Program-made: the position numbers and the translations under genes | Part shown: piece after piece, positions 1 through 64,000 of the stretch | Position numbering within the stretch: the first letter of the stretch is position 1 | Layout of the letters: every line of letters begins with the position of its first letter | Notes under the pieces: generated by a model | What the model saw: only the letters and a program-made list of their open reading frames with translations | Told to the model about the DNA's origin: nothing | Database searches by the model: none | DNA from: Natronosporangium hydrolyticum | GTDB taxonomy: Bacteria > Actinomycetota > Actinomycetes > Mycobacteriales > Micromonosporaceae | Length of the DNA: 64,000 nucleotides | Direction of reading: 5' to 3' | Assembly: GCF_016925615.1 (NCBI RefSeq) | Contig: NZ_CP070499.1 | Location: 496,001 to 560,000 of the forward strand

Positions 1-695
1 GTGGCGCCGCCGGCCCGGCCGGCGTCGAGGAAGACCTTGCCTTCGCGCTCTTCCAGCAGGTACGCGGTGGTGGCGAGCGCCGGGTCGAGCCGTTCCGCGC
101 GTGCCGCTAACGCCCGGGTCGCCGCCGCCACGGTGTCGACCGGCGCCGGGGCGGCGACCGGCACGTAGACATGGAGCCCTTTGGCGCCGCTGGTCTTCAC
201 CGCGCCATCCAGGCCGGCGTCGGTGAGCACCTGGCGGACCAGCGCCGCGGCCGTCACCGCCTGGGCGAACCCGCCTGGCCCGGGCGGGTCGAGGTCGAGC
301 ACCAGATAAGGCTGCTGATCTGGTGCTTCGACGGTGACCAGCGTCGGGTGGTACTCGACCGCCCGCTGGTTGGCGAACCAGAGCAGCCCTCGCCGGTCGT
401 CGCAGAGCGCGTAGCGGACCTCCCGACGCGACGACTCCGCCCACATCGACACGCTTCGTAGCCACGCTGGCGCGTACTTGGGGAGGTTTTTCTGCATGAA
501 TGGTGGCTGCCCGGGGCGGGCCCGGATCACCGACAGCGGCCGGTCCCGCAGCTGCGGCAACAGCCGGTCAGCCACCGCGTCGAGGTAGTCGACGAGCTCG
601 CGTTTGCTGACGCCCGCGTCCTCGAACAACGGCTGGTCGAGGTTGGTCAACCGGACTCCGGCCCGCTCCTCGTCGGCCTGCGTTGGCTTGGCCAC
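1..695 (-). CDS. ligD: LigD-type DNA polymerase/primase domain protein (3' end outside window)
   Basis: Prim-pol domain of the actinobacterial non-homologous end-joining system, which fills in or extends ends during Ku/LigD double-strand break repair. The visible ~231 residues carry the family hallmarks LVLDLDPP (metal-binding acidic pair), KTSGAKGLHVYVP (nucleotide-binding His) and an FANQRAVEYHP segment. The start is GTG at 695-693, preceded by AGGAGG about 5 nt upstream, giving MAKPTQADEERAGVRLTNLDQ. The reading frame is open to base 1, so the C-terminus lies outside the window. I cannot tell whether it is a stand-alone polymerase-domain protein or is followed by nuclease or ligase domains. 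It is divergent from the PhzF gene. Confidence 0.85.
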   Translation of the reverse strand, partial: MAKPTQADEERAGVRLTNLDQPLFEDAGVSKRELVDYLDAVADRLLPQLRDRPLSVIRARPGQPPFMQKNLPKYAPAWLRSVSMWAESSRREVRYALCDDRRGLLWFANQRAVEYHPTLVTVEAPDQQPYLVLDLDPPGPGGFAQAVTAAALVRQVLTDAGLDGAVKTSGAKGLHVYVPVAAPAPVDTVAAATRALAARAERLDPALATTAYLLEEREGKVFLDAGRAGGA

Positions 696-766
696 CGACC
701 CTCCTGACCGTTCGCCTACCGTTGGCACCATCATGGCAGTTGGGTCGGACCGAGGGAGGACGAAAC

Positions 767-1624
767 GTGCGGCGCAGATTCCAGCAGGTCGACGTCTTCG
801 GCAGCGAACCGTTCGCAGGCAACCCGGTGGCGGTGGTGCTCGACGGCGACGGGCTGTCGACCGAGCAGATGCAGAGCTTCACCCGGTGGACGAACCTCTC
901 CGAGGCGACGTTCGTGCTGCCGCCGACGACGCCGGGGGCCGACTACCGGGTGCGGATCTTCACGTTGAGCGGGGAGTTGCCGTTCGCCGGCCATCCTACT
1001 TTGGGCACCTGCCATGCCTGGCTCGCCGCCGGGGGTTCGCCGCGGGAGCCGGAGACGGTGGTCCAGGAGTGCGGAGTTGGCCTGGTGTCGATCCGGCGGG
1101 ATGCGGGTTCGCTCGCGTTCGCGGCGCCGCCGCTGCGCCGGTCCGGTCCGGTCGACCCGGCGCTCACCGGTCAGTTGGCGGCGGTGCTGGGGATCGACGT
1201 GGCTGAGATCGTGGCGGCCGAGTGGGTGGATAACGGGCCGGGCTGGGTGGGGGTGCTGCTCGCCGACGCCGAGTCGGTGTTGCGGTTGCAGCCCGACTTC
1301 CGCCGGTACGACGGCGACGAGAAGCTCCACGTCGGGGTGGTCGGGCCGTACCCGGCCGGCGCCGAGTGCGCGTTCGAGCTGCGGGCGCTGCTCGGCGGCG
1401 CCCAGGGGCAGATGATCGAGGACCCGGTGACCGGCAGTCTGAACGCGTCGGTGGCGCAGTGGCTGCTCGGCAGCGGTCGGGCCAGCGCACCGTACGTCGC
1501 CAGTCAGGGGACCCGGCTAGCGCGCCGGGGGCGAGTGTGGGTCGACCGGGACGAGGACGGGACGGTGTGGGTCGGCGGCGCCACGGTCAGCCCGATCGTC
1601 GGGGAGATCGAGTTTCCCGCCTGA
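767..1624 (+). CDS. PhzF family isomerase/epimerase-like protein
   Basis: PhzF-family protein of 285 aa with two diaminopimelate-epimerase-like halves. Members isomerise small substrates such as the phenazine precursor DHHA, and most are of unknown specificity. Visible hallmarks are the N-terminal VDVFGSEPFAGNPVAVV, the catalytic-Glu segment NLSEATFV, the GHPTLG motif and the C-terminal EDPVTGS motif. I chose GTG at 767, which has GAGGGAGGA just upstream; the frame is open further upstream but that part is arginine-rich and does not resemble the family. It ends 7 nt before a perfect long hairpin. No phenazine genes are nearby, so the substrate is unknown. Confidence 0.88.
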   Translation: MRRRFQQVDVFGSEPFAGNPVAVVLDGDGLSTEQMQSFTRWTNLSEATFVLPPTTPGADYRVRIFTLSGELPFAGHPTLGTCHAWLAAGGSPREPETVVQECGVGLVSIRRDAGSLAFAAPPLRRSGPVDPALTGQLAAVLGIDVAEIVAAEWVDNGPGWVGVLLADAESVLRLQPDFRRYDGDEKLHVGVVGPYPAGAECAFELRALLGGAQGQMIEDPVTGSLNASVAQWLLGSGRASAPYVASQGTRLARRGRVWVDRDEDGTVWVGGATVSPIVGEIEFPA

Positions 1625-1631
1625 GCCCAAG

Positions 1632-1691
1632 CTCGAGATCAAGGTGAGCCACTGGCTGCTACAGCAGCCAGTGGCTCACCTTGATCTCGAG
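1632..1691. terminator. Long perfect hairpin, probable bidirectional terminator
   Basis: Arms 1632-1660 and 1663-1691 are exact reverse complements (29 bp) with a 2-nt loop. It lies between the convergent ends of the PhzF gene and the phosphoesterase remnant, as expected for a bidirectional terminator. There is no U-tract, which is common in actinobacteria. The arm contains GATCAAG, also present in the arm of the hairpin at 58018-58082. Confidence 0.75.
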
Positions 1692-1709
1692 TGGGGGTGG
1701 GGGTGCGGG

Positions 1710-2640
1710 CTACTCGTCGACCCGGACCGGGTCGCCGGCCTCATCCAGCACCGGCAGGCCCCGCTCATCCGTCAGCAGGCCACCGGTGACCGAGTTGTCC
1801 TGCCAGGGCTCGTTGTTCCAGAACGGGTCTGGCCGCTCTGCGAGCACCTCGAAGGCGAGATGCTCGGTGGCGACCTGGCCATACCGGTCCACACTGGTCA
1901 CCTCGGCGACGTGGACGCCGAGCGGCAGGTCGGTCGGGAGCTGCACCCGCCACACGTGGCTCGACTTCTCGGCGATGTAGCTCGCGGCGACGCTCTGCGG
2001 GTTGCCGGGCCCCCGCTGGTTGCCGCGGGTCTGCTGCCATCCCTGGTTCCGCTCCTCGCCCGATTCGCTGACGAAGGCGTAACGGGCGGTCTGCATCTGG
2101 CGGACCACCGAGTACGGGTCGGAGTAGTCAACTCCGAACCGCACCGCTTCCCCTTCGCCATCCTGGGTACGGGTCAGCGGAAGCGGCTCGCCGTCGTTGA
2201 TCCGTACCGTGATCTCGGAGTCCCGGGTGCTGTTCCACACGTTGGCGGTGAGGTAGACCCCCTCGTCGAGGTCGGCGGGGGTGAAGAGTTTGGTGTCGGC
2301 GAGGTCGTTGATGTTGACCGGCGGCACCCCGTCCCGGGAGTTCGGGTTCGCCGCGGTCCACTCCCGCAGGGTGGTGAACCAATCGCGATACTGCGGGGTG
2401 TTGAACGACACCCACATCTGCCGGTCGGTGCTGTGCCCCGAGGCGTAGTACGCCTCGGTCTAGTCGCTGCCGGAGAAGTGGAACATCATGTAGCCGCGCG
2501 GTTCCCCGAGCCGGCCGAGTGACATCGGCACCCCGTCCCAGTCGAGGTCGCCGGAGTACCACGACCCGGAGGGGGCGCCGTGGGTGGGCGCTATCCATAG
2601 AGGGATCGAAAACCAACGCTCTGACCGGGGATCGGCCACG
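1710..2640 (-). pseudogene. Remnant of a calcineurin-like phosphoesterase (C-terminal domain only)
   Basis: The frame ending at 1710 translates to what I judge to be the C-terminal beta domain of secreted calcineurin-like phosphoesterases, with segments such as SGSWYSGDLDWDGVPMS, GEPRGYMMFHFSGSD and TANVWNSTRDSEITVRI. An in-frame TAG at 2462-2460 interrupts it inside the conserved block. Upstream of about 2640 no metallophosphatase domain (no GDxHG or NHD motifs) can be found, so the N-terminal catalytic part is missing. An ATG at 2417 would allow a 235-aa C-terminal fragment, but I read the whole as a decaying gene. The family assignment is from memory of the domain's appearance. Confidence 0.65.
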
Positions 2641-2839
2641 GTGTGGCGAGTAAGGGAAGGTGGGTGGGCAAAAGATTGAACGATGGCGATGGCGTACCGA
2701 TGGTGCGTCGTGTCACACCTACCCTCCGTGGCCGACTGGGCGGCCGGTGTCGTTCATCCGGTCGTTGTGTGCTAGATAACTCCGGTTTCCCCGGGCGAAT
2801 CGGTTTCGGTCACAGGTTTCGGGGTTACAGTCCTGCGGC
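2641..2839. other. Intergenic stretch between phosphoesterase remnant and Stealth gene
   Basis: No plausible gene on either strand. It is locally less GC-rich than its surroundings and holds the likely promoter of the Stealth gene at its right end. Confidence 0.4.
2826..2831 (+). promoter_or_regulatory. Putative -10 hexamer TACAGT, leaderless start
   Basis: TACAGT ends 8 nt before the ATG at 2840 and no Shine-Dalgarno sequence is visible, so transcription may begin at or next to the start codon. No clear -35. Confidence 0.4.
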
Positions 2840-4696
2840 ATGGCGGGTGACGCACAACCTCCACGTATCGACCGCAGTCGACCCCAGCAGCGCGCCTACG
2901 CGCGGCAGGCGCGGGCCGACGTGCTCGTCGGCCGGATGTACGGCCGGGTGATGCCGGCGCGGCTCCGGAAGTATCTGCGACGCTCCACCACGCCGCAGAT
3001 TCGGCAGGCAGTCCGGGACACCATCGGGCGGGTGGTCACGGCCGGTTCCAGTGCGGCCGAACCGGTCCGCTCGGCGCCGCTGCTGCTGCGCAAGCGGAGC
3101 AGCTCGGTCGGCCGGGGGGCCACCATCGTCAGGTGGCGAAAGCGCGCGATGCTCGCCACCGTCGTCAGCGACCTGACCCCGGTGCAGGCGGCCCGGCGCA
3201 ACCTGGCGACAGTCCGTGAGTGTCTCGACGCGGCCGGCATCCCCTACTTCCTGGTCCGGGGTTCGGAGGCGATCCGGTTCCGGGTGGCGGTGCCGGCGTC
3301 CCGGCGGGAGGCGACCGGGCGGGCGCTCACCCGGGCGCTGGCGAGCCGGGCGCTCTACCTCCAGCGGATCGAGCACGGTGGGGAGCCCCGGCTGGCCACC
3401 GCCCATTCGATCCGGGCCGCGGTCAACGACGACTACCTGCGGGTGATGCAGTTCTTCACCGACCCGGCCCACTGCCTGATCCTGGGCAACGGGTTCGGCT
3501 GCGAGATCGAGTTCTGGCGGGAGGAGACCGAGGGCGACCAGCCCGGCCAACCCGGCGAGGGGGCCGCGGGCGACCGGGTGCTGCTGGCGCCCCGGGCGAA
3601 CCTGTGCAGCGACGCCGTCCGGGTGGCAGAGCCGGCGGTCGCCGTCCCCGAGTCTGTGCTCACCCCGTTTACGCCGCGGCACCGGGGCGAGGTGCCGAGT
3701 TACCCGAGCCGGGCCGCGTTCGCCGAGCCGATCTACTCCGACGTCACCTTCCCGATCGATGTCGTCTACACCTGGGTCGACGGCGAGGACCCGAGCTGGC
3801 AGCAGCGCCGCGCCGCGGTGGCGGGCACCGCCTACCACCGGTTCGCCGCCAACTCGGCCCGGTTCATCAGCCACGACGAGCTGCGTTACTCGCTACGCTC
3901 GGTCTGGCTGAACATGCCCTGGGTGCGCACCATCTATCTGGTCACCGACCAGCAGGTGCCGCACTGGTTGGACACCGAGGCGCCCGGCATCCGGGTGGTC
4001 GACCATCGGGAGATCTTCGCCGACCCGAGCGTGCTGCCGACCTTCAACTCCCACGCCATCGAGACCCAGCTGCATCACATCCCGGGGTTGTCGGAACACT
4101 TTCTCTACCTCAACGACGATGTGTGCATCGGTGCGCCGGTGGTGCCGGAGCTGTTCTTCCTCGCCAACGGCGCCAGCAAGTTCTTCAAATCGCCGGCGCT
4201 GGTGCCGATGGGCAAGCCGGACCCGGAAGACATCCCGTCGTCGGTCGCGGGCAAAAACAACCGGCGGCTGGTGGAGCAACAGTTCGGCACGCTGCTGACC
4301 CACAAGATGAAGCACGTCCCGCACGCCCTGCGGCGTAGCGTGCTCAGCGAGATCGAGCAGGAGTTCGCGGCGGATCATCGGCGGACGGCGGCCAGCCGGT
4401 TCCGGCACGACACCGACATCTCGGTGACCTCGTCCCTTCACCACTATTACGCCTTCCACACCGGGCGTGCGCTGCCCGGCGACATCCGGTATTCGTACTT
4501 CGACCTGGCGATCGCCGAGACCGCCAGTCGGCTACGTGGTCTGCTGGCGCGCCGCGACCGGCAGGTTTTCTGCCTCAACGACACCACCACCGAGGACGGG
4601 GACGGCACTTCGCAACGTGGCCTGGTGCTGCCCTTCCTGGAGACCTATTTTCCGCTGCCCAGCCCCTTCGAGCGGGCCGACGCCGCTGGCACCTGA
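2840..4696 (+). CDS. Stealth family sugar-phosphotransferase (capsule/teichoic acid synthesis)
   Basis: A 618-aa member of the Stealth family, which transfers hexose-1-phosphate units during exopolysaccharide or capsule synthesis and is related to GlcNAc-1-phosphotransferase. The conserved regions are visible in order: CR1 DVVYTWVDGEDPSW (around residue 308), CR2 FISHDELRYSLRSVW through FLYLNDDVCIG, CR3 around FGTLLTHKMKHVPHALRR, and CR4 near YSYFDLAI and RQVFCLNDT. The N-terminal ~300 residues form a basic region followed by an unassigned domain. Its last 165 bases are antisense to the end of the convergent TagF-like gene. It opens the surface-polymer island. Confidence 0.85.
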   Translation: MAGDAQPPRIDRSRPQQRAYARQARADVLVGRMYGRVMPARLRKYLRRSTTPQIRQAVRDTIGRVVTAGSSAAEPVRSAPLLLRKRSSSVGRGATIVRWRKRAMLATVVSDLTPVQAARRNLATVRECLDAAGIPYFLVRGSEAIRFRVAVPASRREATGRALTRALASRALYLQRIEHGGEPRLATAHSIRAAVNDDYLRVMQFFTDPAHCLILGNGFGCEIEFWREETEGDQPGQPGEGAAGDRVLLAPRANLCSDAVRVAEPAVAVPESVLTPFTPRHRGEVPSYPSRAAFAEPIYSDVTFPIDVVYTWVDGEDPSWQQRRAAVAGTAYHRFAANSARFISHDELRYSLRSVWLNMPWVRTIYLVTDQQVPHWLDTEAPGIRVVDHREIFADPSVLPTFNSHAIETQLHHIPGLSEHFLYLNDDVCIGAPVVPELFFLANGASKFFKSPALVPMGKPDPEDIPSSVAGKNNRRLVEQQFGTLLTHKMKHVPHALRRSVLSEIEQEFAADHRRTAASRFRHDTDISVTSSLHHYYAFHTGRALPGDIRYSYFDLAIAETASRLRGLLARRDRQVFCLNDTTTEDGDGTSQRGLVLPFLETYFPLPSPFERADAAGT

Positions 4697-6373
4697 GGTT
4701 CCTGCCACGGCTAGCCGGGCCTGTGCGACGAAACCCTCGGCGTAGCGATCGGGCGGGAAGTCGCCGAGATAATGGGTGCGAGCTGCCCGCCGCGCGTCGG
4801 CGAGCAGGTCCTTCCCGACCAGGTCCTTCCCGAGCAGGGAGGCCACCGCGTCGGTTAGGTTGCTGGCGTCGGGCTGGATCACGTAGGCGGCCGAGGCGAG
4901 CGGGAAGGTCCGCACAAATTCTGCCCCCTCGCCGAGCATGTCGGTGATGGCGAACGGTTTGCCGGTGTAGAGGAAGTCCGAGGCGACGCTCGAGACATCG
5001 GAGACCATGGCGTGGCTGGCGTCGATGCATTCGAAGAGGCTGAGTTCGGTCGACGCTGCCGCGCCCCACAGGTGGCTGCGGCCGGTACGGTCCCGGTCGG
5101 CTGCGAGTAGCTGTTCGATCCGGTGGAGCAGCACCGCAGACCCGCGGTCCCGGGTGGCGAAGGGGTGGTGACGCAGGATCACCGTAGCCCCGTGGCGAAG
5201 CAGCTCCTGGACGATCTGTTCGCCGATCGGCAACGAGCAGTAGTTGACGTCGTTGTAGAGCCCGATCCAGGTCGGAGCGTAGAGCACGGTGGGCTCGGGC
5301 GGGGTGGTGTCGCCCGGCTCGACGACGGTGAGGCTCTCCACCTGTGGCCGGCCGACGATCCGGAACTTCTCCGCCGGGATCTGCACTCCGTTCGCGGCGT
5401 ACCGGTCGATAGCGGCCTGGCCGGCCACGAAGATCTGGTCAAACATGGCGGTGACCGGGTTGAAGCTCGGCGCCTTGTCGCTGTCACCGTGCAGCAGCTG
5501 AATATGCTGCAGTTCAGCGAACCGGACACAGTGGCTGTTTTTCATGCCGTTGTTGACGTAGAAGGCGGCCCGGACACTTGGCACTAGCGCGGCGTCCAGC
5601 GCGGCCAATGACGGGCACACCACCACCGGTGCGGTCGTCGCGGCGCTTATAGCCTTCCGCGCGTGCCCTTCGCGGAGCACGACGAAGTAGGGCTCGCCGA
5701 TCCGTTCCAGATAGGGCAGCCACATCTGGGCTTGGTACTCCATCCCCGGCGGGGCGCTGAAGTAGAGAATGAACCTCGGGTTGAGCTGTGTCAACGCCTC
5801 CCGCAGCCGGAGCAGGTCGGCGCCGCGGTTTCGGCGTCGCCGGTCCCAGGCGTCGGCGAAGAGCATGCCTGAGCCGACCAGCGCGGCCACCGTGAGCACC
5901 GGTGGCAGCCAGGCCAGCGGCGACCACAGCCCAGCTAGACCAACGGACACGATCAGCGCGGTGGTCAGGCCCCACACGCACTTCGCGACCGACCGGGGGT
6001 CGAGTCGCGGCTCGGCGAGGGGCAGCCCAGTCGCCCGGTAGCGCGGGCCGGCAATATCGCGTAACGGCGCCTCAGTCAACAGCAGCCCCAGCAACACCGC
6101 CCCTGACAGCGCCGTCAGTAGACCGGGCATGGCCGTGCCGTAGGCGGCGGCGAGCGAACCGGCCGCCACCACCGCACGCGGTCCGATGTGGCGGCCGAGC
6201 GGATCCCGAAAGGTCACCCAGCCGCTGACGAGTAGGGACGCCCAGCCGGCGGCCAACCCGGGCCCCGCGGTGGGCAGCAGGAGCAGCAGCGCGAACGAGG
6301 TCAGGGCGAGCACGGTCGGCCCCAGGGTACGGAGGGCGCGCCGGGCAAGTCGGCGGTCGAACGGGGTGCCCAT
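4532..6373 (-). CDS. TagF/TagB-like CDP-glycerol glycerophosphotransferase, membrane-anchored
   Basis: Polymerises or primes poly(glycerol/ribitol-phosphate) from CDP-activated units. N-terminal ~200 residues hold several hydrophobic segments; the C-terminal part is the glyphos-transferase fold with ILYFSAPPGMEYQAQMW, FYVNNGMKNSH, HGDSDKAPSFNP, VLYAPTWIG, ILRHHPFA and SDVSSVASDFLYTGKP, the last including the conserved Ser-Asp region. ATG at 6373 is chosen because GAGG lies just upstream and the SDR stop is only 5 nt away. It is a paralogue of the protein at 34718-36418. The last ~55 residues extend past the paralogue's end, lie antisense to the Stealth gene and have no family character, suggesting loss of an original stop codon. 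Confidence 0.85.
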   Translation of the reverse strand: MGTPFDRRLARRALRTLGPTVLALTSFALLLLLPTAGPGLAAGWASLLVSGWVTFRDPLGRHIGPRAVVAAGSLAAAYGTAMPGLLTALSGAVLLGLLLTEAPLRDIAGPRYRATGLPLAEPRLDPRSVAKCVWGLTTALIVSVGLAGLWSPLAWLPPVLTVAALVGSGMLFADAWDRRRRNRGADLLRLREALTQLNPRFILYFSAPPGMEYQAQMWLPYLERIGEPYFVVLREGHARKAISAATTAPVVVCPSLAALDAALVPSVRAAFYVNNGMKNSHCVRFAELQHIQLLHGDSDKAPSFNPVTAMFDQIFVAGQAAIDRYAANGVQIPAEKFRIVGRPQVESLTVVEPGDTTPPEPTVLYAPTWIGLYNDVNYCSLPIGEQIVQELLRHGATVILRHHPFATRDRGSAVLLHRIEQLLAADRDRTGRSHLWGAAASTELSLFECIDASHAMVSDVSSVASDFLYTGKPFAITDMLGEGAEFVRTFPLASAAYVIQPDASNLTDAVASLLGKDLVGKDLLADARRAARTHYLGDFPPDRYAEGFVAQARLAVAGTSGASGVGPLEGAGQRKIGLQEGQHQATLRSAVPVLGGGVVEAENLPVAARQQTT

Positions 6374-6378
6374 CTGCC

Positions 6379-7086
6379 TCACATCCGAACGACGAGGTTC
6401 TGGCTGTCGACGTAGCGACCGACATCCGAGGCGAGCATCTCCAGCACCGCGGCGACATCTTCGGGCTGCATGATCGTGTGCGGGTCCTCTTCGGGCGCCA
6501 GGGTGCGGCGCAGATCGGTCGCGCACCGTCCAGGTGAGATGCACACCACCCGGGTGCCGTGGATCGCCAGCTCTTCCCGCATCACCTCGGTCATGGCGAT
6601 AAGGGCCGCCTTCGATGAGGAGTATGTGAGCCAGCCCGGCCGGCCGGTCATCCCGGCGGTAGAGGCGATGTTGACGATGAGTTCGGCTTGGTTGCCGGCG
6701 TGCAGCAACTCCTGCACGATCGTGAACGGCGCGTAAAGGTTGATGCCGATGGTGCGCTCGAAGTCCGCGAACGAGGTTTGATGCAGCGCCGCCGGCGCGG
6801 TGAACCCGGCGTTGTTGACCAGGATGTCGATGCTGCCGTGCCGATAGACCAGGTCTTTGATCATCCCGACGATTTGGGCCCGGTCCCCGAGGTCCACCGG
6901 GTACGGACGGAGCTGTTTCTTCAGGTGGTTGGACTGCTCCAGGTAGTCGATGGCCTCGGTGAAGCGGGCCGATTCCCGAGCCACCAGCACCAGGCTTCCG
7001 ATGTCGTTGTCGGCGGCGAGGAACCGGGCAGCGGTGGCGAGCCCGATCCCCCGGGAAGATCCGGTGATCATGATGGTCTTACTCAC
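6379..7086 (-). CDS. Short-chain dehydrogenase/reductase, probable ribulose-5-phosphate reductase partner of TarI
   Basis: A 235-aa classical SDR: TGSSRGIGLA (NAD(P)-binding, residues 8-17), NNAGF, and catalytic Ser-Tyr-Lys in NIASTAG and WLTYSSSKAAL. It starts with GTG at 7086 and overlaps the upstream cytidylyltransferase gene by 8 nt, indicating translational coupling. In Haemophilus Bcs1/Acs1 an IspD-like cytidylyltransferase and an SDR are fused to make CDP-ribitol from ribulose-5-phosphate, so the pairing here suggests the same role. The exact substrate is inferred from context, not from the sequence. Confidence 0.75.
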   Translation of the reverse strand: MSKTIMITGSSRGIGLATAARFLAADNDIGSLVLVARESARFTEAIDYLEQSNHLKKQLRPYPVDLGDRAQIVGMIKDLVYRHGSIDILVNNAGFTAPAALHQTSFADFERTIGINLYAPFTIVQELLHAGNQAELIVNIASTAGMTGRPGWLTYSSSKAALIAMTEVMREELAIHGTRVVCISPGRCATDLRRTLAPEEDPHTIMQPEDVAAVLEMLASDVGRYVDSQNLVVRM

Positions 7087-7768
7087 TGCGGGCCTCCCGG
7101 CTCAGCAGGTGGGTCGCCAGCGCGACATCGGTGGGGGTGGTTACCTTGAAGTTGCGGTCGTCGCCGTCGATGAATTCGACGGGATACCCGGCCACGCTGC
7201 AGAGGGTGGCGTCTTCGGTGAAGGTGCGCTGTGCCGTTTCGGCGTAGCGGTGGGCCGCAACCAGGCTCTGCTTGGCGAACCGCTGCGGCAGTTGGACGTT
7301 GCGCAGGGTGGACCGGTCCAGTGCCCCGGTCACGCGGCGGGTCTGCGGGTCTACCGGCGCGACGGTGAACGGGATCGGCAGCATGTAGCTGACGTTCTCG
7401 GCGGGGTGGGCGATTAGCCGGTCGAAGTCGGCGGTGCTGACCAGCGGCCGGGCGGACTCGTGGATGACGACCTGGTCAGCCTGGCAGTGGGGCAGCATCC
7501 TGGCTACCGACTCGTGCCGGGTACGGCCAGCGGGTACGTAGCTGACCGGGGTGGCGATCGAGAAGTCGATGACGATCTTCTCGATCTCGTCGCGCCAGCC
7601 GTCCGGGTAGTTCAACACGATCTGCTCGATGGCGGCGCACCGGTCGGCGGCCACCAGGGCGTAGACGAGAATCGGGATGCCGTTGACATGGACCAGCTGT
7701 TTCGGGCGTCCGGCCGCCACCCGGGCGCCGACGCCGCCGTTCAGCAGCAACAAACTGTGCACGCTCAC
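7079..7768 (-). CDS. IspD/TarI-like cytidylyltransferase (probable CDP-ribitol synthesis)
   Basis: A 229-aa nucleotidyltransferase of the IspD/TarI group. The pyrophosphorylase signature LLLNGGVGARVAAGRPKQL sits at the N-terminus, followed by YVPAGRTRHESV, VVIHESARPLV and a C-terminal FKVTTPTDVALA segment, as in IspD. Its coupling to an SDR and its position beside TagF-like and TagD genes make ribitol-phosphate activation for a wall polymer more likely than the methylerythritol pathway. The start may be GTG 7768 or the GTG at 7762, the latter better spaced from GGAG. The 200 bases upstream hold no gene. Confidence 0.75.
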   Translation of the reverse strand: MSVHSLLLLNGGVGARVAAGRPKQLVHVNGIPILVYALVAADRCAAIEQIVLNYPDGWRDEIEKIVIDFSIATPVSYVPAGRTRHESVARMLPHCQADQVVIHESARPLVSTADFDRLIAHPAENVSYMLPIPFTVAPVDPQTRRVTGALDRSTLRNVQLPQRFAKQSLVAAHRYAETAQRTFTEDATLCSVAGYPVEFIDGDDRNFKVTTPTDVALATHLLSREARSE

Positions 7769-7969
7769 TCCAACCGGCGGGGGATGGTTCCGGTGGTGCG
7801 GTCAGCGCGCGACGGCGACGTGCGTGCGGCGTTCAGGTGGCCAAGGGGCGCCCGTCAGGTGTCCGGCAGCTGAACCGCAGCGGAAGCGTACGATGCGAAT
7901 GTTTCCCGCTTGGATCGATTTGGTGACGAGCGGTGAAGCCCGGTGTGGCGCGACCGGAGAGCCGGGAGG

Positions 7970-8386
7970 CTACTTCGCGGTGGTGGCGGTGCGGCGCTGG
8001 GTGGAGGAGATCCCGGCGGTGTAGGGCAGGAACACGCACGAGACTCCGACGTCGCTGAGCCGCTTGCGGTAGTCCTCATACTTCTCGTTGCCGTACCAGT
8101 CGTCGCCGACCACCCACACGTCGAAGCCGATCCGTTCCCAGGCGTCGTACTTGTCGGTGGTGAGCTGCGGGATCGCGAGATCGACGCCGCGGATCGCCCG
8201 GACGATCTCCAGGCGCTCCTCGAACGGCACCGTGGGGCGGACCTGCTTGTAGTGCTCGACGAGCTCATCCGTGCTCACGGCGACGATCAAGGTCTCGCCC
8301 AGCGCTCGGGCGTTCTCGATCATGCGCAGGTGGCCGCGGTGGAACAGGTCGAAGGTGCCGCAGGTGTAGACGACTGGTCGCTTCAC
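7970..8386 (-). CDS. tagD: Glycerol-3-phosphate cytidylyltransferase (TagD-like)
   Basis: A 138-aa nucleotidyltransferase that would make CDP-glycerol from CTP and glycerol-3-phosphate, the substrate of TagF-type enzymes. The signature YTCGTFDLFHRGHL (HxGH-type motif) is at the N-terminus and the second motif GISSTQR is near the C-terminus; the length matches the family. It starts with GTG at 8386, giving MKRPVVYTCGTFDLF. It is on the same strand as the TarI/SDR/TagF genes and separated from them by 200 bases. Confidence 0.85.
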   Translation of the reverse strand: MKRPVVYTCGTFDLFHRGHLRMIENARALGETLIVAVSTDELVEHYKQVRPTVPFEERLEIVRAIRGVDLAIPQLTTDKYDAWERIGFDVWVVGDDWYGNEKYEDYRKRLSDVGVSCVFLPYTAGISSTQRRTATTAK

Positions 8387-8520
8387 GTCAGACTCGATCC
8401 CGGGGGGTTGGGGGTTGCCTGAAGGTTTACCGGTAGGTTACCGGACGGCGGCTCGGCGCAGCACGCGCCGGTAGAGTGCGGATTCATATTGATCAGCGAC
8501 GTGGGCTCGGGCGTCGCCGC

Positions 8521-8530
8521 AGGAGGAGGA
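8521..8530 (+). promoter_or_regulatory. Strong Shine-Dalgarno that fixes the start of the first ATP-grasp gene
   Basis: AGGAGGAGGA ends 6 nt before ATG 8537. The frame is open further upstream, but only the ATG start yields the VSRLKASRRPG N-terminus shared with the homologue at 11536. Confidence 0.6.
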
Positions 8531-8536
8531 CCGGCG

Positions 8537-10144
8537 ATGGTGCGTGGCACGGTGGTGTCCAGGCTCAAGGCGTCGCGGCGGCCAGGTCTGTGGGTGGCGG
8601 TGGCGCAGGCCGGTCGGGTGGCGCGGGCCGTCAGCCGTCGTCGCCGCACCCGCTGGTCGTATCGGGTGGGTTACGCCCTGGAGCGGGCCGGGCGGTACGA
8701 CCAGGCATGGCAGGCGTACGCCGCGGCGGCGGGCCCGGGTGGGCTGCCCGCCCGCCCCGAGCCGCTCGACCCGGTGGCGGTGGAGACCGCCCGGCTGTTG
8801 GCGGTCCGGCGGGTCCGGGCGGCGCCCGCTGGCCGGCTCTTCGGCGACCTGTGGCAGCGGCGCGGGCGGATCATCCCGGTGGTGCCGCGGGCGCAGCGGC
8901 GGCGGTGGGAGCAGTCGGCCGGCGACCACGCCGCGACGCTGCATCTGCTCTACGCCCGGCATCGGGAGCACTATCTGCCGCGTTACTTCGGGCGTGCGCA
9001 GCGTTACACGATGCCGCGGAGCCGGGTCGCCCGCGCGTGGCGCTGGTATGTCGGCGACGTCGCGGTCCAGTCGTGGCAGCTGCTGCGCCGAAACGGCCGC
9101 TACGTCCGACGTACGGCGGGTGTGCCGGTGCGCCGGCAGCTGCGGGAGATGGTGTGGCTGTCGCTGCGGCTACCGTCGATGCCGGAGAACTACTACAAAT
9201 ATGAGCTCTACCGCCCCGAGCACCGCGCCGCAGCCGACGGCTACCTGCATGGGCACGAGAACTCCCCGGTGCTCTACGAGGCGCTCGCCGACACCGCCGG
9301 GTTGCTGGAGGCGGCGCCGCTGACCGACAAGGTGGCGTTCGCCGCCCGGGCGGTGGAGCATCGGCTCGCGGTGGTGCCGACGCTCGCGGTGTTGCGGGAC
9401 GGTGAGATCGCCGAGGTGCCGGGCGAGTTGCCGGCCACCGACCTGTTCGTCAAACCGTTGTCGGGTAAGGGCGGGCGCGGCGTTGGGAAGTGGCGTTACT
9501 ACGTCGACACCGACAGTTTTCGCAGTGGCGGCGAGGCGGTGCCGCGGGCGCGGCTGCTGCAGGTCCTGGCCGATCGGTCGGTGGGCGAGTCGCATCTGGT
9601 GCAGCCGTGCCTGGCGAACCATCCCGACCTGGCCGACCTGGCGCTGGGGGCGGTGGTGACCTGCCGGCTGATCACCATCACGGACGAGACCGGCCGGCCG
9701 GAGCCGGTGATCGCGACCTTCCGGATGCCGGCGGTCGCGGACGCGATCGTGGACAACATGCACCGGGGCGGGATCGCCGCCCCGGTGGAGATCGAAACCG
9801 GTGTGCTCGGCGCCGCCTCCGACTACGCGATCGCCGGGCCCGCCGTACGCCATCGCCGGCACCCGGCCTCGGACGGCGCGATCGAGGGCCGGAAGCTGCC
9901 ACTGTGGGACGAAGTGGTGGCGTTGGCGATCGCCGCCCACGAACGGTTCCACCCGCGACTGCTGGTGGGCTGGGACATCAGCATCGGCCCCGACGGGCCG
10001 ATCCTGTTGGAGGGCAACGAACGCCCGGGGGTCGGCGGCCTGCAACGGCTGCACAACGTCGCGCTGGGGCGGCACCGGTTCGGCGAGTTGCTCGCCCACC
10101 ACCTGCTCCAGCGGCTCGGCGACCCGCGGGAGCCGGCCCGGTGA
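8537..10144 (+). CDS. Sugar-transfer-associated ATP-grasp protein, copy 1
   Basis: A 535-aa protein of the ATP-grasp family found with sugar-transfer genes (Pfam ATPgrasp_ST type). The N-terminal ~150 residues are basic and begin RGTVVSRLKASRRPGLW. The ATP-grasp part shows DLFVKPLSGKGGRGVGKW as nucleotide loop, VQPCLANHPDLADLALGA, a TFRMP strand, NMHRGGIAAP and the metal-binding ILLEGNERPGVGGLQ near the C-terminus. Such enzymes are expected to join a carboxylate to an amine or other nucleophile via an acyl-phosphate; the substrate here is unknown. It is first of three tandem paralogues and overlaps the next gene by 4 nt (GTGA). Confidence 0.8.
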   Translation: MVRGTVVSRLKASRRPGLWVAVAQAGRVARAVSRRRRTRWSYRVGYALERAGRYDQAWQAYAAAAGPGGLPARPEPLDPVAVETARLLAVRRVRAAPAGRLFGDLWQRRGRIIPVVPRAQRRRWEQSAGDHAATLHLLYARHREHYLPRYFGRAQRYTMPRSRVARAWRWYVGDVAVQSWQLLRRNGRYVRRTAGVPVRRQLREMVWLSLRLPSMPENYYKYELYRPEHRAAADGYLHGHENSPVLYEALADTAGLLEAAPLTDKVAFAARAVEHRLAVVPTLAVLRDGEIAEVPGELPATDLFVKPLSGKGGRGVGKWRYYVDTDSFRSGGEAVPRARLLQVLADRSVGESHLVQPCLANHPDLADLALGAVVTCRLITITDETGRPEPVIATFRMPAVADAIVDNMHRGGIAAPVEIETGVLGAASDYAIAGPAVRHRRHPASDGAIEGRKLPLWDEVVALAIAAHERFHPRLLVGWDISIGPDGPILLEGNERPGVGGLQRLHNVALGRHRFGELLAHHLLQRLGDPREPAR

Positions 10145-11445
10145 GGCCGGTGGTCCGCCGGCTGCGGGCCGGCTGGCGACGGCGGGAACGGGTGGTGCCG
10201 GTGGTGCTGCCAGCGACCCGGCGGCGGTGGCGCCGCGCCGCCGCGACCGACCCGGCGGCGCAGCTCCACCTGCTCTACGCCCGGCGCCGGCACGAGGTCC
10301 TGCCCCGCTACTTCGCCAAGTTTGATGCCTATCCGCCGCCGCGTACCGGAGTGACCCGGGCGTGGCGCTGGTACATCAGCGACGTACTCATCCAGGGGTT
10401 GCGAGTGTGGCGGCGACACAGCGGCCGGATTCGGCGCGAGGCCGGCGTGCCGCGGGGAAGGCAGCTGCGGGAGCTACTGTGGACGGCGGTGAGGCTGCCG
10501 TCGGTGCCGGACAACTACTACACCTTTGAGCTGTTCCGGCCGGAGCAGCGGGCGCGGGCCGACGCCTTCCTGCACCGCCACGAGACCAAAGGTGCGCTCT
10601 ATGAGCTACTCGCCGGGGCGCCCGATGTGGAGCAGGCGGCACCGCTGAACGACAAGGTCGCCTTCGCCGCCCACGCCACCGCGGCGCAGCTGCCGGTGGT
10701 GCCGACGCTCGCGGTCGTCGGCGGGGGAGCCGAGCCCGGACCGGAGCAGCCGTTGCCCGCCACCGACCTGTTTATCAAGCCGCTCGCAGGCAAGGGCGGG
10801 CGCGGCGCACAACGCTGGCGCTACCAGCCGGATGCCGACGCCTTTTCCCGGGACGGGCAGGTGGTGCCGCGCTCGTCGCTGCTGTCATCGTTGGCCGGGG
10901 TGGCCACGGCGACGCCGCTGCTGGTCCAGCCCTGCCTGACCAGCCATCCCGAGCTGTCGGATCTGGCGTTGGGTGCGGTAGCGACCGCCCGGGTGATCAC
11001 CATTCTTGACGAATCGGACGAACCCGAGCCGGTGATCGCGATCTTCCGGATGCCGGCGGTCGCGGACGCGATCGTGGACAACATGCATCGGGGCGGGATC
11101 GCCGCCCCGATCGACATCGACTCCGGCGAGCTGGGCCCCGCCTCCGGCTACACCACCACCCGCTACCTGCGCCACCCGGTGACCGACGGCGCGATCGCGG
11201 GTCGCAAGCTGCCCCGGTGGGACGAGGTGCGGCAGCTGGTGATGGCGGCACACCGGGCGTTCCGGCCGCGGGTGCTGGTCGGATGGGACGTCACCATCGG
11301 CCCCGACGGGCCGATGCTGATCGAAGGCAACGAGCAGCCCGGCGTCGACGGCCTACAACGACTCCACGGTACGCCGTTGGGCAACCACCGGTTCGGCCAA
11401 CTGCTCGCCGGCCAGCTTAGTGGAGGAGGGGACGGGAGGACCTAG
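10141..11445 (+). CDS. Sugar-transfer-associated ATP-grasp protein, copy 2 (short N-terminus)
   Basis: A 434-aa paralogue of the preceding protein, starting at the GTG of a GTGA overlap. It lacks about 90-100 N-terminal residues found in the other two copies, beginning with a basic RRLRAGWRRRERVVPVVLP segment, but has the full catalytic part: DLFIKPLAGKGGRGAQRW, VQPCLTSHPELSDLALGA, IFRMPAVADAIVDNMHRGG and MLIEGNEQPGVDGLQ. Stretches of DNA in the last third are nearly identical to copy 1, pointing to recent duplication or gene conversion. Confidence 0.8.
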   Translation: MRPVVRRLRAGWRRRERVVPVVLPATRRRWRRAAATDPAAQLHLLYARRRHEVLPRYFAKFDAYPPPRTGVTRAWRWYISDVLIQGLRVWRRHSGRIRREAGVPRGRQLRELLWTAVRLPSVPDNYYTFELFRPEQRARADAFLHRHETKGALYELLAGAPDVEQAAPLNDKVAFAAHATAAQLPVVPTLAVVGGGAEPGPEQPLPATDLFIKPLAGKGGRGAQRWRYQPDADAFSRDGQVVPRSSLLSSLAGVATATPLLVQPCLTSHPELSDLALGAVATARVITILDESDEPEPVIAIFRMPAVADAIVDNMHRGGIAAPIDIDSGELGPASGYTTTRYLRHPVTDGAIAGRKLPRWDEVRQLVMAAHRAFRPRVLVGWDVTIGPDGPMLIEGNEQPGVDGLQRLHGTPLGNHRFGQLLAGQLSGGGDGRT

Positions 11446-11535
11446 GACTATACCGACTCGCGACCTGTAGAGTACCGAATGCTTATGCAAAGTGTCTCGG
11501 GTTAGGGCGCAGGTCGGCTGGGAAGGAGTCCCTGG

Positions 11536-13206
11536 GTGCGTGCGCGGTCGCGGTTGGTTGACAGGCTCAAAGCTTCGCGGCGTCCTGGCGTCTGGTTGGG
11601 TCTGGCCTGGCTGTGCTACCAAATAAGAGTACCGGGCTATCGGCGAGCGGTATGGGTTTATAGGTCAGGATATGCCATGGAGCGTGCTGGCCGGACAGAA
11701 GTCGCGATGGCCCGCTACGCCGCCGTACAGGAGATGCTGCGCGGTACAAGATCTGCGCCGGAAGCTGTCCCGACGGATCCGGATGAGGCAGCTATCGCTC
11801 CTGATGGTGCGTATACCCCGATCGAGCTGGCCCGGGTATCGACCATTCGACTGCTGCGTCGCAAAGGCCGTCGGTATCGTGCCCGCCGAAAAAGGGCCTT
11901 CCGGCGGCAGGGGCACGTCATTCCGGTGATCACCCCGGGTTGTCGTCGTCGGTGGTCGAAGGCGGCGCCCCAAGATTGGGGGGCACGCCTCCATTGGCTG
12001 TACACCACCCAGCGCGAGGAATGGCTGCCACGGTTTTACAGCAGGCGGGTAGCGACTGCGCGACCCCCAGGTCGTATCAAGCGTCTATGGCGCTGGTACT
12101 TCTCAGAACTAGTCGTGCAATCGGTAAAAGTTCTGCGAGCCAATGCTAAGGCGGTTCGTGCGGCGACGGGTGTGCCTGTCCGTAGGCAGCTACGGCAGTT
12201 GTTGTGGCTATCACTTACTTTGCCTGCTAGGCCGGAAGATTACTACAAATACGATTTCTACCGTCCAGAGCAGCGAGCGCGGGCGGACGAGTACCTGCAC
12301 AGCCACGAGAATTCGCCGATATTTTGCACCATGCTGTTGGAGTTGAGCGACCCGCAGCGGTCAGTGCCGATCGGTGATAAGGCCGCTTTCGCGGCGCGCG
12401 CGCAGGGCGCCGGCCTCGCCGTAGTATCGACGTTGGCGGTCGTCACCGCCGGTGAGATCAAGACCTTTGCTGAGCTACCGCGGGCCGACCTGTTCGTCAA
12501 ACTCCTCGACGGGAGGCACGGCAAGAAGGCGGAGAAGTGGTTCTACCTTCCCGAGCATGATGCCTACGAGCGGCATGGTGGCAAACAGCAGGTTGGCCGA
12601 GCGTCGTTCCTCGAATCGCTAGCGGCGGCCTCGGCTAATAAATCGATCATTGTCCAGCCCTGCCTAACCAATCATCCGGACATTGCGGACATAGCTCTCG
12701 ACGCTGTCGCGACATGCCGTCTCATAACAATCGTCAACGAACATGGCGAACCGGAGCCGATCATCGCCACCTTCCGGATGCCCGCGCTCCGGGACACCTT
12801 CGTCGACAACATGCATCGCGGCGGGCTTGCGGCTCCTGTCGACATCAAGACCGGGACGCTCGGAGCGGCCACCGACTACGCCACGGCCGGGCCGGGTATC
12901 CGCCACGAAACCCACCCGGCGACCGGGGCGGCCATAGCAGGCAGCCAACTGCCGGGGTGGCAGGATGTTCTAGAGCTGGCACGCGCCGCACACCATTGCT
13001 TTAGCCCGCGCATCCTCATAGGGTGGGACATCAGTATCGGGCCGCACCGGCCGATCATCATCGAAGGCAACGAGTATCCGGGGGTGGGCGGGTTGCAGCG
13101 TTTGCACAACCAGCCGCTGGGGTCGCACAGATTCGGTCAGTTGCTGGTGCATCACCTGTTGGACAACCGCAGGTCACTCCCAGCGGTTCCGGAACCACCC
13201 AACTAG
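11536..13206 (+). CDS. Sugar-transfer-associated ATP-grasp protein, copy 3 (atypical composition)
   Basis: A 556-aa paralogue with GTG start preceded by GGAAGGAG. It begins RLVDRLKASRRPGVWLG like copy 1 and keeps VQPCLTNHPDIADIALDA, TFRMPALRDTFVDNMHRGG and IIIEGNEYPGVGGLQ. The nucleotide loop differs: DLFVKLLDGRHGKKAEKW replaces the glycine-rich KPLSGKGGRG type, so nucleotide binding may be altered. Codon use is visibly more AT-rich than in copies 1 and 2, as in the next three genes, suggesting separate acquisition. An 18-nt gap separates it from the following gene. Confidence 0.75.
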   Translation: MRARSRLVDRLKASRRPGVWLGLAWLCYQIRVPGYRRAVWVYRSGYAMERAGRTEVAMARYAAVQEMLRGTRSAPEAVPTDPDEAAIAPDGAYTPIELARVSTIRLLRRKGRRYRARRKRAFRRQGHVIPVITPGCRRRWSKAAPQDWGARLHWLYTTQREEWLPRFYSRRVATARPPGRIKRLWRWYFSELVVQSVKVLRANAKAVRAATGVPVRRQLRQLLWLSLTLPARPEDYYKYDFYRPEQRARADEYLHSHENSPIFCTMLLELSDPQRSVPIGDKAAFAARAQGAGLAVVSTLAVVTAGEIKTFAELPRADLFVKLLDGRHGKKAEKWFYLPEHDAYERHGGKQQVGRASFLESLAAASANKSIIVQPCLTNHPDIADIALDAVATCRLITIVNEHGEPEPIIATFRMPALRDTFVDNMHRGGLAAPVDIKTGTLGAATDYATAGPGIRHETHPATGAAIAGSQLPGWQDVLELARAAHHCFSPRILIGWDISIGPHRPIIIEGNEYPGVGGLQRLHNQPLGSHRFGQLLVHHLLDNRRSLPAVPEPPN

Positions 13207-13224
13207 GCGGCAGGGCGTGTAGTA

Positions 13225-14343
13225 GTGCCTGCGGACATAGCCGACGAGATACTCGCCAAATACGAGGCAGAGCTGGGAAGCCTCAGTAAGTACACTCGAC
13301 GCCACTTCTCGCAGCGGATGTACCGAATAACGGGGGATCCAAAGTATATCCCCGCCAACCGGGAGTACGCGAAGAGCTTGGCCCCCCAACTACGGCGGGA
13401 CTTTGCTGGACTCGCCGACCCGCAGTACCCGCTACAGCGAAGCCGAGAGCGGATCGCCAGGCGCGCGGCTGGTGATCTGGGCTCATCCGCGGCGGAGCCT
13501 GGGAAACAGCGGAGACGAGCGGAGATGTTGGCGAACTGGGGCGGGTTCCCCTTCGCCGCCAGCCTACTATTCCGTATGTCCCAGATGCACTCGTACGGGT
13601 TGCTGGGCTCAGCTCCGGTCGAGGGTCATGAAAGGGCCCTGGAGTACCTGGCATCACTGGAGTGGGATCGTTTCCTGACGGACTCGTCGGTCATTGAAGT
13701 CTACGCCGCGCAGGTCGCCAACAATGTCTTCTATCTTCACGAGCTCGGGATTTGTGACTTGCGGGAGCCGGTGGCCGAAGCGGTTCGGAACCGCTATCCG
13801 GCAGATAAGGATGGAGACCTGAGTACGGCGGAGTACAGGAACAAGCTCTACGGTTTTACCCATTTTCCCATCGCGGCAAGTGGCTACTATCAGCGTTTCG
13901 TTGGCGCCGCGGAATTCTCCTGGGTCGTCGAGTACTTCGAAGCGCAGATCGATCACATCCTCGATAGTGCGACTGCTGACATTTTAGCCGAGGTTGGCAT
14001 CTGCCTGGCGCTCTCGGGACGCCCAGACTCGACGCTGGTTGAAAAGGTCAAAGTGGCGCTGAGTGCGGCGTATGATCCGACGATTCAGATGATCCCGGCA
14101 GAACACGGGAATTCGGATCTCGCACTGGGAGAGCACCGTAACGTCCTCGCTATCATGTTGTTCAAATGGCCGAGCGCGCTTCACTCAGGTCCGAGACTAA
14201 AACCTTGGCGGACTAAGCAGCAGTCGGCTGAAGAGCATGAGAATCGGACCGACCGAGCGGCGGTGGGTACGAAGATGCCGCTGCACGAACGTCTCCGGCG
14301 AGGCTTGCGCCGGTTCGGCCCACGCCGCAGGCGGCGGGGCTGA
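13225..14343 (+). CDS. Unrecognised 372-aa helical protein
   Basis: I do not recognise the family. The protein is soluble, with many Ala/Leu/Glu-rich segments suggesting a helical repeat or alpha/alpha barrel. Conspicuous segments are NWGGFPFAASLLFRMSQMHS (residues ~103-122), NNVFYLHELGICDLREPV, KLYGFTHFPIAASGYYQRF and HGNSDLALGEHRNVLAIM near the C-terminus; the scattered His, Glu and Asp could form an active site. The C-terminal tail is strongly basic (RRFGPRRRRRG). GTG start at 13225. It contains a TTA leucine codon at 13984-13986. It lies between ATP-grasp copy 3 and ligase module A and shares their AT-richer composition, so it probably acts in the same pathway. Confidence 0.6.
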   Translation: MPADIADEILAKYEAELGSLSKYTRRHFSQRMYRITGDPKYIPANREYAKSLAPQLRRDFAGLADPQYPLQRSRERIARRAAGDLGSSAAEPGKQRRRAEMLANWGGFPFAASLLFRMSQMHSYGLLGSAPVEGHERALEYLASLEWDRFLTDSSVIEVYAAQVANNVFYLHELGICDLREPVAEAVRNRYPADKDGDLSTAEYRNKLYGFTHFPIAASGYYQRFVGAAEFSWVVEYFEAQIDHILDSATADILAEVGICLALSGRPDSTLVEKVKVALSAAYDPTIQMIPAEHGNSDLALGEHRNVLAIMLFKWPSALHSGPRLKPWRTKQQSAEEHENRTDRAAVGTKMPLHERLRRGLRRFGPRRRRRG

Positions 14344-14363
14344 CCGTCACGGCCCTTTACCTG

Positions 14364-14369
14364 TAGCAT
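14364..14369 (+). promoter_or_regulatory. Putative -10 hexamer TAGCAT, leaderless start
   Basis: TAGCAT directly precedes ATG 14370. A transcript starting about 7 nt downstream would begin at the in-frame ATG at 14376, so the true start of the next gene may be 14376 or 14379. Confidence 0.4.
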
Positions 14370-16949
14370 ATGACGATGATGTCCGTCCGCTCCGTTTTGC
14401 GTGCGCCAAAGTGGCGGCGCCCCTTCCGGGTCGAACGGATCCACCTTCTGCGTTATATCGGCCCGATTAGGCAGGAAAGCGCCCTCCTGCCGGCTCGCGG
14501 CTTACTGGTTCAGGTCGAGGCGAAGAGAGGCCGACGGACCCTCGAAGGGGTTGGCGAGTCGGTCACCTCGGCGTCGCAGTCGCGGCAGGCTTGGGAGTCG
14601 CTCAGAAAGCATGCCAGTGAGCTAGTGGGTGCTGGGATCCCAGGGCACCTCGAAACGGACAATCCACTCGGTGGACTCGTCGGGTGGTCGCCTGTGGGTG
14701 CCACTACCAAGGGTTATAGGCGGGCAGCAAAGCTAGCCCTGGAAGGTGCGCTGCTCGACGTTGTCGCACAAATGAACGGGCTGTCGGAAGCTGATTCTAG
14801 CCGGACTATCAATGAACCAGGCGTTGCTCGAAACTTCTATCCGCTTCCGTCGGAGCTGCCGGGGAATTTGCCCGTAGGCCAAGCGCCGGCCGCGCCTGGA
14901 GGCGATGATTGGGCTTACTTCATCCGCTCGAGCGGCGATATTCAGGTCGACCTGGCGTGGATCAGTGACCTTACATTCCGGTTCGAAGATTCGCTCTCGA
15001 ACCGGCCCCTTTGGTTGGCATGCCCGCAGGTATGGGACAGTCGAATGGCTGGGACCATTGTTCGTGAACTGGCCCGTTTCGTGCAAGCAATCCGACCAGC
15101 GGCGCGTATCTATCTTGAGGGTCTGCTGCGGCCGCAGTTGCGGGATGAGCTGCCGGCGCTGCAGCGACTGGCGAACCAGGAGCTTGAGGGTGCGGGGGAG
15201 ATATCCGTCGTCCTTGGGAGCGAGGCGGAGTCATTGGAGGCCGTTGGCCAAGTCCTGGCCGATGGGCCACTTGGCGGACTGTCGCTCGACCTCAGGCGGT
15301 GGGGGACGCTCACCGGGATTCGGGCGGCCGCTTCGTTGATGAAGAACGCGAACCCCGAAGCGATGGTGGTGGTGACGGCTGGGCAGGGCGGTGATGTAAC
15401 GTCCCGAATGGCGCATCGCCTAGTCGAGGCAACACTGGATATCGATAGATTTCACCTGGATGCGGTAGGTTGGCCACGTCTCGTTGCCGCTGTCTCTGGC
15501 GACGCTCCCGGTCTGTCAACGCGGCAGTCGCTCGACCTTGAGAGACTCTCTGGGGTGGTGGACCGTTACTGTGTCCTACCCGAGGCCGATGGCGCCAACG
15601 AACCGGTGGCTGGGGATGGCCCCAACTCATATGACAGCCGCGGTTTCGACGGAGCATGGGAGTTGGATAGCCCGTTGTTGCTGGAGGCGGCGGCGCTGCG
15701 TCAGGGGTTGACGACGACGCATTTCTCCGATATGCGCACAAAGCGGTTGTCCAGTAGGACTTTCTTGGCCGAGCACCCAGAGACAGGGATCGCTGCGGGG
15801 TTCTCCGGAGCGGAGTCAACACTTACCAGCGTGGCTGCGGCGGCGGTCGCGAACCGTAAAGGTATAGCCAGGCAGATCCTCGCCTCTGAAGGGCTGCCGG
15901 TGGCTGACGGTTGCTACTTCTCTCCCGATCGACTGCAGGATGCCTACCGCTGGGGGCTGGAGTTGGGCTTCCCCTTGGTTGTGAAACCTGCGGGTGGTAG
16001 CAAGGGAGCTGCCGTTAGCACCAATATAAGGTCGTCGACCGAGCTTTCCGAGGCGCTCGATCGCGTGGCGGCGTCTCGCTACGCCCCGAGCGGCGCTGTG
16101 GTTGAGCGTTTTGTAAAGGGCGGAGATTATCGGATTCTGGCTACGCCAGACAGCGTTCTTTCAGTGATCAGGCGGGAACCGGCGGCGGTCGTGGGCGACG
16201 GTCACCGGAACGTGTCGGAGTTAATTCTGGCGGCGAACGCTGCGCGGCAACTCAACCCCAATCTGTGCAAGCTATTGATTCAGTTGGACGAAACATCTGA
16301 CTGGGCGCTGACCGAGCAAGGCCTCGACCGCCATTCGGTCCCAGCACGAGGGCGACGAGTGTGGCTTCGGAGCGTCGCGAACCTAAGCCAGGGTGGGGAC
16401 AGCTACGAGGTGTTCGACTCGGTGCATCAGTCGATCCTCGACCTCGCTACCCGGGCAGTTGCGGCAGTACCCGGACTCCCACACGCAGGGCTCGATATGA
16501 TTATCGAGGATCACCAGCTACCAGTGACTGCGCAGCAGGTGGCCATCATAGAGCTGAACTCCAACCCGATGCTTCCGATGCACCATTTCCCGAGCTTCGG
16601 TCACCCTAGGTCCGTATCCGCGGAACTAGTGCGGCGCGCTATGGGCTGGAGCCAGGTAGATATCGACCGGGTAGGTGATCTCACGGCGCATTTGGCCGTT
16701 TCGGGTCACGTGCAAGGAGTAGGGTTCCGTCGATGGTTTGCTAGGGCTGCCGGCGCTCTCGGAGTGACTGGTTGGGTTCGCAACGAAGATTCCGGGGATG
16801 TCACGGCGCTTCTTTCCGGAGATCCATTGCGAGTGACCTTGCTGGTAAGGATGGCGACCGCCGGGCCGTCGAAGGCTGATGTGATGCAGGTGGTGGCCCG
16901 ACCGACCGAGTCGAGCCCTACGTCCAGTTTCGAGGTCCTTGATGGATAG
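14370..16949 (+). CDS. Ligase module A, large subunit: enolase-like - ATP-grasp - acylphosphatase fusion
   Basis: An 859-aa multidomain protein. Residues ~15-420 resemble the enolase superfamily (N-cap plus barrel), beginning FRVERIHLLRYIGP, but barrel metal ligands are mostly lost: PLWLACPQVWD stands where a DxN strand is expected and GLSLDLRRWGTLTG where the catalytic Lys strand lies; only IYLEGLL keeps its acid. Residues ~430-750 form a cyanophycin-synthetase-like ATP-grasp: GFPLVVKPAGGSKGAAVS (~532), VIRREPAAVVGDG, NLSQGGDSYEV and AIIELNSNPMLPMHHFP (~726). Residues ~770-850 are an acylphosphatase domain with intact SGHVQGVGFRRW and GWVRNEDSGDV. TTA codon at 16221-16223. It overlaps the next gene by 8 nt. 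Likely an amide-forming ligase of unknown substrate. Confidence 0.75.
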   Translation: MTMMSVRSVLRAPKWRRPFRVERIHLLRYIGPIRQESALLPARGLLVQVEAKRGRRTLEGVGESVTSASQSRQAWESLRKHASELVGAGIPGHLETDNPLGGLVGWSPVGATTKGYRRAAKLALEGALLDVVAQMNGLSEADSSRTINEPGVARNFYPLPSELPGNLPVGQAPAAPGGDDWAYFIRSSGDIQVDLAWISDLTFRFEDSLSNRPLWLACPQVWDSRMAGTIVRELARFVQAIRPAARIYLEGLLRPQLRDELPALQRLANQELEGAGEISVVLGSEAESLEAVGQVLADGPLGGLSLDLRRWGTLTGIRAAASLMKNANPEAMVVVTAGQGGDVTSRMAHRLVEATLDIDRFHLDAVGWPRLVAAVSGDAPGLSTRQSLDLERLSGVVDRYCVLPEADGANEPVAGDGPNSYDSRGFDGAWELDSPLLLEAAALRQGLTTTHFSDMRTKRLSSRTFLAEHPETGIAAGFSGAESTLTSVAAAAVANRKGIARQILASEGLPVADGCYFSPDRLQDAYRWGLELGFPLVVKPAGGSKGAAVSTNIRSSTELSEALDRVAASRYAPSGAVVERFVKGGDYRILATPDSVLSVIRREPAAVVGDGHRNVSELILAANAARQLNPNLCKLLIQLDETSDWALTEQGLDRHSVPARGRRVWLRSVANLSQGGDSYEVFDSVHQSILDLATRAVAAVPGLPHAGLDMIIEDHQLPVTAQQVAIIELNSNPMLPMHHFPSFGHPRSVSAELVRRAMGWSQVDIDRVGDLTAHLAVSGHVQGVGFRRWFARAAGALGVTGWVRNEDSGDVTALLSGDPLRVTLLVRMATAGPSKADVMQVVARPTESSPTSSFEVLDG

Positions 16950-17745
16950 TGGTGTCTCGGTGCCCGCAGTTACCCGGATAGCAGATATGATGCCCGATCT
17001 GCATTCGCTGTTTCCTGTGAAGGACGAAGCCGGTACTGCGGAGTCGGCGATCCTCGAGGAGGTGGCGAAGCATCGAGGCTGCGAGGTGCGTCGCTACGCT
17101 GGTGACCTGCTCGAGTGTCGACGGGGCAACCGAAGGATGCTGTTCCGGGGCCTGGTTGGGTCGGCGTCTGCTCGTGTGTCTCATCTCTTAGCTGCTAATC
17201 CGGCGGCGGTGCGGAGGTTGCTTGCCGAACGCTCGTTGCCAGTAGTAGACACGCGGTTGGTCTCGTGGGGAGATGCTCGCTACCGAGAACACGCTGAAGC
17301 CATCGGCTACCCGTTGGTCGTGCGAATTCCCGGCGAGGCCGGTGTGCTGCCTGTCAAGGGAGCCGAGGAGCTTGGTCTTGTCTGGGGACACATCGCCGAC
17401 CTGCCCCGCAGGCGCCACACACACATCCTGTTGGAGGCTCGAGCAATCGACGATGCCAGTATCGATATCGCTGTCGTCAATGGCGAGGTAGTGGCGACCT
17501 CGCCACGGTTGTCAAGGCATTCGAGCGACCTAGCAGCGGCGGTACGGTCCCTTGCGACATCTACAGTAGCGACAGTTCCTGGGGTCACCTACGCCTCGGT
17601 CAGGACAGTGGTGGCGGAGCCTTCATCAGGAAGGGAAGTGCTAAGGGTGGAGTGGATCGATCCCGCCTTCGCTGCTTGGCGGCGTGAGGGCTCTGCCGAA
17701 GTGGCATTGATCGCCGAGGCGATATTGTTCTCGGAACTCGGGTAG
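16942..17745 (+). CDS. Ligase module A, small ATP-grasp-like subunit
   Basis: A 267-aa protein translated from ATG 16942 inside the end of the large-subunit gene (TTG 16939 is possible). It looks like a reduced ATP-grasp protein: CEVRRYAGDLLECRRGNRR, MLFRGLVGSASARVS, RRLLAERSLPVVDTRLVSW, YPLVVRIPGEAGVLPVKGAE (a lysine-poor version of the nucleotide loop) and VPGVTYASVRTVV. The same order of motifs occurs in the 167-aa protein at 20443, in the 390-aa protein at 28936 and in the C-terminus of the 1458-aa fusion. The missing glycine-rich loop suggests a non-catalytic partner. TTA codon at 17188-17190. Confidence 0.65.
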   Translation: MDSGVSVPAVTRIADMMPDLHSLFPVKDEAGTAESAILEEVAKHRGCEVRRYAGDLLECRRGNRRMLFRGLVGSASARVSHLLAANPAAVRRLLAERSLPVVDTRLVSWGDARYREHAEAIGYPLVVRIPGEAGVLPVKGAEELGLVWGHIADLPRRRHTHILLEARAIDDASIDIAVVNGEVVATSPRLSRHSSDLAAAVRSLATSTVATVPGVTYASVRTVVAEPSSGREVLRVEWIDPAFAAWRREGSAEVALIAEAILFSELG

Positions 17746-17888
17746 TGCGTTAGGACCGATGGCCGCTAGTCGCCGTTAAGCCTGCTACCCGAGCGCTTAC
17801 GGTGTCTCCGGTCCTGATCCGGAAGGTTCACTCTTTCGGGAACGGTGCGACACTCCTTCGGTTGCCGTAGCTGCTTGAGCCAGCTGGC

Positions 17889-17894
17889 TAGTAT
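17889..17894 (+). promoter_or_regulatory. Putative -10 hexamer TAGTAT, leaderless start
   Basis: TAGTAT ends 6 nt before GTG 17901 and no Shine-Dalgarno sequence is present. No clear -35. It would make module B an independent transcription unit. Confidence 0.5.
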
Positions 17895-17900
17895 CCCGCG

Positions 17901-20450
17901 GTGACCCGAGGTGTGGCAACAGCGACTCTGCGTGCGGAGCGAGTGCGGCTGATCAAGTACCTTGCACCGGGCCGGGGTCTGGCACGGCCCCAGGGCTTCG
18001 TGGTGCAGATCGAGGGGGTTGCTGCGCGGGAGCGGGTCGACGGCTTCGGCGAGGTTGTCGTGAGCAGAGACCATGCCGCGCCGACCATGCGCGAGTTGCG
18101 GATGCGGGCCGAAGCGCTCGTGGGGTCCGAATTTCCAGCTCTGGATGATCCGCGTCGTGCGTTGCGAAAATGCCGAGGTTGGGAACCCGTCGGCGGGTTA
18201 GGTCGCGGGCCGCGGCAGTCGGCGAAGCTGGCGTTCGAGATGGCGCTCCTCGATGCGCTCCTAAAGGTCGGTGAGTCGGCAACGAAGGGTGCCTGGCTGC
18301 CCGGCCAGAAGCATCTGCCGCACCAACGGTATGCCGTGCCGGCCGGGCCGCCGGAATTACCGGCCGACACGCTCTCGGATGCGCTGCGGAAGGACCCTGG
18401 AACGTCGTGGGCGCTGCGGCTGCGGCTGTCCGGCGACGATGAGCGTGACCTTTCCTGGGTGAGGCAGGTGACCGCAATAGAGCGAGAGCTGGGCCGGAAA
18501 CGACCGCTCTGGTTGGTAGGAGGCGGGCGGAGGGACAACGCTGGGGCACGGTTTGTACGTATGCTCTCTTCGTTCGTCACCGACGACGACGTCGACCTTC
18601 TGTGGGAAGAACCGCTTGCACGAGCCAGCGAGTCGTCGTTCGCGCGGCTCCGGCAACGCACCCCGCTGGCTCGACTGTCTGGCCGTTCCCGGTTGGGCAA
18701 GCTGCAGCGGTTGGCCGGCGACTCGGTCACCATCGTCGCGAGCCGGTCCGCTACCTCCACATGGCAGGCGGCGGCGCTCGCCCGCGAGGTCGGAGGGCTC
18801 TGCCTCTCGTTGCACCAGTTCCATTCGATTGTGGGACTTCGTGCGGCGGCGCGGGCGGCCAGGCTGGCCAACCCGGACCTGCGGCTGATGCTCGCTGGGG
18901 AACGCGGAAGCCGCATCACCGACTCGGCGTTGGCAGCGCTCGCTTCGGCAACGACGGAGATAGATCGGTATGTGCCCGAGGTGCGTGCCGGCGCCTGGCC
19001 GATGCTAGCGAGCGGCGTTAGCACCGGCGGGTTCGTTTCTCAGCTGGACCTGGCTGAGTTGGCGACCGTCGCCATCGAGCTGGCCGAGGTGCCGGCGCCG
19101 ATACTTCGGCCGGCTACCGAGCCGCCGAACCGGTTCCCTAGCTATCCACTTGCCGGAGCTGCGCTCGCGTTGCGGTCGATGCTGTTGGAGACCGAGGCGC
19201 TGCGGGTGGGTCTGCACACTCGCCGGGTGGCGCCCAACCACTTCTTGATGAGGCATCCCGATGTCGGCGCCGTCAGCGGGTTCTGCGACTCCGAGTTGAG
19301 CTTGACCAGCCACGCCGTTTCGGCGAGCGCCGCGGACAAGGGCATCACTCGCGGGTTACTGCAGACGGCCGGACTGCCGGTGCCGACCGGCATGACCTTC
19401 CCGGCGGGCGGCGCGGCCCAGGCGTACGAGGCGGCGTTGCGGCTGGGATTCCCGCTGGTGGTGAAGCCGGCGGGGGGCTCCAAGGGGACGGCGGTCACGG
19501 TCGACATCACCACCGAGCCGCAGCTGCGCGCGGCGCTGACCGAGGTCGAGGAATCGAAGTATGCGGAGACCGGCATCGTGGTCGAGCGGTACGTCACCGG
19601 CGACGACTACCGGATTCTGGCGACCCGCGACGAGGTCCTGTCGGTGATCCGCCGGGAGCCGGCCTCGGTGGTGGGCGACGGTCGGCGTACCGTCGCGGAG
19701 CTGGTGTTGGCCGCGAACGTGGTCCGGCGCCAGAACCCGCATTTGGCGAAGCGGCTGATCGTCCTGGACGGGCGAGTGGACGACCAGTTGGCGCGCCAGT
19801 CGCTCACCCGTGACGCGGTGCCGGCCGCCGGCAAGCGGGTGCGGTTGCGCGCTGAGGGCAACCTCAGCCTGGGCGGCGACAGCCGGGAAGTGCTCGACGA
19901 GCTCCACCCCACGGTCGCGGCGCTGGCGACGGCGGCGGTGGCGGCGATCCCCGGGCTGCCCTATGCCGGGTTGGACGTGCTCCTGGAAGACCACCGGCGC
20001 CCGCTCGGGGAGCAGCAGGCCAGCATCCTGGAGGTGAACTCCCGGCCGGTCCAGTCGATGCACCATTTCCCGATGTATGGCCCACCTCGCAACGTGTCGG
20101 CCCGGCTGGTGAGCGACGCGGTCCGCGCCATGGGTGTGGTCCCCGGCGAGCCGGCCGAGCGCCTCACCGTGGCGGCCGAGATCTCGGCCCGGGCCGGTGG
20201 GGCGGGCTACCGGCACTGGCTCGGTGAGCTCGCGACGCAGCTCGGTGTCGCGGGGTCGGTGCGCGCCGACGGTGACGGGCATCGACTGCTCGCGCACGGT
20301 CCGGCGTCACGGGTGGGCCTGCTGCTGCGGATGGCCTTCCAGGGCAATGCCGGCTCGGAGATCGTAGAGACCGTGGCCCAACCGGTGACGACGGTTCCGC
20401 CCACCGGGTTCCGGGTGGAGCGGAGATCCGGAAGGGGAGCGGATGGCTAG
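17901..20450 (+). CDS. Ligase module B, large subunit: enolase-like - ATP-grasp - acylphosphatase-like fusion
   Basis: An 849-aa paralogue of the module A large subunit. The enolase-like part (~1-400) begins LRAERVRLIKYLAPGRGLAR and is degenerate: PLWLVGGGRRDNAG and GLCLSLHQFHSIVG replace ligand strands, with DLLWEEPLA keeping an acidic position. The ATP-grasp part (~415-730) is well preserved: GFPLVVKPAGGSKGTAVT (~515), VIRREPASVVGDGRRT, NLSLGGDSREV and SILEVNSRPVQSMHHFP (~707). The C-terminal acylphosphatase-like domain keeps GAGYRHW but has VRADGDG instead of the VRN asparagine, so it is probably inactive. In-frame TTA codons at 18198, 18357 and 19356. It overlaps the next gene by 8 nt. 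Confidence 0.75.
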   Translation: MTRGVATATLRAERVRLIKYLAPGRGLARPQGFVVQIEGVAARERVDGFGEVVVSRDHAAPTMRELRMRAEALVGSEFPALDDPRRALRKCRGWEPVGGLGRGPRQSAKLAFEMALLDALLKVGESATKGAWLPGQKHLPHQRYAVPAGPPELPADTLSDALRKDPGTSWALRLRLSGDDERDLSWVRQVTAIERELGRKRPLWLVGGGRRDNAGARFVRMLSSFVTDDDVDLLWEEPLARASESSFARLRQRTPLARLSGRSRLGKLQRLAGDSVTIVASRSATSTWQAAALAREVGGLCLSLHQFHSIVGLRAAARAARLANPDLRLMLAGERGSRITDSALAALASATTEIDRYVPEVRAGAWPMLASGVSTGGFVSQLDLAELATVAIELAEVPAPILRPATEPPNRFPSYPLAGAALALRSMLLETEALRVGLHTRRVAPNHFLMRHPDVGAVSGFCDSELSLTSHAVSASAADKGITRGLLQTAGLPVPTGMTFPAGGAAQAYEAALRLGFPLVVKPAGGSKGTAVTVDITTEPQLRAALTEVEESKYAETGIVVERYVTGDDYRILATRDEVLSVIRREPASVVGDGRRTVAELVLAANVVRRQNPHLAKRLIVLDGRVDDQLARQSLTRDAVPAAGKRVRLRAEGNLSLGGDSREVLDELHPTVAALATAAVAAIPGLPYAGLDVLLEDHRRPLGEQQASILEVNSRPVQSMHHFPMYGPPRNVSARLVSDAVRAMGVVPGEPAERLTVAAEISARAGGAGYRHWLGELATQLGVAGSVRADGDGHRLLAHGPASRVGLLLRMAFQGNAGSEIVETVAQPVTTVPPTGFRVERRSGRGADG

Positions 20451-20946
20451 CCCGGCGTCGCAGTTGTTGGTCGACGCCGCGCAAGCGCGGGGCTTGCCGG
20501 TGCGGCGACTCTCGTCGGAGGTGGTGCTCTGTGGTGCACCGCCGCGGCAGATGCTCTTCCATGGTCTGGTGGGCGCCGGCTCTGGCCGGTCGGCCCATGT
20601 GCTCTGCGCCGACGCCGAGGTGCTGCGGCGCCAGCTGGCCCGGGCGGATCTCGCGGTCTGGTGCGATGAGGTGGACGACACCGGCGCCGCCCCGATCGAC
20701 GTTGCGGTGGTCGGTGCCCGGCCGATCGTGGCCTCGGTCGATTCTCCGGCTGCGGCGAGCGAACTGGCGGTGGCGGCGCTGGCGGCGGTTCCGGACACCC
20801 GCTACGCCAGCGTACGGCTGCGGGAGGTCGCGGGCGAGGTCAAGATCGAGACGGTGGACCCGGCGCTCCGGTACTGGGCGACGGCGAGTGCCGATTCGGC
20901 GTGCCGGGTGGCGGCGGCCATCGTCGCGTGGGAGTTCGGTGGGTAG
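20443..20946 (+). CDS. Ligase module B, small ATP-grasp-like subunit
   Basis: A 167-aa short homologue of the module A small subunit: LPVRRLSSEVVLCGAPPRQ, MLFHGLVGAGSGRSAH, LRRQLARADLAVW and VPDTRYASVRLREV align with it, while the ~80-residue segment holding the nucleotide-binding strand is missing. It is therefore very unlikely to bind ATP and may be structural or regulatory for the large subunit. The 8-nt overlap with the large-subunit gene implies coupled translation. The 148 bases downstream hold only the palindrome at 21030. Confidence 0.6.
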   Translation: MASPASQLLVDAAQARGLPVRRLSSEVVLCGAPPRQMLFHGLVGAGSGRSAHVLCADAEVLRRQLARADLAVWCDEVDDTGAAPIDVAVVGARPIVASVDSPAAASELAVAALAAVPDTRYASVRLREVAGEVKIETVDPALRYWATASADSACRVAAAIVAWEFGG

Positions 20947-21029
20947 CGGCTAGCTGGCGGCACGCCGGCGCAACGGGCGCTCCTGGGCGGGGCTGCCTCC
21001 GACCCACCGGGATCGGAGCGGACAAACTT

Positions 21030-21043
21030 CGCGAAGCTTCGCG
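21030..21043. promoter_or_regulatory. 14-bp perfect palindrome, possible operator
   Basis: CGCGAAGCTTCGCG is its own reverse complement and overlaps the 10-bp palindrome CTTCGCGAAG at 21028-21037. TATGTT at 21045-21050, immediately downstream, could be a -10 hexamer, so the palindrome would sit in the spacer of the promoter for the gene at 21095. A repressor site is inferred. Confidence 0.4.
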
Positions 21044-21094
21044 CTATGTTCGCAGTAGCGGTGCCGACCTCACCGCCCCAACCTGGGGGTGCCT

Positions 21095-21787
21095 ATGTCG
21101 AGCAGGCTGTGTGTGCTCTGTACCGTCTACCGTCCCCGTGCCCAGCCGCGGTTGCCGGAGCGGCCGCCAGTCTGTGATGGCGACCGGTCGCTCCTGGACC
21201 GGCACCTCGCCGAGTTGCCTGACCTGCACCGGCGGCTGGCGGTGGGCGGCGCCGGCCAGGTGCGGGCGCGATCGCAGCAGCCACGCGTCTCCGGGAGCCG
21301 GCCATGGTCGGCGCCGGCGTCCCTGGACCTCATCGACCTCTCGCTACCGGCCCGTCCCGCCGCGCGGCGGCTGCTCGACCGCGGCGCCCTCGTCGACCCG
21401 GACCAGGTCGGTCACCTTTCGGTCGCCACGATCCTGGACACCTGGGTACGCGACTGGCGGGCGAGGCCGTTCGCCGGCTTCCGCCCGCCGACGGCCACGG
21501 TGGATGCGCTGGTTGGCTGGTTGCGACGATGGCTCGACGGCGCTTGCGACGAGCATCCCCGGATCGGGAGGTTCGCGACGGAGATCCGCGAGCTGCGTGG
21601 GGCGCTGCGGCGGCTCCTGCGGGACACCGACCGGTCGGGCAGGGCCATCGAGCACCTCGGCGCCAGCTGCCCTCGCTGTGACCTCCGAGGGGTGCTGATG
21701 TGGGACATGGACGATGTCTACATCCAATGCGGCGGGTGTGGCGCCCTCTATACCGACGCCGAGCTGACCAACGAGCCGGCCGATTGA
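21095..21787 (+). CDS. Unknown protein with C-terminal zinc-ribbon, phage-like context
   Basis: A 230-aa protein with two Cys pairs at the N-terminus (RLCVLC) and a C-terminal ribbon CPRCDLRGVL ... YIQCGGCGALYTDAEL, suggesting zinc binding. The middle is Arg/Leu-rich and helical. No enzymatic motif is visible. ATG 21095 follows GGGGG; GTG 21089 is an alternative. Proteins of this look are found in actinobacterial prophage-like or integrative regions next to HTH genes, which matches the next genes. The function is unknown; nucleic-acid binding is possible. Confidence 0.6.
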   Translation: MSSRLCVLCTVYRPRAQPRLPERPPVCDGDRSLLDRHLAELPDLHRRLAVGGAGQVRARSQQPRVSGSRPWSAPASLDLIDLSLPARPAARRLLDRGALVDPDQVGHLSVATILDTWVRDWRARPFAGFRPPTATVDALVGWLRRWLDGACDEHPRIGRFATEIRELRGALRRLLRDTDRSGRAIEHLGASCPRCDLRGVLMWDMDDVYIQCGGCGALYTDAELTNEPAD

Positions 21788-21804
21788 TTCCCTCCCACGG
21801 GTGA

Positions 21805-21834
21805 TTGTGAGCGCTGCTCGGGGATGGGTACAGT
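21805..21834 (+). promoter_or_regulatory. Candidate promoter TTGTGA-N18-TACAGT
   Basis: TTGTGA (21805-21810) and TACAGT (21829-21834) each match the sigma-70-type consensus at four of six positions with 18-nt spacing. It precedes the small HTH gene at 21928 and probably drives it and the lysis-like genes. Confidence 0.35.
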
Positions 21835-21927
21835 GGTCGTACTCCATCTGATGGCGGAGATGTGCCCGATGGAGCAGTCGATCGCACTGCCTTAAGACGA
21901 GTCCGTCGTGTCTGGGGGTGGTGGACG

Positions 21928-22170
21928 ATGGCGGGATCTCTCGACATGGACGCGCTCGTTCCGGCGTGGTTCGCCTGTCGGCTGCTCGGAATTCCAAAGC
22001 AGACTTTTCGGTCCTGGGTCAGCTCGGGCAAGTTGACGCCGGTCGCCGACGCCGACGACGGCCATCCCCTCTACCGCTACGGCGATGTCCTCGAGGTGGA
22101 GCGGGCGACCCGACAAAGCCGGAAATCCTCGCGTAACCCGCACCGCGGGGCGGAGCCCAACCACCCTTAG
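21928..22170 (+). CDS. Small MerR-like helix-turn-helix protein
   Basis: An 80-aa protein whose segment VPAWFACRLLGIPKQTFRSW (residues ~11-30) followed by VSSGKLTPVADADDG and PLYRYGDVLEVE matches a winged-helix MerR/excisionase-type DNA-binding domain. ATG 21928 was chosen because it begins just before the domain; upstream in-frame residues have no family character. In phage-like cassettes such proteins act as excisionases or regulators; no integrase is present here, so regulation of the neighbouring lysis-like genes is more likely. Confidence 0.65.
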   Translation: MAGSLDMDALVPAWFACRLLGIPKQTFRSWVSSGKLTPVADADDGHPLYRYGDVLEVERATRQSRKSSRNPHRGAEPNHP

Positions 22171-22279
22171 TCGTGGCCAGCCCGCCGTGCCGGGCGGCTG
22201 CGGGATCTCGGCTATCACCAGTGCGCTTCGGCCGCCAGCAGGGCGGTGTAGCTTCCCGTCGAACGTATGGAGGTGCGTT

Positions 22280-22471
22280 GTGCCCTTACCACCGATCGAA
22301 CCACATGACTGGTACCACTTCGATTACATGCGGGGTCTGGAGGCCCGGCAACGAAGTGCACCGTCGCAGGAGAACGAATGGGACGCGTTCGGGCGGACCG
22401 CCCTCCTCCGCGACGACGACTTCGACCTGCTTCGTACCGACCCCGACTGGCTGCCAGAGGAGCTGCGATGA
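22280..22471 (+). CDS. Small acidic ORF preceding the endolysin-like gene
   Basis: A 63-aa protein (begins PLPPIEPHDWYHFDYMRG, ends DPDWLPEELR), acidic and rich in Trp/Tyr/Asp. The start is GTG 22280 with GGAGG-like TGGAGGTG upstream. It overlaps the next start by 4 nt (ATGA), supporting that it is translated. I do not recognise a family. Confidence 0.5.
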   Translation: MPLPPIEPHDWYHFDYMRGLEARQRSAPSQENEWDAFGRTALLRDDDFDLLRTDPDWLPEELR

Positions 22472-23670
22472 CGAACCCCAATCCATCCCGAATCACGACC
22501 CCGATGTGGCGGCTCTGGACCGATCGCCCCGTGCCCACGTGGCTCCTGGGGGGCATCTGGGCGGCGAAGTCTGGCTATCACTCAAGTCGCGCCTACAACC
22601 AGGCCAACCACCCCGGCAACTACTCGATCCGGCTGTCGCTTGACCTGCAGGGTCCGAGTGACAAGGCCGCGGCGATCGACTACACCATGTCCGACGCCGA
22701 GATGCGCCGACGGACCGGATACCTGCGCGACGGCGTCGAGCGGAACGATCCTCGCCTCTACGCCGTGCGCGAGTTCTACGGCACCGTCAACAGCTCCACG
22801 GTCTTCGGGCGGATCAAGGACAGCCGCACCGGGTCGTGGCGGGTGAGCAGCGCCGACAGCTCCCACCTGTGGCACATTCATATCAGTTTCTTCCGGGCGT
22901 ACGTCAACGTCTGGAACGAGCTGTCGCCGGTGCTCTCGGTCCTGTCCGGAGAGTCGTTGTCGGCCTGGCAGGACCGGCAGGGATCCGGCGGTGACGATAA
23001 CGCGATCGTCGCGCCGTCGGGTTCCCCGGCACTGCAGGTCACCAGCCCGGTGACGCAGGAGGCCAGGGTCGGGCAGCTACAGCGGGCGCTCAACGAGCTC
23101 GGCGAGAACCTGACTGTGGACAACCGCTACACGCAAGCCGTCGCCGACGCGGTGCGGCGGATGCAACAAGCGGCCGGGATCCCGGCCGATGGAATCTACG
23201 GAACCCAGAGCCAGCAGGCTCTGGCGACCTTCTTGGAGGAAGGCATGCCTATCACCAGCAGCGAACTGCAGAGCATCGCCGAGGCGGTCTGGTATTACCG
23301 GCTGCCCTGGACCGACGCTTGGGTTCGGGACACCTGGGGCCTCCGTGAGGACGGCTGGCGAGCACTGACCATTCAACAGTCGAGCTACGGGCATTCCCGG
23401 CGCGGCTCCGAGGAGTCCCTCCGGTCGGTAGAGCTGAGTGAGGCGATTCTGGCTGCCGTGACCGGCGGCGGCCAGCAGGAGATCCTGCAACGGATCGACT
23501 CTCATCACGAGACGCAGATGGCAGCGATCGCGCAAGCCGCGGACGAAGCCGTCTCCGGGAGAGTGGAACTCCTCAGTCTGGTGCAGCAGGCCCAGGCCGG
23601 AGAAATTGCGGCGGAAGCGGTGGTCGACGAGCTGGCTCGGCGTCTCGCAGTAGCCCCCGCACCGGCGTGA
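22468..23670 (+). CDS. Endolysin-like protein: putative peptidase domain plus peptidoglycan-binding domain
   Basis: A 400-aa protein. Residues ~25-150 contain KSGYHSSRAYNQ, AAAIDYTMSDAEMRRR and SSHLWHIHISF; the spaced His, Asp and HxH are reminiscent of an M15-like zinc peptidase of phage lysins, but I am not certain. Residues ~190-260 are a typical peptidoglycan-binding repeat (VGQLQRALNELGENLTVDNR ... GIPADGIYGTQSQQAL). The C-terminal ~130 residues (WYYRLPWTDAWVRDTWG, then a helical segment) resemble parts of actinophage lysis or tail proteins. No signal peptide. It is followed by a holin-like gene with a 4-nt overlap, consistent with a lysis cassette. Confidence 0.65.
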   Translation: MTNPNPSRITTPMWRLWTDRPVPTWLLGGIWAAKSGYHSSRAYNQANHPGNYSIRLSLDLQGPSDKAAAIDYTMSDAEMRRRTGYLRDGVERNDPRLYAVREFYGTVNSSTVFGRIKDSRTGSWRVSSADSSHLWHIHISFFRAYVNVWNELSPVLSVLSGESLSAWQDRQGSGGDDNAIVAPSGSPALQVTSPVTQEARVGQLQRALNELGENLTVDNRYTQAVADAVRRMQQAAGIPADGIYGTQSQQALATFLEEGMPITSSELQSIAEAVWYYRLPWTDAWVRDTWGLREDGWRALTIQQSSYGHSRRGSEESLRSVELSEAILAAVTGGGQQEILQRIDSHHETQMAAIAQAADEAVSGRVELLSLVQQAQAGEIAAEAVVDELARRLAVAPAPA

Positions 23671-23999
23671 CCCAGCAGGGGTGGTCGGGCACCAGGGCGA
23701 CGCCCCTGCCCGACCCCGCCCGGTCACGCTCGATCACGTTGCTCGGCCGGGAGCCATCGGCGTGGATCGCCACTATCGGGGCGGTGCTGGTGGCGTGGAT
23801 CCTGATCCTCACGACCCGACCGATCGCGCCAGGGCTGGCAACGGGCGTGGCGACCGCCGGCGCGGCGTTGCTCGCCTCCTACCGGTTGGTCCTGTCGGAC
23901 GCGGCTGTCGTCGCGGTAGCAGGCGCCCCGTTGTCGATATTCGCCCTACTCAACCGCCAGCAGGTCGAGCCTCAGGAAACGGCGGTGTCTCACCACTGA
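23667..23999 (+). CDS. Holin-like small membrane protein
   Basis: A 110-aa protein with two to three hydrophobic segments (WIATIGAVLVAWILILT at ~33-49, then an Ala/Gly-rich pair through VVAVAGAPLSIFALL) and a polar C-terminal tail. It starts at the GTG of a GTGA overlap with the endolysin-like gene. Size, topology and position fit a holin; sequence alone cannot prove it. Confidence 0.5.
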   Translation: MTQQGWSGTRATPLPDPARSRSITLLGREPSAWIATIGAVLVAWILILTTRPIAPGLATGVATAGAALLASYRLVLSDAAVVAVAGAPLSIFALLNRQQVEPQETAVSHH

Positions 24000-24028
24000 G
24001 GGCAGCACCGCCCCGGGGGTCTGCGCGC

Positions 24029-24535
24029 TCAGGCGACGAGTGCGCAGACCCCCCAGCTCTCGGTTTCGCCCATGGCCGTCATCCCGGGCCGGGCGCCACC
24101 AGTACCGAAGCTTTGGGCGCCCGTCGGGCAGACGGCCTCCCATCCCTCGATGCCCAGGGTCGATGACGCCACCCGGACGGCGTGGGGGAGCGCGTCGGTG
24201 CAGGTGCCGTAGAGGTTCAGCTGCCAGTCGGTCGGCCCCCTGCCGCAGATCGCGGACACCCACAGCTGCCTGTTCGGCGGCACGGTGAATCCGCCTCCGC
24301 CGGTGGGGGTGGTGCGAGCGGTCACCGCGAAGCCACCCGTCACCAGCCGCATCCCGGTCAACATCGCTCGGGGTTGGTCGGGGTTGCTGTACGCCGCGCC
24401 GCCGCCGTCGATGACGGTGGTCCCGGGCGGACAGTGGGCGGTCAGGGGCAGGACGCTGTTCGAGGCGTTGTTGGCCGAGGCTTGAACCAGCACCAGGTCA
24501 GGGTTGCCGCGGCCGCGCCACCAGCTGTCGGTCAA
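24029..24535 (-). CDS. Cys-containing beta-rich protein of unknown function
   Basis: A 168-aa protein, last gene of the leftward ligase operon, starting at a TTG whose last two bases overlap the TGA stop of the 1458-aa gene (TTGA). Four spaced cysteines occur in HCPPGTTVIDGGGAAYS, AICGRGPTDW, GTCTDAL and EAVCPTGAQSFGTGG, with a fifth near the C-terminal end (GVCALVA). The CPxGTxVxxGGGA motif is common in secreted actinobacterial proteins of unknown function, but no signal peptide is visible here. Perhaps the start is further upstream or export is by another route. Confidence 0.55.
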   Translation of the reverse strand: MTDSWWRGRGNPDLVLVQASANNASNSVLPLTAHCPPGTTVIDGGGAAYSNPDQPRAMLTGMRLVTGGFAVTARTTPTGGGGFTVPPNRQLWVSAICGRGPTDWQLNLYGTCTDALPHAVRVASSTLGIEGWEAVCPTGAQSFGTGGARPGMTAMGETESWGVCALVA

Positions 24536-27500
24536 GACCGGTCGGTGCCTGTCACCCGGTCGGCCGACGTGCGTTGCCAGGGCATTCGAAGCCGTCGAGG
24601 CTGTGGCCGCCGCCGTACGAAGCCGGCAGGCAGCACCGCGTCGAAGAACCCGGCGATGCTACCGGCGACCACCTGATCGTCGGGGGAGAAAGTCGGGGTG
24701 GTGGTCAGCCCTTCGACAGTGACGCGCTGCGCGTTCAAACCGCCTGCGGTTCGCACTGGCGCGAGCAGATCCACGGCGGCCCAACGCAGCTCCGGGATGG
24801 CCCGAACCGCTTGAGCCGCCGACCGCGCCAGTGATGGCACGACCTCGGGGGTGAGTAGGGCAGCGGCGGTGCCGGCGGGAAGCACGAATGCGTACGCTTC
24901 GCGGTCGGTGGCCAGGACCCTGACCCGGAGCCCTGGCCGCCGAGATTGAAGAAATCCAGCTTCGTCCGCCAAGCCATCCCAGGCCGCGTTGATCTCGTCC
25001 GGACCGGCGGAGGGAGCGAGAACCGTCCCTGCCCGCCATCCCGCCCCGCCCCGCGCTGGCAGCAACGCGACCGGGGTGTCAAACTGCGCCAATCGGGCGG
25101 ACAAGTCCACAACGGACGACACCGGCTGCCCCTTGGGAATCCGGATCTCTGCGAGGCGTAGTAGTCTCCGTAGCTGGCCGCGACGGTTGATGACCTGGGC
25201 CACGAGTGACAGGTCCGCAGTGCCCGCGCAGCCGAAGATGAGCTGGTCCTGATCGCCGGCGAGTCGTCGTAGGTCTGGCGCCAAGTCCTCGTACGCAACC
25301 TTGCCGGTGGTGAGGTAGTCCGAGAGCAGATCCTTGATCGTGACTGTGGCCGACGCATCTCTATGCGCGAAGGCGGTGGGGCTCATCGTCCCCGGCCGGC
25401 GGCCTGCCTTTCCAATGCCGTCTCCCACGGTTCGCTGCTCAGCACCGAAATCAGCGACCCGACCGCGGCGAAGTTGCCAGATCGATCGAGCGAGGTTGCG
25501 CGGCCTTCCGTACAGCGGATAGTGGAAGCCGCCAATGCCGGCATTGACGTTGATCTCAAGGACATAGACTTCTTCCCGGTCGCCATCCTGACCCGGCCGG
25601 AGAATCGCATCTACACCACCCCAATTCAAGCCAGGGACGGCCTTCACTGCGGCAACCGCGGTCTGCTTCAAAACTTCCGGTACCTCGTCGGAGTAGTCGA
25701 TGCTATCACCGCCTACTGAAAAGTTGGCGGCACCGCCCACGTAGACCTTGTCGTCCTTTCCCGGGATTGACGCCAAACTCAGTCCCGCCCTGCTCAGGAG
25801 GGTGTCGAGATTGTCGTTGACGCGTATCGGGCGGTTCTGTAGGTGGGGATTTCGGCGTCGCCGTTGATTCTTGGTATCGATCAGTTGGGCGATGGTGTGG
25901 ACACCGTCGCCGATCACATTCGGCGCATCACGACCGCAGACCGCCACGCACTCGTGGTTGGTGGCCACACACCGGAACTCGGTGCCGGCGACAAAGCGCT
26001 CGACAAGTACGCCACCCTCCGCGTCCGCCCGGTCGTAGGCCGCCCGCAGGTGGTCGATATCGGTGACGTTGACAGATACTCCGGCGCCCCGGTCGCCCAT
26101 GGCCGGTTTAACCACCACCGGGCCGTCCAAGGTCCGAAAGAGGTCCTCGGCGTCCGCCAGTGATTGTGCCACCCCACCCGGTGCGGTGCTGACTCCGGCA
26201 TCGTTCAGCAGCCGTTTGAGTATTCCCTTGTCGCGGACCACCTTCGTGGCGGGGACAGATTCGAGGCAGCGGTTCCCCTTGAATAGCAGCCGTTGCTCAC
26301 CGAGGCTGGCGACGAAGGTGTCGCTGGCCAACCAGTCGATGCTCGCACCATCGAGCTCGGCTTCCTTGGCGATCAGCAGCGACGGCAGGAGCCGTTGGTC
26401 AAGCATCCGCAGCAGTGCAGTCGACTCTGGATCGTCGTAGACGTTCTCCCCATTTGCGCCGGGATCTGTGGTGGGTGTGACCGCCGCCGTGGTGAAGGCG
26501 TAGCCGAGGTAGAACCCGTACTCGTCCCGACCTCGATGCGCCAGGCGCTGGAACGAGTGGTCGAGGTCGTGGCTGACCAACGCGGACCAGAGCGCCTCGA
26601 AGCTCGCCTCGTCGACTGGACTGGGTCGGTGGTTGGTGGCACGGTTGTCGCTGGTGATCGGGTACAGCCGCAGGTCGACCACCCAGCCACCGGCCCGTAC
26701 TCCCGCATTCACCCGGGCGACCAGACCGTACGGGGGAGCATCGTGCTTATCGAATCGGCCGCCCCAGTTGAACTGGAAGTTCCCAAGCGAGTAGACCACG
26801 GCGTGCTGCCGGCCGAACGAACACTGCTGCAGCATGTGTGCACCGTGCCCGATGATGAGGTCGGCCCCCGCATCGACAAACGCGGCCGCGGCCCGTTGCT
26901 GAGCCTCGTTCACCCACTGATAGTTCCGGCCCCAGTGCGGAAAAACCACAATTAGCGAGCTGGGGTCGGTGCGGCGTAGCTCGGTGATCGCGGTCGCCAC
27001 ACGCTGGATCGCCATGCTGTGTACGCCCGGCTGCCGAGACCCGGCGTAGAACTGGTACTGGTCTCGCAGCTTGGCTTGGATCTGCATGGCGCCGATGACA
27101 TGGACCCGCCGCTCCACGCCGTCGAAGTCGAGCCGCAGCGTCAAGGGCTCGGCTGCTTCGGCCCCTGAGGCTCCGGCGCCGAAAGCCTGGATGCCTGCTG
27201 CCTCCAGTTGTTGCTTGGTCGCGAGGAGGTGCTCCGCGCCGTAATCCATGGTGTGGTTGTTGGCCAGGCTGACAGCGTCGACGCCCAGTCGGGTCAGACA
27301 GTCGATCGTCCGCTGCGGCGAATCCCACCCGAGATAGGGTTTGTCGCCCTCGAACGGGCTTACCGGATGGTCTGCCAGCACAGTCTCCAGATTGAGGATG
27401 AGCGCGTCGTGGTCAGCCACGAGCGGCTGGAGGTCGGCGACGAAGGACATCGGATTTTCGTCAAGCCGGTGCCGCAGGGAGCCGCCGGCCCGGTCTACGT

Positions 27501-28908
27501 AAACGTCGCCGAGGCTGGTGTCCCCGCCGAACACGAGGGTCTTGAAAGCCACTCCGGAGAGGTCCGGTAACTCGGATGCGCTGATCGGTTCGGGCTCCGG
27601 TCCATCGACCTGGGCCAGCGGGCCGGCAGCTGCCGTCGCAGCCTCGTAAGTCGCCTCGACATAGGGGGCGAGCTTGTCCCAGCGCAGCCGCGTGCCCAGC
27701 CCTGGCGTGGTCTGGCGGGCGATGATGTTGCTGTCCTTCGCATGGTACTTCGCCAGCGGCTCGGAGATCCGCTCCTGCACGTTCTGCGGCGGGACAGTGG
27801 TCAGGTAGTCCACCCGGGGCAGCGCCCGGGCGAGGCTGTGCAGGGCCCAAGCAGTGACGTCGCTGGTGCCGACCATCCCCCCGATGCAGACGTGGACCTC
27901 CGGGTCGGCGGCGACCGCCGCGTTCGCGAGGTCCAGGCTGGCCAGCAGCCCGCCTGCCTTCGGGGCCTTGATGTTGATCGCCCGGCAGCCGCCGAGCGCG
28001 TTCAGCCGGGTCAGGTCGTCCACGTCCCACATGCCCTCGTCCGGCATGACCCGAAGATCGAGCGGCTGGTCCGAGCCGAGCGCCTGGCAGCGTTCGTCGG
28101 CGACCCGCTGCAGCTGCGGGAGCTGGTCCACATCCCGTTTCGGAAGCATCCCCTCCACCACGATCGACGCCGGGAGCTCGCCGCGGCCCATCCGGTCGGC
28201 GATCTCGGTAAGCAGCCGGACCGCCCCGTCGTAGTCGAGCGCCTCGTTGATGTCGATCCAGATCGGCCGCTCCCGGCCGACCGAGCGGTTCGCCTCGGTC
28301 ACCACACCGAGCAGCGAGAGGTCGTACGCGATGTCGCCGGTGCCCTTGACCCGGGTCATCGGGAACCGGACCTGCTTGATGGTCTTTTCCTTCACCTGCG
28401 CCAGGTCGTTGCTGGAGGAGATGGTGGAGATGCTGATCCCGATGTCGTCGCGCTGCCGGCCGAGCAGGTCCGCGAGCTGTATCCCGAGGGCGTGGGAGAC
28501 CACATCCAGCAGCGCGGTCTCGATGCCTAGCAGCGTGCCGCGGAACGGTCGATCCCTGTCCTGCTCCTCCGCGTGGGCGACGGCGATCGGGTTCAGCTCG
28601 GCCATGGCGGACCGGACGCTCGCAACCGCCTCGGCCGGCCCATCGAAGCGGAGCCGGCGGCCCGCCAGCGCATCGGTCGCCGCGCAGAGGAACTGCCAAG
28701 CGGAGACCCGGTCCTTGCCGCCGTCCCCGGTCAGCGCGTGGCGGGGTTGGCACTCGCCGAGCCCTTCGAACGGCTGGCCGCTGCCTTCGGCACCCAGCAC
28801 CAGTAGGAAGTTGACCCCGGCAGTGGTGACCCCCCTGGCGGTGCCGTAGGCCCGCTTCAGCGGCATCTGGTAGCGGACCGCCCGCACCCGGGTAAGCGAA
28901 ATCTCCAC
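24532..28908 (-). CDS. Ligase module D: enolase (dipeptide-epimerase-like) - CapA - ATP-grasp - small-subunit-like fusion
   Basis: A 1458-aa protein. (1) Residues 1-430: enolase superfamily, apparently intact, with MTRVKGTGD, WIDINEALDYDG, SIVVEGMLPKRD, PDEGMWDV and INIKAPKAGG at the metal-ligand and Lys positions typical of Ala-Glu/dipeptide epimerases. (2) ~450-810: CapA/PGA_cap metallophosphatase-like domain with FGGDTSLGDVY, NLETVLADHP, LANNHTMDYGAEH, FPHWGRNYQW and IIGHGAHMLQ. (3) ~880-1130: CphA-like ATP-grasp with GPVVVKPAMGDRGAGVSV, NFSVGGDSIDYSDEV and YVLEINVNAGIGGFHYP. (4) ~1190-1458: degenerate small-subunit-like domain. GTG start at 28908 follows GGAGGGG. Known CapA proteins act in poly-gamma-glutamate synthesis or export, so a peptide polymer is the inferred product. 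Confidence 0.8.
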   Translation of the reverse strand: MEISLTRVRAVRYQMPLKRAYGTARGVTTAGVNFLLVLGAEGSGQPFEGLGECQPRHALTGDGGKDRVSAWQFLCAATDALAGRRLRFDGPAEAVASVRSAMAELNPIAVAHAEEQDRDRPFRGTLLGIETALLDVVSHALGIQLADLLGRQRDDIGISISTISSSNDLAQVKEKTIKQVRFPMTRVKGTGDIAYDLSLLGVVTEANRSVGRERPIWIDINEALDYDGAVRLLTEIADRMGRGELPASIVVEGMLPKRDVDQLPQLQRVADERCQALGSDQPLDLRVMPDEGMWDVDDLTRLNALGGCRAINIKAPKAGGLLASLDLANAAVAADPEVHVCIGGMVGTSDVTAWALHSLARALPRVDYLTTVPPQNVQERISEPLAKYHAKDSNIIARQTTPGLGTRLRWDKLAPYVEATYEAATAAAGPLAQVDGPEPEPISASELPDLSGVAFKTLVFGGDTSLGDVYVDRAGGSLRHRLDENPMSFVADLQPLVADHDALILNLETVLADHPVSPFEGDKPYLGWDSPQRTIDCLTRLGVDAVSLANNHTMDYGAEHLLATKQQLEAAGIQAFGAGASGAEAAEPLTLRLDFDGVERRVHVIGAMQIQAKLRDQYQFYAGSRQPGVHSMAIQRVATAITELRRTDPSSLIVVFPHWGRNYQWVNEAQQRAAAAFVDAGADLIIGHGAHMLQQCSFGRQHAVVYSLGNFQFNWGGRFDKHDAPPYGLVARVNAGVRAGGWVVDLRLYPITSDNRATNHRPSPVDEASFEALWSALVSHDLDHSFQRLAHRGRDEYGFYLGYAFTTAAVTPTTDPGANGENVYDDPESTALLRMLDQRLLPSLLIAKEAELDGASIDWLASDTFVASLGEQRLLFKGNRCLESVPATKVVRDKGILKRLLNDAGVSTAPGGVAQSLADAEDLFRTLDGPVVVKPAMGDRGAGVSVNVTDIDHLRAAYDRADAEGGVLVERFVAGTEFRCVATNHECVAVCGRDAPNVIGDGVHTIAQLIDTKNQRRRRNPHLQNRPIRVNDNLDTLLSRAGLSLASIPGKDDKVYVGGAANFSVGGDSIDYSDEVPEVLKQTAVAAVKAVPGLNWGGVDAILRPGQDGDREEVYVLEINVNAGIGGFHYPLYGRPRNLARSIWQLRRGRVADFGAEQRTVGDGIGKAGRRPGTMSPTAFAHRDASATVTIKDLLSDYLTTGKVAYEDLAPDLRRLAGDQDQLIFGCAGTADLSLVAQVINRRGQLRRLLRLAEIRIPKGQPVSSVVDLSARLAQFDTPVALLPARGGAGWRAGTVLAPSAGPDEINAAWDGLADEAGFLQSRRPGLRVRVLATDREAYAFVLPAGTAAALLTPEVVPSLARSAAQAVRAIPELRWAAVDLLAPVRTAGGLNAQRVTVEGLTTTPTFSPDDQVVAGSIAGFFDAVLPAGFVRRRPQPRRLRMPWQRTSADRVTGTDRS

Positions 28909-28935
28909 GGTGCCCCTCCCGCCGTACCGCGTGCG

Positions 28936-30108
28936 TCAGCTGTGGCGTACTTCGACGAGCCTGGCGCGTTGGCCGTCCAGTTGCCCATCGACCAGCAGCT
29001 CGAAAAGCATGGCCAACGCGTTGGGTGACCCCTGCAGTGTGCCCTCTGCGGTGCCTTCGATCCGATCGGCGACCGCCACCTGGCCGGCGAGACCATGCTC
29101 GGCGATCGCCGCGGTCAGCGCCGCGGCCACCCCGTCCGGGTCCGTGCAGCCTTCAATGTGCGCCGTCACCGACACCTCATCGCGCGGCGGCTGCTCGGTC
29201 TCGGCGGCGGCGCGCTGCAGCGACAGCAGCTCCTCGCCGAGGCGGTGGCCGAGTTCCGCCGAGGCGAGCGCTAGCACCGCGAGGTATGGCCGCTCCGAGA
29301 AGTCGACGATCCAAGCCTCCTGCTCGGCGACCGGGCGATGGTGATCGGCCACCACCATGCCGATGGTGGTAGTCGCCAGGCCCGGGATCGTGGTCGCCGC
29401 CTGGAGCGCGAGCTCGGCCAGGCTTGGGTGGAGCTCGTCGGTGACGTCCCGGACGCTGGTCGGCGCCGCGCTGTCGCCGATTCGGTGGACCGCGGCCCGG
29501 ACCTGGCCGGCGACTGTGACCAGGTGGAGGTAGTCGCCCTCGACGTGGCGTTCGACTAGGAACTGGTAGCCGGCCGGTGCAATCGACCGGCCGTCCTCCT
29601 CGTCCGGCTCCAGCAGCAGCGTCAACGCGTACGCGGTGCGGCTGAAGGTGGGGCGGTCCAGCTCCGGGGTGCGCAGGTAGTCGATCGCTGACTCCAGCTC
29701 GGCCACGTTCCGGATGCCGGCGGTCACCTCGGCCAGGTTCTCGCCGACCGCCGGCTTGACCGCCACCGGGTAGCCGATCTGCTCCGCGAAGGTCTTCGCC
29801 ACCGCCAGCTCCCGGCCGATGGCGAAGGTCGCCCCCGGGGGGACCGGCAGCCCGGCCCGGGCGAGCAGCTCCCGCCGCATGCGCTTGTCCTGCGCGTAGG
29901 TCACCGCCGACAGGGTGCTCTGCTGGGGGACACCGTGGACGAACGACAGCTCCCCCGGCTCGTCGGCGCGGGTGGCCACCAGCACCTGCCGCGGATAGAG
30001 CGTCACGTCAAAGCCGTACCGCAGCGCCGCGCGGTGGACTTCGTATCCGTCGTGGAGCTGGCGGGCGATCCGGCCCACTGGGCCGGCGGTGACGGAGTCA
30101 GCGGGCAT
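28936..30108 (-). CDS. Ligase module C, small ATP-grasp-like subunit with acylphosphatase-like tail
   Basis: A 390-aa protein with an ATP-grasp-like fold: MRRELLARAGLPVPPGATF, GYPVAVKPAVGENLAEVTAG (~110; the glycine-rich loop is altered), FLVERHVEGDYLHLVTVAG, and AWIVDFSERPYLAVLAL where active enzymes have an ExN metal site. The N-terminus (VHRAALRYGFDVTLYPRQ, FVHGVPQQST) matches the module A and B small subunits. The last ~90 residues (VSVTAHIEGCTDPDGVAA) look like an acylphosphatase without catalytic Arg/Asn. It overlaps the module C large subunit gene by 11 nt. Probably a non-catalytic partner. Confidence 0.65.
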   Translation of the reverse strand: MPADSVTAGPVGRIARQLHDGYEVHRAALRYGFDVTLYPRQVLVATRADEPGELSFVHGVPQQSTLSAVTYAQDKRMRRELLARAGLPVPPGATFAIGRELAVAKTFAEQIGYPVAVKPAVGENLAEVTAGIRNVAELESAIDYLRTPELDRPTFSRTAYALTLLLEPDEEDGRSIAPAGYQFLVERHVEGDYLHLVTVAGQVRAAVHRIGDSAAPTSVRDVTDELHPSLAELALQAATTIPGLATTTIGMVVADHHRPVAEQEAWIVDFSERPYLAVLALASAELGHRLGEELLSLQRAAAETEQPPRDEVSVTAHIEGCTDPDGVAAALTAAIAEHGLAGQVAVADRIEGTAEGTLQGSPNALAMLFELLVDGQLDGQRARLVEVRHS

Positions 30109-32110
30109 CCTGGCGCTCCTGCGGGTCGTGCTCGAGAATCTCGAAGTCGGTCACGGCGGGCGAGTTGATGTGGACCGTGTCGACCGAGGTGGGGCGCGCG
30201 CGCCGAGGGCCGAGCACAGTGGCCGCCGCCAGCGCGCTCGCCGGCACCGCGTCGCCCACCAGCACCGCCTCCACGGTCTGGGCGTCGATGTTGCGGACCC
30301 ACCCGGTGAGCCCGAAGGAGCGGGCGTGGCGCTGCAACCAGGTGCGGTAACCGACCCGGGTGACCCGCCCGCGGATGGTCAGTTTTAGCGCCAGCCGGTC
30401 CGCCGGCTTGTCGTGGGTGTTCAACCCGTAGTGCTCGACACACTGCGCGATGACGGTCCGCGCCACCTGGCGGGGCGCGCCGTAGAGGGGATACTCGCAG
30501 TTACCGATGGCGGCGTGGGCATTCAGCTCACAGATCCCGGCTCGCTGCTCCGCCAGATCTCTGGTGTGGTCCTCGATCAGGAAGTCGATGCCGCAGAACC
30601 ACAGCCCCGGCACGGCCTTGACGGCTCTGACGCAGGCCTCTTTGATGCTCGGGTGCAGCTCTTCGAGCACGTCGATGGAGTCGCCGCCCTGCGAGAGACT
30701 GCAGGAGTTGCTCAGCAGCACCCGCTGGCCCGGTGGCGGGACCGAGCAGAGGTCGAGGCCGACCCGTTCCAGCTGGAAGCGGGCGGCGTCGTCGTATTTG
30801 ATCGGCCGTCCCCACAGGTGCGGGTTGAGCCGGCGGGCGGCGTTTTTGTTGGCGACCAACTCGGCCACTGAGTGGACGCCGTCGCCCTCGACCGAGGCGG
30901 GCTCCCGCAGGATCGCGGCGATCACCTCGTCCCCGACCACCACGATCCGGTAGTCGCGGCCGGTGACGTGTTGTTCGACGATGAAGTCGTCTTTGCCCAG
31001 CCGGCTCTTGACGAGCTGGTCGAAGGCGATGTTGAGCTCTCGCTCGTCAGCGATGTTGGCGACCACGCCGATGCCGCGTACGCCCATCGCCGGTTTGACC
31101 ACGACCGGGTAGCCGATCCGCTCGGCGAACGCCCGGGCTGAGGCGAAGTCGCCGTTGGTGAAGGTGCGCCCCTTCGGCACCGGAACCCCGGCCCGCCGCA
31201 GCCGCATCCGGGTGGCTTCTTTGTGGGTGCACAACGCCAGTGATACCGCGCTGGAACGCGGTGAACGGCTCCATTTGAAGACCAGCGGCGGGTGCTCACC
31301 GTCGGTAGCGGTGAACGCACCCTTGGAGAATCGGGTGGTGCGCAGCCCGAGCGCCAGCGCCTCCCGCTCCAGCAGGTGCCCCTTAGTGCCGTTGGAACCC
31401 AGCGGCTTCAGGAATTGAACCTCGTCGTAGACAGTGGCGGGCCGGCCGTCATGGGAGGGCGCGACCGGTGCCGGGAATGCAACATAGTCGAGCACCCGTC
31501 GGAGCACCGTTTCGAAGATCTCCTCGCGACGGTCCGGGCTGCCAGGTGGCTGTGGCATCGCCTGGAGCACTCCGTGAGCCCGTTCGCCGAGCAGTGTGGC
31601 GGGTGGTCGCTCGATCGCTCGGGAGACCAGGTCAACCAGCGCCGCCTCCAGCCCGAGCAGGGTGCCGTGGAACGGGCGGGGGCGCCGCCAGCTGGTGGCG
31701 GCGTCGAACACGGCCCGCAGCGTGCGCTTCGCCAGCCGCTTCGCGACCGCCTTGGGGCGGCCGCTGCGGAACTGGGTCCGCCGCTGTTCGCGTGCCAGCT
31801 CTTCTGCCCGCTGCTGGTAGGTCTCGGCGAGGGTGCTCCACTCGGCCATCACCTCACGGACGGTGAGGGCCGCCTGCGCCGGATCGTCGACGGTCAGGCG
31901 TCGCTCTTCCAGCTGCTGCAGGCAGTCGCCCACTAGCTGCCACGACAGTGGCGCCTTATCGCGGGTGCGGGCACCCCGCGGGTGACAGTCACCGAGGCCT
32001 TCCAACTGGGTGCCGTCGCTGGTCTCGCCCCGCAGCTGAACCAGGAAGTTGTGGTCACGCCTCCGTCGGTACGACGTTGCGCGTACGCGGGTCAGCTGTA
32101 GCGTCACCAC
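30098..32110 (-). CDS. Ligase module C, large subunit: enolase N-cap remnant - ATP-grasp - acylphosphatase
   Basis: A 670-aa paralogue of the module A/B large subunits. The first ~70 residues (LQLTRVRATSYRR ... EGLGDCHPRGARTRD) and a later FHGTLLGLEAALVDLVSR correspond to the enolase N-terminal capping domain, but the barrel is deleted and replaced by a short linker. Residues ~240-540: ATP-grasp with GYPVVVKPAMGVRGIGVVAN (~333), FIVEQHVTGRDYRIVVVGD, SCSLSQGGDSIDVLEELHP and AGICELNAHAAIGNCEYP (~523). Residues ~572-650: acylphosphatase with RGRVTRVGYRTWLQ and GWVRNIDAQTV, keeping catalytic Arg and Asn. GTG start; 172 bases separate it from the racemase gene upstream on the same strand. Confidence 0.75.
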   Translation of the reverse strand: MVTLQLTRVRATSYRRRRDHNFLVQLRGETSDGTQLEGLGDCHPRGARTRDKAPLSWQLVGDCLQQLEERRLTVDDPAQAALTVREVMAEWSTLAETYQQRAEELAREQRRTQFRSGRPKAVAKRLAKRTLRAVFDAATSWRRPRPFHGTLLGLEAALVDLVSRAIERPPATLLGERAHGVLQAMPQPPGSPDRREEIFETVLRRVLDYVAFPAPVAPSHDGRPATVYDEVQFLKPLGSNGTKGHLLEREALALGLRTTRFSKGAFTATDGEHPPLVFKWSRSPRSSAVSLALCTHKEATRMRLRRAGVPVPKGRTFTNGDFASARAFAERIGYPVVVKPAMGVRGIGVVANIADERELNIAFDQLVKSRLGKDDFIVEQHVTGRDYRIVVVGDEVIAAILREPASVEGDGVHSVAELVANKNAARRLNPHLWGRPIKYDDAARFQLERVGLDLCSVPPPGQRVLLSNSCSLSQGGDSIDVLEELHPSIKEACVRAVKAVPGLWFCGIDFLIEDHTRDLAEQRAGICELNAHAAIGNCEYPLYGAPRQVARTVIAQCVEHYGLNTHDKPADRLALKLTIRGRVTRVGYRTWLQRHARSFGLTGWVRNIDAQTVEAVLVGDAVPASALAAATVLGPRRARPTSVDTVHINSPAVTDFEILEHDPQERQDAR

Positions 32111-32282
32111 CGATCCCCGCCATCCCGTTCTCTCGGTCTCTTGATCGTCTGGAGTCCGGTCGTCCCGCCTGTGGCCGTCGTCGTCCAGCCCGTGCGAGGT
32201 TAACGCTGCGTTTGCACAAAAGCTGGGACTGTACCCACAGAGTCAGGCTTTCGAGGGAATGATGTTGCTTGAGTTTGGTGGC

Positions 32283-32978
32283 TCATCTATTCAGCCGGCA
32301 TGTGTCCACCGTGGCGCGGGCCAGGCAGTCCGCCGTGTCCACTACGGGCGCACCGGCCAGCTCGGTAACCGAGGGGAGCGCCGCCGAGATGTCTGTACAC
32401 CCGATGATCAGCGCCTCGGCGCCGAGCCGGACCAGCTTTGCGCCGGCCGCCAACAGCTGCTCACCGGCGGTTTTGGAGTCTCCCGCCTTCATCCTGCGGA
32501 TGCCGGCCAGCACCGGGCTGACCGCGTCGCCGTCGGTCAGGTCCAGGGTGGCGATGCCGGCCGCGGCCAACCTCGACTGATAGATGCCGGCGTGGACGGT
32601 GCCGTCGGTCGCCAGCAGCCCCACCCGGGTGACGCCGGGCAGTGCCCGGAGCCGGTCCGCGGTGACGTCGGCGATGTGCAGCAGCGGCGCGGTGGCCGCG
32701 GCCGCCAGCTCCGCATACCAGTAGTGGGCGCTGTTGCAGGGCACCACCAGCAACCCGCAGCCGGCTCGATTGAGGAACTCGATCCCGCGCAGCATCGCCG
32801 GCAGCGGGCTCGGCCCCTGCCCGAGGATCGCGTCGGACCGGTCCGGGGTACGCGGATCGGAGTAGACGATCGTAGGCAGATGATCTTGGTCCCGGTCGGC
32901 CGGCGTAAGCCGGGCGAGCCTCAGGAGGAAGTCGGCGGTAGCAGCCGGCCCCATCCCCCCGAGAACGCCGAGCGACAC
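32283..32978 (-). CDS. Aspartate/glutamate racemase family protein
   Basis: A 231-aa cofactor-independent amino-acid racemase of the Asp/Glu superfamily (RacX/YgeA-like). Both catalytic cysteines are visible: VVPCNSAHYW (~80) and IIGCTDISAAL (~193); the N-terminal LGVLGGMGPAATADF is typical. It would interconvert L- and D-Asp or Glu, or a related amino acid. GTG start at 32978, 21 nt after the stop of the ABC ATPase gene, so probably one operon with the exporter. Beside epimerase-like and CapA domains it suggests D-amino acids in the product. Confidence 0.8.
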   Translation of the reverse strand: MSLGVLGGMGPAATADFLLRLARLTPADRDQDHLPTIVYSDPRTPDRSDAILGQGPSPLPAMLRGIEFLNRAGCGLLVVPCNSAHYWYAELAAAATAPLLHIADVTADRLRALPGVTRVGLLATDGTVHAGIYQSRLAAAGIATLDLTDGDAVSPVLAGIRRMKAGDSKTAGEQLLAAGAKLVRLGAEALIIGCTDISAALPSVTELAGAPVVDTADCLARATVDTCRLNR

Positions 32979-32999
32979 CGTGATTAGCCCGGCGCAACC

Positions 33000-33800
33000 C
33001 TAGTCGTCATCGTCCTTGTCGACCTCGTGGCCGGTGGTGTCGGGGCCGTTGTAGGCGTCGAGCGCCTCCTGAATGGTGCCGTCCACCACCAGTTGGCCGC
33101 GGTCGAGAAAGAGGCCCCGCTTGCAGAACCGGGTCAGCTGCGGCTGGCTGTGTGAGACCAGCACCAGTGTCCGGCCCTCGGCCAGCAGATTGTCGATGAC
33201 CTTGTAGCACTTCTTCTTGAACTCCCGGTCCCCGACCGCCAGCGCCTCGTCGACCAGCAGGATCGGGTGCGGCAGCCGGGAGACCAGTGAGAACGCCAGC
33301 CGCACCTTCATCCCGGAGGAGTAGTGCCGCACCGGCGAGTCGATCGCCTGCTTGACCTGGTCGCCGGCGAAGTCGACGATCTCGTCGAACGACGCCTTGA
33401 TCTCCTTCTTGGTCATCCCGTGCAGCGAGGCGACCAGGTAGACGTTTTCGCGGCCGGTCAGGTCCCCGGAGAAGCCGGCCGAGAGCTGGATCAGCGGGGC
33501 GACCTTGCCGCGGACCAGCACGTCCCCCTCGTCCGGTTTCAGCACCCCGGCGATCAGCCGCAGCAGGGTGCTCTTGCCGGTGCCGTTGCGGCCGATGATC
33601 CCGACCGCCTCGCCGGGCTGGATATCGAAGGAGAGGTTCCGCAGCGGCCAGAACGTGTCGTGCTCCTGCCGGCGTTTGCGCCGCACGCTGTGGATGACCA
33701 TTTCCCGCAGCCGCAGGTTGCGGCGCCGGTTGCGGACGAACTCGACGCCCAGGTTGCGGGCCTCGATGATCGGCGGTGTCGCGTTGGTCACGTCGGTCAC
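33000..33800 (-). CDS. Teichoic acid/polysaccharide ABC exporter ATPase (TagH/Wzt-like)
   Basis: A 266-aa ATPase energising export of a wall or capsule polymer. Walker A GIIGRNGTGKSTLLRLI (~75), a Q-loop region GKVAPLIQLSAGFSGDLTG typical of the TagH/Wzt group, signature HYSSGMKVRLAFSL, Walker B PILLVDEALAVGD and switch His in LVSHS. The GTG start shares one base with the stop of the permease gene (TAGTG). The C-terminus is acidic and lacks a polymer-recognition domain of the Wzt type. Confidence 0.85.
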   Translation of the reverse strand: MTDVTNATPPIIEARNLGVEFVRNRRRNLRLREMVIHSVRRKRRQEHDTFWPLRNLSFDIQPGEAVGIIGRNGTGKSTLLRLIAGVLKPDEGDVLVRGKVAPLIQLSAGFSGDLTGRENVYLVASLHGMTKKEIKASFDEIVDFAGDQVKQAIDSPVRHYSSGMKVRLAFSLVSRLPHPILLVDEALAVGDREFKKKCYKVIDNLLAEGRTLVLVSHSQPQLTRFCKRGLFLDRGQLVVDGTIQEALDAYNGPDTTGHEVDKDDDD

Positions 33801-34612
33801 TACAGCTCCTTGAGCACCGCGGGCTCCAGGCGGCGGAACACCAGCCACCCGACCCCCAGCGTAAACAGACTGCCGCCGATGCACGCGGCAAGTAGCGGCC
33901 AGCTCGGGAACATCTCCGGGAACCAGGCGGCGTGGTGCAGCTCGATGATCCCCACCAGCGGGTTGATCTGGTAGAGGATGAACGCCCACTCGGGCAGCGC
34001 GTCTTTGACCATGGCCAGCGGGTAGAGGATCGGTGAGCTGTAGAAGACCAGCCGGCTGATCATCCGCATGAAGCGTTCGATGTCCTGCATCATCACGTTC
34101 AGCGACGAGAGCAGCAGCGCGATCCCGATCAGGAAGATCCCCTGCACCAGGATTGCCAGCGGCAACACCAGCAGCGACCAGCCGATCGAGGTGCCCACCA
34201 GCAGGGCGATCCCGATCAGGATCGGGATGCCGGCGAGGAACTCCGCCGACCGGGCGATCACCCGGCCGACCGGGAACACCTCCCGGGGCACGTTCATCGT
34301 GGTGATCAGATTTTTCTGACCGGTCAGCGCGCCGGTGGCCTCGCTGAGGACCCCGCTGGTCCACATATAGGAGAAGATCCCGGCCATCAGGTAGAGGATG
34401 TACATCTCCGGCGGCAGCAGCTCCTCGAGCTGGCCGCCGCGGCCGATCACCACGATGAAGACGAAGTAGTAGATCAGCCCGATCCCGATCGGTTCGATCA
34501 GGGACCACAGATAGCCCATCGCCGAGCGCTGATATTTCAGCGCCAGGTCCCGGCGGACCAGGAAACGCAGCACGTTGCGGGCGCGCCACACCCCCACCAC
34601 GCTGGATGTCAC
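33800..34612 (-). CDS. Teichoic acid/polysaccharide ABC exporter permease (TagG/Wzm-like)
   Basis: A 270-aa ABC-2 permease with about six hydrophobic segments (e.g. IGIGLIYYFVFIVVIG, SLLVLPLAILVQGIFLIGIA) and the family features LALKYQRSAMGYLWSLIEP near the N-terminus and NPLVGIIELHHAAWF near the end. I prefer GTG 34612 (TSSVVGVWRARN) because GGGAGGG lies 2-4 nt upstream; an ATG frame extends to 34687 but adds non-conserved residues. It is first in the leftward operon with the ATPase and divergent from the second TagF-like gene. Confidence 0.85.
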   Translation of the reverse strand: MTSSVVGVWRARNVLRFLVRRDLALKYQRSAMGYLWSLIEPIGIGLIYYFVFIVVIGRGGQLEELLPPEMYILYLMAGIFSYMWTSGVLSEATGALTGQKNLITTMNVPREVFPVGRVIARSAEFLAGIPILIGIALLVGTSIGWSLLVLPLAILVQGIFLIGIALLLSSLNVMMQDIERFMRMISRLVFYSSPILYPLAMVKDALPEWAFILYQINPLVGIIELHHAAWFPEMFPSWPLLAACIGGSLFTLGVGWLVFRRLEPAVLKEL

Positions 34613-34703
34613 TGACCCTCCCATGGTTCGCAGCGGCGTCTGCCGGGTGCCGACCAAGCGCTCAGGCCCCCGCGCTGCCGACGACACAGGCTAGCAGGAT
34701 GGC

Positions 34704-34709
34704 TATGCT
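34704..34709 (+). promoter_or_regulatory. Putative -10 hexamer TATGCT, leaderless start
   Basis: TATGCT ends 8 nt before ATG 34718; no ribosome-binding site is visible. It lies in the 105-bp divergent gap with the exporter operon. Confidence 0.4.
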
Positions 34710-34717
34710 CCAGGGCC

Positions 34718-36418
34718 ATGAGCCGCCACGCAGCCGCCGCCGCGCGGGCACTGGCACCGGCCGGCCTGGCGGTCGCCGCATTCCTGCTCCTCGCCGTCGC
34801 GACCGCCGGCTGGTGGGGCCTCGCTGCCGCGGTCGCCGCCGTCACCGCCAGCGGTCTGTTGCACCGGCGCGCCGGCCGGGGCGGACCACCGCTCGGCCTC
34901 GATTTGACCCCCCGGCTGCTGATCGCCGCTGGGGTGCTCGCCTACGCCGCCACCCGCGAGCCGGTGGTCGACCGCTGGGCGCTCGCGGTCGCCGGGGCGG
35001 TGCTGCTCGGGGTGCTGTTCGCCGAGCCGCTGGTGCACCGGCTGGCCCGGCCCTGGTACCGAGCGGTCCGGGTGCCGGGCGCCCAACCGGCGCCGCCCGC
35101 CGCGCTGGCCGCCAACGGTACGGCGTGGCTGGTCACCTCGGTCGGGTTGCTGCTCACCGGGTTGGTGGCGGTGGGGTGGCCGGCCGCCACCGCGGCGCTG
35201 CCGGTGCCGGCGCTGGCCGCCGCCGGGGTGATCGGCTGGCTGGTGCTCGACGGGGTTCACCGCCGCCGCACCGGCCACCGGGCGGAGCTGGCCCGGTTGA
35301 CCCGCGCGCTCACCGACGGCCGGCCCAGCTTCCTGCTCTACTTCAGCGCCCCGCCCGGCAGCGAATATCAGGTCAAGATGTGGCTGCGGCAGCTCGACCA
35401 GCTCGACCACCCGTACCTGGTGGTGCTGGCCGAGCCGGAGAATCTGCCGGCGGTCGCCGCCGCCACCGACGCCCCGGTGGTGGTCTGCGAGACCTTCGAG
35501 GCGCTGGACGCGGTGCTGGCGGTGCCGAGCCTGCGGGTCGCCTTCTACGTCAACAACGGCATGAAGAACGCCCACCTGGTGCGCTACACCCAGCTCACCC
35601 ACGTGCAGCTGTATCACGGTGACAGCGACAAGGCGGTCACCGCCAGCCCGCTCAACCAGCTCTTCGACCGGATCTTCGTGGCCGGCCAGGCGGCGATCGA
35701 CCGGTTCGCCGCCCACGGCGTGCAGATCCCGGCGGACCGCTTCCGGATCGTCGGCCGGCCGCAGGTCGCGGCGCTGGCGGTGACCGGCGAGTCGATCAGC
35801 GACGTAACCGACCCGGTGGTGCTCTACGCCCCCACCTGGATCGGGGCGCACGCCGACACCAACTACTGCTCGCTGCCGATCGCCGACCGGATCGTCGAGC
35901 AGCTACTCGCCCGCGGCCGGACGGTGATCCTGCGCCCCCACCCGTACAGCCGGCGGGACCCGGCCTCCGCCGACCAGCTGCGGCGGGCCGAGCAGCTGCT
36001 GGCGCGGGACCGGGCCGACACCGGCCGGCCGCACCGCTGGGGCGCGGCCGCCAGCGAGCAGCTGAGCCTGTTCGACTGCATGGACGCCTCACATGCCATG
36101 ATCTGCGACGTGTCCAGCGTCGCGTCCGATTACCTCTACACCGGTAAACCGTTCGCGATCACCGACATGCGCGGCGAGGGCGACGAGTTCGCCCGGACGT
36201 TCCCGGTGGTCCGGGCCGCGTACCGGATCGACGCCGACGGCGGCAACCTGCCCGCCGTGCTCGACGACCTGCTGGCGGGCGACCCGCTCCGGGCCACCCG
36301 GCGCGAGCTGCGCACCTACTATCTCGGGGACGCGCCGCCGGAGCGTTACCCGATGCTCTTCCAATCCGAGGCGCGGCAGCTGCTGCCCGCCGCCGAACAG
36401 CTGCGGAGCGCCGCATGA
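34718..36418 (+). CDS. TagF/TagB-like CDP-glycerol glycerophosphotransferase, membrane-anchored (copy 2)
   Basis: A 566-aa paralogue of the protein at 4532-6373. N-terminal hydrophobic segments (residues ~10-200) anchor it; the transferase part has LLYFSAPPGSEYQVKMWL, FYVNNGMKNAHLVRY, QLYHGDSDKAVTASP, VLYAPTWIGAHADTNY, ILRPHPYSRRD and CDVSSVASDYLYTGKP. It would add glycerol- or ribitol-phosphate units to a membrane-linked acceptor. The stop overlaps the next gene by 4 nt (ATGA). Having two such enzymes suggests a primase/polymerase pair or two different polymers. Confidence 0.85.
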   Translation: MSRHAAAAARALAPAGLAVAAFLLLAVATAGWWGLAAAVAAVTASGLLHRRAGRGGPPLGLDLTPRLLIAAGVLAYAATREPVVDRWALAVAGAVLLGVLFAEPLVHRLARPWYRAVRVPGAQPAPPAALAANGTAWLVTSVGLLLTGLVAVGWPAATAALPVPALAAAGVIGWLVLDGVHRRRTGHRAELARLTRALTDGRPSFLLYFSAPPGSEYQVKMWLRQLDQLDHPYLVVLAEPENLPAVAAATDAPVVVCETFEALDAVLAVPSLRVAFYVNNGMKNAHLVRYTQLTHVQLYHGDSDKAVTASPLNQLFDRIFVAGQAAIDRFAAHGVQIPADRFRIVGRPQVAALAVTGESISDVTDPVVLYAPTWIGAHADTNYCSLPIADRIVEQLLARGRTVILRPHPYSRRDPASADQLRRAEQLLARDRADTGRPHRWGAAASEQLSLFDCMDASHAMICDVSSVASDYLYTGKPFAITDMRGEGDEFARTFPVVRAAYRIDADGGNLPAVLDDLLAGDPLRATRRELRTYYLGDAPPERYPMLFQSEARQLLPAAEQLRSAA

Positions 36419-37107
36419 GCTGCAGTATCGTCATCCTCGCCGCCGGCGTCGGGTCGCGGCTGGGTCGACCCCACCCCAAGCCGCTGACCCCGCTGGTCGG
36501 CGGCGAGACCATCCTCGGCCGGGCGCTGCGCCTGCTCACCGCCCGGTTCAGCCGCCACTCGCTGCACCTCGTCGTCGGCTTCAAGAAAGAGATGGTGATG
36601 GAGGAGGCCCCCGAGGTCGGCTTCATCTACAACCAGTATTACGGCGACACCAACACCTCCAAGAGCCTGCTGAAGGCGTTGACCATCGTCGGGCCGGGCG
36701 GGGTGCTGTGGCTCAACGGCGACGTGGTCTTCCACGAGGCGGTGCTCGACGATCTGCTGCCGCACATCGCCATGGACCGCTCCTTCGTCTGCGTCAACAC
36801 CGCCGCGGTCGGCGACGAAGAGGTCAAGTACACCCTCGACGGCGAGGGCTACATCGACCAGCTCGCCAAGACCGTCACCGACGGGGCGCTCGGGGAGGCG
36901 GTGGGGATCAACTACATCTCCGCCAACGACCGGCCGGCACTGGCCCGCCGGCTGCGCGAATGCGCCGACCAGGACTACTTCGAACGCGGCATCGAGCTGG
37001 CGATCGCCGAGGACGGGGTGCGGATCGAGGCGGTCGACGTCTCCCGCCACCTGGTGGTCGAGGTCGACTTCGCCGAGGACCTGGCCCGCGCCAACGAATC
37101 CCTCTGA
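36415..37107 (+). CDS. LicC-like nucleotidyltransferase
   Basis: A 230-aa sugar/choline-phosphate nucleotidyltransferase. The N-terminal ILAAGVGSRLGRPHPKPLTP is the pyrophosphorylase signature; WLNGDVVF holds the metal-binding Asp, and EAVGINYIS and VVEVDFAEDLARA are typical of LicC-type proteins. It would activate a small phospho-substituent (phosphocholine, phosphoethanolamine or a sugar phosphate) with CTP. The direct coupling to TagF and the following LicD-type gene supports a decoration role; the substrate cannot be read from sequence. Confidence 0.75.
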   Translation: MSCSIVILAAGVGSRLGRPHPKPLTPLVGGETILGRALRLLTARFSRHSLHLVVGFKKEMVMEEAPEVGFIYNQYYGDTNTSKSLLKALTIVGPGGVLWLNGDVVFHEAVLDDLLPHIAMDRSFVCVNTAAVGDEEVKYTLDGEGYIDQLAKTVTDGALGEAVGINYISANDRPALARRLRECADQDYFERGIELAIAEDGVRIEAVDVSRHLVVEVDFAEDLARANESL

Positions 37108-37126
37108 CCCACCAGTGGAGGCCCCC

Positions 37127-38482
37127 GTGCTGTCCCAGGCGCTCACCCGCGCGAAACAGACCGGCGTACGAACGGTGGCGCGGTGGCCGGTCTACCGTGC
37201 CCTGCCGCCCAGCGGACTGCGCACCTACGCGGCAATCAAGTATCTGCACGAGAACTCCACCCCGGAGGCGCTCGTCAGCTACCTGCGCAACGTCGGCGTC
37301 CCGGTCCGTCCACTCTCGGCGGCGCTGGTGGCGGCCCGGGCGGTCTTCCGCGCCGGCCACGACGAGCTGCTCGACGAGGCGCTCACCACGCTGGCGGAGC
37401 GGTACCCGCACGCCGGGGCGGTGCCGGCGCTACGCGCCGACCTCGAATCCTTCCATGGCCGGTACGAGCCGGCGCTGGCCGCGGCCGAGCAGGCCGACCG
37501 GCTGGCGCCGGGCTCGCCGGCCGGGCTGGCCCGGGTGGTGAAGCTCAACTACCGGGTACGGCCGGTCGAGGCGGCCGACGAGGCCGCCGCTGCCGCGGTG
37601 CCCCGATTCCCGCGCAGCCCGGAGCTGATGTGGCAGGTCGCGCTCGCCTGCGCCAGCGCCGACCAGTACGCCCGGGTGGCGGCGGCCTGGCAGGACCGGC
37701 CCGACCCGGCCCCCGACGACCTACTGCCGGTGGTGCGGCAGTTGGCGACCGCGGCCTCCCGCGGTGGCGAGGTGACCGCCGCGATCGGCTGGTACCGGGC
37801 GGCGATCGACCTGCTCACCAGCGGGACGGTCCGGACCGCCCCGAAACCGCGGACCACCACCCTGGCCGGGTTGGGTGCCCGGCGGGCGATCGAGGACCTG
37901 TGCCGGGTACTCGACGGCGCCGGGGTGCGGTTCTTCTTCGCCGCCGGCACCGCGCTCGGGCTGATTCGGCAGGGCCGACCACTGGCCGCCGACGGCGACA
38001 TCGACCTGGGGGTCTTCGCCGAGGATTGGGACCGGGCGGCGTTGCTGGAGCTGTTCACCCGTGACCCCGCCTTCGACCTGGATCTGCATCCGCAGACCGA
38101 GAAGGTGGGGCTGCGGCACCGCGGCGGCTCGCCTGTGGACATCTTCCGGTTCTATCCGGACGGTGACAAGGTGTTCCACGACGGGGTCTTCGTCCGCTGG
38201 TGGAACAGCCCGTTCGAGATTACCCGGCGGGAGATCGGCGGCCAGTCGGTGCCGCTGCCGGCCGACCCGGAACGGTATCTGGTGGAGAACTACGGACCGG
38301 AGTGGCGGACCCCGTGGCCGGGCTTCGACGCCTTCACCGATGACGCGCCGAACCTGGAGGTGACCCGGCCGGAGTTCCAACGGCTGCACTTCACCCGCCG
38401 GGCGTACGAGCGGCTGGCGGTCGGCGACCGGGCGGCCGCCGACCAGGAACTGGCCCGGGCGGCAGACCCCGCCGCTGGCTGA
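37127..38482 (+). CDS. TPR-like protein with C-terminal LicD-type phosphotransferase domain
   Basis: A 451-aa protein. Residues ~30-240 are helical Ala-rich repeats of tetratricopeptide type (GHDELLDEALTTLAERYP). The C-terminal part is the LicD/Fukutin-like nucleotidyltransferase fold: FFFAAGTALGLIRQGRP followed by GDIDLGVFAEDWD (metal-binding Asp), VDIFRFYPDG and NYGPEWRTPWPGFD. LicD proteins transfer phosphocholine or similar groups to teichoic acids or glycans. GTG 37127 is preferred because GGAG is 6 nt upstream; GTG 37115 is an alternative. It completes a TagF-LicC-LicD operon. Confidence 0.78.
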   Translation: MLSQALTRAKQTGVRTVARWPVYRALPPSGLRTYAAIKYLHENSTPEALVSYLRNVGVPVRPLSAALVAARAVFRAGHDELLDEALTTLAERYPHAGAVPALRADLESFHGRYEPALAAAEQADRLAPGSPAGLARVVKLNYRVRPVEAADEAAAAAVPRFPRSPELMWQVALACASADQYARVAAAWQDRPDPAPDDLLPVVRQLATAASRGGEVTAAIGWYRAAIDLLTSGTVRTAPKPRTTTLAGLGARRAIEDLCRVLDGAGVRFFFAAGTALGLIRQGRPLAADGDIDLGVFAEDWDRAALLELFTRDPAFDLDLHPQTEKVGLRHRGGSPVDIFRFYPDGDKVFHDGVFVRWWNSPFEITRREIGGQSVPLPADPERYLVENYGPEWRTPWPGFDAFTDDAPNLEVTRPEFQRLHFTRRAYERLAVGDRAAADQELARAADPAAG

Positions 38483-38595
38483 GAAGGTCTGGGTAGCGGT
38501 CGCCTGGGCCGGCAGGGTGCTGGTGGTGGCTGGTTACCCGCTGTAGGGCTGCTCGGCGATGCCCAGCGCGGTGTCGAGGTCGGCGACCAGTGGAG

Positions 38596-38757
38596 CTAGC
38601 TGAGCCTGGTCGGGGTGATCGGCCGACCGTGCTCCCCACGCTCCACCTTGCTTAGATGTCCATGCGACATACCAACCTGCCTTGCGACCCGGCGTAGTGG
38701 TACGCCCATGCTTTCGCGGATGGCCCGCAAAGTCGGCCCGTCGTAGGTCAGGCTCAT
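38596..38757 (-). pseudogene. Truncated XRE-type helix-turn-helix gene
   Basis: A 53-codon frame from ATG 38757 encodes a clear XRE DNA-binding domain (LRAIRESMGVPLRRVARQVG, SHGHLSKVERGEHGRPITP) and then stops at TAG 38598-38596, where relatives usually continue for a further regulator domain. The bases after the stop give no obvious continuation in any frame. It could still be translated as a minimal DNA-binding protein, but truncation is the simpler reading. The bases from 38758 to 38930 and 38483 to 38595 show nothing else. Confidence 0.55.
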
Positions 38758-38930
38758 CAGCGGCCACCCCGCTGCCCCACCCGACCCGACAGGATCTCGG
38801 CAAGGTAACCGATCCGCTGCCGCGCTCGTGTCGCACTGATCTCAAGCGGGTTCATGAACTTCTCTGTATACAAGCCGGTCTCCCAGTAGCGAAGGGGGAT
38901 GAAGGAAAGACGGGATCTCAGTCGCAGTGA

Positions 38931-39440
38931 CTAGCGTGGTGGCAGCGTCCATTCGATGAACCGAATGAACAGTTGCGGCACCGGCAGGTCCAGGCCTTCC
39001 CGAACCGCCTGTTCCAACAGATCGTGGCACAACCGGCCGAGGGCAGGAGTGCGGCCGTAGCGGGCAAGCAACCGCTGCCGCGCCACCGGACACGGCCACG
39101 GTGCTTGGCATCTCCGGCATTCCCACAGCTGCGCCTCGGCCGCGGAACGATTGGGAAGATGACTACCCACACCACGGAGGTCCGGGCTTCGCCACGGATC
39201 GGAGTAGCGACCCTGAGCGGCGTTGCCCGACCGTGCCCAGCCCGCCCGGGTCAGCAACGGCGACAAGTTCGGCAACACCGTGGTCGGTGCATCGAGCGTT
39301 CTTTCCGGACGAAGCAGCTCTGACCAGTGCCGCTGGTTCGCTCCCAGCACCTGATCCCCATCCGGCACCGGATCCGTGTGATTGGTTTCGATCGGCCGCT
39401 TCGCGCGCCGCCATAGCCACCGCATCACAATCCTCCACAT
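38931..39440 (-). CDS. Hypothetical actinobacterial protein with CxxC motif
   Basis: A 169-aa protein. The recognisable part is the C-terminal half: LWECRRCQAPWPCPVARQRL followed by helices LGRLCHDLLEQAVREGLDL and LFIRFIEWTLP. This small domain recurs in actinobacteria near XRE/DUF397-type regulators and is often annotated 'flavin reductase' without support; a metal- or nucleic-acid-binding role is more plausible from the cysteines. The N-terminus is basic and variable and the true start could be an internal ATG. Confidence 0.5.
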   Translation of the reverse strand: MWRIVMRWLWRRAKRPIETNHTDPVPDGDQVLGANQRHWSELLRPERTLDAPTTVLPNLSPLLTRAGWARSGNAAQGRYSDPWRSPDLRGVGSHLPNRSAAEAQLWECRRCQAPWPCPVARQRLLARYGRTPALGRLCHDLLEQAVREGLDLPVPQLFIRFIEWTLPPR

Positions 39441-39607
39441 TGCTGCGATCGAGGGAGCGGCGAGCCCGGTATGTCTGGCACGGCCGCACCCAGTGAGACT
39501 CCCGTGTCGGCTACCTTGTGGGTGGTTCCGACGCGGTGCGGTCTACAGTCTCACCGGTGGCGGTCAAGATTCGGAAGATGTGAACTGTCAGCCGCTCCCG
39601 ACGACTG

Positions 39608-40759
39608 TCAGCGAGTTGGCTGGTGCGCCGCGCACACCTCGGCCAGGTCAGCCGCCTCGCTGACCCCGCTCCGCTCCACCCGTGAGCGCACCAGCTGGAC
39701 CCGCCACCAGTTGCTCGCTACCACCCGCCCCGACGTAACCGCCTGCACAGCAGTGGCGGCAGCCTCATCCGGTCGCCCGGCAGTTACCAGCGCCAGCGCC
39801 AAGTCGAGCCGGGCCGAGGCGACCCGCCGCGGGCGACCGTCGAGTTCGGCAATCACCTCCCGGGCGACCTGCTCGGCGGCGGGATCACCGGCCCACGCCA
39901 AAGTGGTCGCCGTATACGACCTCGCCTTGGCCGGGTCATATTGGTAGTGATGCTCCGGCCGATCTGGGTGCGGCCGGCGTCCCGCCAGCCGCGCCACCTC
40001 GTCGAGCACTCGCCGCGTCATGGCTCGGTCGCCAAGCCGTGCCCACGCCCGCCCCTCCTGGGCGGTCGCCTGCACCTGCGCGCTCGACCCCGCCGGAGCG
40101 ATGGACCGGGCCCGTTGCGAGAGCTGTATGGCGCTCCGATAGTCGCCAGTGGTCAGCACCTCCCACGCCCGGGTCTCCCACACCCACGCGGCAATCTCTG
40201 GATGGTCGGCATGATCGGCCAGCTGCTCGGCGACGGCCAGCCGCGCGGCTGCCGCAGCGCTGTGCCGCCGGTCGATGTGTAGGGTGGCGGCGAGCAGCTG
40301 CAACCACCCGGCGGCCACCACAAGCTCCCGCCGCTGTGCCAATGTCGCCCGCGCATCCAGTAGCCGAGCGGCGAAGACGGCATGCTGGCGTACCCGAGGC
40401 AGCAACAGTCCCGGTTGGGTTGTGGCGTACGAGGTGGCCAGTTGGTCAACAGCAACCGCCAGCTGCTCCAGCGTCTCCGGTGATACGTCGCTGGCGGCGA
40501 CCCGGCCGGCCAGCTCGGTCGCCTCAGCGATATCGGCGGCGGGGTCACGGAAGGCTTCGGCAGAGAGTGCCCCACCCGCGTCAAGCACGTCATCGAGCCT
40601 GGCCAGCATCTCCGGAGACGGGACCCTGCGGCCGCGTTCGATGTCGTGGACATGCGTGGCGGAACAGGGCACTCTAGCGGCGAGTTGGCGCAGAGACCAA
40701 CCGCGGGTGGTGCGTAGCTCTCGTAGTCGTACGGCGACGGGCAAGGCGGTGTCTGCCAT
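39608..40759 (-). CDS. XRE family transcriptional regulator with TPR-like C-terminus
   Basis: A 383-aa protein with an N-terminal XRE helix-turn-helix (LRELRTTRGWSLRQLAARV, CSATHVHDIERGRRVPS, residues ~11-55) and a long helical C-terminal region of TPR-like repeats (WETRAWEVLTTGDYRSAIQL). The start ATG 40759 has GGGGGGAGG upstream. Such regulators in actinobacteria often control adjacent small or cell-surface genes in response to a peptide or partner protein. No target is evident; it follows the DUF4143-like remnant on the same strand. Confidence 0.7.
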   Translation of the reverse strand: MADTALPVAVRLRELRTTRGWSLRQLAARVPCSATHVHDIERGRRVPSPEMLARLDDVLDAGGALSAEAFRDPAADIAEATELAGRVAASDVSPETLEQLAVAVDQLATSYATTQPGLLLPRVRQHAVFAARLLDARATLAQRRELVVAAGWLQLLAATLHIDRRHSAAAAARLAVAEQLADHADHPEIAAWVWETRAWEVLTTGDYRSAIQLSQRARSIAPAGSSAQVQATAQEGRAWARLGDRAMTRRVLDEVARLAGRRPHPDRPEHHYQYDPAKARSYTATTLAWAGDPAAEQVAREVIAELDGRPRRVASARLDLALALVTAGRPDEAAATAVQAVTSGRVVASNWWRVQLVRSRVERSGVSEAADLAEVCAAHQPTR

Positions 40760-40888
40760 GGCCTCCCCCCAAGTAAAGATCAGAGCGGCGTCGGCCGGTC
40801 CGCTACTACTCTCAACCGATCGTTGATGGGTTGACCATAGCCGATGTTGCGCACAGTAAGCGATACGCAGCGCTTGCCCGGGGTTTGA

Positions 40889-41061
40889 CTACGCGGCTGA
40901 GTCAAGGCCGTCCAGCGTGAGAGTGGACACCTCGCAGTCGATACGTGAGGCGGTCGCCGTCTTGCTGCGGGCCTTCGGCCCTTCGATGAGCACCGCTCCA
41001 GCACGCTTGAGCGCCTCACCAAGTTGGGCGTCGGCCAGTCGTTTTATGTACGTAACGCTCT
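40889..41061 (-). pseudogene. 5' remnant of an AAA ATPase (DUF4143-type)
   Basis: Reading leftwards from about 41061, the frame gives KRLADAQLGEALKRAGAVLI then EGPKARSKTATAS before a stop at 40891-40889. This matches the beginning of DUF4143-type ATPases, whose Walker A normally reads GPKxxGKT; here the glycine is replaced (GPKARSKT). No start codon of good quality and no downstream ATPase body exist, so it is a fragment. Confidence 0.5.
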
Positions 41062-41073
41062 ACAACCCGCCGG

Positions 41074-41127
41074 AGTCGTCAATTTGTAGCAGTCTGAGTC
41101 GTCAGATTACGCACTTATCAGTCGTCA
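41074..41127. repeat. Three AGTCGTCA iterons at exact 23-bp spacing
   Basis: AGTCGTCA occurs at 41074-41081, 41097-41104 and 41120-41127. The period of 23 bp is close to two helical turns, so a protein could bind all three on one face. They lie upstream of the leftward ATPase remnant and regulator, suggesting an operator. Confidence 0.45.
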
Positions 41128-41255
41128 GTTCGGCAGCGTGGCATGCTTCGGTCATGACACGAGCAGCGTGGAACGGTGCGCAGGCGTGACGGAGACCGTA
41201 TAGCCGGCATCCACGGAGTGCTGCCGGTGCTTGAAACGGTGATGGCCGCGCGGGC

Positions 41256-43166
41256 TCAGGGGAGGAACTCCGCCAGCGGGTAGAGGTCCTGTGAACCGAC
41301 CGAGACTAGCCGGCCCGCCTCCGGGTGGCCGGCGGTCTCGCGCCGGACCCGCTCCGCCAACTCCTTGTACTCGCTGACGGTGATCAACGCCTGGCCGAGA
41401 TTCTCCAGGATCGCCGGGTCGATCTCCGAGGTGTAATACATGAAGCCCGGGTCCGGGGTGTGCCAGCCGGGGCCGTAATGCCCCCGCAGGAACTTCTCGG
41501 TCTCCTTCGGCACCAGCACCCGTTCGCCGCGCAGCTGCCCCTCCGCGACCGGCAGAAAATCCTCCCGGGTGGCCGGGAAGCTGCAGTGGTTGTGCAGCCA
41601 CACCCGGCCGTTCTGGAACCAGAGCGGCCGCACATCCAGGTGGTAGCCGTCGGTCGCTTCCCGCTCCAGCTGGATCCGGAACAGCCGACCCTTGCGGTTG
41701 AAGCTGACCGTGAAGCCGGCCTTGACCAGCTGCACCACCAGTCGCTTGGTGTCTTCCTTCACCGCGATCGGGTCGGTCTCGTCGCAGACGTAACCGCAGT
41801 CGAAGTCGTCGTCGCCGGGGATGAAGTCACCCTCCCGGTGGTAGCCGAGCAGCGTGCCGTACATCAGGAACAGCGGCCGGCCCAGCTCCTGTTCGAAGTG
41901 GTCCCGGACCTTTGCGTAGATCTGCAAGTAGCGCTGCTGGCGCTCGCGGGTCTCGGCGAGCGACGGGCTGAGGACGCCTTTCTTGTCGAGCTTGCCCCCG
42001 GCGGCCACGATGGCGGGCAGCTCCCCGGTGCCGTGCGGGACGGTGAGCCGCAGCGAGTCGGCGCCGCCGGTCGTTCGGAGTCGGGTGCCGTCCGGGGCCT
42101 GCACGGTCAGCGTCGCCTCGGTCGGGAAGGTGGCGACCGTGGGGCGTTTCATGTCCAATCCGAACTGGGGGAAGAATCCGTCGCCGCCGACGTTCAACGA
42201 ACGGACCTTCACCCCGTCGAGCAGCAGGTCGACGTGGTCCAGCCCGGGGGTGGCGGCGAGCCCGCTGATGACCAGCCCGCTGAACGCGAACCGGGCGGTG
42301 AACAGGCCGACCACCGGCCCGTCCGCGACCGGCCCGCCCGGGGTGACGGCGCAGTCGAAGAGCGGATCCTCGACCCGCGGCTGGCCTTGCCGGTGGTGGA
42401 TCGACTCCAGCTGGAACTGCCACCGGTGCTTCACCGCCAGCACCCACCGGCCGGTGCTCTGGGCGGCGTCGCGCAACGCCGCGTCGTAGAGCGCGGCGGC
42501 GCCGGCGAGGTCGCCGTCGGCGAGCCGGGCCTCCGACAGCGCCTCCCGCCAGGTGGTCTTGGCCGGCTCCAGCTCGGCCGCGCGCTCCAGAGCCTGGCGG
42601 GCGACGGTGATATCGGCGGTCGGCGGTTGCTCGAAGTGGAACTGCCCCTCGGCCCGGCCGGCGCGGGTGCCGGTGAAGGTGCCGCCCCACCGGCCAAGGT
42701 CGCGGGAGACCTCGCCGAGCCGCCGGTGGGTGAGGGCGTGGCTTGGGTGGCGGGCGGCGTTCTCGGTCAGCACCCGTTGCGCTTCGCGCCACTCGCCGAC
42801 CTGGTCGAGCAGGTCGGCGAGCCGGACCGCCCAACGGGGATGCTTCGCCCCGGCGAGCTCCACCACCGTCTGCCACGCCTCGACCGCGCCGGCGATGTCG
42901 CCCGCGTGGGCGCGCTGCCGCGCCACCAGCTGGGCCTGCTCGGCGGCGGTGAGTGGTCGCAGTCGCCAGCCGCCGCCCCGGCCGGCGGCGGCGTCGAGCC
43001 GGGACTCCCGGGCAAGGTCGCGCCGCTCCAGGGCGTAGCCGAGCCGGGAGGACCAGCGGGACTGGTTCCGGCTGAACCGGCGGGCGACCCGGCAGGCGGC
43101 GGCCGCCGCTGACCAGACCGAGGGTGACTGGGTGGCCCGGACCCGGGCGACTAATCCTGCGCGCAT
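41256..43166 (-). CDS. TPR-like protein with C-terminal LicD-type phosphotransferase domain (copy 2)
   Basis: A 636-aa protein with three parts: helical TPR-like repeats at ~50-240 (LLDQVGEWREAQRVLTENAA), a beta-rich middle at ~260-400 (LDHVDLLLDGVKVRSLNVGG), and a LicD-type fold with FLMYGTLLGYHREGDFIPGD followed by DDFDCGY, LDVRPLWFQNG and RGHYGPGWHTPDPGF. ATG 43166 was chosen because GGAG precedes it by 5 nt and its RAGLVARVRATQSPSVW start resembles the ATP-grasp proteins at 8.5-13 kb; the frame stays open to 43424 but would overlap the divergent gene. Likely transfers a phospho-group onto the surface polymer. The 190 bases downstream hold no gene. Confidence 0.75.
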   Translation of the reverse strand: MRAGLVARVRATQSPSVWSAAAAACRVARRFSRNQSRWSSRLGYALERRDLARESRLDAAAGRGGGWRLRPLTAAEQAQLVARQRAHAGDIAGAVEAWQTVVELAGAKHPRWAVRLADLLDQVGEWREAQRVLTENAARHPSHALTHRRLGEVSRDLGRWGGTFTGTRAGRAEGQFHFEQPPTADITVARQALERAAELEPAKTTWREALSEARLADGDLAGAAALYDAALRDAAQSTGRWVLAVKHRWQFQLESIHHRQGQPRVEDPLFDCAVTPGGPVADGPVVGLFTARFAFSGLVISGLAATPGLDHVDLLLDGVKVRSLNVGGDGFFPQFGLDMKRPTVATFPTEATLTVQAPDGTRLRTTGGADSLRLTVPHGTGELPAIVAAGGKLDKKGVLSPSLAETRERQQRYLQIYAKVRDHFEQELGRPLFLMYGTLLGYHREGDFIPGDDDFDCGYVCDETDPIAVKEDTKRLVVQLVKAGFTVSFNRKGRLFRIQLEREATDGYHLDVRPLWFQNGRVWLHNHCSFPATREDFLPVAEGQLRGERVLVPKETEKFLRGHYGPGWHTPDPGFMYYTSEIDPAILENLGQALITVSEYKELAERVRRETAGHPEAGRLVSVGSQDLYPLAEFLP

Positions 43167-43323
43167 GCCTACTCCTGCTCCGCCCCCCGACACCGGTTCT
43201 GTCAGCGGTGACCACCGTACTGGGTGGCCGGTACGGGCGGGTCCGGTGGTGGCCGGACGGTACGCGCGCGCCGCGCCGGCGAATCGGCGTACCGTTCGGC
43301 GATCTTGTGGTAACAGTGAGTAG

Positions 43324-44958
43324 GTGACAAGCGACGCCCCACCGCCGGTGGGCAACGACTGGGGCGGCCTACAGCCGCCCTCGGTCGACAACTGGCGCCC
43401 GACCACCCCGGTAAGCGTGATCATCCCGGCCCGCCAGTGCCCGGAGACGCTGCCGCTGGTGCTGGCCGGGCTAGCCCACCAGACCTACCCCAGCGAGCTG
43501 CTGGAGGTGGTGGTCGTCGACGACGGCTCCGAACCCAAGCTGGAGCTGCCGGAGCTGGCCCCGGCGAACTGCCGGATCGTCCGGGCGGCGGACCACTCCA
43601 CCGGCTGGGGGCGGGCCAACGCCCTGCACGTCGGGGTCTCGGTCAGCGACGGCGAGATCCTGCACTGGTTGGACGCCGACGTGGTGCCCTTCCCGGACCA
43701 TGTGGCGGCGCAGGCGCGCTGGCACCACGCCGCCCCGGGCTTGGTGACGCTGGGCTACAAACGGTTCGTCTCGGCCCCGCTGCCGGCGGTCGACGAGGTT
43801 ACGCGGCGGGCGGCGGCCGGCACCCTCGGGGAGCTGTTCCCGCACTCCGCGACCGAGCCCCACGACTACGTCGAAGAGCTGATCGACGGGACCGAACAGC
43901 TGCGCGCCGCCGACCATCTGGCGTTCCGGGCCCATGTGGGCGCCACCGCGGCGCTGCGGCGCGACCTCTACCAGGCCGCCGGTGGGCTGGACACCTCGCT
44001 GCGGCTCGGCGAGGACAGCGAGTTCGGCTACCGGCTCGCCCAGGCCGGGGCGGTCTTCGTGCCGGAGCCGCAGTCGCGCAGCTGGCACCTCGGCCCGTCC
44101 CACGCGATGCGGGTCGGCCAGCGGATCCGCCGCCACAATCGCCCCTACCTGGCCGACCGGATGCCGCTGCCCCGCTGGCTGCGCGGCCCGGCCCGGCGGG
44201 TGTGGGCGGTGCCGCTGGTGACCGCGGTGGTCACCGTCAACGGTGCCCCGGCCGAGCAGGTGCAGGCGTGTGTCGACCGGCTGCTCGGCAGCGACGAGTA
44301 CGACCTGCGGGTGCTGCTGGTCGGCGACTGGTCGGAGCTGTCGGAGCAGCGCCGGTCGGTGCTCGACGATCCGCTGCTCGACCTGCGGCTGGTGGCCGCC
44401 GCGTACCGGTCGGAGCCGCGGGTGTCGCTGGTGAGTACCGCCCCGACCGTGGCGTTCCCGTCCCCGTACCTGCTGCGGGTGCCGGTCCAGCTGGGGGTGG
44501 CGCCGCGGACGGTGCGCCGGCTGGTGGCCGACGCCGACACCTGGCGGGCCGGGGTGGTGCAGCTGCTGCCGGGCGGCACCGGCACCGGGCCGGCGCCGGC
44601 CGCGATCGAGCTCTGGCGGACCGCGGCGGTGAACCGGGCCCGCCGCTGGCTGCCCCAGCTGCCGTTGCCCGAGGCGGTGGCGCGGGCGTGGGGGAGCCGG
44701 TGGGTGGGCGGTGAGGCGTACGGGGTGGTGGACCTGACCGCCGCCGCGGCGGTCCCGCCGGGCGAGGCGAACGCCGCCAGCCCGGCCGGGTCGGCGCCGA
44801 CGCCGTCGCCGGAAGCTGCGACGCCTCGAGCGGCGACGCCGGGGCCGGTGATGGTGGCCGGGCTGCGGTCGTGGCTGCGGGCCACCCGGTACGTGGGGCG
44901 GCTGGCGATGCGGCGGGCGTACCAGCGGATGAGGCTGCTCACCCGGCGATTCGGTTAG
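43324..44958 (+). CDS. Family 2 glycosyltransferase
   Basis: A 544-aa GT-A glycosyltransferase. Visible are PVSVIIPARQCPETLPLVLA (residues ~29-48), VVVVDDGSEP, STGWGRANALHVGV and the metal-binding HWLDADVVPFPD; later LRLGEDSEFGYRLAQAG corresponds to the acceptor/catalytic ED motif. The C-terminal ~200 residues are a poorly defined extension ending in a basic tail. It uses a nucleotide-sugar to glycosylate a surface glycan or polymer. Divergent from the LicD gene with a 157-bp gap; GTG start. Confidence 0.8.
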   Translation: MTSDAPPPVGNDWGGLQPPSVDNWRPTTPVSVIIPARQCPETLPLVLAGLAHQTYPSELLEVVVVDDGSEPKLELPELAPANCRIVRAADHSTGWGRANALHVGVSVSDGEILHWLDADVVPFPDHVAAQARWHHAAPGLVTLGYKRFVSAPLPAVDEVTRRAAAGTLGELFPHSATEPHDYVEELIDGTEQLRAADHLAFRAHVGATAALRRDLYQAAGGLDTSLRLGEDSEFGYRLAQAGAVFVPEPQSRSWHLGPSHAMRVGQRIRRHNRPYLADRMPLPRWLRGPARRVWAVPLVTAVVTVNGAPAEQVQACVDRLLGSDEYDLRVLLVGDWSELSEQRRSVLDDPLLDLRLVAAAYRSEPRVSLVSTAPTVAFPSPYLLRVPVQLGVAPRTVRRLVADADTWRAGVVQLLPGGTGTGPAPAAIELWRTAAVNRARRWLPQLPLPEAVARAWGSRWVGGEAYGVVDLTAAAAVPPGEANAASPAGSAPTPSPEAATPRAATPGPVMVAGLRSWLRATRYVGRLAMRRAYQRMRLLTRRFG

Positions 44959-45092
44959 TTTCGGCGGTACCGCCGGTTGGCGTAACGAGCCCGTTACGTC
45001 CGGCACATGGGTCGTTTACCCGATTGTTCGGGACCGATGATCCTCGTCACAGTGTTCCCGGCGGGAGATAAGGGCGTCTCTAGGAGGTGACG
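44959..45092 (+). promoter_or_regulatory. Upstream region and RBS of the ABC ATPase gene
   Basis: Contains AGGAGG at 45082-45087, 5 nt before GTG 45093, which argues against the GTG at 45087 as start because that would overlap the ribosome-binding site. No clear promoter hexamers. Confidence 0.35.
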
Positions 45093-46421
45093 GTGGCGAC
45101 CGTCGCACTCAAGGAGGTCACCAAGGTTTTTCCGGGCGGGACAGTGGCCGTGGACGGCCTCGACCTGGACGTGGCCGACGGTGAGTTCCTCGTGCTGCTC
45201 GGCCCATCCGGGTGCGGGAAGTCTACTGTCCTGCGCATCGTCGCCGGCCTAGAATCACCCAGCGCCGGCTCGGTCCTGCTCGACGGCGAACTGGTCAACG
45301 AGCTACCGCCCCGGGAACGGCGGATCGCCATGGTGTTCCAGGATTTCGCCCTGTATCCGCACATGACCGTCGGCGACAACATCGGCTTCCCGCTGAAGCT
45401 CGCCGGTGCCGAGCCAGGTGACCGGCAGGAGCGCACCAGCAACGTCGCGGCCGCCCTCGGCATCGGTGACGTGCTGGGCCGACGCCCCAGCCAACTCTCC
45501 GGCGGGCAGCGGCAACGGGTGGCGATGGGGCGGGCGATCGTCCGGCAGCCGGGCCTCTTCCTCATGGACGAGCCACTCTCCAACCTTGACAGTGGGCTCC
45601 GGGCCGAGCTGCGGGCCGAGATCTCGGCGCTCACCCGGGAACTCGGCGTCACCACTATCTACGTCACCCACGACCAGGCCGAGGCGTTGACCATGGCGGA
45701 CCGGGTGGCGATCATGCGCAACGGGGTGTTGCAGGACGTCGGTTCACCCACCCAGGTGTACAGCCGGCCGGCCACGCTCTACGTCGCCGCGTTCCTCGGC
45801 AGCCCCCGGATGAACCTGCTGGAGGCCAGCGTCTACGTCCAGCTCGACCGGCACGTCACGCTCGCCATCGGCGACCAGGCGCTCTACCTACCCTGGGACG
45901 ACATGCGCAGCCGGCGGATGGCCCACTACCACGGCGAACGGATCGTGGTCGGGATGCGGCCGGAGGCGCTCACCCCGGTCGCCCCGGACACCCCCGGCCA
46001 CCGGCTGGTGGGGAAGATCCGGTACCTGGAGCACCACGGTCACGAGACGCTCGCGTTCCTGGACGTCGGAGCCACCGCGGTGGCCTTGGACGAACCCAGC
46101 ATCCCCACCCAGCGGGCGGCGGCCAGCGCCAACGCCGCCGGCCGGGGCGGGCTGGGGCGGCTGCTCACCCGGTTCAGCAAAGGCAACCGGGGCGGGGCGG
46201 CGGCAACGGCCGAAGCCGGCGAACCGGGCGACCGTCCCCGCAACCCCCAGAGCGTCTTCTTCGACCCCGGCCGCCACCACCAGAAACCCGCCGAGGTGGT
46301 GGTCCGCCTCGCGCCGTACCCGCAGATCGCTGTGGGGCAGTCGCTGAACGTCGCCGTGAGCCTCGAAGCGCTGCACTTCTTCGACGAACGGGGCGACCGG
46401 ATCGACCTCCACCAGCGGTGA
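45093..46421 (+). CDS. ABC transporter ATPase, MalK/UgpC type
   Basis: A 442-aa ATPase of the carbohydrate-importer class (CUT1). Walker A LGPSGCGKSTVLRIVAG (~35), Q-loop VFQDFALYPHMTV, signature LSGGQRQRVAMGRAI, Walker B LFLMDEPLSNLD and switch TIYVTHDQAEALTMAD; the C-terminal ~200 residues contain the OB-fold regulatory domain of MalK-type proteins, interrupted by an Ala/Gly-rich insert (~345-390). No permease or binding-protein gene is adjacent, so it may serve several importers as MsmK-type ATPases do. Confidence 0.85.
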   Translation: MATVALKEVTKVFPGGTVAVDGLDLDVADGEFLVLLGPSGCGKSTVLRIVAGLESPSAGSVLLDGELVNELPPRERRIAMVFQDFALYPHMTVGDNIGFPLKLAGAEPGDRQERTSNVAAALGIGDVLGRRPSQLSGGQRQRVAMGRAIVRQPGLFLMDEPLSNLDSGLRAELRAEISALTRELGVTTIYVTHDQAEALTMADRVAIMRNGVLQDVGSPTQVYSRPATLYVAAFLGSPRMNLLEASVYVQLDRHVTLAIGDQALYLPWDDMRSRRMAHYHGERIVVGMRPEALTPVAPDTPGHRLVGKIRYLEHHGHETLAFLDVGATAVALDEPSIPTQRAAASANAAGRGGLGRLLTRFSKGNRGGAAATAEAGEPGDRPRNPQSVFFDPGRHHQKPAEVVVRLAPYPQIAVGQSLNVAVSLEALHFFDERGDRIDLHQR

Positions 46422-46432
46422 GCGGGCCGCAG

Positions 46433-46500
46433 TCTTGAACATCAACTCGGCCCGGCCGTCGCCCTCGAAGTCGTACACCGGGCCGGTGTAGCCGAGCTGC
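46433..46500 (-). pseudogene. Possible short remnant of a rhamnogalacturonan lyase (PL11-like)
   Basis: The minus strand just after the ABC ATPase stop encodes GYTGPVYDFEGDGRAELMFK followed by TAA. The YDFxGDGRAE.xxKTA pattern is characteristic of PL11 rhamnogalacturonan lyases. Only about 22 residues are recognisable and nothing upstream continues the family, so it is at most a gene scrap. Confidence 0.35.
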
Positions 46501-46676
46501 GACGGGCGTTGCGACGGGCGTTGCGGCGGTACATCGAGCGCGTGGTGGTGTGGCGTCGGCCGGACACTGTGGACGTGATCGGACGTGACCGGACGTGACC
46601 CGTTCGGCGGGAGTCCGAAGGTGAACTCCCGCGGGCCACCCGAGATCATGGGCGGGTCGACTGAGGTCCCGTCACA

Positions 46677-46705
46677 TCGCCTACGAGAGCTGCGAGCACA
46701 GACGG
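46677..46705 (+). repeat. Left terminal inverted repeat (29 bp exact)
   Basis: Begins TCGCCTACGAGAGCTGCG and is the exact reverse complement of 47530-47558. Confidence 0.8.
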
Positions 46706-46780
46706 GGCAGGCCGGCCCGCATCCCCAGGTGCGCCCGCGCTGCCATCAAGGCGAGATCTCCTCGTGTTTCCAGCTTCGAC

Positions 46781-47110
46781 CTTCCCGTGCGCGGCGTCGC
46801 GACTTCCCGTGCGCGGCGTCGCGACTTCCCGTGCGCGGCGTCGCGACTTCCCGTGCGCGGCGTCGCGACTTCCCGTGCGCGGCGTCGCGACTTCCCGTGC
46901 GCGGCGTCGCGACTTCCCGTGCGCGGCGTCGCGACTTCCCGTGCGCGGCGTCGCGACTTCCCGTGCGCGGCGTCGCGACTTCCCGTACGCGGCGTCGCGA
47001 CTTCCCGTGCGCGGCGTCGCGACTTCCCGTACGCGGCGTCGCGACTTCCCGTGCGCGGCGTCGCGACTTCCCGTACGCGGCGTCGCGACTTCCCGTACGC
47101 GGCGCTGCGA
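46781..47110 (+). repeat. 22-bp tandem repeat, 15 units
   Basis: Fifteen uninterrupted 22-bp units begin CTTCCCGT and end GCGGCGTCGCGA. Units differ almost only at one position: GTGCGC in most, GTACGC in the 10th, 12th, 14th and 15th; the last unit has GCTGCGA instead of GTCGCGA. Because 22 is not a multiple of three and the unit has no stop codon on either strand, all six frames are open, which explains the long spurious frames here. Each unit carries the palindrome TCGCGA. There are no spacers, so it is not CRISPR. Confidence 0.9.
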
Positions 47111-47111
47111 C

Positions 47112-47197
47112 CTTCTTGGTGGGTTGAGTGGTGATCAACTAAGGTCACGAAAGCGGCCGATCCTGACAAATCAGGCGCCACTCAACCCACCAAGAAG
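47112..47197. repeat. 20-bp inverted-repeat pair next to the 22-bp array
   Basis: CTTCTTGGTGGGTTGAGTGG (47112-47131) is exactly complementary to 47178-47197, with 46 nt between. It could form a large hairpin or be ends of a nested insertion. Confidence 0.7.
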
Positions 47198-47408
47198 TAC
47201 ATGCTCGCTGGCGCGGGCACCCGTAGGTGGCTGAAAGAGGGCATAAGGAACCTGTAGAGTTCCAGCGATCCCGAACCCCGAGGCCCACTACGTTCAGTTA
47301 TGCCCGTTTCGTGCTGTTCGGGCGGCCAAAGGGGCGGCCATCGTAGCCCTCTTTTGTCTCAACGGATTCTCGGGGAAGCTACCTCTGCCATCGGCTGGGC
47401 CGGGCCGC

Positions 47409-47507
47409 GGGTCGGCTACGCGGGTCGGCTACGCGGGTCGGCTACGCGGGTCGGCTACGCGGGTCGGCTACGCGGGTCGGCTACGCGGGTCGGCTACGCG
47501 GGTCGGC
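47409..47507 (+). repeat. 13-bp tandem repeat, seven full units
   Basis: GGGTCGGCTACGC repeats head-to-tail from 47409 to 47499, followed by a partial unit. As 13 is not a multiple of three, the frame through it is not evidence for coding. Confidence 0.85.
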
Positions 47508-47529
47508 CGCCAGCGCCGCCAGCTCTGCA

Positions 47530-47558
47530 CCGTCTGTGCTCGCAGCTCTCGTAGGCGA
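47530..47558 (-). repeat. Right terminal inverted repeat (29 bp exact)
   Basis: Exact reverse complement of 46677-46705. The bases from 47581 to 47751 hold no recognisable gene. Confidence 0.8.
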
Positions 47559-47751
47559 CGTAACAGGACCTCAGCTGCCCGCTTGAGCCAAGATCACTGA
47601 TCGCCGCGGCGTAAATTGTCCGAGTCGGCCAGCGTACGGGGCCGGCTGGCTAATGGGGGTAGCCGGTGACCGCTGACGTGAAGTATGTGCAAACGTTGCT
47701 GTTCCTGCGGCAACAACTGCTCGAACCTCGGGGTGAGCGCCGCGGCCGGAG

Positions 47752-49545
47752 TCAGTCGATGGTGCAGATGGTGGCGCCCGGTGAGACCACGTCGCCGACC
47801 TTCGCCGACAGGCCGGCGACCACTCCCGACTTGTGGGCCGTGAGCGGCTGCTCCATCTTCATCGCCTCCACCACCACGACCGGGTCGCCCTCGGCCACCT
47901 GGTCACCGTCGGCGGCGACCACCTTGACCACGGTGCCCTGGATCGGCGAGGTGACCGCGTCGCCGCTGGTGGCCGCCCCCTGCCCGGTCTCCCGGCGGCG
48001 CCGGGGTGGTCGGCCCGGCCGACCGTTCGCCGCGCCGCCGCGGCCGGCCCCACCGCCGCCAGCAGCACCGCCACCGGCCGCGGCGCCCAGCCCGGCCGGC
48101 AGCGTCACCTCCAGCCGCTTGCCCGCGACCTCCACCACCACGGTCTCCCGCTCGGCCGGCTCCGGGCCGGCGTCGGCGCCGGTCGGCTGGTACGGAGTGA
48201 CTCCGCCGGCCCATTCGGTCTCGATCCACCGGGTGTGGACGGTGAAGGGTTCGCTGGTGAAGGCCGGGTCGCGCACCACCAGGCGGTGGAACGGCAGCGC
48301 CGTGGCGAGGCCGGCGACGGTCAGCTCGTCCAGCGCCCGGCGGGCCCGGGCCAGCGCCTCGGCCCGATCCTCACCGGTGATGATCACCTTCGCGAGCAGC
48401 GAGTCGAAGTTGCCGCCGACCACGCTGCCCGGCTCGATCCCGGCGTCCACCCGGACCCCGGGGCCGGAAGGCAGGCGCAGCTCGGTGACGGTGCCCGGGG
48501 CCGGCAGGAAGTCGCGGCCCGGGTCCTCGCCGTTGATCCGGAACTCGATCGAGTGGCCGCGGGCCGGCGGGTCCTCGGTGAACCGGAGCGGCTGCCCGTC
48601 GGCGATCCGGAACTGTTCGCGGACCAGGTCGATGCCGGTGGTCTCCTCGGTGACCGGATGCTCCACCTGCAGCCGGGTGTTGACCTCCAGGAACGACACC
48701 GTGCCGTCCGCGCCGACCAGGAACTCGACTGTGCCGGCGCCGTGGTAGCCGGCCTCCCGGCAGATCGCCTTCGCCGCCTCGTGGATGGTCCGGCGCTGGT
48801 CGTCGGTGAGGAACGGGGCCGGGGCCTCCTCCACCAGCTTCTGGTGGCGGCGTTGCAGCGAGCAGTCGCGGGTGCCGACCACGATCACGTGGTCGTGCTG
48901 GTCGGCGAGGACCTGCGCCTCCACATGCCGGGGGCGGTCGAGGTAGCGCTCGACGAAGCACTCGCCGCGGCCGAAGGCGGCGACCGCCTCCCGGGTGGCC
49001 GACTCCAGCAGCGCCGGGATCTCGTCCAGACTCCGCGCGACCTTCAGGCCGCGGCCGCCACCGCCGAACGCGGCCTTGATCGCCACCGGCAGCCCGTGCT
49101 CCTTGGCGAACGTGACCACCTCGTCGGGGCCGCCGACCGGGGTGGTGGTGCCGGGCACCAGCGGCGCGCCCGCGCGTACGGCGAGCTGCCGGGCGGTGAC
49201 CTTGTCGCCGAGGTCGCGGATCGCCTGCGGGGTCGGGCCGATCCAGGTCAGGCCGGCGTCGATCACCGCGGCGGCGAAGTCGGCGTTCTCGGAGAGGAAT
49301 CCGTACCCCGGATGGACCGCGTCGGCGCCGGCCTGTGCGGCCACCGCCAGCAGCGCGTCGATCCGCAGGTAGGTCTCGGCAGCGGTCTGGCCGGGCAGGG
49401 CGTACGCTTCGTCGGCGAGCTGGGCCGGTAGACCGTCCCGGTCCGGGTCGGCGTAGACGGCGACGCTGGCGAGCCCGGCGTCCCGGCAGGCCCGGATCAC
49501 CCGTACCGCGATCTCGCCCCGGTTGGCGACAAGAACCTTTCGCAT
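47752..49545 (-). CDS. Acyl-CoA carboxylase alpha subunit (biotin carboxylase + BCCP)
   Basis: A 597-aa biotin-carrying subunit that carboxylates biotin with ATP and bicarbonate for acetyl-/propionyl-CoA carboxylase (AccA-type of actinobacteria), feeding fatty and mycolic-type lipid synthesis. N-terminal [20 protein letters not shown]-grasp loop [29 protein letters not shown], and C-terminal biotinyl motif [17 protein letters not shown] Gly/Ala-rich linker (~480-520) separates the two. ATG start with a TACACT hexamer 7 nt upstream. The beta and epsilon subunits and biotin ligase lie within 9 kb. Confidence 0.92.
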
Positions 49546-49552
49546 GTTCGGG

Positions 49553-49558
49553 AGTGTA
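49553..49558 (-). promoter_or_regulatory. Putative -10 hexamer TACACT, leaderless start
   Basis: On the minus strand TACACT ends 7 nt before ATG 49545; no ribosome-binding site. It pairs divergently with the hexamer at 49599. Confidence 0.45.
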
Positions 49559-49598
49559 ACGGTCCCCGGTCCCGGCGAAGTTCACCTGCGCGCACCAC

Positions 49599-49604
49599 TA
49601 GACT
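49599..49604 (+). promoter_or_regulatory. Putative -10 hexamer TAGACT, leaderless start
   Basis: TAGACT ends 7 nt before ATG 49612. Confidence 0.45.
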
Positions 49605-49611
49605 GACCGCG

Positions 49612-50610
49612 ATGTCCAGCACTCGGATGATGAGCCCCGGCGACTCCGAGCTGATGATCTCCACGAGCGGTCTTCGCAAGACCTACCGCTCCCGCGAAGG
49701 CCGCGCGGTCAAACTGGTGACCGCGGTGCGCGGGGTGGACCTTGCGGTGCGAAGCGGCGAGATCTTCGGCTTCCTCGGCCCCAACGGCGCCGGTAAGACC
49801 ACCACGCTGCGGATGCTCGCCACCCTGATCGAACCGGACGGCGGCCAGGTCACGGTCGCTGGCGCCGATCTTCGGCGGGAGCCCGGCGAGGTCCGCCGCC
49901 GGATCGGCTACGTGGCGCAGGGCGGCAGCACCTGGGAGGCGTCGACCGCCCGGGAAGAGCTGGTGTTGCAGGCCCGGATGTACGGGTTCCGCAAGGCCGA
50001 CGCGCAGCGCCGGGCCAGTGATGCGCTCGCCGCCTTCGAGCTGTCCGAGTACGCCGACCGGAAGTGCAAGACGTACTCCGGTGGGCAGCGGCGCCGGGTG
50101 GACATCGCGCTCGGCATCATCCACGAGCCGCAGGTGGTCTTTCTGGACGAGCCCACCTCCGGGCTGGACCCGCAGAGCCGCGCCCACATGTGGAACGAGA
50201 TTCGCCGGCTGCGCGCCGACGGCATGACGGTCTTCATCACCACCCACTATCTGGAGGAGGCGGACGCGCTCTGTGACCGGATCGCGATCATCGATCACGG
50301 TGAGGTGGTTGCGCAGGGCACCCCGGCCGAGCTGAAACGGGAGATCTCCGGCGACGTGGTGACGGTGGGCGTACGCGGCGACCACGTGGCCGCCGCGGCG
50401 CAGGCGCTCGACGCTGCCCCGTACGTGCGGCAGCTGGAGAGCCTCGACGACGGGCTGCGGCTCTACGTCGCCGAGGGCGCCACCGCGGTTCCGCAGATCA
50501 TGCGCGCGTTGGACGGGGCGATGGTGCCGTTGCAGACCGTGGAGGTCCACCGGCCCAGCCTGGACGATGTCTTCCTGGCCAAGACCGGCCGGTCGCTGCG
50601 AGAGGAGTGA
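49612..50610 (+). CDS. ABC transporter ATPase, DrrA type
   Basis: A 332-aa ATPase of the daunorubicin-resistance/ABC-2 class. Walker A FLGPNGAGKTTTLRML (~60), RIGYVAQGGSTWE Q-loop region, signature YSGGQRRRVDIALGI, Walker B QVVFLDEPTSGLDP and switch VFITTHYLEEAD; the C-terminal ~90 residues form the DrrA-type accessory domain ending RPSLDDVFLAKTGRSL. It works with the permease encoded 3 nt downstream to export a drug or lipid. The substrate is unknown. Confidence 0.88.
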   Translation: MSSTRMMSPGDSELMISTSGLRKTYRSREGRAVKLVTAVRGVDLAVRSGEIFGFLGPNGAGKTTTLRMLATLIEPDGGQVTVAGADLRREPGEVRRRIGYVAQGGSTWEASTAREELVLQARMYGFRKADAQRRASDALAAFELSEYADRKCKTYSGGQRRRVDIALGIIHEPQVVFLDEPTSGLDPQSRAHMWNEIRRLRADGMTVFITTHYLEEADALCDRIAIIDHGEVVAQGTPAELKREISGDVVTVGVRGDHVAAAAQALDAAPYVRQLESLDDGLRLYVAEGATAVPQIMRALDGAMVPLQTVEVHRPSLDDVFLAKTGRSLREE

Positions 50611-50613
50611 CCG

Positions 50614-51387
50614 ATGAAGGTGCTGCGCGACATCTGGTTGATCTACCAGCGGCAGTTGCTGCTGCAGGTCCGGCAACCGGTGTGGATCTTCGTGGGGATC
50701 TTTCAGCCGGTGATGTATCTGCTGCTCTTCGCGCCGTTGCTGGAGCCGGCGCTGGCCCCGCTGGGGATCGACACCGACGCCGAGGCGTACCAATTCTTCG
50801 TCCCCGGTCTGCTGGTGTTGCTCGCCATCTTCGGGGGCTTGTTTCAGGGCTTCGGCCTGATCGCGGAGCTGCGGGCCGGCGTGATCGAGCGTTCCCGGGT
50901 GACGCCGGTGAGCCGGGTGGCGCTGCTGCTGGGCCGCTCGTTGCGGGACGCCACCACGCTGCTGGCGCAGGCGGTCCTGATCACGTTGCTGGCGCTGCTG
51001 TTCGCGCTTACCGTCCAGCTGCCGTACCTGCTGTTGGCGTACCTCATGCTCGCGTTGATCGCGTTGCTGACCTCGGCGGTGTCGTACGCGGTGGCGTTGC
51101 TGGTCCGCAGCGAGAACTCGCTGGCGCCGCTGATGAACACTGTGGCGTTGCCGCTCTTCCTGCTCTCCGGCATCCTGCTGCCGATCTCCGGGGAGTTCGG
51201 CGCGCCAGGCTGGCTGGTCACCGCCTCCCACTTCAACCCGTTCTCGTGGGCGGTGGACGGGGTGCGGGCGCTGTTCGCCGGCGACATCGGCGCCGACAGT
51301 GTCTGGCAGGGCCTGCTGGTGGTGTTGGTGTTGACGATCCTGGCGGTGGGCTGGGCGGCGCGGGCGTTCGCCCGGTCGGTGCGCTGA
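50614..51387 (+). CDS. ABC-2 type transporter permease, DrrB type
   Basis: A 257-aa membrane protein with six hydrophobic segments, including FFVPGLLVLLAIFGGLFQGF and LPLFLLSGILLPI, the typical order of ABC-2 drug exporters. The start ATG is 3 nt after the ATPase stop (GAGAGGAG upstream serves as RBS). It forms the channel for the preceding ATPase. Confidence 0.87.
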   Translation: MKVLRDIWLIYQRQLLLQVRQPVWIFVGIFQPVMYLLLFAPLLEPALAPLGIDTDAEAYQFFVPGLLVLLAIFGGLFQGFGLIAELRAGVIERSRVTPVSRVALLLGRSLRDATTLLAQAVLITLLALLFALTVQLPYLLLAYLMLALIALLTSAVSYAVALLVRSENSLAPLMNTVALPLFLLSGILLPISGEFGAPGWLVTASHFNPFSWAVDGVRALFAGDIGADSVWQGLLVVLVLTILAVGWAARAFARSVR

Positions 51388-51430
51388 GCCGGTCGGTCCG
51401 CACGCCGGGTGGCGCTACTCCGGGGTGGCG

Positions 51431-52072
51431 TTACTCCGGGTGGTAGCCGCGCCAGAGCTCGGTGATCGGCAGGTCCAATTCGCGGAGTAGCCGCCGCAGC
51501 AGCGGCAACGACAGCCCGATCACCGTCCCGGGGTCGCCGTCGATCCGCTCCACGAACGGCCCACCGAGGCCGTCGATGGTGAACGCCCCGGCGACCGCCA
51601 ACGGCTCCCCGGTGGCCACGTACGCCTCGATCTCGGCGTCGGTCAGCTCCGCGAAGTGCACCTGGGTCTCGGCCACCGCCTCCGCTGACCGGCCACTGCC
51701 CACCTCCAGCAGCGCGTGCCCGGTGTAGAGCACCCCCTCGCCGCCGCTCATCTGCCGCCAGCGGGCCAGCGCGTCAGCCTCGTCGGCGGGCTTGCCCAGC
51801 GCCTCCCCGTCGAAGCCGAGCACGGTGTCGCAGCCGAGGACGAGCACCTGCTCGCCGGGGTTGGTGGCCGGGCCGTGCCCGTGCCGGAGCCGGTCCGCCA
51901 CCGCCTGCGCCTTCATCCGGGCCAGCACCGCGCAGAGCGCCTCCGGCTTGGTCGCGTCGACCGAGGACTCGTCGACGCCGCTGACGATGACCTCGGGGTC
52001 GATGCCGGCGGCGGTGAGGGTGCGGCGCCGCGCCGGGCTCGCCGAGGCCAACACCAGCCGGACCCGGCTCAC
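51431..52072 (-). CDS. maf: Maf-type nucleoside triphosphate pyrophosphatase
   Basis: A 213-aa Maf/HAM1-like pyrophosphatase that removes non-canonical or damaged nucleotides. VRLVLASASPARRRTL at the N-terminus, VLGCDTVLGFDGEALGKP, the MSGGEGVLYTGHALL segment and GAFTIDGLGGPFVERIDGD (catalytic acid region) are all visible; length is normal. GTG start. The gene commonly sits near acyl-CoA carboxylase genes in actinobacteria, as here. Confidence 0.9.
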   Translation of the reverse strand: MSRVRLVLASASPARRRTLTAAGIDPEVIVSGVDESSVDATKPEALCAVLARMKAQAVADRLRHGHGPATNPGEQVLVLGCDTVLGFDGEALGKPADEADALARWRQMSGGEGVLYTGHALLEVGSGRSAEAVAETQVHFAELTDAEIEAYVATGEPLAVAGAFTIDGLGGPFVERIDGDPGTVIGLSLPLLRRLLRELDLPITELWRGYHPE

Positions 52073-52154
52073 CGTAGCGCTCCGGAGAAGATTCCCACAT
52101 TAATCATGGCGGTTGAGATTACCCGGCAACCGACCGGCGCCGGTGACCGCTTCG

Positions 52155-53090
52155 CTAACCGGTCGGGAGCTGCTCCAGGTGGGTGTCGAGCCAGGCCGCG
52201 AAGGTCAGCAGCCGCGGGTTCAACGACCGGGTACGGGTCACGTCCCGGACCTCGCAATACTCTTCGTTGGCGTCGCGTACGAACTGGAACATGTTGCCCA
52301 GGTCGTCGGCGCCCGGGAAGCCGAGCTTGCGGTACTCGTCGGGGCTGACCGGCTGGTACCGGACCGGGCGGCCGAGCGCGCCGGTGAACTCCGCCGCCAG
52401 CTCACCCCCGGTCAGATTGCCGCCGCTCACCCCGATCACCTGGTCGACCAGGGCCTGCTGGAAGATGCCGTACGCGCACCGTCCGATGTCTTCGGCGGCG
52501 ATGCCCGGCAGCCGCGCGCCATCCAGCGGCAGCGTCAACCTCAGCTCCCCGTCCGGGCCCGGCTGCGGGTGCATCCCCAGGTTGATGAAGTTCTCCCAGT
52601 AGAAGGACGTGCGCAGCCAGGTGGTCGGGCCGGTGAAGAGCGCGTCCGCTTCGCCCTTGGCGTCGTAGTGCGGCACCTTGAACCGGCCCTGCAGCGTCGG
52701 CATCCGGTCGTCGTCCAGCGGCACCCACCGCCGGGTGTCCTCGAAAGTTGACCAGATGGTGTGGGCCAGGCCAGTCTCGCGGGCCGCCTCCGCCAGCGCC
52801 GCCGCCTGCGCGATCTCCCGGTCGGCGGAGAAGTGCTCCCAGAAGTTCGTGACGCAGTATGCGCCGTACGCGCCGTCGAAGGCGCGCCGGAGACTCGCCG
52901 GGTCGTCCAGGTCGGCGGTGACCACGTCGGCGCCGCGGCCGGCCAACGCCTGCGCGTGGTCCGAGTCCGGGTGGCGGGTGATCGCGCGGACCGTGAACCC
53001 GCCCGCCGGGTCGGAGAGGATCGCGCGAGCGAGCCCGCCACCCTGCGCCCCGGTCGCGCCGACCACCGCGATGATCTTCTGCTCCTCCAT
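52155..53090 (-). CDS. NmrA-like NAD(P)-binding protein
   Basis: A 311-aa atypical SDR of the NmrA/HSCARG group: IIAVVGATGAQGGGLARAIL (Rossmann GxxGxxG), VVTADLDDPASLRRAFDGAY, and a central PHYDAKGEADALF. Members sense or bind NAD(P)(H) and are often redox regulators rather than enzymes. ATG 53090 was chosen for the AGG-type RBS and because it begins directly before the Rossmann strand; the longer frame runs into the neighbouring gene. It stands between the epsilon subunit gene and maf on the same strand. Confidence 0.82.
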   Translation of the reverse strand: MEEQKIIAVVGATGAQGGGLARAILSDPAGGFTVRAITRHPDSDHAQALAGRGADVVTADLDDPASLRRAFDGAYGAYCVTNFWEHFSADREIAQAAALAEAARETGLAHTIWSTFEDTRRWVPLDDDRMPTLQGRFKVPHYDAKGEADALFTGPTTWLRTSFYWENFINLGMHPQPGPDGELRLTLPLDGARLPGIAAEDIGRCAYGIFQQALVDQVIGVSGGNLTGGELAAEFTGALGRPVRYQPVSPDEYRKLGFPGADDLGNMFQFVRDANEEYCEVRDVTRTRSLNPRLLTFAAWLDTHLEQLPTG

Positions 53091-53127
53091 GGGCGGACCT
53101 CCCGATGAATAGCTCGGCGGGGCCTGC

Positions 53128-53364
53128 TCAGCGGGGCAGCGCCGAACCGCGCCACGCGTGCGCGCCACGGTCCGCCGGGCGAGCCCCGACGGTGGCCCCC
53201 GGTCGGCTGCTTCGTACCCACTGCGAGCCGGCCGAAACCGCCGGCGAGTCAGTCACCGCCGCCGCCCGGGCCCGTTGCCACAGCACCGCCGCCAGCGCGG
53301 CCAGCTCCTCGGCGGTCGGGGTGCCCTTTACCACCCGCACCAGCTGCTGCTGATCGTCGCCCAT
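53128..53364 (-). CDS. Acyl-CoA carboxylase epsilon subunit
   Basis: A 78-aa small protein: LVRVVKGTPTAEELAALAAV at residues ~8-27, a basic/Ala linker, and the C-terminal WRGSALPR. This is the pattern of actinobacterial AccE-type epsilon subunits that stabilise the alpha-beta carboxylase complex. ATG 53364 has a TAGCCT hexamer 7 nt upstream and no RBS, suggesting a leaderless mRNA. It is separated from the beta-subunit gene by two unrelated genes. Confidence 0.78.
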   Translation of the reverse strand: MGDDQQQLVRVVKGTPTAEELAALAAVLWQRARAAAVTDSPAVSAGSQWVRSSRPGATVGARPADRGAHAWRGSALPR

Positions 53365-53371
53365 GTGAGGG

Positions 53372-53377
53372 AGGCTA
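53372..53377 (-). promoter_or_regulatory. Putative -10 hexamer TAGCCT, leaderless start
   Basis: On the minus strand, 7 nt before ATG 53364 of the epsilon subunit. Confidence 0.45.
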
Positions 53378-53412
53378 CCCTCCGCCCTCGGCTTGTGGCA
53401 GGCTAGGCGCCC

Positions 53413-54153
53413 GTGAACAACCTCTCGGATCTGTTCGGCGACCTCGCTGATCAGCTGCTCGGCACCCAGCCGGCGCCACCGGCCATCCTGGTCATCCTCA
53501 CCGCCGCCGCCGCGCTGGCGGTGGTGGCCTTCCCGGTCACCTGGCGGCTGGCGCGCAACGGCATCACCATCGCCCACGAGGGCGGCCACGCGCTGGTGGC
53601 GGTGCTCGCCGGCCGGCGGTTGTCGGGGATCCGGTTGCATTCGGACACCTCCGGCCTGACCGTCTCCCGTGGCCGGCCCAGCGGGCCGGGCATGGTCTTC
53701 ACGCTGCTGGCGGGCTACATCACCCCGTCGCTGCTGGGGCTGGCCGGCGCCTGGCTGCTCAGCACGGAGCGGGTAAGCCTGCTGCTGTGGGCGTCGGTGG
53801 CGCTGCTGGTGGTGATGCTGCTCTGGATTCGCAACCTGTATGGCCTGCTGGCGGTGGTGCTCGCCGGCGCGGCGGTCTTCGCCGTCTCCTGGTACGCCGA
53901 ACCGCAGCTGCAGGCCGGGTTCGCGTACGCGTTCGTGTGGTTTCTGGTGATCGGCGGGGTGCGGCCGGTCGGGGAGCTGCAGGCGCGGCGCTGGCACCGG
54001 GGCTCGCCCGAGTCCGATGCCGATCAGCTCTCCCGGCTCACCTGGGTGCCCGGCATCATCTGGGTGGGGATCTTCGGGTTGGTGAACCTGGCGGCGCTGG
54101 CGCTCGCGCTGTGGCTGCTGCTGTGGCCTGCGCTCACCGAACTGACCGGCTGA
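53413..54153 (+). CDS. M50 family membrane metallopeptidase-like protein
   Basis: A 246-aa membrane protein with about six hydrophobic segments. The zinc motif is [15 protein letters not shown] (HExxH form) in the first part; the usual second ligand (NxxPxxxxDG) is not obvious, so activity is uncertain. The [16 protein letters not shown] segment is typical of the actinobacterial 'M50 family' relatives. Its 3' end overlaps the convergent Uma2 gene by 20 nt. Confidence 0.75.
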
Positions 54154-54700
54154 GCGGCTCCGGATCGAGCACCAGCGGGAACGGCTCGGTCAGGCGCAGT
54201 GGGCCGGTGCCCGGCTTGGCGAGGCCGTGCTCAATGTAGTGCGCGCCGTCGAGCCGGAGCAGTCGCAGCGTCACCGCCGATGGCGATTCCTGCTCCGCGA
54301 GGAGATACCAGCCGATGCCGGCGGCGGCGTAGAGGTGGACCTTGAGCACCCGATCCGCCCCGGCGTTGCCCGGTGACACCACCTCGCAGATCAACCGGAC
54401 CTCATCGGCGGCCACGGTGGCCCCCTCGTCGTCGGTGGCGGCGACCACGACATCAGGGATAGCGATCCGGCCGGTCTGTAGCCGGACGTTAACCGCCTCG
54501 TAGACCGCCAGGCCCGCGGCGGCGGCTGCCTCGTCGAGCCGGTTGGCGAGCAGCCGGGAGAGGTGTTGGTGACGCTTGCTGGGGGCCGGGCTCACGATGA
54601 GGCTCCCGTCCAGCAGCTCGATCCGGTCCGGTGTGGCACCGATCCGGAAGTAGTCCTCTTCGGTCCACGGGCCGACGTGGTGCTCCAGCGCGACCGCCAT
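54134..54700 (-). CDS. Uma2 family endonuclease-like protein (DUF820)
   Basis: A 188-aa restriction-endonuclease-fold protein: [53 protein letters not shown] and [16 protein letters not shown] supply the PD-(D/E)xK acidic residues, and [18 protein letters not shown] follows as in the family. RBS AGGAGG upstream of ATG 54700. These genes are common in actinobacteria; physiological role unknown, sometimes linked to transposition or defence. Confidence 0.8.
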
Positions 54701-54768
54701 GGCGGCTCACCTCCTGTCATCAGCGTACTATCGCACCGTGACGCCAGCCGGCTGGTGATCGCGGCGAG

Positions 54769-56358
54769 CTAGAGCGGGATGTTGCCGTGCTTCTTCGGCG
54801 GCAATGTGTCCCGCTTGGTACGCAGCATCCGCAGCGCCTTGGTGATGTGCCGCCGGGTCGTCGACGGCGTGATCACCGCGTCCACGTAGCCACGCTCCGC
54901 AGCCAGGTACGGGTTGGCCAGCGTGTCCTCGTACTCGGTGATCTTCGCCGCGCGGGCCGCCGCCGGATCCTCGGCCGCGGCCAGCTCGCCGCGGTAGAGG
55001 ATGTTGACCGCGCCCTGTGCGCCCATCACCGCGATCTGCGCGGTCGGCCAGGCGAAGTTCATGTCCGCGCCGAGGTGCTTCGAGCCCATCACGTCGTACG
55101 CGCCGCCGTACGCCTTCCGGGTGATCACGGTGACCTTGGGGACGGTCGCCTCGGCGTAGGCGTAGAGCAGCTTGGCGCCGCGCCGGATGATCCCGTCCCA
55201 CTCCTGCGCGGTGCCGGGGAGGAAGCCCGGCACATCGACGAACGTGAGGATCGGGATGTTGAACGCATCGCAGGTCCGGACGAACCTGGCCGCCTTCTCG
55301 CTGGCGTCGATGTCGAGGGTGCCGGCGAGGTGCATCGGCTGGTTCGCCACCACCCCCACCGAGCGACCGTCGACCCGGCCGAAGCCGATCACCATGTTGG
55401 CCGCGAACAGCGGCTGGACCTCGCAGAAGTCCTCGTCGTCCAGGACCGTCTCCACCACCGTACGGATGTCGTACGGCTGGCTGGTGGAGTCGGGGATCAG
55501 GGTGTCCAGCCGGGAATCCGCCTCGGTGATCTCCTCGTCGTCGCCGGCCGGTTCGAAGACCGGCGGCTCGTCGAGATTGTTGCTGGGCAGGAACGACAGC
55601 AGGTTCTTCACCCAGTCGATCGCGTCCGCCTCGTCGCTGGCGAGGTAGTGCGCGTTGCCCGAGCGGGTGTTGTGGGTGCGGGCGCCGCCGAGCTCCTCGA
55701 AGCCGATGTCTTCGCCGGTGACGGTCTTGATCACGTCCGGTCCGGTGATGAACATGTGGCTGGTCTGGTCCACCATCACCGTGAAGTCGGTGATCGCCGG
55801 TGAGTAGACCGCACCGCCGGCGCACGGGCCCATCACCAGGCTGATCTGCGGGATGACGCCGGAGGCCCGGGTGTTGCGGAAGAAGATCTCGCCGTACCGG
55901 CCGAGCGCGACCACGCCCTCCTGGATCCGGGCGCCGCCGGAGTCGTTGATCCCGATGATCGGCCGGCCGGTCTTCATCGCCAGATCCATCACCTTGAGGA
56001 TCTTCTCGCCGTACACCTCGCCGAGCGAGCCGCCGAAGACGGTGAAGTCCTGGGAGAAGACCGCCACCGGCCGACCGTCGATGGTGCCGTGTCCGGTGAC
56101 GACACCGTCGCCGTACGGGCGGGTGGCGTCGAGGCCGAAGTTGGTGGATCGGTGGCGGGCGAACTCGTCCAACTCGACGAAGGAGTCGGGGTCGAGGAGC
56201 AGCTCGATCCGCTCGCGGGCGGTCTGCTTGCCGCGGGCGTGCTGCTTCTCGACGGCGCGGGCGGAGCCGGCGTGCACCGCCGCCTCGATCCGCTGCTGTA
56301 GGTCGGCCAGTTTGCCGGCGGTGGTGTGGATGTCGGGCTCGGTCTGTGGCGCGGTCAC
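54769..56358 (-). CDS. Acyl-CoA carboxylase beta subunit (carboxyltransferase)
   Basis: A 529-aa carboxyltransferase of acetyl-/propionyl-CoA carboxylase (AccD/PccB type). It transfers CO2 from biotin to the acyl-CoA. Crotonase-fold halves are seen with [35 protein letters not shown] (oxyanion-hole glycines) and [35 protein letters not shown] in the second half. The C-terminus [10 protein letters not shown] is typical. GTG start with TACCAT 6 nt upstream. Confidence 0.92.
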
Positions 56359-56364
56359 GGGTGG

Positions 56365-56370
56365 ATGGTA
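56365..56370 (-). promoter_or_regulatory. Putative -10 hexamer TACCAT, leaderless start
   Basis: On the minus strand, 6 nt before GTG 56358 of the beta subunit. Confidence 0.45.
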
Positions 56371-56460
56371 TCCATCATCGGCACCGCCGCCGCGACCCCG
56401 ATCGCGGACCGGTGCGTCTCGTCGCGTTTCGTGGCTTAAGTCCAGATCGTTGATCAGGGC

Positions 56461-57048
56461 ATGCTCTTCTTCGGCCTGGCCCTGCTCATCGGCGGTGTCG
56501 TGGTGCTCTACCGGTACCGGGTCGAGATCGTTGACCTGCTACTCCGGCCGCTCGTACCGGCCTGGCTGCGGCGGCTGCTGGTACCGGTCGGGGCGTGGCT
56601 GCGGCGGGTGGCGGCGTGGGCGCGGCCGGTGGCGGCTCGGCTTGGTCCGTATCTGGAACCGCTGCGTCCGTGGCACGACCGGCTGGTGGGGCTCCAGCGA
56701 CGACTGGCGTCGCTGCTGGGATTGCCGCGACGATTGGCGTCGCTGGCGCGGGTGGTGGGCTGGCTGCGCCGGCCGCCGTGGCCGTGGCGGCGGGCGGCGG
56801 GGCGGGGTGGTGGCGCCCACTCGCCGCGGGCCGCCGCGCCCGGCCGGGTACGCCGGCCGTTGGTCGGCGGCCGGGGGGTTACCGCGGGCCGGCGGGTGGC
56901 CGGGCGGGGTAGCGGCCGGCGGGTGTACACCCCGCCCCGCCCCGCCCCGGGCGCGGACGGGACGCTGGTGCGCTGGGTCCCCGGGCGGGCGGCGGTGCCG
57001 TCGCACGCCGACGCGGTCGAGGCTCGGCACCGGCGCGACGACGACTAG
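56461..57048 (+). CDS. Hypothetical membrane-anchored basic protein
   Basis: A 195-aa protein with one N-terminal hydrophobic segment ([20 protein letters not shown]) followed by an extremely Arg/Gly/Pro/Trp-rich body without recognisable domain. No family is identified and coding is supported mainly by the length of the frame and the membrane segment. The last 16 bp including the TAG stop (57033-57048) are exactly duplicated at 57049-57064, a recent slippage event. Confidence 0.5.
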
Positions 57049-57139
57049 GCGCGACGACGACTAGGCCGGCGCGGTCCGGGCCGGTCGGGCGCGCGCGGCG
57101 GTCAGCTCGGTGCTGACCTGGCGGCGGGGCCTGGGCGGG

Positions 57140-57145
57140 TACCGT
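57140..57145 (+). promoter_or_regulatory. Putative -10 hexamer TACCGT, leaderless start
   Basis: 6 nt before GTG 57152 of the biotin ligase gene; supports this start over an upstream ATG. Confidence 0.4.
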
Positions 57146-57151
57146 CACCGG

Positions 57152-58006
57152 GTGATCGGGGATCAGAGCGCCGACCCGGCCGGCGAGCCGGCCACCAGCC
57201 CGCGGCCCGAACGGCCGGCGCTGCCCAGCGCGCTGCGGGCGGAGGTGCTCGCTGCCGACCGGCTCTGGACCGAGGTGACGATCGTCGGCGAGACCGGGTC
57301 CACCAACGCCGATGCCGCCGCGGCGGCGCGGCGCGGTGTACCGGCGGGCCTGGTGGTGATCGCCGAGTACCAGCGCGCCGGCCGGGGGCGGGCGGGCCGC
57401 GGCTGGTCCTCCCCGCCGCGGGCCGGATTGGCCCTGAGCGTGCTGCTCCGGCCGGCGGTGCCGGCTTCGCACTGGGGGTGGTTGCCGCTGCTGGCGGGGG
57501 TGGCGCTCGCCGAGTCGACGGGTCGGCTCGGCGCGGTCCCGGCCCGCTTGAAGTGGCCGAACGATCTGCTGATCGACGGCCGGAAGGCGGCGGGTGTGCT
57601 GGCCGAGGTGGCCGCCGGGGCGGTGGTGGTGGGGATCGGCCTCAACGTCACCAACCAGGCCGACGAGCTGCCGCCCCACACGCCCCCCGCCACCTCGCTG
57701 GCGCTCGCCGGCGCCGACACCCTCGACCGTCCGGAGCTGCTGCGGGGCTTGCTGGACCGGTTCGCGTACTGGTACCACCGGTGGTGTCGGGCCGGAGGCG
57801 ACGCCGAGCAGTGTGGCCTGCGGCCGGCCTACCGTCAGCTCTGCGCCACGCTCAGCCAGCCGGTTCGGGTCCAGCTGCCCGACGGCGGGGAGCTGACCGG
57901 GCACGCCGCCGATATCGATCCGGCCGGCCGGTTGGTGCTGCGCGACGCGGCCGGTGCCACGCAGCGGCTCGCCGCTGGCGACGTCACCCACCTGCGCCCC
58001 GGCTGA
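57152..58006 (+). CDS. birA: Biotin--[acetyl-CoA carboxylase] ligase
   Basis: A 284-aa biotin protein ligase without N-terminal DNA-binding domain (class I). It attaches biotin to the AMKM lysine of the carboxylase alpha subunit encoded nearby. ETGSTNADAAAAAR, EYQRAGRGRAGRGWSSPP (biotinyl-AMP loop), KWPNDLLIDGRKAAGVL and GIGLNVTNQ are all present. The C-terminal SH3-like domain includes DGGELTGHAADIDPAGRL. Followed by a long hairpin. Confidence 0.92.
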   Translation: MIGDQSADPAGEPATSPRPERPALPSALRAEVLAADRLWTEVTIVGETGSTNADAAAAARRGVPAGLVVIAEYQRAGRGRAGRGWSSPPRAGLALSVLLRPAVPASHWGWLPLLAGVALAESTGRLGAVPARLKWPNDLLIDGRKAAGVLAEVAAGAVVVGIGLNVTNQADELPPHTPPATSLALAGADTLDRPELLRGLLDRFAYWYHRWCRAGGDAEQCGLRPAYRQLCATLSQPVRVQLPDGGELTGHAADIDPAGRLVLRDAAGATQRLAAGDVTHLRPG

Positions 58007-58017
58007 GCCGGCGTACC

Positions 58018-58082
58018 AAGATCAAGTGCCCTGAAGCTGTACGACACGCAGCGCGTCGTACAGCCTCAGGGCACTTGATCTT
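58018..58082. terminator. Long hairpin, probable terminator after birA
   Basis: Arms 58018-58045 and 58055-58082 pair over 28 bp with one mismatch and a 9-nt loop, ending TT. It starts 12 bp after the birA stop. The arm begins AAGATCAAG; compare the GATCAAG in the hairpin at 1632. Confidence 0.7.
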
Positions 58083-58117
58083 CTGATAGGTCTAGTGCGC
58101 GGATGGCGGGGGAGGGT

Positions 58118-58123
58118 TACGCT
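58118..58123 (+). promoter_or_regulatory. Putative -10 hexamer TACGCT, leaderless start
   Basis: 6 nt before GTG 58130; decides that start over ATG 58103. Confidence 0.45.
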
Positions 58124-58129
58124 GTCGCC

Positions 58130-58687
58130 GTGGCGTTCCCGGAGAACATTCTCACCGAAGACGAAAAAGTCGTGATGCACCTGCATCCACACTGGCGCGA
58201 GATGGTGCGGCCAGTGTTCGTCTTCCTACTCGGCGTCGCGGTGGTCGCGGCGGCCTGGTGGTTCCTGCCGGAGGATGGCGCGGGCGAGATCGGGCTCTAC
58301 GTGATCGGCGGCCTGGCGATCATCGCGGTGCTCTGGTTGTCGGTCTGGCCATGGATCGTGTGGCGCACCACCCACTACGTCTTCACCAACGAGCGGGTGG
58401 TGCTCCAGTTCGGCATCTTCCACCGGGAGCGCCGGGACATCCCGCTGCACCGGGTCAACAACCACACGATGAACCAGACCCTGGTGGATCGGTTCTTCCG
58501 GTGCGGCACCCTGATAATCGAGTCGGCCGGGCAGGACGGCACCACCGAACTCAAGGACATGCCGAAGGTCCACCGGGTGCAGACCCTGCTCTACGAGCTG
58601 GTCGACTCCGACCGGGACCGGCACTCACTGGGCGACCAGCAGTTCCGGGAGATCCTGGAAGGGCTGAACGACGGCAAGCAGCAGTAA
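58130..58687 (+). CDS. PH-domain membrane protein (bacterial PH, YdbS/YdbT-like)
   Basis: A 185-aa protein. After AFPENILTEDEKVVMHLHPH it has two hydrophobic segments (~25-75: VFVFLLGVAVVAAAWWFLP and GGLAIIAVLWLSVWPWIVW) and then a PH-like domain with TTHYVFTNERVVLQFGIF, RRDIPLHRVNNHTMNQTL and GTLIIESAGQDG. Typical of actinobacterial PH-domain membrane proteins of unknown role, often with cell-envelope genes. GTG 58130 preferred; ATG 58103 would add nine residues. Confidence 0.82.
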   Translation: MAFPENILTEDEKVVMHLHPHWREMVRPVFVFLLGVAVVAAAWWFLPEDGAGEIGLYVIGGLAIIAVLWLSVWPWIVWRTTHYVFTNERVVLQFGIFHRERRDIPLHRVNNHTMNQTLVDRFFRCGTLIIESAGQDGTTELKDMPKVHRVQTLLYELVDSDRDRHSLGDQQFREILEGLNDGKQQ

Positions 58688-58700
58688 CCGCCGGCCGCGG

Positions 58701-59228
58701 CTACCCGCGGCGGTGGAACCAACCCCGAAACTGGATACGTAGCACCGGCTCCGAGTGACCGGCGGCGGTCAGCCGGGTCATCACCGCCCGGAGGGTGACG
58801 GTGCCGCAGTCCGGCTTGGCCCGCGATGGTGCGCGGTCGACCACCTCCAGCTCGGTCGAGAGCTCGTCACCGGCGTGGACCGGGGCGAGCCAGCGCAGCT
58901 CCTCCACCCCCGGCGAGGCCGCGGCGGCCGCCCGGGAGAGTAGACCGTCGACGTACGCCCGCATGAACAGGCTGGCGGTGAAGAATCCGCTGGCGATCAG
59001 TTCGCCGTACTCGCTGTCGGCGGCGAGCTCCTCGGAGGCGTGGTACCACTGCGGGTCGTACCGCTGCGCGAAGGCGAGCATCTCGGCCCCGTCGATCTCG
59101 GTCGTGCCGAGGTCGAACCGGCGGCCGGGCACCAGATCTTCCCAGTAGAGGTCGGCGGTGTCGCCGGTGCCCGAGCGGGCGCCGAGCGACGGGTCGTGGC
59201 ACAGGTCGGGGGAGGTGGGACTCGTCAT
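58701..59228 (-). CDS. MaoC-family hot-dog dehydratase-like protein
   Basis: A 175-aa single hot-dog domain: LYWEDLVPGRRFDLGTTEID, AEMLAFAQRYDPQWYH (the FA..YDPQ..H hydratase-2 motif with catalytic Asp/His), GELIASGFFTASLFMR and ELSTELEVVDRAPSRAKP. Such proteins hydrate enoyl-CoA thioesters or act as uncharacterised fatty-acyl enzymes. It is coupled with the upstream GtrA gene by a 4-nt overlap (ATGA). Confidence 0.82.
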   Translation of the reverse strand: MTSPTSPDLCHDPSLGARSGTGDTADLYWEDLVPGRRFDLGTTEIDGAEMLAFAQRYDPQWYHASEELAADSEYGELIASGFFTASLFMRAYVDGLLSRAAAAASPGVEELRWLAPVHAGDELSTELEVVDRAPSRAKPDCGTVTLRAVMTRLTAAGHSEPVLRIQFRGWFHRRG

Positions 59229-59761
59229 TGTTGTGGGCTCGCAAACGCTTCGGTGGGTGGCCCGGGGGCGGTGCTGGCCGCCGGCTCCGGAGGGACGGCG
59301 CCGTCGCTGGTCGGCGGGGCCGAGGTCGGGCTCTCCGGCCGGCCAGCGAAGACGAAGGTGCGGTAGGTGTAGAACCGGAAGACCGTGCCCAGCGCCAACC
59401 CGAGCGCCTTGGCGAGGTTGAGCGCGAGCAGGCTGGTCATGCCGAAGCCGTACTTGAACAGGCCCATCACTGCCAGCTCGATCAGCAGCGCGGCCGCGTT
59501 GAACGCGAAGAAGAGGACATACTCGCGCGGGATCTTCGAGGTCTTGCGGTGCCGGAAGGTCCAGCTGCGGTTCATCAGGTACGAGGTGGTGGTGGCGAAC
59601 GCGGTGGCGACCAGATTCGCCTTGAGCTCGCTGCCGGCGAAGATCGCGATGACCAGGGCATTGAAGACGATGAAGTTAATGGCGACGTTGGTGGCGCCGA
59701 CGATGCCGAACCGCCACATCTCTCCGATCAGGCTTCGCCACCGTCGATACCAGCCACGCAT
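59225..59761 (-). CDS. GtrA family membrane protein (copy 1)
   Basis: A 178-aa protein with four transmembrane segments; FGIVGATNVAINFIVFNALV and TSYLMNRSWTFRHRK are the GtrA hallmarks, then FFAFNAAALLIELAVMGLFK and TVFRFYTYRTFVF. GtrA proteins help move or present polyprenyl-phosphate-linked sugars for surface glycan or teichoic-acid modification. The C-terminal tail is Pro/Ala-rich. It abuts the next GtrA gene. Confidence 0.88.
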   Translation of the reverse strand: MRGWYRRWRSLIGEMWRFGIVGATNVAINFIVFNALVIAIFAGSELKANLVATAFATTTSYLMNRSWTFRHRKTSKIPREYVLFFAFNAAALLIELAVMGLFKYGFGMTSLLALNLAKALGLALGTVFRFYTYRTFVFAGRPESPTSAPPTSDGAVPPEPAASTAPGPPTEAFASPQQ

Positions 59762-60292
59762 CTACGCCACTTTACGCCACTGCGGCGAACGCTTGTCCGG
59801 GCTGGCCTTCGTGGCCGCCGCGTCGGTGCTCTCGCCGGGGTGGGCTGCGGGCGTGGGCTCGCGGAAGACAAACGTGCGGTAGGACCAGAACCGGAAGATG
59901 GTCGCGGCCACGAGCCCCACCACGTTTGCGGCGATGACGTCGGCGAGCGGGGTCTGGAAGGCCGGCCAGATCGCGCCGAGGCCGTAGTGGCTGGCGCCGA
60001 GGATCGCCAACGAGATAGCGAGCCCGATGCCGTTGAACGTGAAATAGAGCACATACTCGCGGGTGAGCCCGGAGCGGGCCCGGTGTCGCCAGGTCCAGAA
60101 CCGGTTACCGATGAACGCGACGGTGGCGGCGACTGCGGTGGCGATGGTCTTCGCCACCAGCGACTCCATGGTGAGCACGAGGATCACGAAGATGCCGGTG
60201 TCGACCGCGTACGCCACCGCGCCGACGACACCGAACTTCCCCATCTCGTGGACCAGGCCGCGGAAACGTTCGGAGAGACGCGTCAGCCACAC
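59762..60292 (-). CDS. GtrA family membrane protein (copy 2)
   Basis: A 176-aa GtrA homologue: MGKFGVVGAVAYAVDTGIFV, TVAFIGNRFWTWRHR, EYVLYFTFNGIGLAISLAIL and ATIFRFWSYRTFVFR give four membrane segments. GTG 60292 (WLTRLSERF) is chosen because TACGCT lies 6 nt upstream; an ATG at 60316 would add eight residues. It is the first gene of a GtrA-GtrA-MaoC operon, the stop and the next ATG being adjacent. Confidence 0.86.
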   Translation of the reverse strand: MWLTRLSERFRGLVHEMGKFGVVGAVAYAVDTGIFVILVLTMESLVAKTIATAVAATVAFIGNRFWTWRHRARSGLTREYVLYFTFNGIGLAISLAILGASHYGLGAIWPAFQTPLADVIAANVVGLVAATIFRFWSYRTFVFREPTPAAHPGESTDAAATKASPDKRSPQWRKVA

Positions 60293-60298
60293 CCGGCG

Positions 60299-60304
60299 AG
60301 CGTA
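60299..60304 (-). promoter_or_regulatory. Putative -10 hexamer TACGCT, leaderless start
   Basis: On the minus strand, 6 nt before GTG 60292. Confidence 0.4.
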
Positions 60305-60511
60305 CCGTGGCGGCACCTGGCTGAGCGCAGGAACGCCGCGCCCGGCCGGCGACGGTCAGAGCCGTCCGGGCCGCTTCATTGAATGCGAGATTTAGTCCGA
60401 TATTCCCGATACGCTGGGCCGGCCAGCGTGATCCGGTGCGGGCCGGAGATTCTGCGTTCAAGTGGTGAGTTCGGCGGTGGTTTTTGCTCAACTGGGCGCG
60501 TTACCAGCAGC

Positions 60512-60529
60512 TTGTGCAGTTCTTCACAA
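60512..60529. promoter_or_regulatory. Rex-operator-like site upstream of PEP carboxykinase
   Basis: TTGTGCA-GTTC-TTCACAA matches the Rex consensus TTGTGAA-N4-TTCACAA at 13 of 14 specified positions. Rex represses redox-linked genes and is released by NADH. The site is 117 bp upstream of the PEPCK start. The rest of the 353-bp gap between the GtrA and PEPCK genes shows no gene. Confidence 0.45.
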
Positions 60530-60645
60530 GATCAGGGCGTGTCCAATCCCACATTCTGGGTCTAGGCTGTGCAACAAACCCCCTTACAGCCGCCGCGGCG
60601 GGCGACGGCGTATTGGGTTTGAGGCGATCAATGAGGAGAGCTGCC

Positions 60646-62484
60646 ATGACTGCGACCGTGATACCCGGGTTGGACGATGCCCCGACACCACACCAGGACC
60701 TGCTGACCTGGGTGGGCGAGGTGGCGGAGCTGACCACGCCCGACCAGGTGGTGTGGTGCGACGGGTCGGCGCAGGAGTGGCAGCGGCTCACCGACGACCT
60801 GGTCGCCGCCGGCACGCTGGTGCGGCTCAACGACGACCGCAGGCCCAACTCCTTCTGGGCGCGGACCGACCCCAGCGATGTCGCCCGGGTGGAAGAGCGC
60901 ACCTTCATCTGCTCCGCCGACGAGGCCGATGCCGGACCTACCAACAACTGGCGGGACCCCGGCGAGATGAAGGCCACCATGACCGAGCTGTTCCGGGGCG
61001 CCATGCGCGGTCGCACGATGTATGTGATCCCGTTCTGCATGGGCCCGCTCGACGCCGAGCAGCCCCGGTTCGGGGTGGAGATCACCGACTCCGCGTACGT
61101 GGTGATCTCGATGCACATCATGACCCGGATGGGCAACGCGGTGCTGGAGCGGATGGGGGGAGACGCCGAGTTCGTGCCGGCGCTGCACTCGGTGGGCGCC
61201 CCGCTGGCGACCGGCGAGAGCGATGTGCCGTGGCCGTGCAACGACACGAAGTACATCTCGCACTTCCCGGAGTCGCGGGAGATCTGGTCGTTCGGCTCCG
61301 GTTACGGCGGCAACTCGCTGCTCGGCAAGAAGTGCTACTCGCTCCGGATCGCCTCGGTGATCGGCCGGGACGAGGGCTGGATGGCCGAGCACATGCTGAT
61401 CCTCAAACTGACCTCCCCCGCGGGCAAATCGTACTATGTGGCCGGTGCCTTCCCGTCCGCCTGCGGCAAGACGAACCTGGCGATGCTGGAGCCGACCATC
61501 GACGGCTGGACGGTGGAGACGCTCGGCGACGACATCGCCTGGATGCGGTTCGGCGAGGATGGCCGGCTCTACGCGGTGAACCCGGAGTACGGCCTGTTCG
61601 GGGTCGCCCCGGGCACCGACTGGAAGACCAACCCGAACGCCATGCGTACGCTGGAGCGAGGCAACTCGCTCTTCACCAACGTCGCGCTCACCGACGACGG
61701 TGACGTCTGGTGGGAGGGCATGGGTGAGCCGCCCGCGCACCTGACCGATTGGCGGGGCCAGGACTGGACGCCGGACTCTGACGCGTTGTCCTCTCACCCG
61801 AATTCGCGCTTCTGCACGCCGATCAACCAATGCCCGATCCTGGCGCCGGAGTACGACGACCCGCAGGGGGTGCCGATCTCGGCGATCCTGTTCGGTGGCC
61901 GTCGCAAGACCACTGTGCCGCTGGTGACCGAGTCCCGGGACTGGGTGCACGGGGTCTACATGGGAGCTACGTTGTCGTCGGAGACCACCGCCGCGGCGGC
62001 CGGCGAGGTCGGGGTGGTCCGGCGGGACCCGATGGCGATGCTGCCGTTCATCGGTTACCACGGCGGTGACTACTTCCAGCACTGGATCGAGATGGGCAAG
62101 GGCGCTGGTGCCGGCGCGGGTGACCCGAGCAAGCTTCCGCGCATCTTCTATGTCAACTGGTTCCGCCGCGGCGACGACGGCCGGTTCCTGTGGCCCGGGT
62201 TCGGCGAGAACTCGCGGGTTCTAAAGTGGATCATCGAGCGGCTGGAGGGCGACGCCGAGGCGGTGGAGACGCCGATCGGCTTCGTGCCGACGGCGGATGC
62301 GCTCGATCTGTCCGGACTGGACACCCCGCGGTCGGACATCGAGGCGTCGCTGCGGGTCGACCCGGAGGAGTGGCGGGCCGAGCTGCCGCAGGTGACGGAG
62401 TGGTTCGAGAAGTTCGGCGAGAAACTGCCCGGGGTGCTGTGGGCAGAGCTGGACGCGCTGCGGGCGCGGCTGGGCGAGCAGTGA
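60646..62484 (+). CDS. pckG: Phosphoenolpyruvate carboxykinase (GTP)
   Basis: A 612-aa GTP-dependent PEPCK converting oxaloacetate and GTP to PEP, GDP and CO2 (gluconeogenesis, anaplerosis). Visible are the substrate loop [15 protein letters not shown], the P-loop [18 protein letters not shown] with the reactive cysteine, the metal-site [21 protein letters not shown]-like [15 protein letters not shown] and the [12 protein letters not shown] region. ATG 60646 is preceded by AGGAG; in-frame sequence further upstream is unlike the family. Possibly under Rex control. Confidence 0.95.
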
Positions 62485-62541
62485 CCATTCGGCCGTCGGG
62501 CCTGGGGCCACCGTCGGACCCCGGGCCTGGCGGTCGGGGAT

Positions 62542-62547
62542 TAAGCT
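62542..62547 (+). promoter_or_regulatory. Putative -10 hexamer TAAGCT, leaderless start
   Basis: 7 nt before ATG 62555 of the prenyl synthase gene. Confidence 0.45.
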
Positions 62548-62554
62548 GGCGGCG

Positions 62555-63325
62555 ATGAAGCTGCGCAACCTCCTCTACTCCCTGTACGAACGCCGGTTGA
62601 CCACCGCGCTCGCCGGTAAGTCGTTGCCCGACCACGTCGGGGTGCTGGTCGACGGCAATCGGCGGTGGGCCCGCGAGATGGGCTTCGTCAACCCCAACGA
62701 CGGTCACCTGGTCGGCGCGGAGCGGGTCAAGCAGCTACTCCGGTGGTGCGACGATGTCGGGGTCGGGCACGTCACGGTGTGGCTGCTCTCTACCGACAAT
62801 CTGTCCCGACCCGCCGCGGAGCTGGCCCCGCTGCTGCAGATCATCGAGGATCTGGTCACCGAGCTGGCGGCGGAGGGCCAGCCCTGGCGGCTGCGGATGG
62901 TCGGCGCACTGGATCTCTTGCCGGCGGGCCATGCCGCGGCGCTGAAGGCCGCCGAGGAGCGCACCGCCGACCGGGTCGGAGGTGCGCAGGTCAACCTCGC
63001 GATCTGTTACGGCGGCCGGCGGGAGATCGCCGACGCGGTGCGCGGGCTGCTGCTGGAGTATGCGCGGGCCGGCAAGTCGTTGGAGGAGGTCGCCGAGGTG
63101 CTCGACGTCGACCAGATCGCCGAGCACCTCTATACCAAGGGCCTGCCCGACCCCGACCTGGTCATCCGGACCAGCGGGGAGCAGCGGCTCGGTGGGTTCC
63201 TGTTGTGGCAGTCGGCCTACTCCGAGTTCTACTTCTGTGACGTCAACTGGCCCGGGTTCCGGCGGGTGGACTTTCTCCGGGCGCTGCGCAGCTACGCTCA
63301 CCGGCAGCGCCGATTCGGCTCCTGA
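62555..63325 (+). CDS. uppS: Isoprenyl transferase (cis-prenyl diphosphate synthase)
   Basis: A 256-aa cis-prenyltransferase making Z,E-farnesyl or longer polyprenyl diphosphate, the lipid carrier precursor for peptidoglycan and teichoic acids. HVGVLVDGNRRWARE (catalytic Asp, P-loop), NLAICYGGRREIADAVRG, PDPDLVIRTSGEQRLGGFLL and YFCDVNWPGF are the five conserved regions. The N-terminal LRNLLYSLYERRL is typical of the short Z-farnesyl synthases of actinobacteria. Confidence 0.92.
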   Translation: MKLRNLLYSLYERRLTTALAGKSLPDHVGVLVDGNRRWAREMGFVNPNDGHLVGAERVKQLLRWCDDVGVGHVTVWLLSTDNLSRPAAELAPLLQIIEDLVTELAAEGQPWRLRMVGALDLLPAGHAAALKAAEERTADRVGGAQVNLAICYGGRREIADAVRGLLLEYARAGKSLEEVAEVLDVDQIAEHLYTKGLPDPDLVIRTSGEQRLGGFLLWQSAYSEFYFCDVNWPGFRRVDFLRALRSYAHRQRRFGS

Positions 63326-63426
63326 ACCGCCGGTTCAGTCCCTGAGCTGCGGTGTTGCGCCGCAACCCGGCGGTGCTGCCGGCGCCGCCGGTGCGCCGGC
63401 ACTAGCCGGGATCGGTGATCGGGCAG

Positions 63427-63432
63427 TAGCGT
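63427..63432 (+). promoter_or_regulatory. Putative -10 hexamer TAGCGT, leaderless start
   Basis: 6 nt before ATG 63439. Confidence 0.45.
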
Positions 63433-63438
63433 CGCGCC

Positions 63439-64000
63439 ATGAGCGAGGCGAATCCGCGAGCGGAGATCCGGACATATGTGGTCGATACCTCGGTTCTGAT
63501 CTCCGACCCATCCGCGTTGTACCGTTTTGCCGAGCATGAGGTGGTGCTGCCCCTCGTGGTCATCTCTGAGTTGGAGGCCAAGCGACACCATCCGGAGCTG
63601 GGCTGGTTCGCCCGGCAAGCGCTGCGCCTGCTGGACGAGTTGCGGCTCCGGCACGGTCGGCTGGATCACCCGGTCCCCGTCGGCGAGTTGGGCGGCACGC
63701 TCCGGGTAGAGCTGAACCACGCCGACCCGTCGGTCCTGCCGCCCGGGTTCCGGGCCGAGACTAACGATGCCCGGATTCTGGCGGTGGCCTTCGGCGCCGC
63801 CAGCGAGGGGCGTGACGTGATACTGGTCACCAAGGATATGCCGCTGCGAGTGAAGGCCGCCGCGGTCGGTCTGCACGCCGACGAGTACCGCCATGACCAG
63901 GCGGTCGATGCCACCTGGACCGGGATGGCCGAGCTCGACCTGGCCCCGGAGCAGGTCGATGAGCTGTACTCCGCCGGGTCGATCGCTACCGACGTCGGTG
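63439..64000 (+). CDS. PIN domain-PhoH family protein (5' part)
   Basis: The first 187 residues of a PIN-PhoH (PhoH2-like) protein, running off the window. The PIN domain is visible: [19 protein letters not shown] with first Asp, [20 protein letters not shown] with the Glu, [15 protein letters not shown] and [14 protein letters not shown] with further acidic residues. The PhoH ATPase domain lies beyond base 64000. PhoH2-type proteins are RNA helicase/RNases in mycobacteria. Confidence 0.85.

Follow-up and report, generated by a model that had tools for sequence, protein, structure and literature searches.

Paired ATP-grasp ligase modules with enolase, acylphosphatase and CapA domains in Natronosporangium hydrolyticum and other bacteria: a candidate system for a surface-polymer peptide

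Described systems closest to the locus

Several described systems resemble a group of genes in Natronosporangium hydrolyticum, analysed here within a window of 64,000 nucleotides (positions 496,001 to 560,000 of contig NZ_CP070499.1) from a single-contig genome of 5.70 Mb. By both sequence and fold, the nearest known relatives of the ATP-grasp domains in these genes are the cyanophycin synthetases CphA1 and CphA2. The likeness includes a peptide polymer built by ligases, which is predicted here, and, in related clusters, Mur ligase partner domains. Unlike CphA1 and CphA2, the modules carry enolase, CapA and acylphosphatase domains and pair an active with an inactive ATP-grasp. The Mur family was absent from all window modules (Pfam). 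Against TIGR02068, a whole-length model with a cut-off of 850 bits, the window proteins scored 183-205 bits over the ATP-grasp stretch only, and the same model found no full cyanophycin synthetase in the genome.

Poly-gamma-glutamate synthesis (PgsB/CapB, PgsC/CapC and PgsA/CapA) resembles these genes in having a CapA domain and in D/L chemistry, which is predicted here, and related loci of Halomonas and Sulfitobacter combine CapA with Mur. The modules differ in that their ligase is mainly an ATP-grasp and that CapA forms one part of a larger multidomain protein. Teichuronopeptide is given a role in alkaliphily (PMC8153356). The likeness to the teichuronopeptide/TupA system of Bacillus halodurans lies in the predicted product, a sugar polymer of alkaliphiles that bears an acidic peptide, and in TupA-like ATP-grasp genes at five related loci; in the part of its literature available, however, that system is described without ligases carrying enolase, CapA or acylphosphatase domains. 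CapC/PgsC had 0 matches in the N. hydrolyticum genome, while the control matched in B. subtilis; TupA (PF14305) had no match either, but neither did its control. Thus, the poly-gamma-glutamate pathway itself appears to be missing, and the teichuronopeptide pathway may be.

The enolase domain of one module, D, shares two lysines and the metal ligands with dipeptide epimerases (YkfB and relatives) but, unlike them, sits in one protein with a ligase and CapA. In D-type enolases, Leu, Ile or Met occupies the position two residues beyond the Asp that aligns with residue 321 of 1jpm, so a different substrate end is likely. The CapA domain of D is related to MslH, a lasso-peptide epimerase of the CapA family, and keeps its metal-site residues, but no lasso-peptide genes were seen near D. 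HypF and other acylphosphatase-domain proteins join the acylphosphatase fold to an enzyme that handles activated acyl groups, whereas the fusion partners of the module acylphosphatase are peptide-type ligases, which belong to two unrelated folds. A literature search on the domain combination, with one amidoligase survey outside its reach, found no described system of this composition, in agreement with an earlier sequence-only reading of the window.

Domain composition of the four modules

Seven reading frames between 14370 and 32110, all confirmed to be open at the positions first given for them, are grouped as four modules, A-D (Table 1). Domains were checked with Pfam/NCBIfam, PDB sequence searches, domain-versus-domain BLAST, profile-profile comparison and, for two pieces, structure prediction. 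The claim that four versions of one architecture lie within about 18 kb was confirmed by Pfam/NCBIfam, PDB searches, BLAST and profiles.

Table 1. Features of the modules and of neighbouring genes in the window
Feature	Position	Strand	Remarks
Three ATPgrasp_ST ORFs (PF14397, sugar-transfer-associated ATP-grasp)	8489..13206	+	8489-10144; 9490-11445 (overlapping frame); 11536-13206
Module A large subunit	14370..16949	+	859 aa
A large, pseudo-enolase part	14430-15536	+	
A large, CphA-like ATP-grasp	15669-16634	+	
A large, acylphosphatase	16674-16937	+	catalytic Arg and Asn
Module A small subunit, degenerate ATP-grasp	16939..17745	+	start TTG 16939 or ATG 16942
Module B large subunit	17901..20450	+	849 aa
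B large, pseudo-enolase	about 17928-19022	+	
B large, ATP-grasp	19170-20114	+	
B large, partly degenerate acylphosphatase	20157-20417	+	Arg kept, Asn to Ala
Module B small subunit	20443..20946	+	167 aa; BLAST 1e-11 to A small subunit
Module D, single fused protein	24532..28908	-	1458 aa
D, degenerate second ATP-grasp	24631-25209	-	
D, ATP-grasp	25474-26388	-	
D, CapA/MslH-type domain	26578-27537	-	
D, enolase	27673-28896	-	full catalytic set K-D-N-E-D-E-K
Module C small subunit (Cs)	28936..30108	-	390 aa; overlaps C stop by 11 nt
Cs, degenerate acylphosphatase fold	28942-29175	-	
Cs, degenerate ATP-grasp	29194-30069	-	
Module C large subunit	30098..32110	-	670 aa
C large, acylphosphatase	30137-30400	-	catalytic Arg and Asn
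C large, ATP-grasp	30446-31387	-	
C large, enolase N-terminal part only	31469-32095	-	
Asp/Glu/hydantoin racemase family gene	32283..32978	-	
TagH-like ABC ATPase and TagG-like ABC-2 permease	33000..34687	-	permease 33800-34687

Cyanophycin synthetase models matched the large proteins of A, B, C and D at 2e-58 to 4e-67, in the ATP-grasp domain only, and the four domains are paralogues, 35-55% identical in domain-versus-domain BLAST. They are CphA-like ATP-grasps with the residues for ATP and Mg, every checked residue being present in all four large window proteins. Among 118 large ATP-grasp domains from all loci, each key nucleotide or metal residue is kept in 111-115, with the exception of one less conserved Arg.

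Each module had been said to include a small ATP-grasp-like partner. The relationship stands in a more specific form: the partner is a duplicate, now degenerate, of the ATP-grasp in the large protein itself. The alignment of Cs to C spans 292 residues (3e-25), and Cs is missing a portion of the middle. The small-subunit ORF of A overlaps the stop codon of its large gene, and that of B is a more strongly reduced relative. D has its partner not as a separate protein but as a fused C-terminal domain, which matched D's own ATP-grasp by BLAST (2e-7) and by profile (98.8%, 5e-17). The metal Asn is replaced by Ser in 30 of 36 C-type partners, and fused AG2 domains have lost the Lys, the Glu and the metal pair. 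For the AF2 model of Cs (pLDDT 88.8), the nearest solved structures were cyanophycin synthetases (Foldseek, VIA; Z 21.3, rmsd 3.3, 251 aligned); the VIA comparison was confined to the ATP-grasp region of Cs and, in D, to the first such domain. Foldseek with the two ATP-grasps of D modelled as a tandem (pLDDT 85.2) also gave carbamoyl-phosphate synthetase chains, aligned over both. The small-subunit profile SAG_A may include some full ATP-grasp domains, and its match at 7e-44 was set aside. A further profile match, at 47752-49545, was rejected as a small-subunit relative and is a biotin carboxylase.

The enolase domain of D matched at 4.6e-14 (Pfam/NCBIfam), its best PDB relatives by profile being of the dipeptide epimerase type (7e-18 to 1e-15), and it contains both catalytic lysines and the three metal ligands. 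Alone, the N-termini of A and B gave weak enolase matches, but by profile they matched D-type enolases (99.4%, 4e-21), and they are related to each other (BLAST, 1e-29). The window C protein keeps about 200 N-terminal enolase residues, 34% identical to D (BLAST, 2e-18), and the enolase barrel is missing from it; C orthologues retain a full-length pseudo-enolase. The prediction that the N-terminal parts are enolase-like was thus borne out. The catalytic set is kept in D, its counterparts and a few enolase-ATP-grasp-acylphosphatase or enolase-Mur proteins. It is absent from A (R-A-P-E-G-S-D), from B, where it is degenerate in the alignment, and from C-type orthologues with a full enolase domain. 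Epimerisation of a peptide, which had been suggested for the enolase parts in general, is therefore plausible for D but not for A, B and C, which are pseudo-enzymes; judged by these residues, only the enolase of D could plausibly epimerise.

The CapA domain of D matched at 3.2e-49, and 21-22 of 23 such domains retain the residues of the metal site. Its match to MslH (NCBIfam 1.2e-14; PDB 8gq9 6.5e-11) covers only part of the protein, and its 53.6 bits lie below the MslH equivalog cut-off of 700 bits (NF038314). MslH and the CapA of poly-gamma-glutamate synthesis have both been implicated in peptide epimerisation (PMC9266682).

Acylphosphatase was matched by Pfam in A (1.2e-17) and C (5.5e-13), both with the fold and the catalytic Arg and Asn, and in B, without the Asn, at 1.6e-4, just below the curated cut-off. 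The last 80 residues of Cs match acylphosphatase by profile (97.3%, 2.4e-11), and in the AF2 model the C-terminus follows the acylphosphatase order beta-alpha-beta-beta-alpha-beta; on this profile comparison and predicted secondary-structure order, the end of Cs is acylphosphatase-like. To our knowledge, acylphosphatase has long been without a convincing general role. Across the family it occurs in fusions with ATP-grasp and with Mur ligase; these ligase folds are unrelated, but, by established chemistry, both proceed through an acyl-phosphate intermediate. Because it accompanies two unrelated acyl-phosphate ligases, we infer a role in editing or clearing, and the domain plausibly edits acyl-phosphate intermediates. 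The catalytic Arg is kept in 56 of 69 acylphosphatase domains from all loci and the Asn in 50; with the Asn lost in 19, editing cannot be universal.

Pairing, distribution and domain shuffling

Among 395 genomes of the class, searches for C and for its partner matched an identical set of 8, which come from 4 of 138 genera. A profile scan of one genome per species added 29 true loci in Actinomycetota, Halomonadaceae and Sulfitobacter. The actinobacterial hosts are Phytoactinopolyspora, Haloechinothrix, Ruania, Nesterenkonia, Garicola, Brevibacterium and Glutamicibacter, with metagenome-assembled genomes assigned as propionibacterial, Actinophytocola and Nitriliruptoraceae; the proteobacterial hosts are Halomonas, Vreelandella and Sulfitobacter. 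Most of these taxa we take, from their names, to be halophiles or alkaliphiles, and the genomes are phylogenetically clustered. Phytoactinopolyspora and Haloechinothrix are named in a hypersaline-lake survey (PMC7351256). As the scan used a C-type alignment, other paralogue types are under-sampled; when all large-subunit types were aligned together, conservation was too low throughout to support a contig scan.

The expected co-occurrence of large and small subunits was found for the C type, not only in the same genomes but also side by side: 33 of 36 partner genes directly adjoin their large gene and share its orientation, in most cases with an overlap of 4, 8 or 11 bases. Of the remaining three, that at L088 is fused to its large gene in a single 1068-aa ORF without stops, that at L010 lies at a contig edge and that at L047 is a damaged copy.

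In the ATP-grasp tree, for which the ordinary cyanophycin-synthetase-like proteins of five same-family genomes with no other type (L057-L061) served as outgroup, window C lies among Phytoactinopolyspora orthologues, with up to 83% identity. Transfer of C is suggested by this placement, as the two hosts belong to different families. Halomonadaceae and Sulfitobacter copies group together, and the C-type proteins at L083, L085, L086 and L087 are very close between Gammaproteobacteria and an Alphaproteobacterium, which suggests recent transfer. A and B are sisters, with their nearest kin in another genome of their own family. The family is conserved and mobile, C being its conserved core and A and B lineage-specific duplicates.

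The domains also recur in other orders. In Ruania, an intact-looking enolase is fused to Mur, with or without acylphosphatase (L070:13681-17061 and L069:18188-21394). ATP-grasp-CapA-Mur occurs in Halomonas, and CapA-ATP-grasp-AG2 at several loci. A 1695-aa ORF of Phytoactinopolyspora halotolerans (L046:12186-17273), with no internal stops, joins ATP-grasp-acylphosphatase to CapA-ATP-grasp-degenerate ATP-grasp, that is, a C-like to a CapA module. A-D would belong to one modular system as sister ligases forming amide (peptide) bonds.

Genomic neighbourhood and proposed product

The adjacent Asp/Glu racemase and TagGH exporter on which the sequence-only reading drew are present (Table 1) and recur elsewhere. 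An Asp/Glu racemase lies near C-type modules at 14 loci, and a TagGH-type ABC exporter is found at 8, the window and seven others. ATPgrasp_ST occurs at 29 of 33 C-type loci, rhamnose synthesis genes lie beside Halomonas loci, and the Sulfitobacter neighbourhood has two Mur ligases and CapA. The window also encodes Stealth, two CDP-glycerol-transferase-like proteins, IspD-type cytidylyltransferases and LicD. A protein of about 725 aa without a clear Pfam match (L043 2601-4949 and relatives) is found at 15 loci, often just upstream of ATPgrasp_ST, and is a candidate new glycosyltransferase. SMC genes near several Nesterenkonia loci were discounted; they look like housekeeping neighbours.

Within the window, a DUF3541 protein (13225-14343; PF12060, 2e-74) is encoded directly upstream of module A. 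GC content is 61-62% at 12000-18000 and about 67-72% around it, which suggests a different history for this gene and module A. Between B and D, 20950-24535 holds an HTH gene and a PG_binding_1 protein (22378-23670), and is possibly an inserted phage- or lysin-like piece.

Because of the recurrent neighbours and the window genes, we favour an exported sugar(-phosphate) polymer bearing amino acids or a peptide. The surface-polymer role put forward earlier agrees with gene context across three classes, but a second lineage of enolase-ATP-grasp-acylphosphatase modules, in Phytoactinopolyspora (L051-L054; genomes G349, G358, G169 and G375), does not lie beside surface-polymer genes. Next to it are genes for GH1, GH31, a LacI regulator and an ABC sugar transporter. 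This context hints at a role involving sugar metabolism or a modified sugar, so not every family member need serve a surface polymer.

From the domains, residues, pairing, fusions and context described above, ligation, heterodimer formation, editing, epimerisation and a product can be predicted as follows. The CphA-like ATP-grasp, with its catalytic residues and by analogy with its family, would convert a carboxylate to an acyl phosphate and couple it to an amine. Its non-catalytic twin would complete a heterodimer and probably hold or select substrate, and the acylphosphatase would edit by hydrolysing mis-made or stalled acyl phosphates. In D, the intact enolase and CapA/MslH-type domains may invert the stereocentre of the newly added residue, with D-Asp or D-Glu supplied by the neighbouring racemase. 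The peptide would most likely be attached to a polymer built by the products of the Stealth, CDP-glycerol-transferase-like and ATPgrasp_ST genes, with TagGH as its exporter, and the product could act like teichuronopeptide or poly-gamma-glutamate, lowering surface pH or holding cations. We consider the chances evenly balanced that the modules form a non-ribosomal amide-ligase system placing an acidic peptide with D-amino acids on a sugar(-phosphate) polymer that is exported; the product, its amino-acid specificity and its attachment are read from gene content.

Alternatively, the product might be a soluble osmolyte of peptide nature, a compatible solute accumulated by halophiles, for instance a dipeptide resembling N-acetylglutaminylglutamine amide. 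Most hosts are halophilic by name, asparagine-synthase-like genes lie near 12 loci, and the ATP-grasp of C matches N-acetylglutaminylglutamine synthetase (TIGR03103) at 3.5e-39. However, the large window proteins score 109-135 bits against that model (C, 134.8), far below the cut-off of 569, and C matches it more weakly than cyanophycin synthetase. Exporters, ATPgrasp_ST, TupA-like and sugar genes in the neighbourhoods, CapA and Mur ligase fusions suggestive of polymers, and four modules where a dipeptide would need fewer all make an osmolyte unlikely.

A secondary metabolite for secretion, for example a siderophore or a peptide antibiotic made by ligases, would fit the patchy, horizontally moved distribution with lineage-specific duplication. 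Clusters for such compounds often contain ligases, epimerases and an exporter, and the CapA homologue MslH works in lasso-peptide synthesis. Yet the genes examined included none recognised as belonging to NRPS, PKS or RiPP pathways, sugar-phosphate polymer genes surround the C pair, and this pair is a strongly conserved core (<=83% identity between families), unusual for diversifying metabolites. We regard such a product as improbable.

It is also doubtful that only D and the C pair function, with A, B and their partners as decaying duplicates. The catalytic residues missing from both pseudo-enolases, the lost acylphosphatase Asn of B and its shortened partner would accord with decay, but A and B keep every checked ATP-grasp residue, long open frames and overlapping partners. 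Pseudo-enolases and dead ATP-grasp partners also persist in distant genera, which argues for selection. An intracellular, cyanophycin-like nitrogen-storage polymer is very improbable despite the ATP-grasp's nearest family, given the exporter and sugar-transfer context, window proteins without a Mur domain and a TIGR02068 cut-off reached nowhere in the genome.

Returning to the exported polymer, a fuller version is put forward only tentatively: a new ligase assembly line in which epimerase, editing and ligase domains are shuffled around heterodimers of active and dead ATP-grasps, with acylphosphatase proofreading, to make a D-amino-acid-containing surface polymer of haloalkaliphiles. If this is true, a live ligase paired with a dead copy of itself would be a route to peptide polymers that needs neither ribosomes nor NRPS, and acylphosphatase would gain a specific function as an editing domain. 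It would also put names to genes for an acidic surface layer of soda-lake and salt-lake bacteria, and adaptation to alkaline brine would become genetically testable in Halomonas as well as in actinobacteria.
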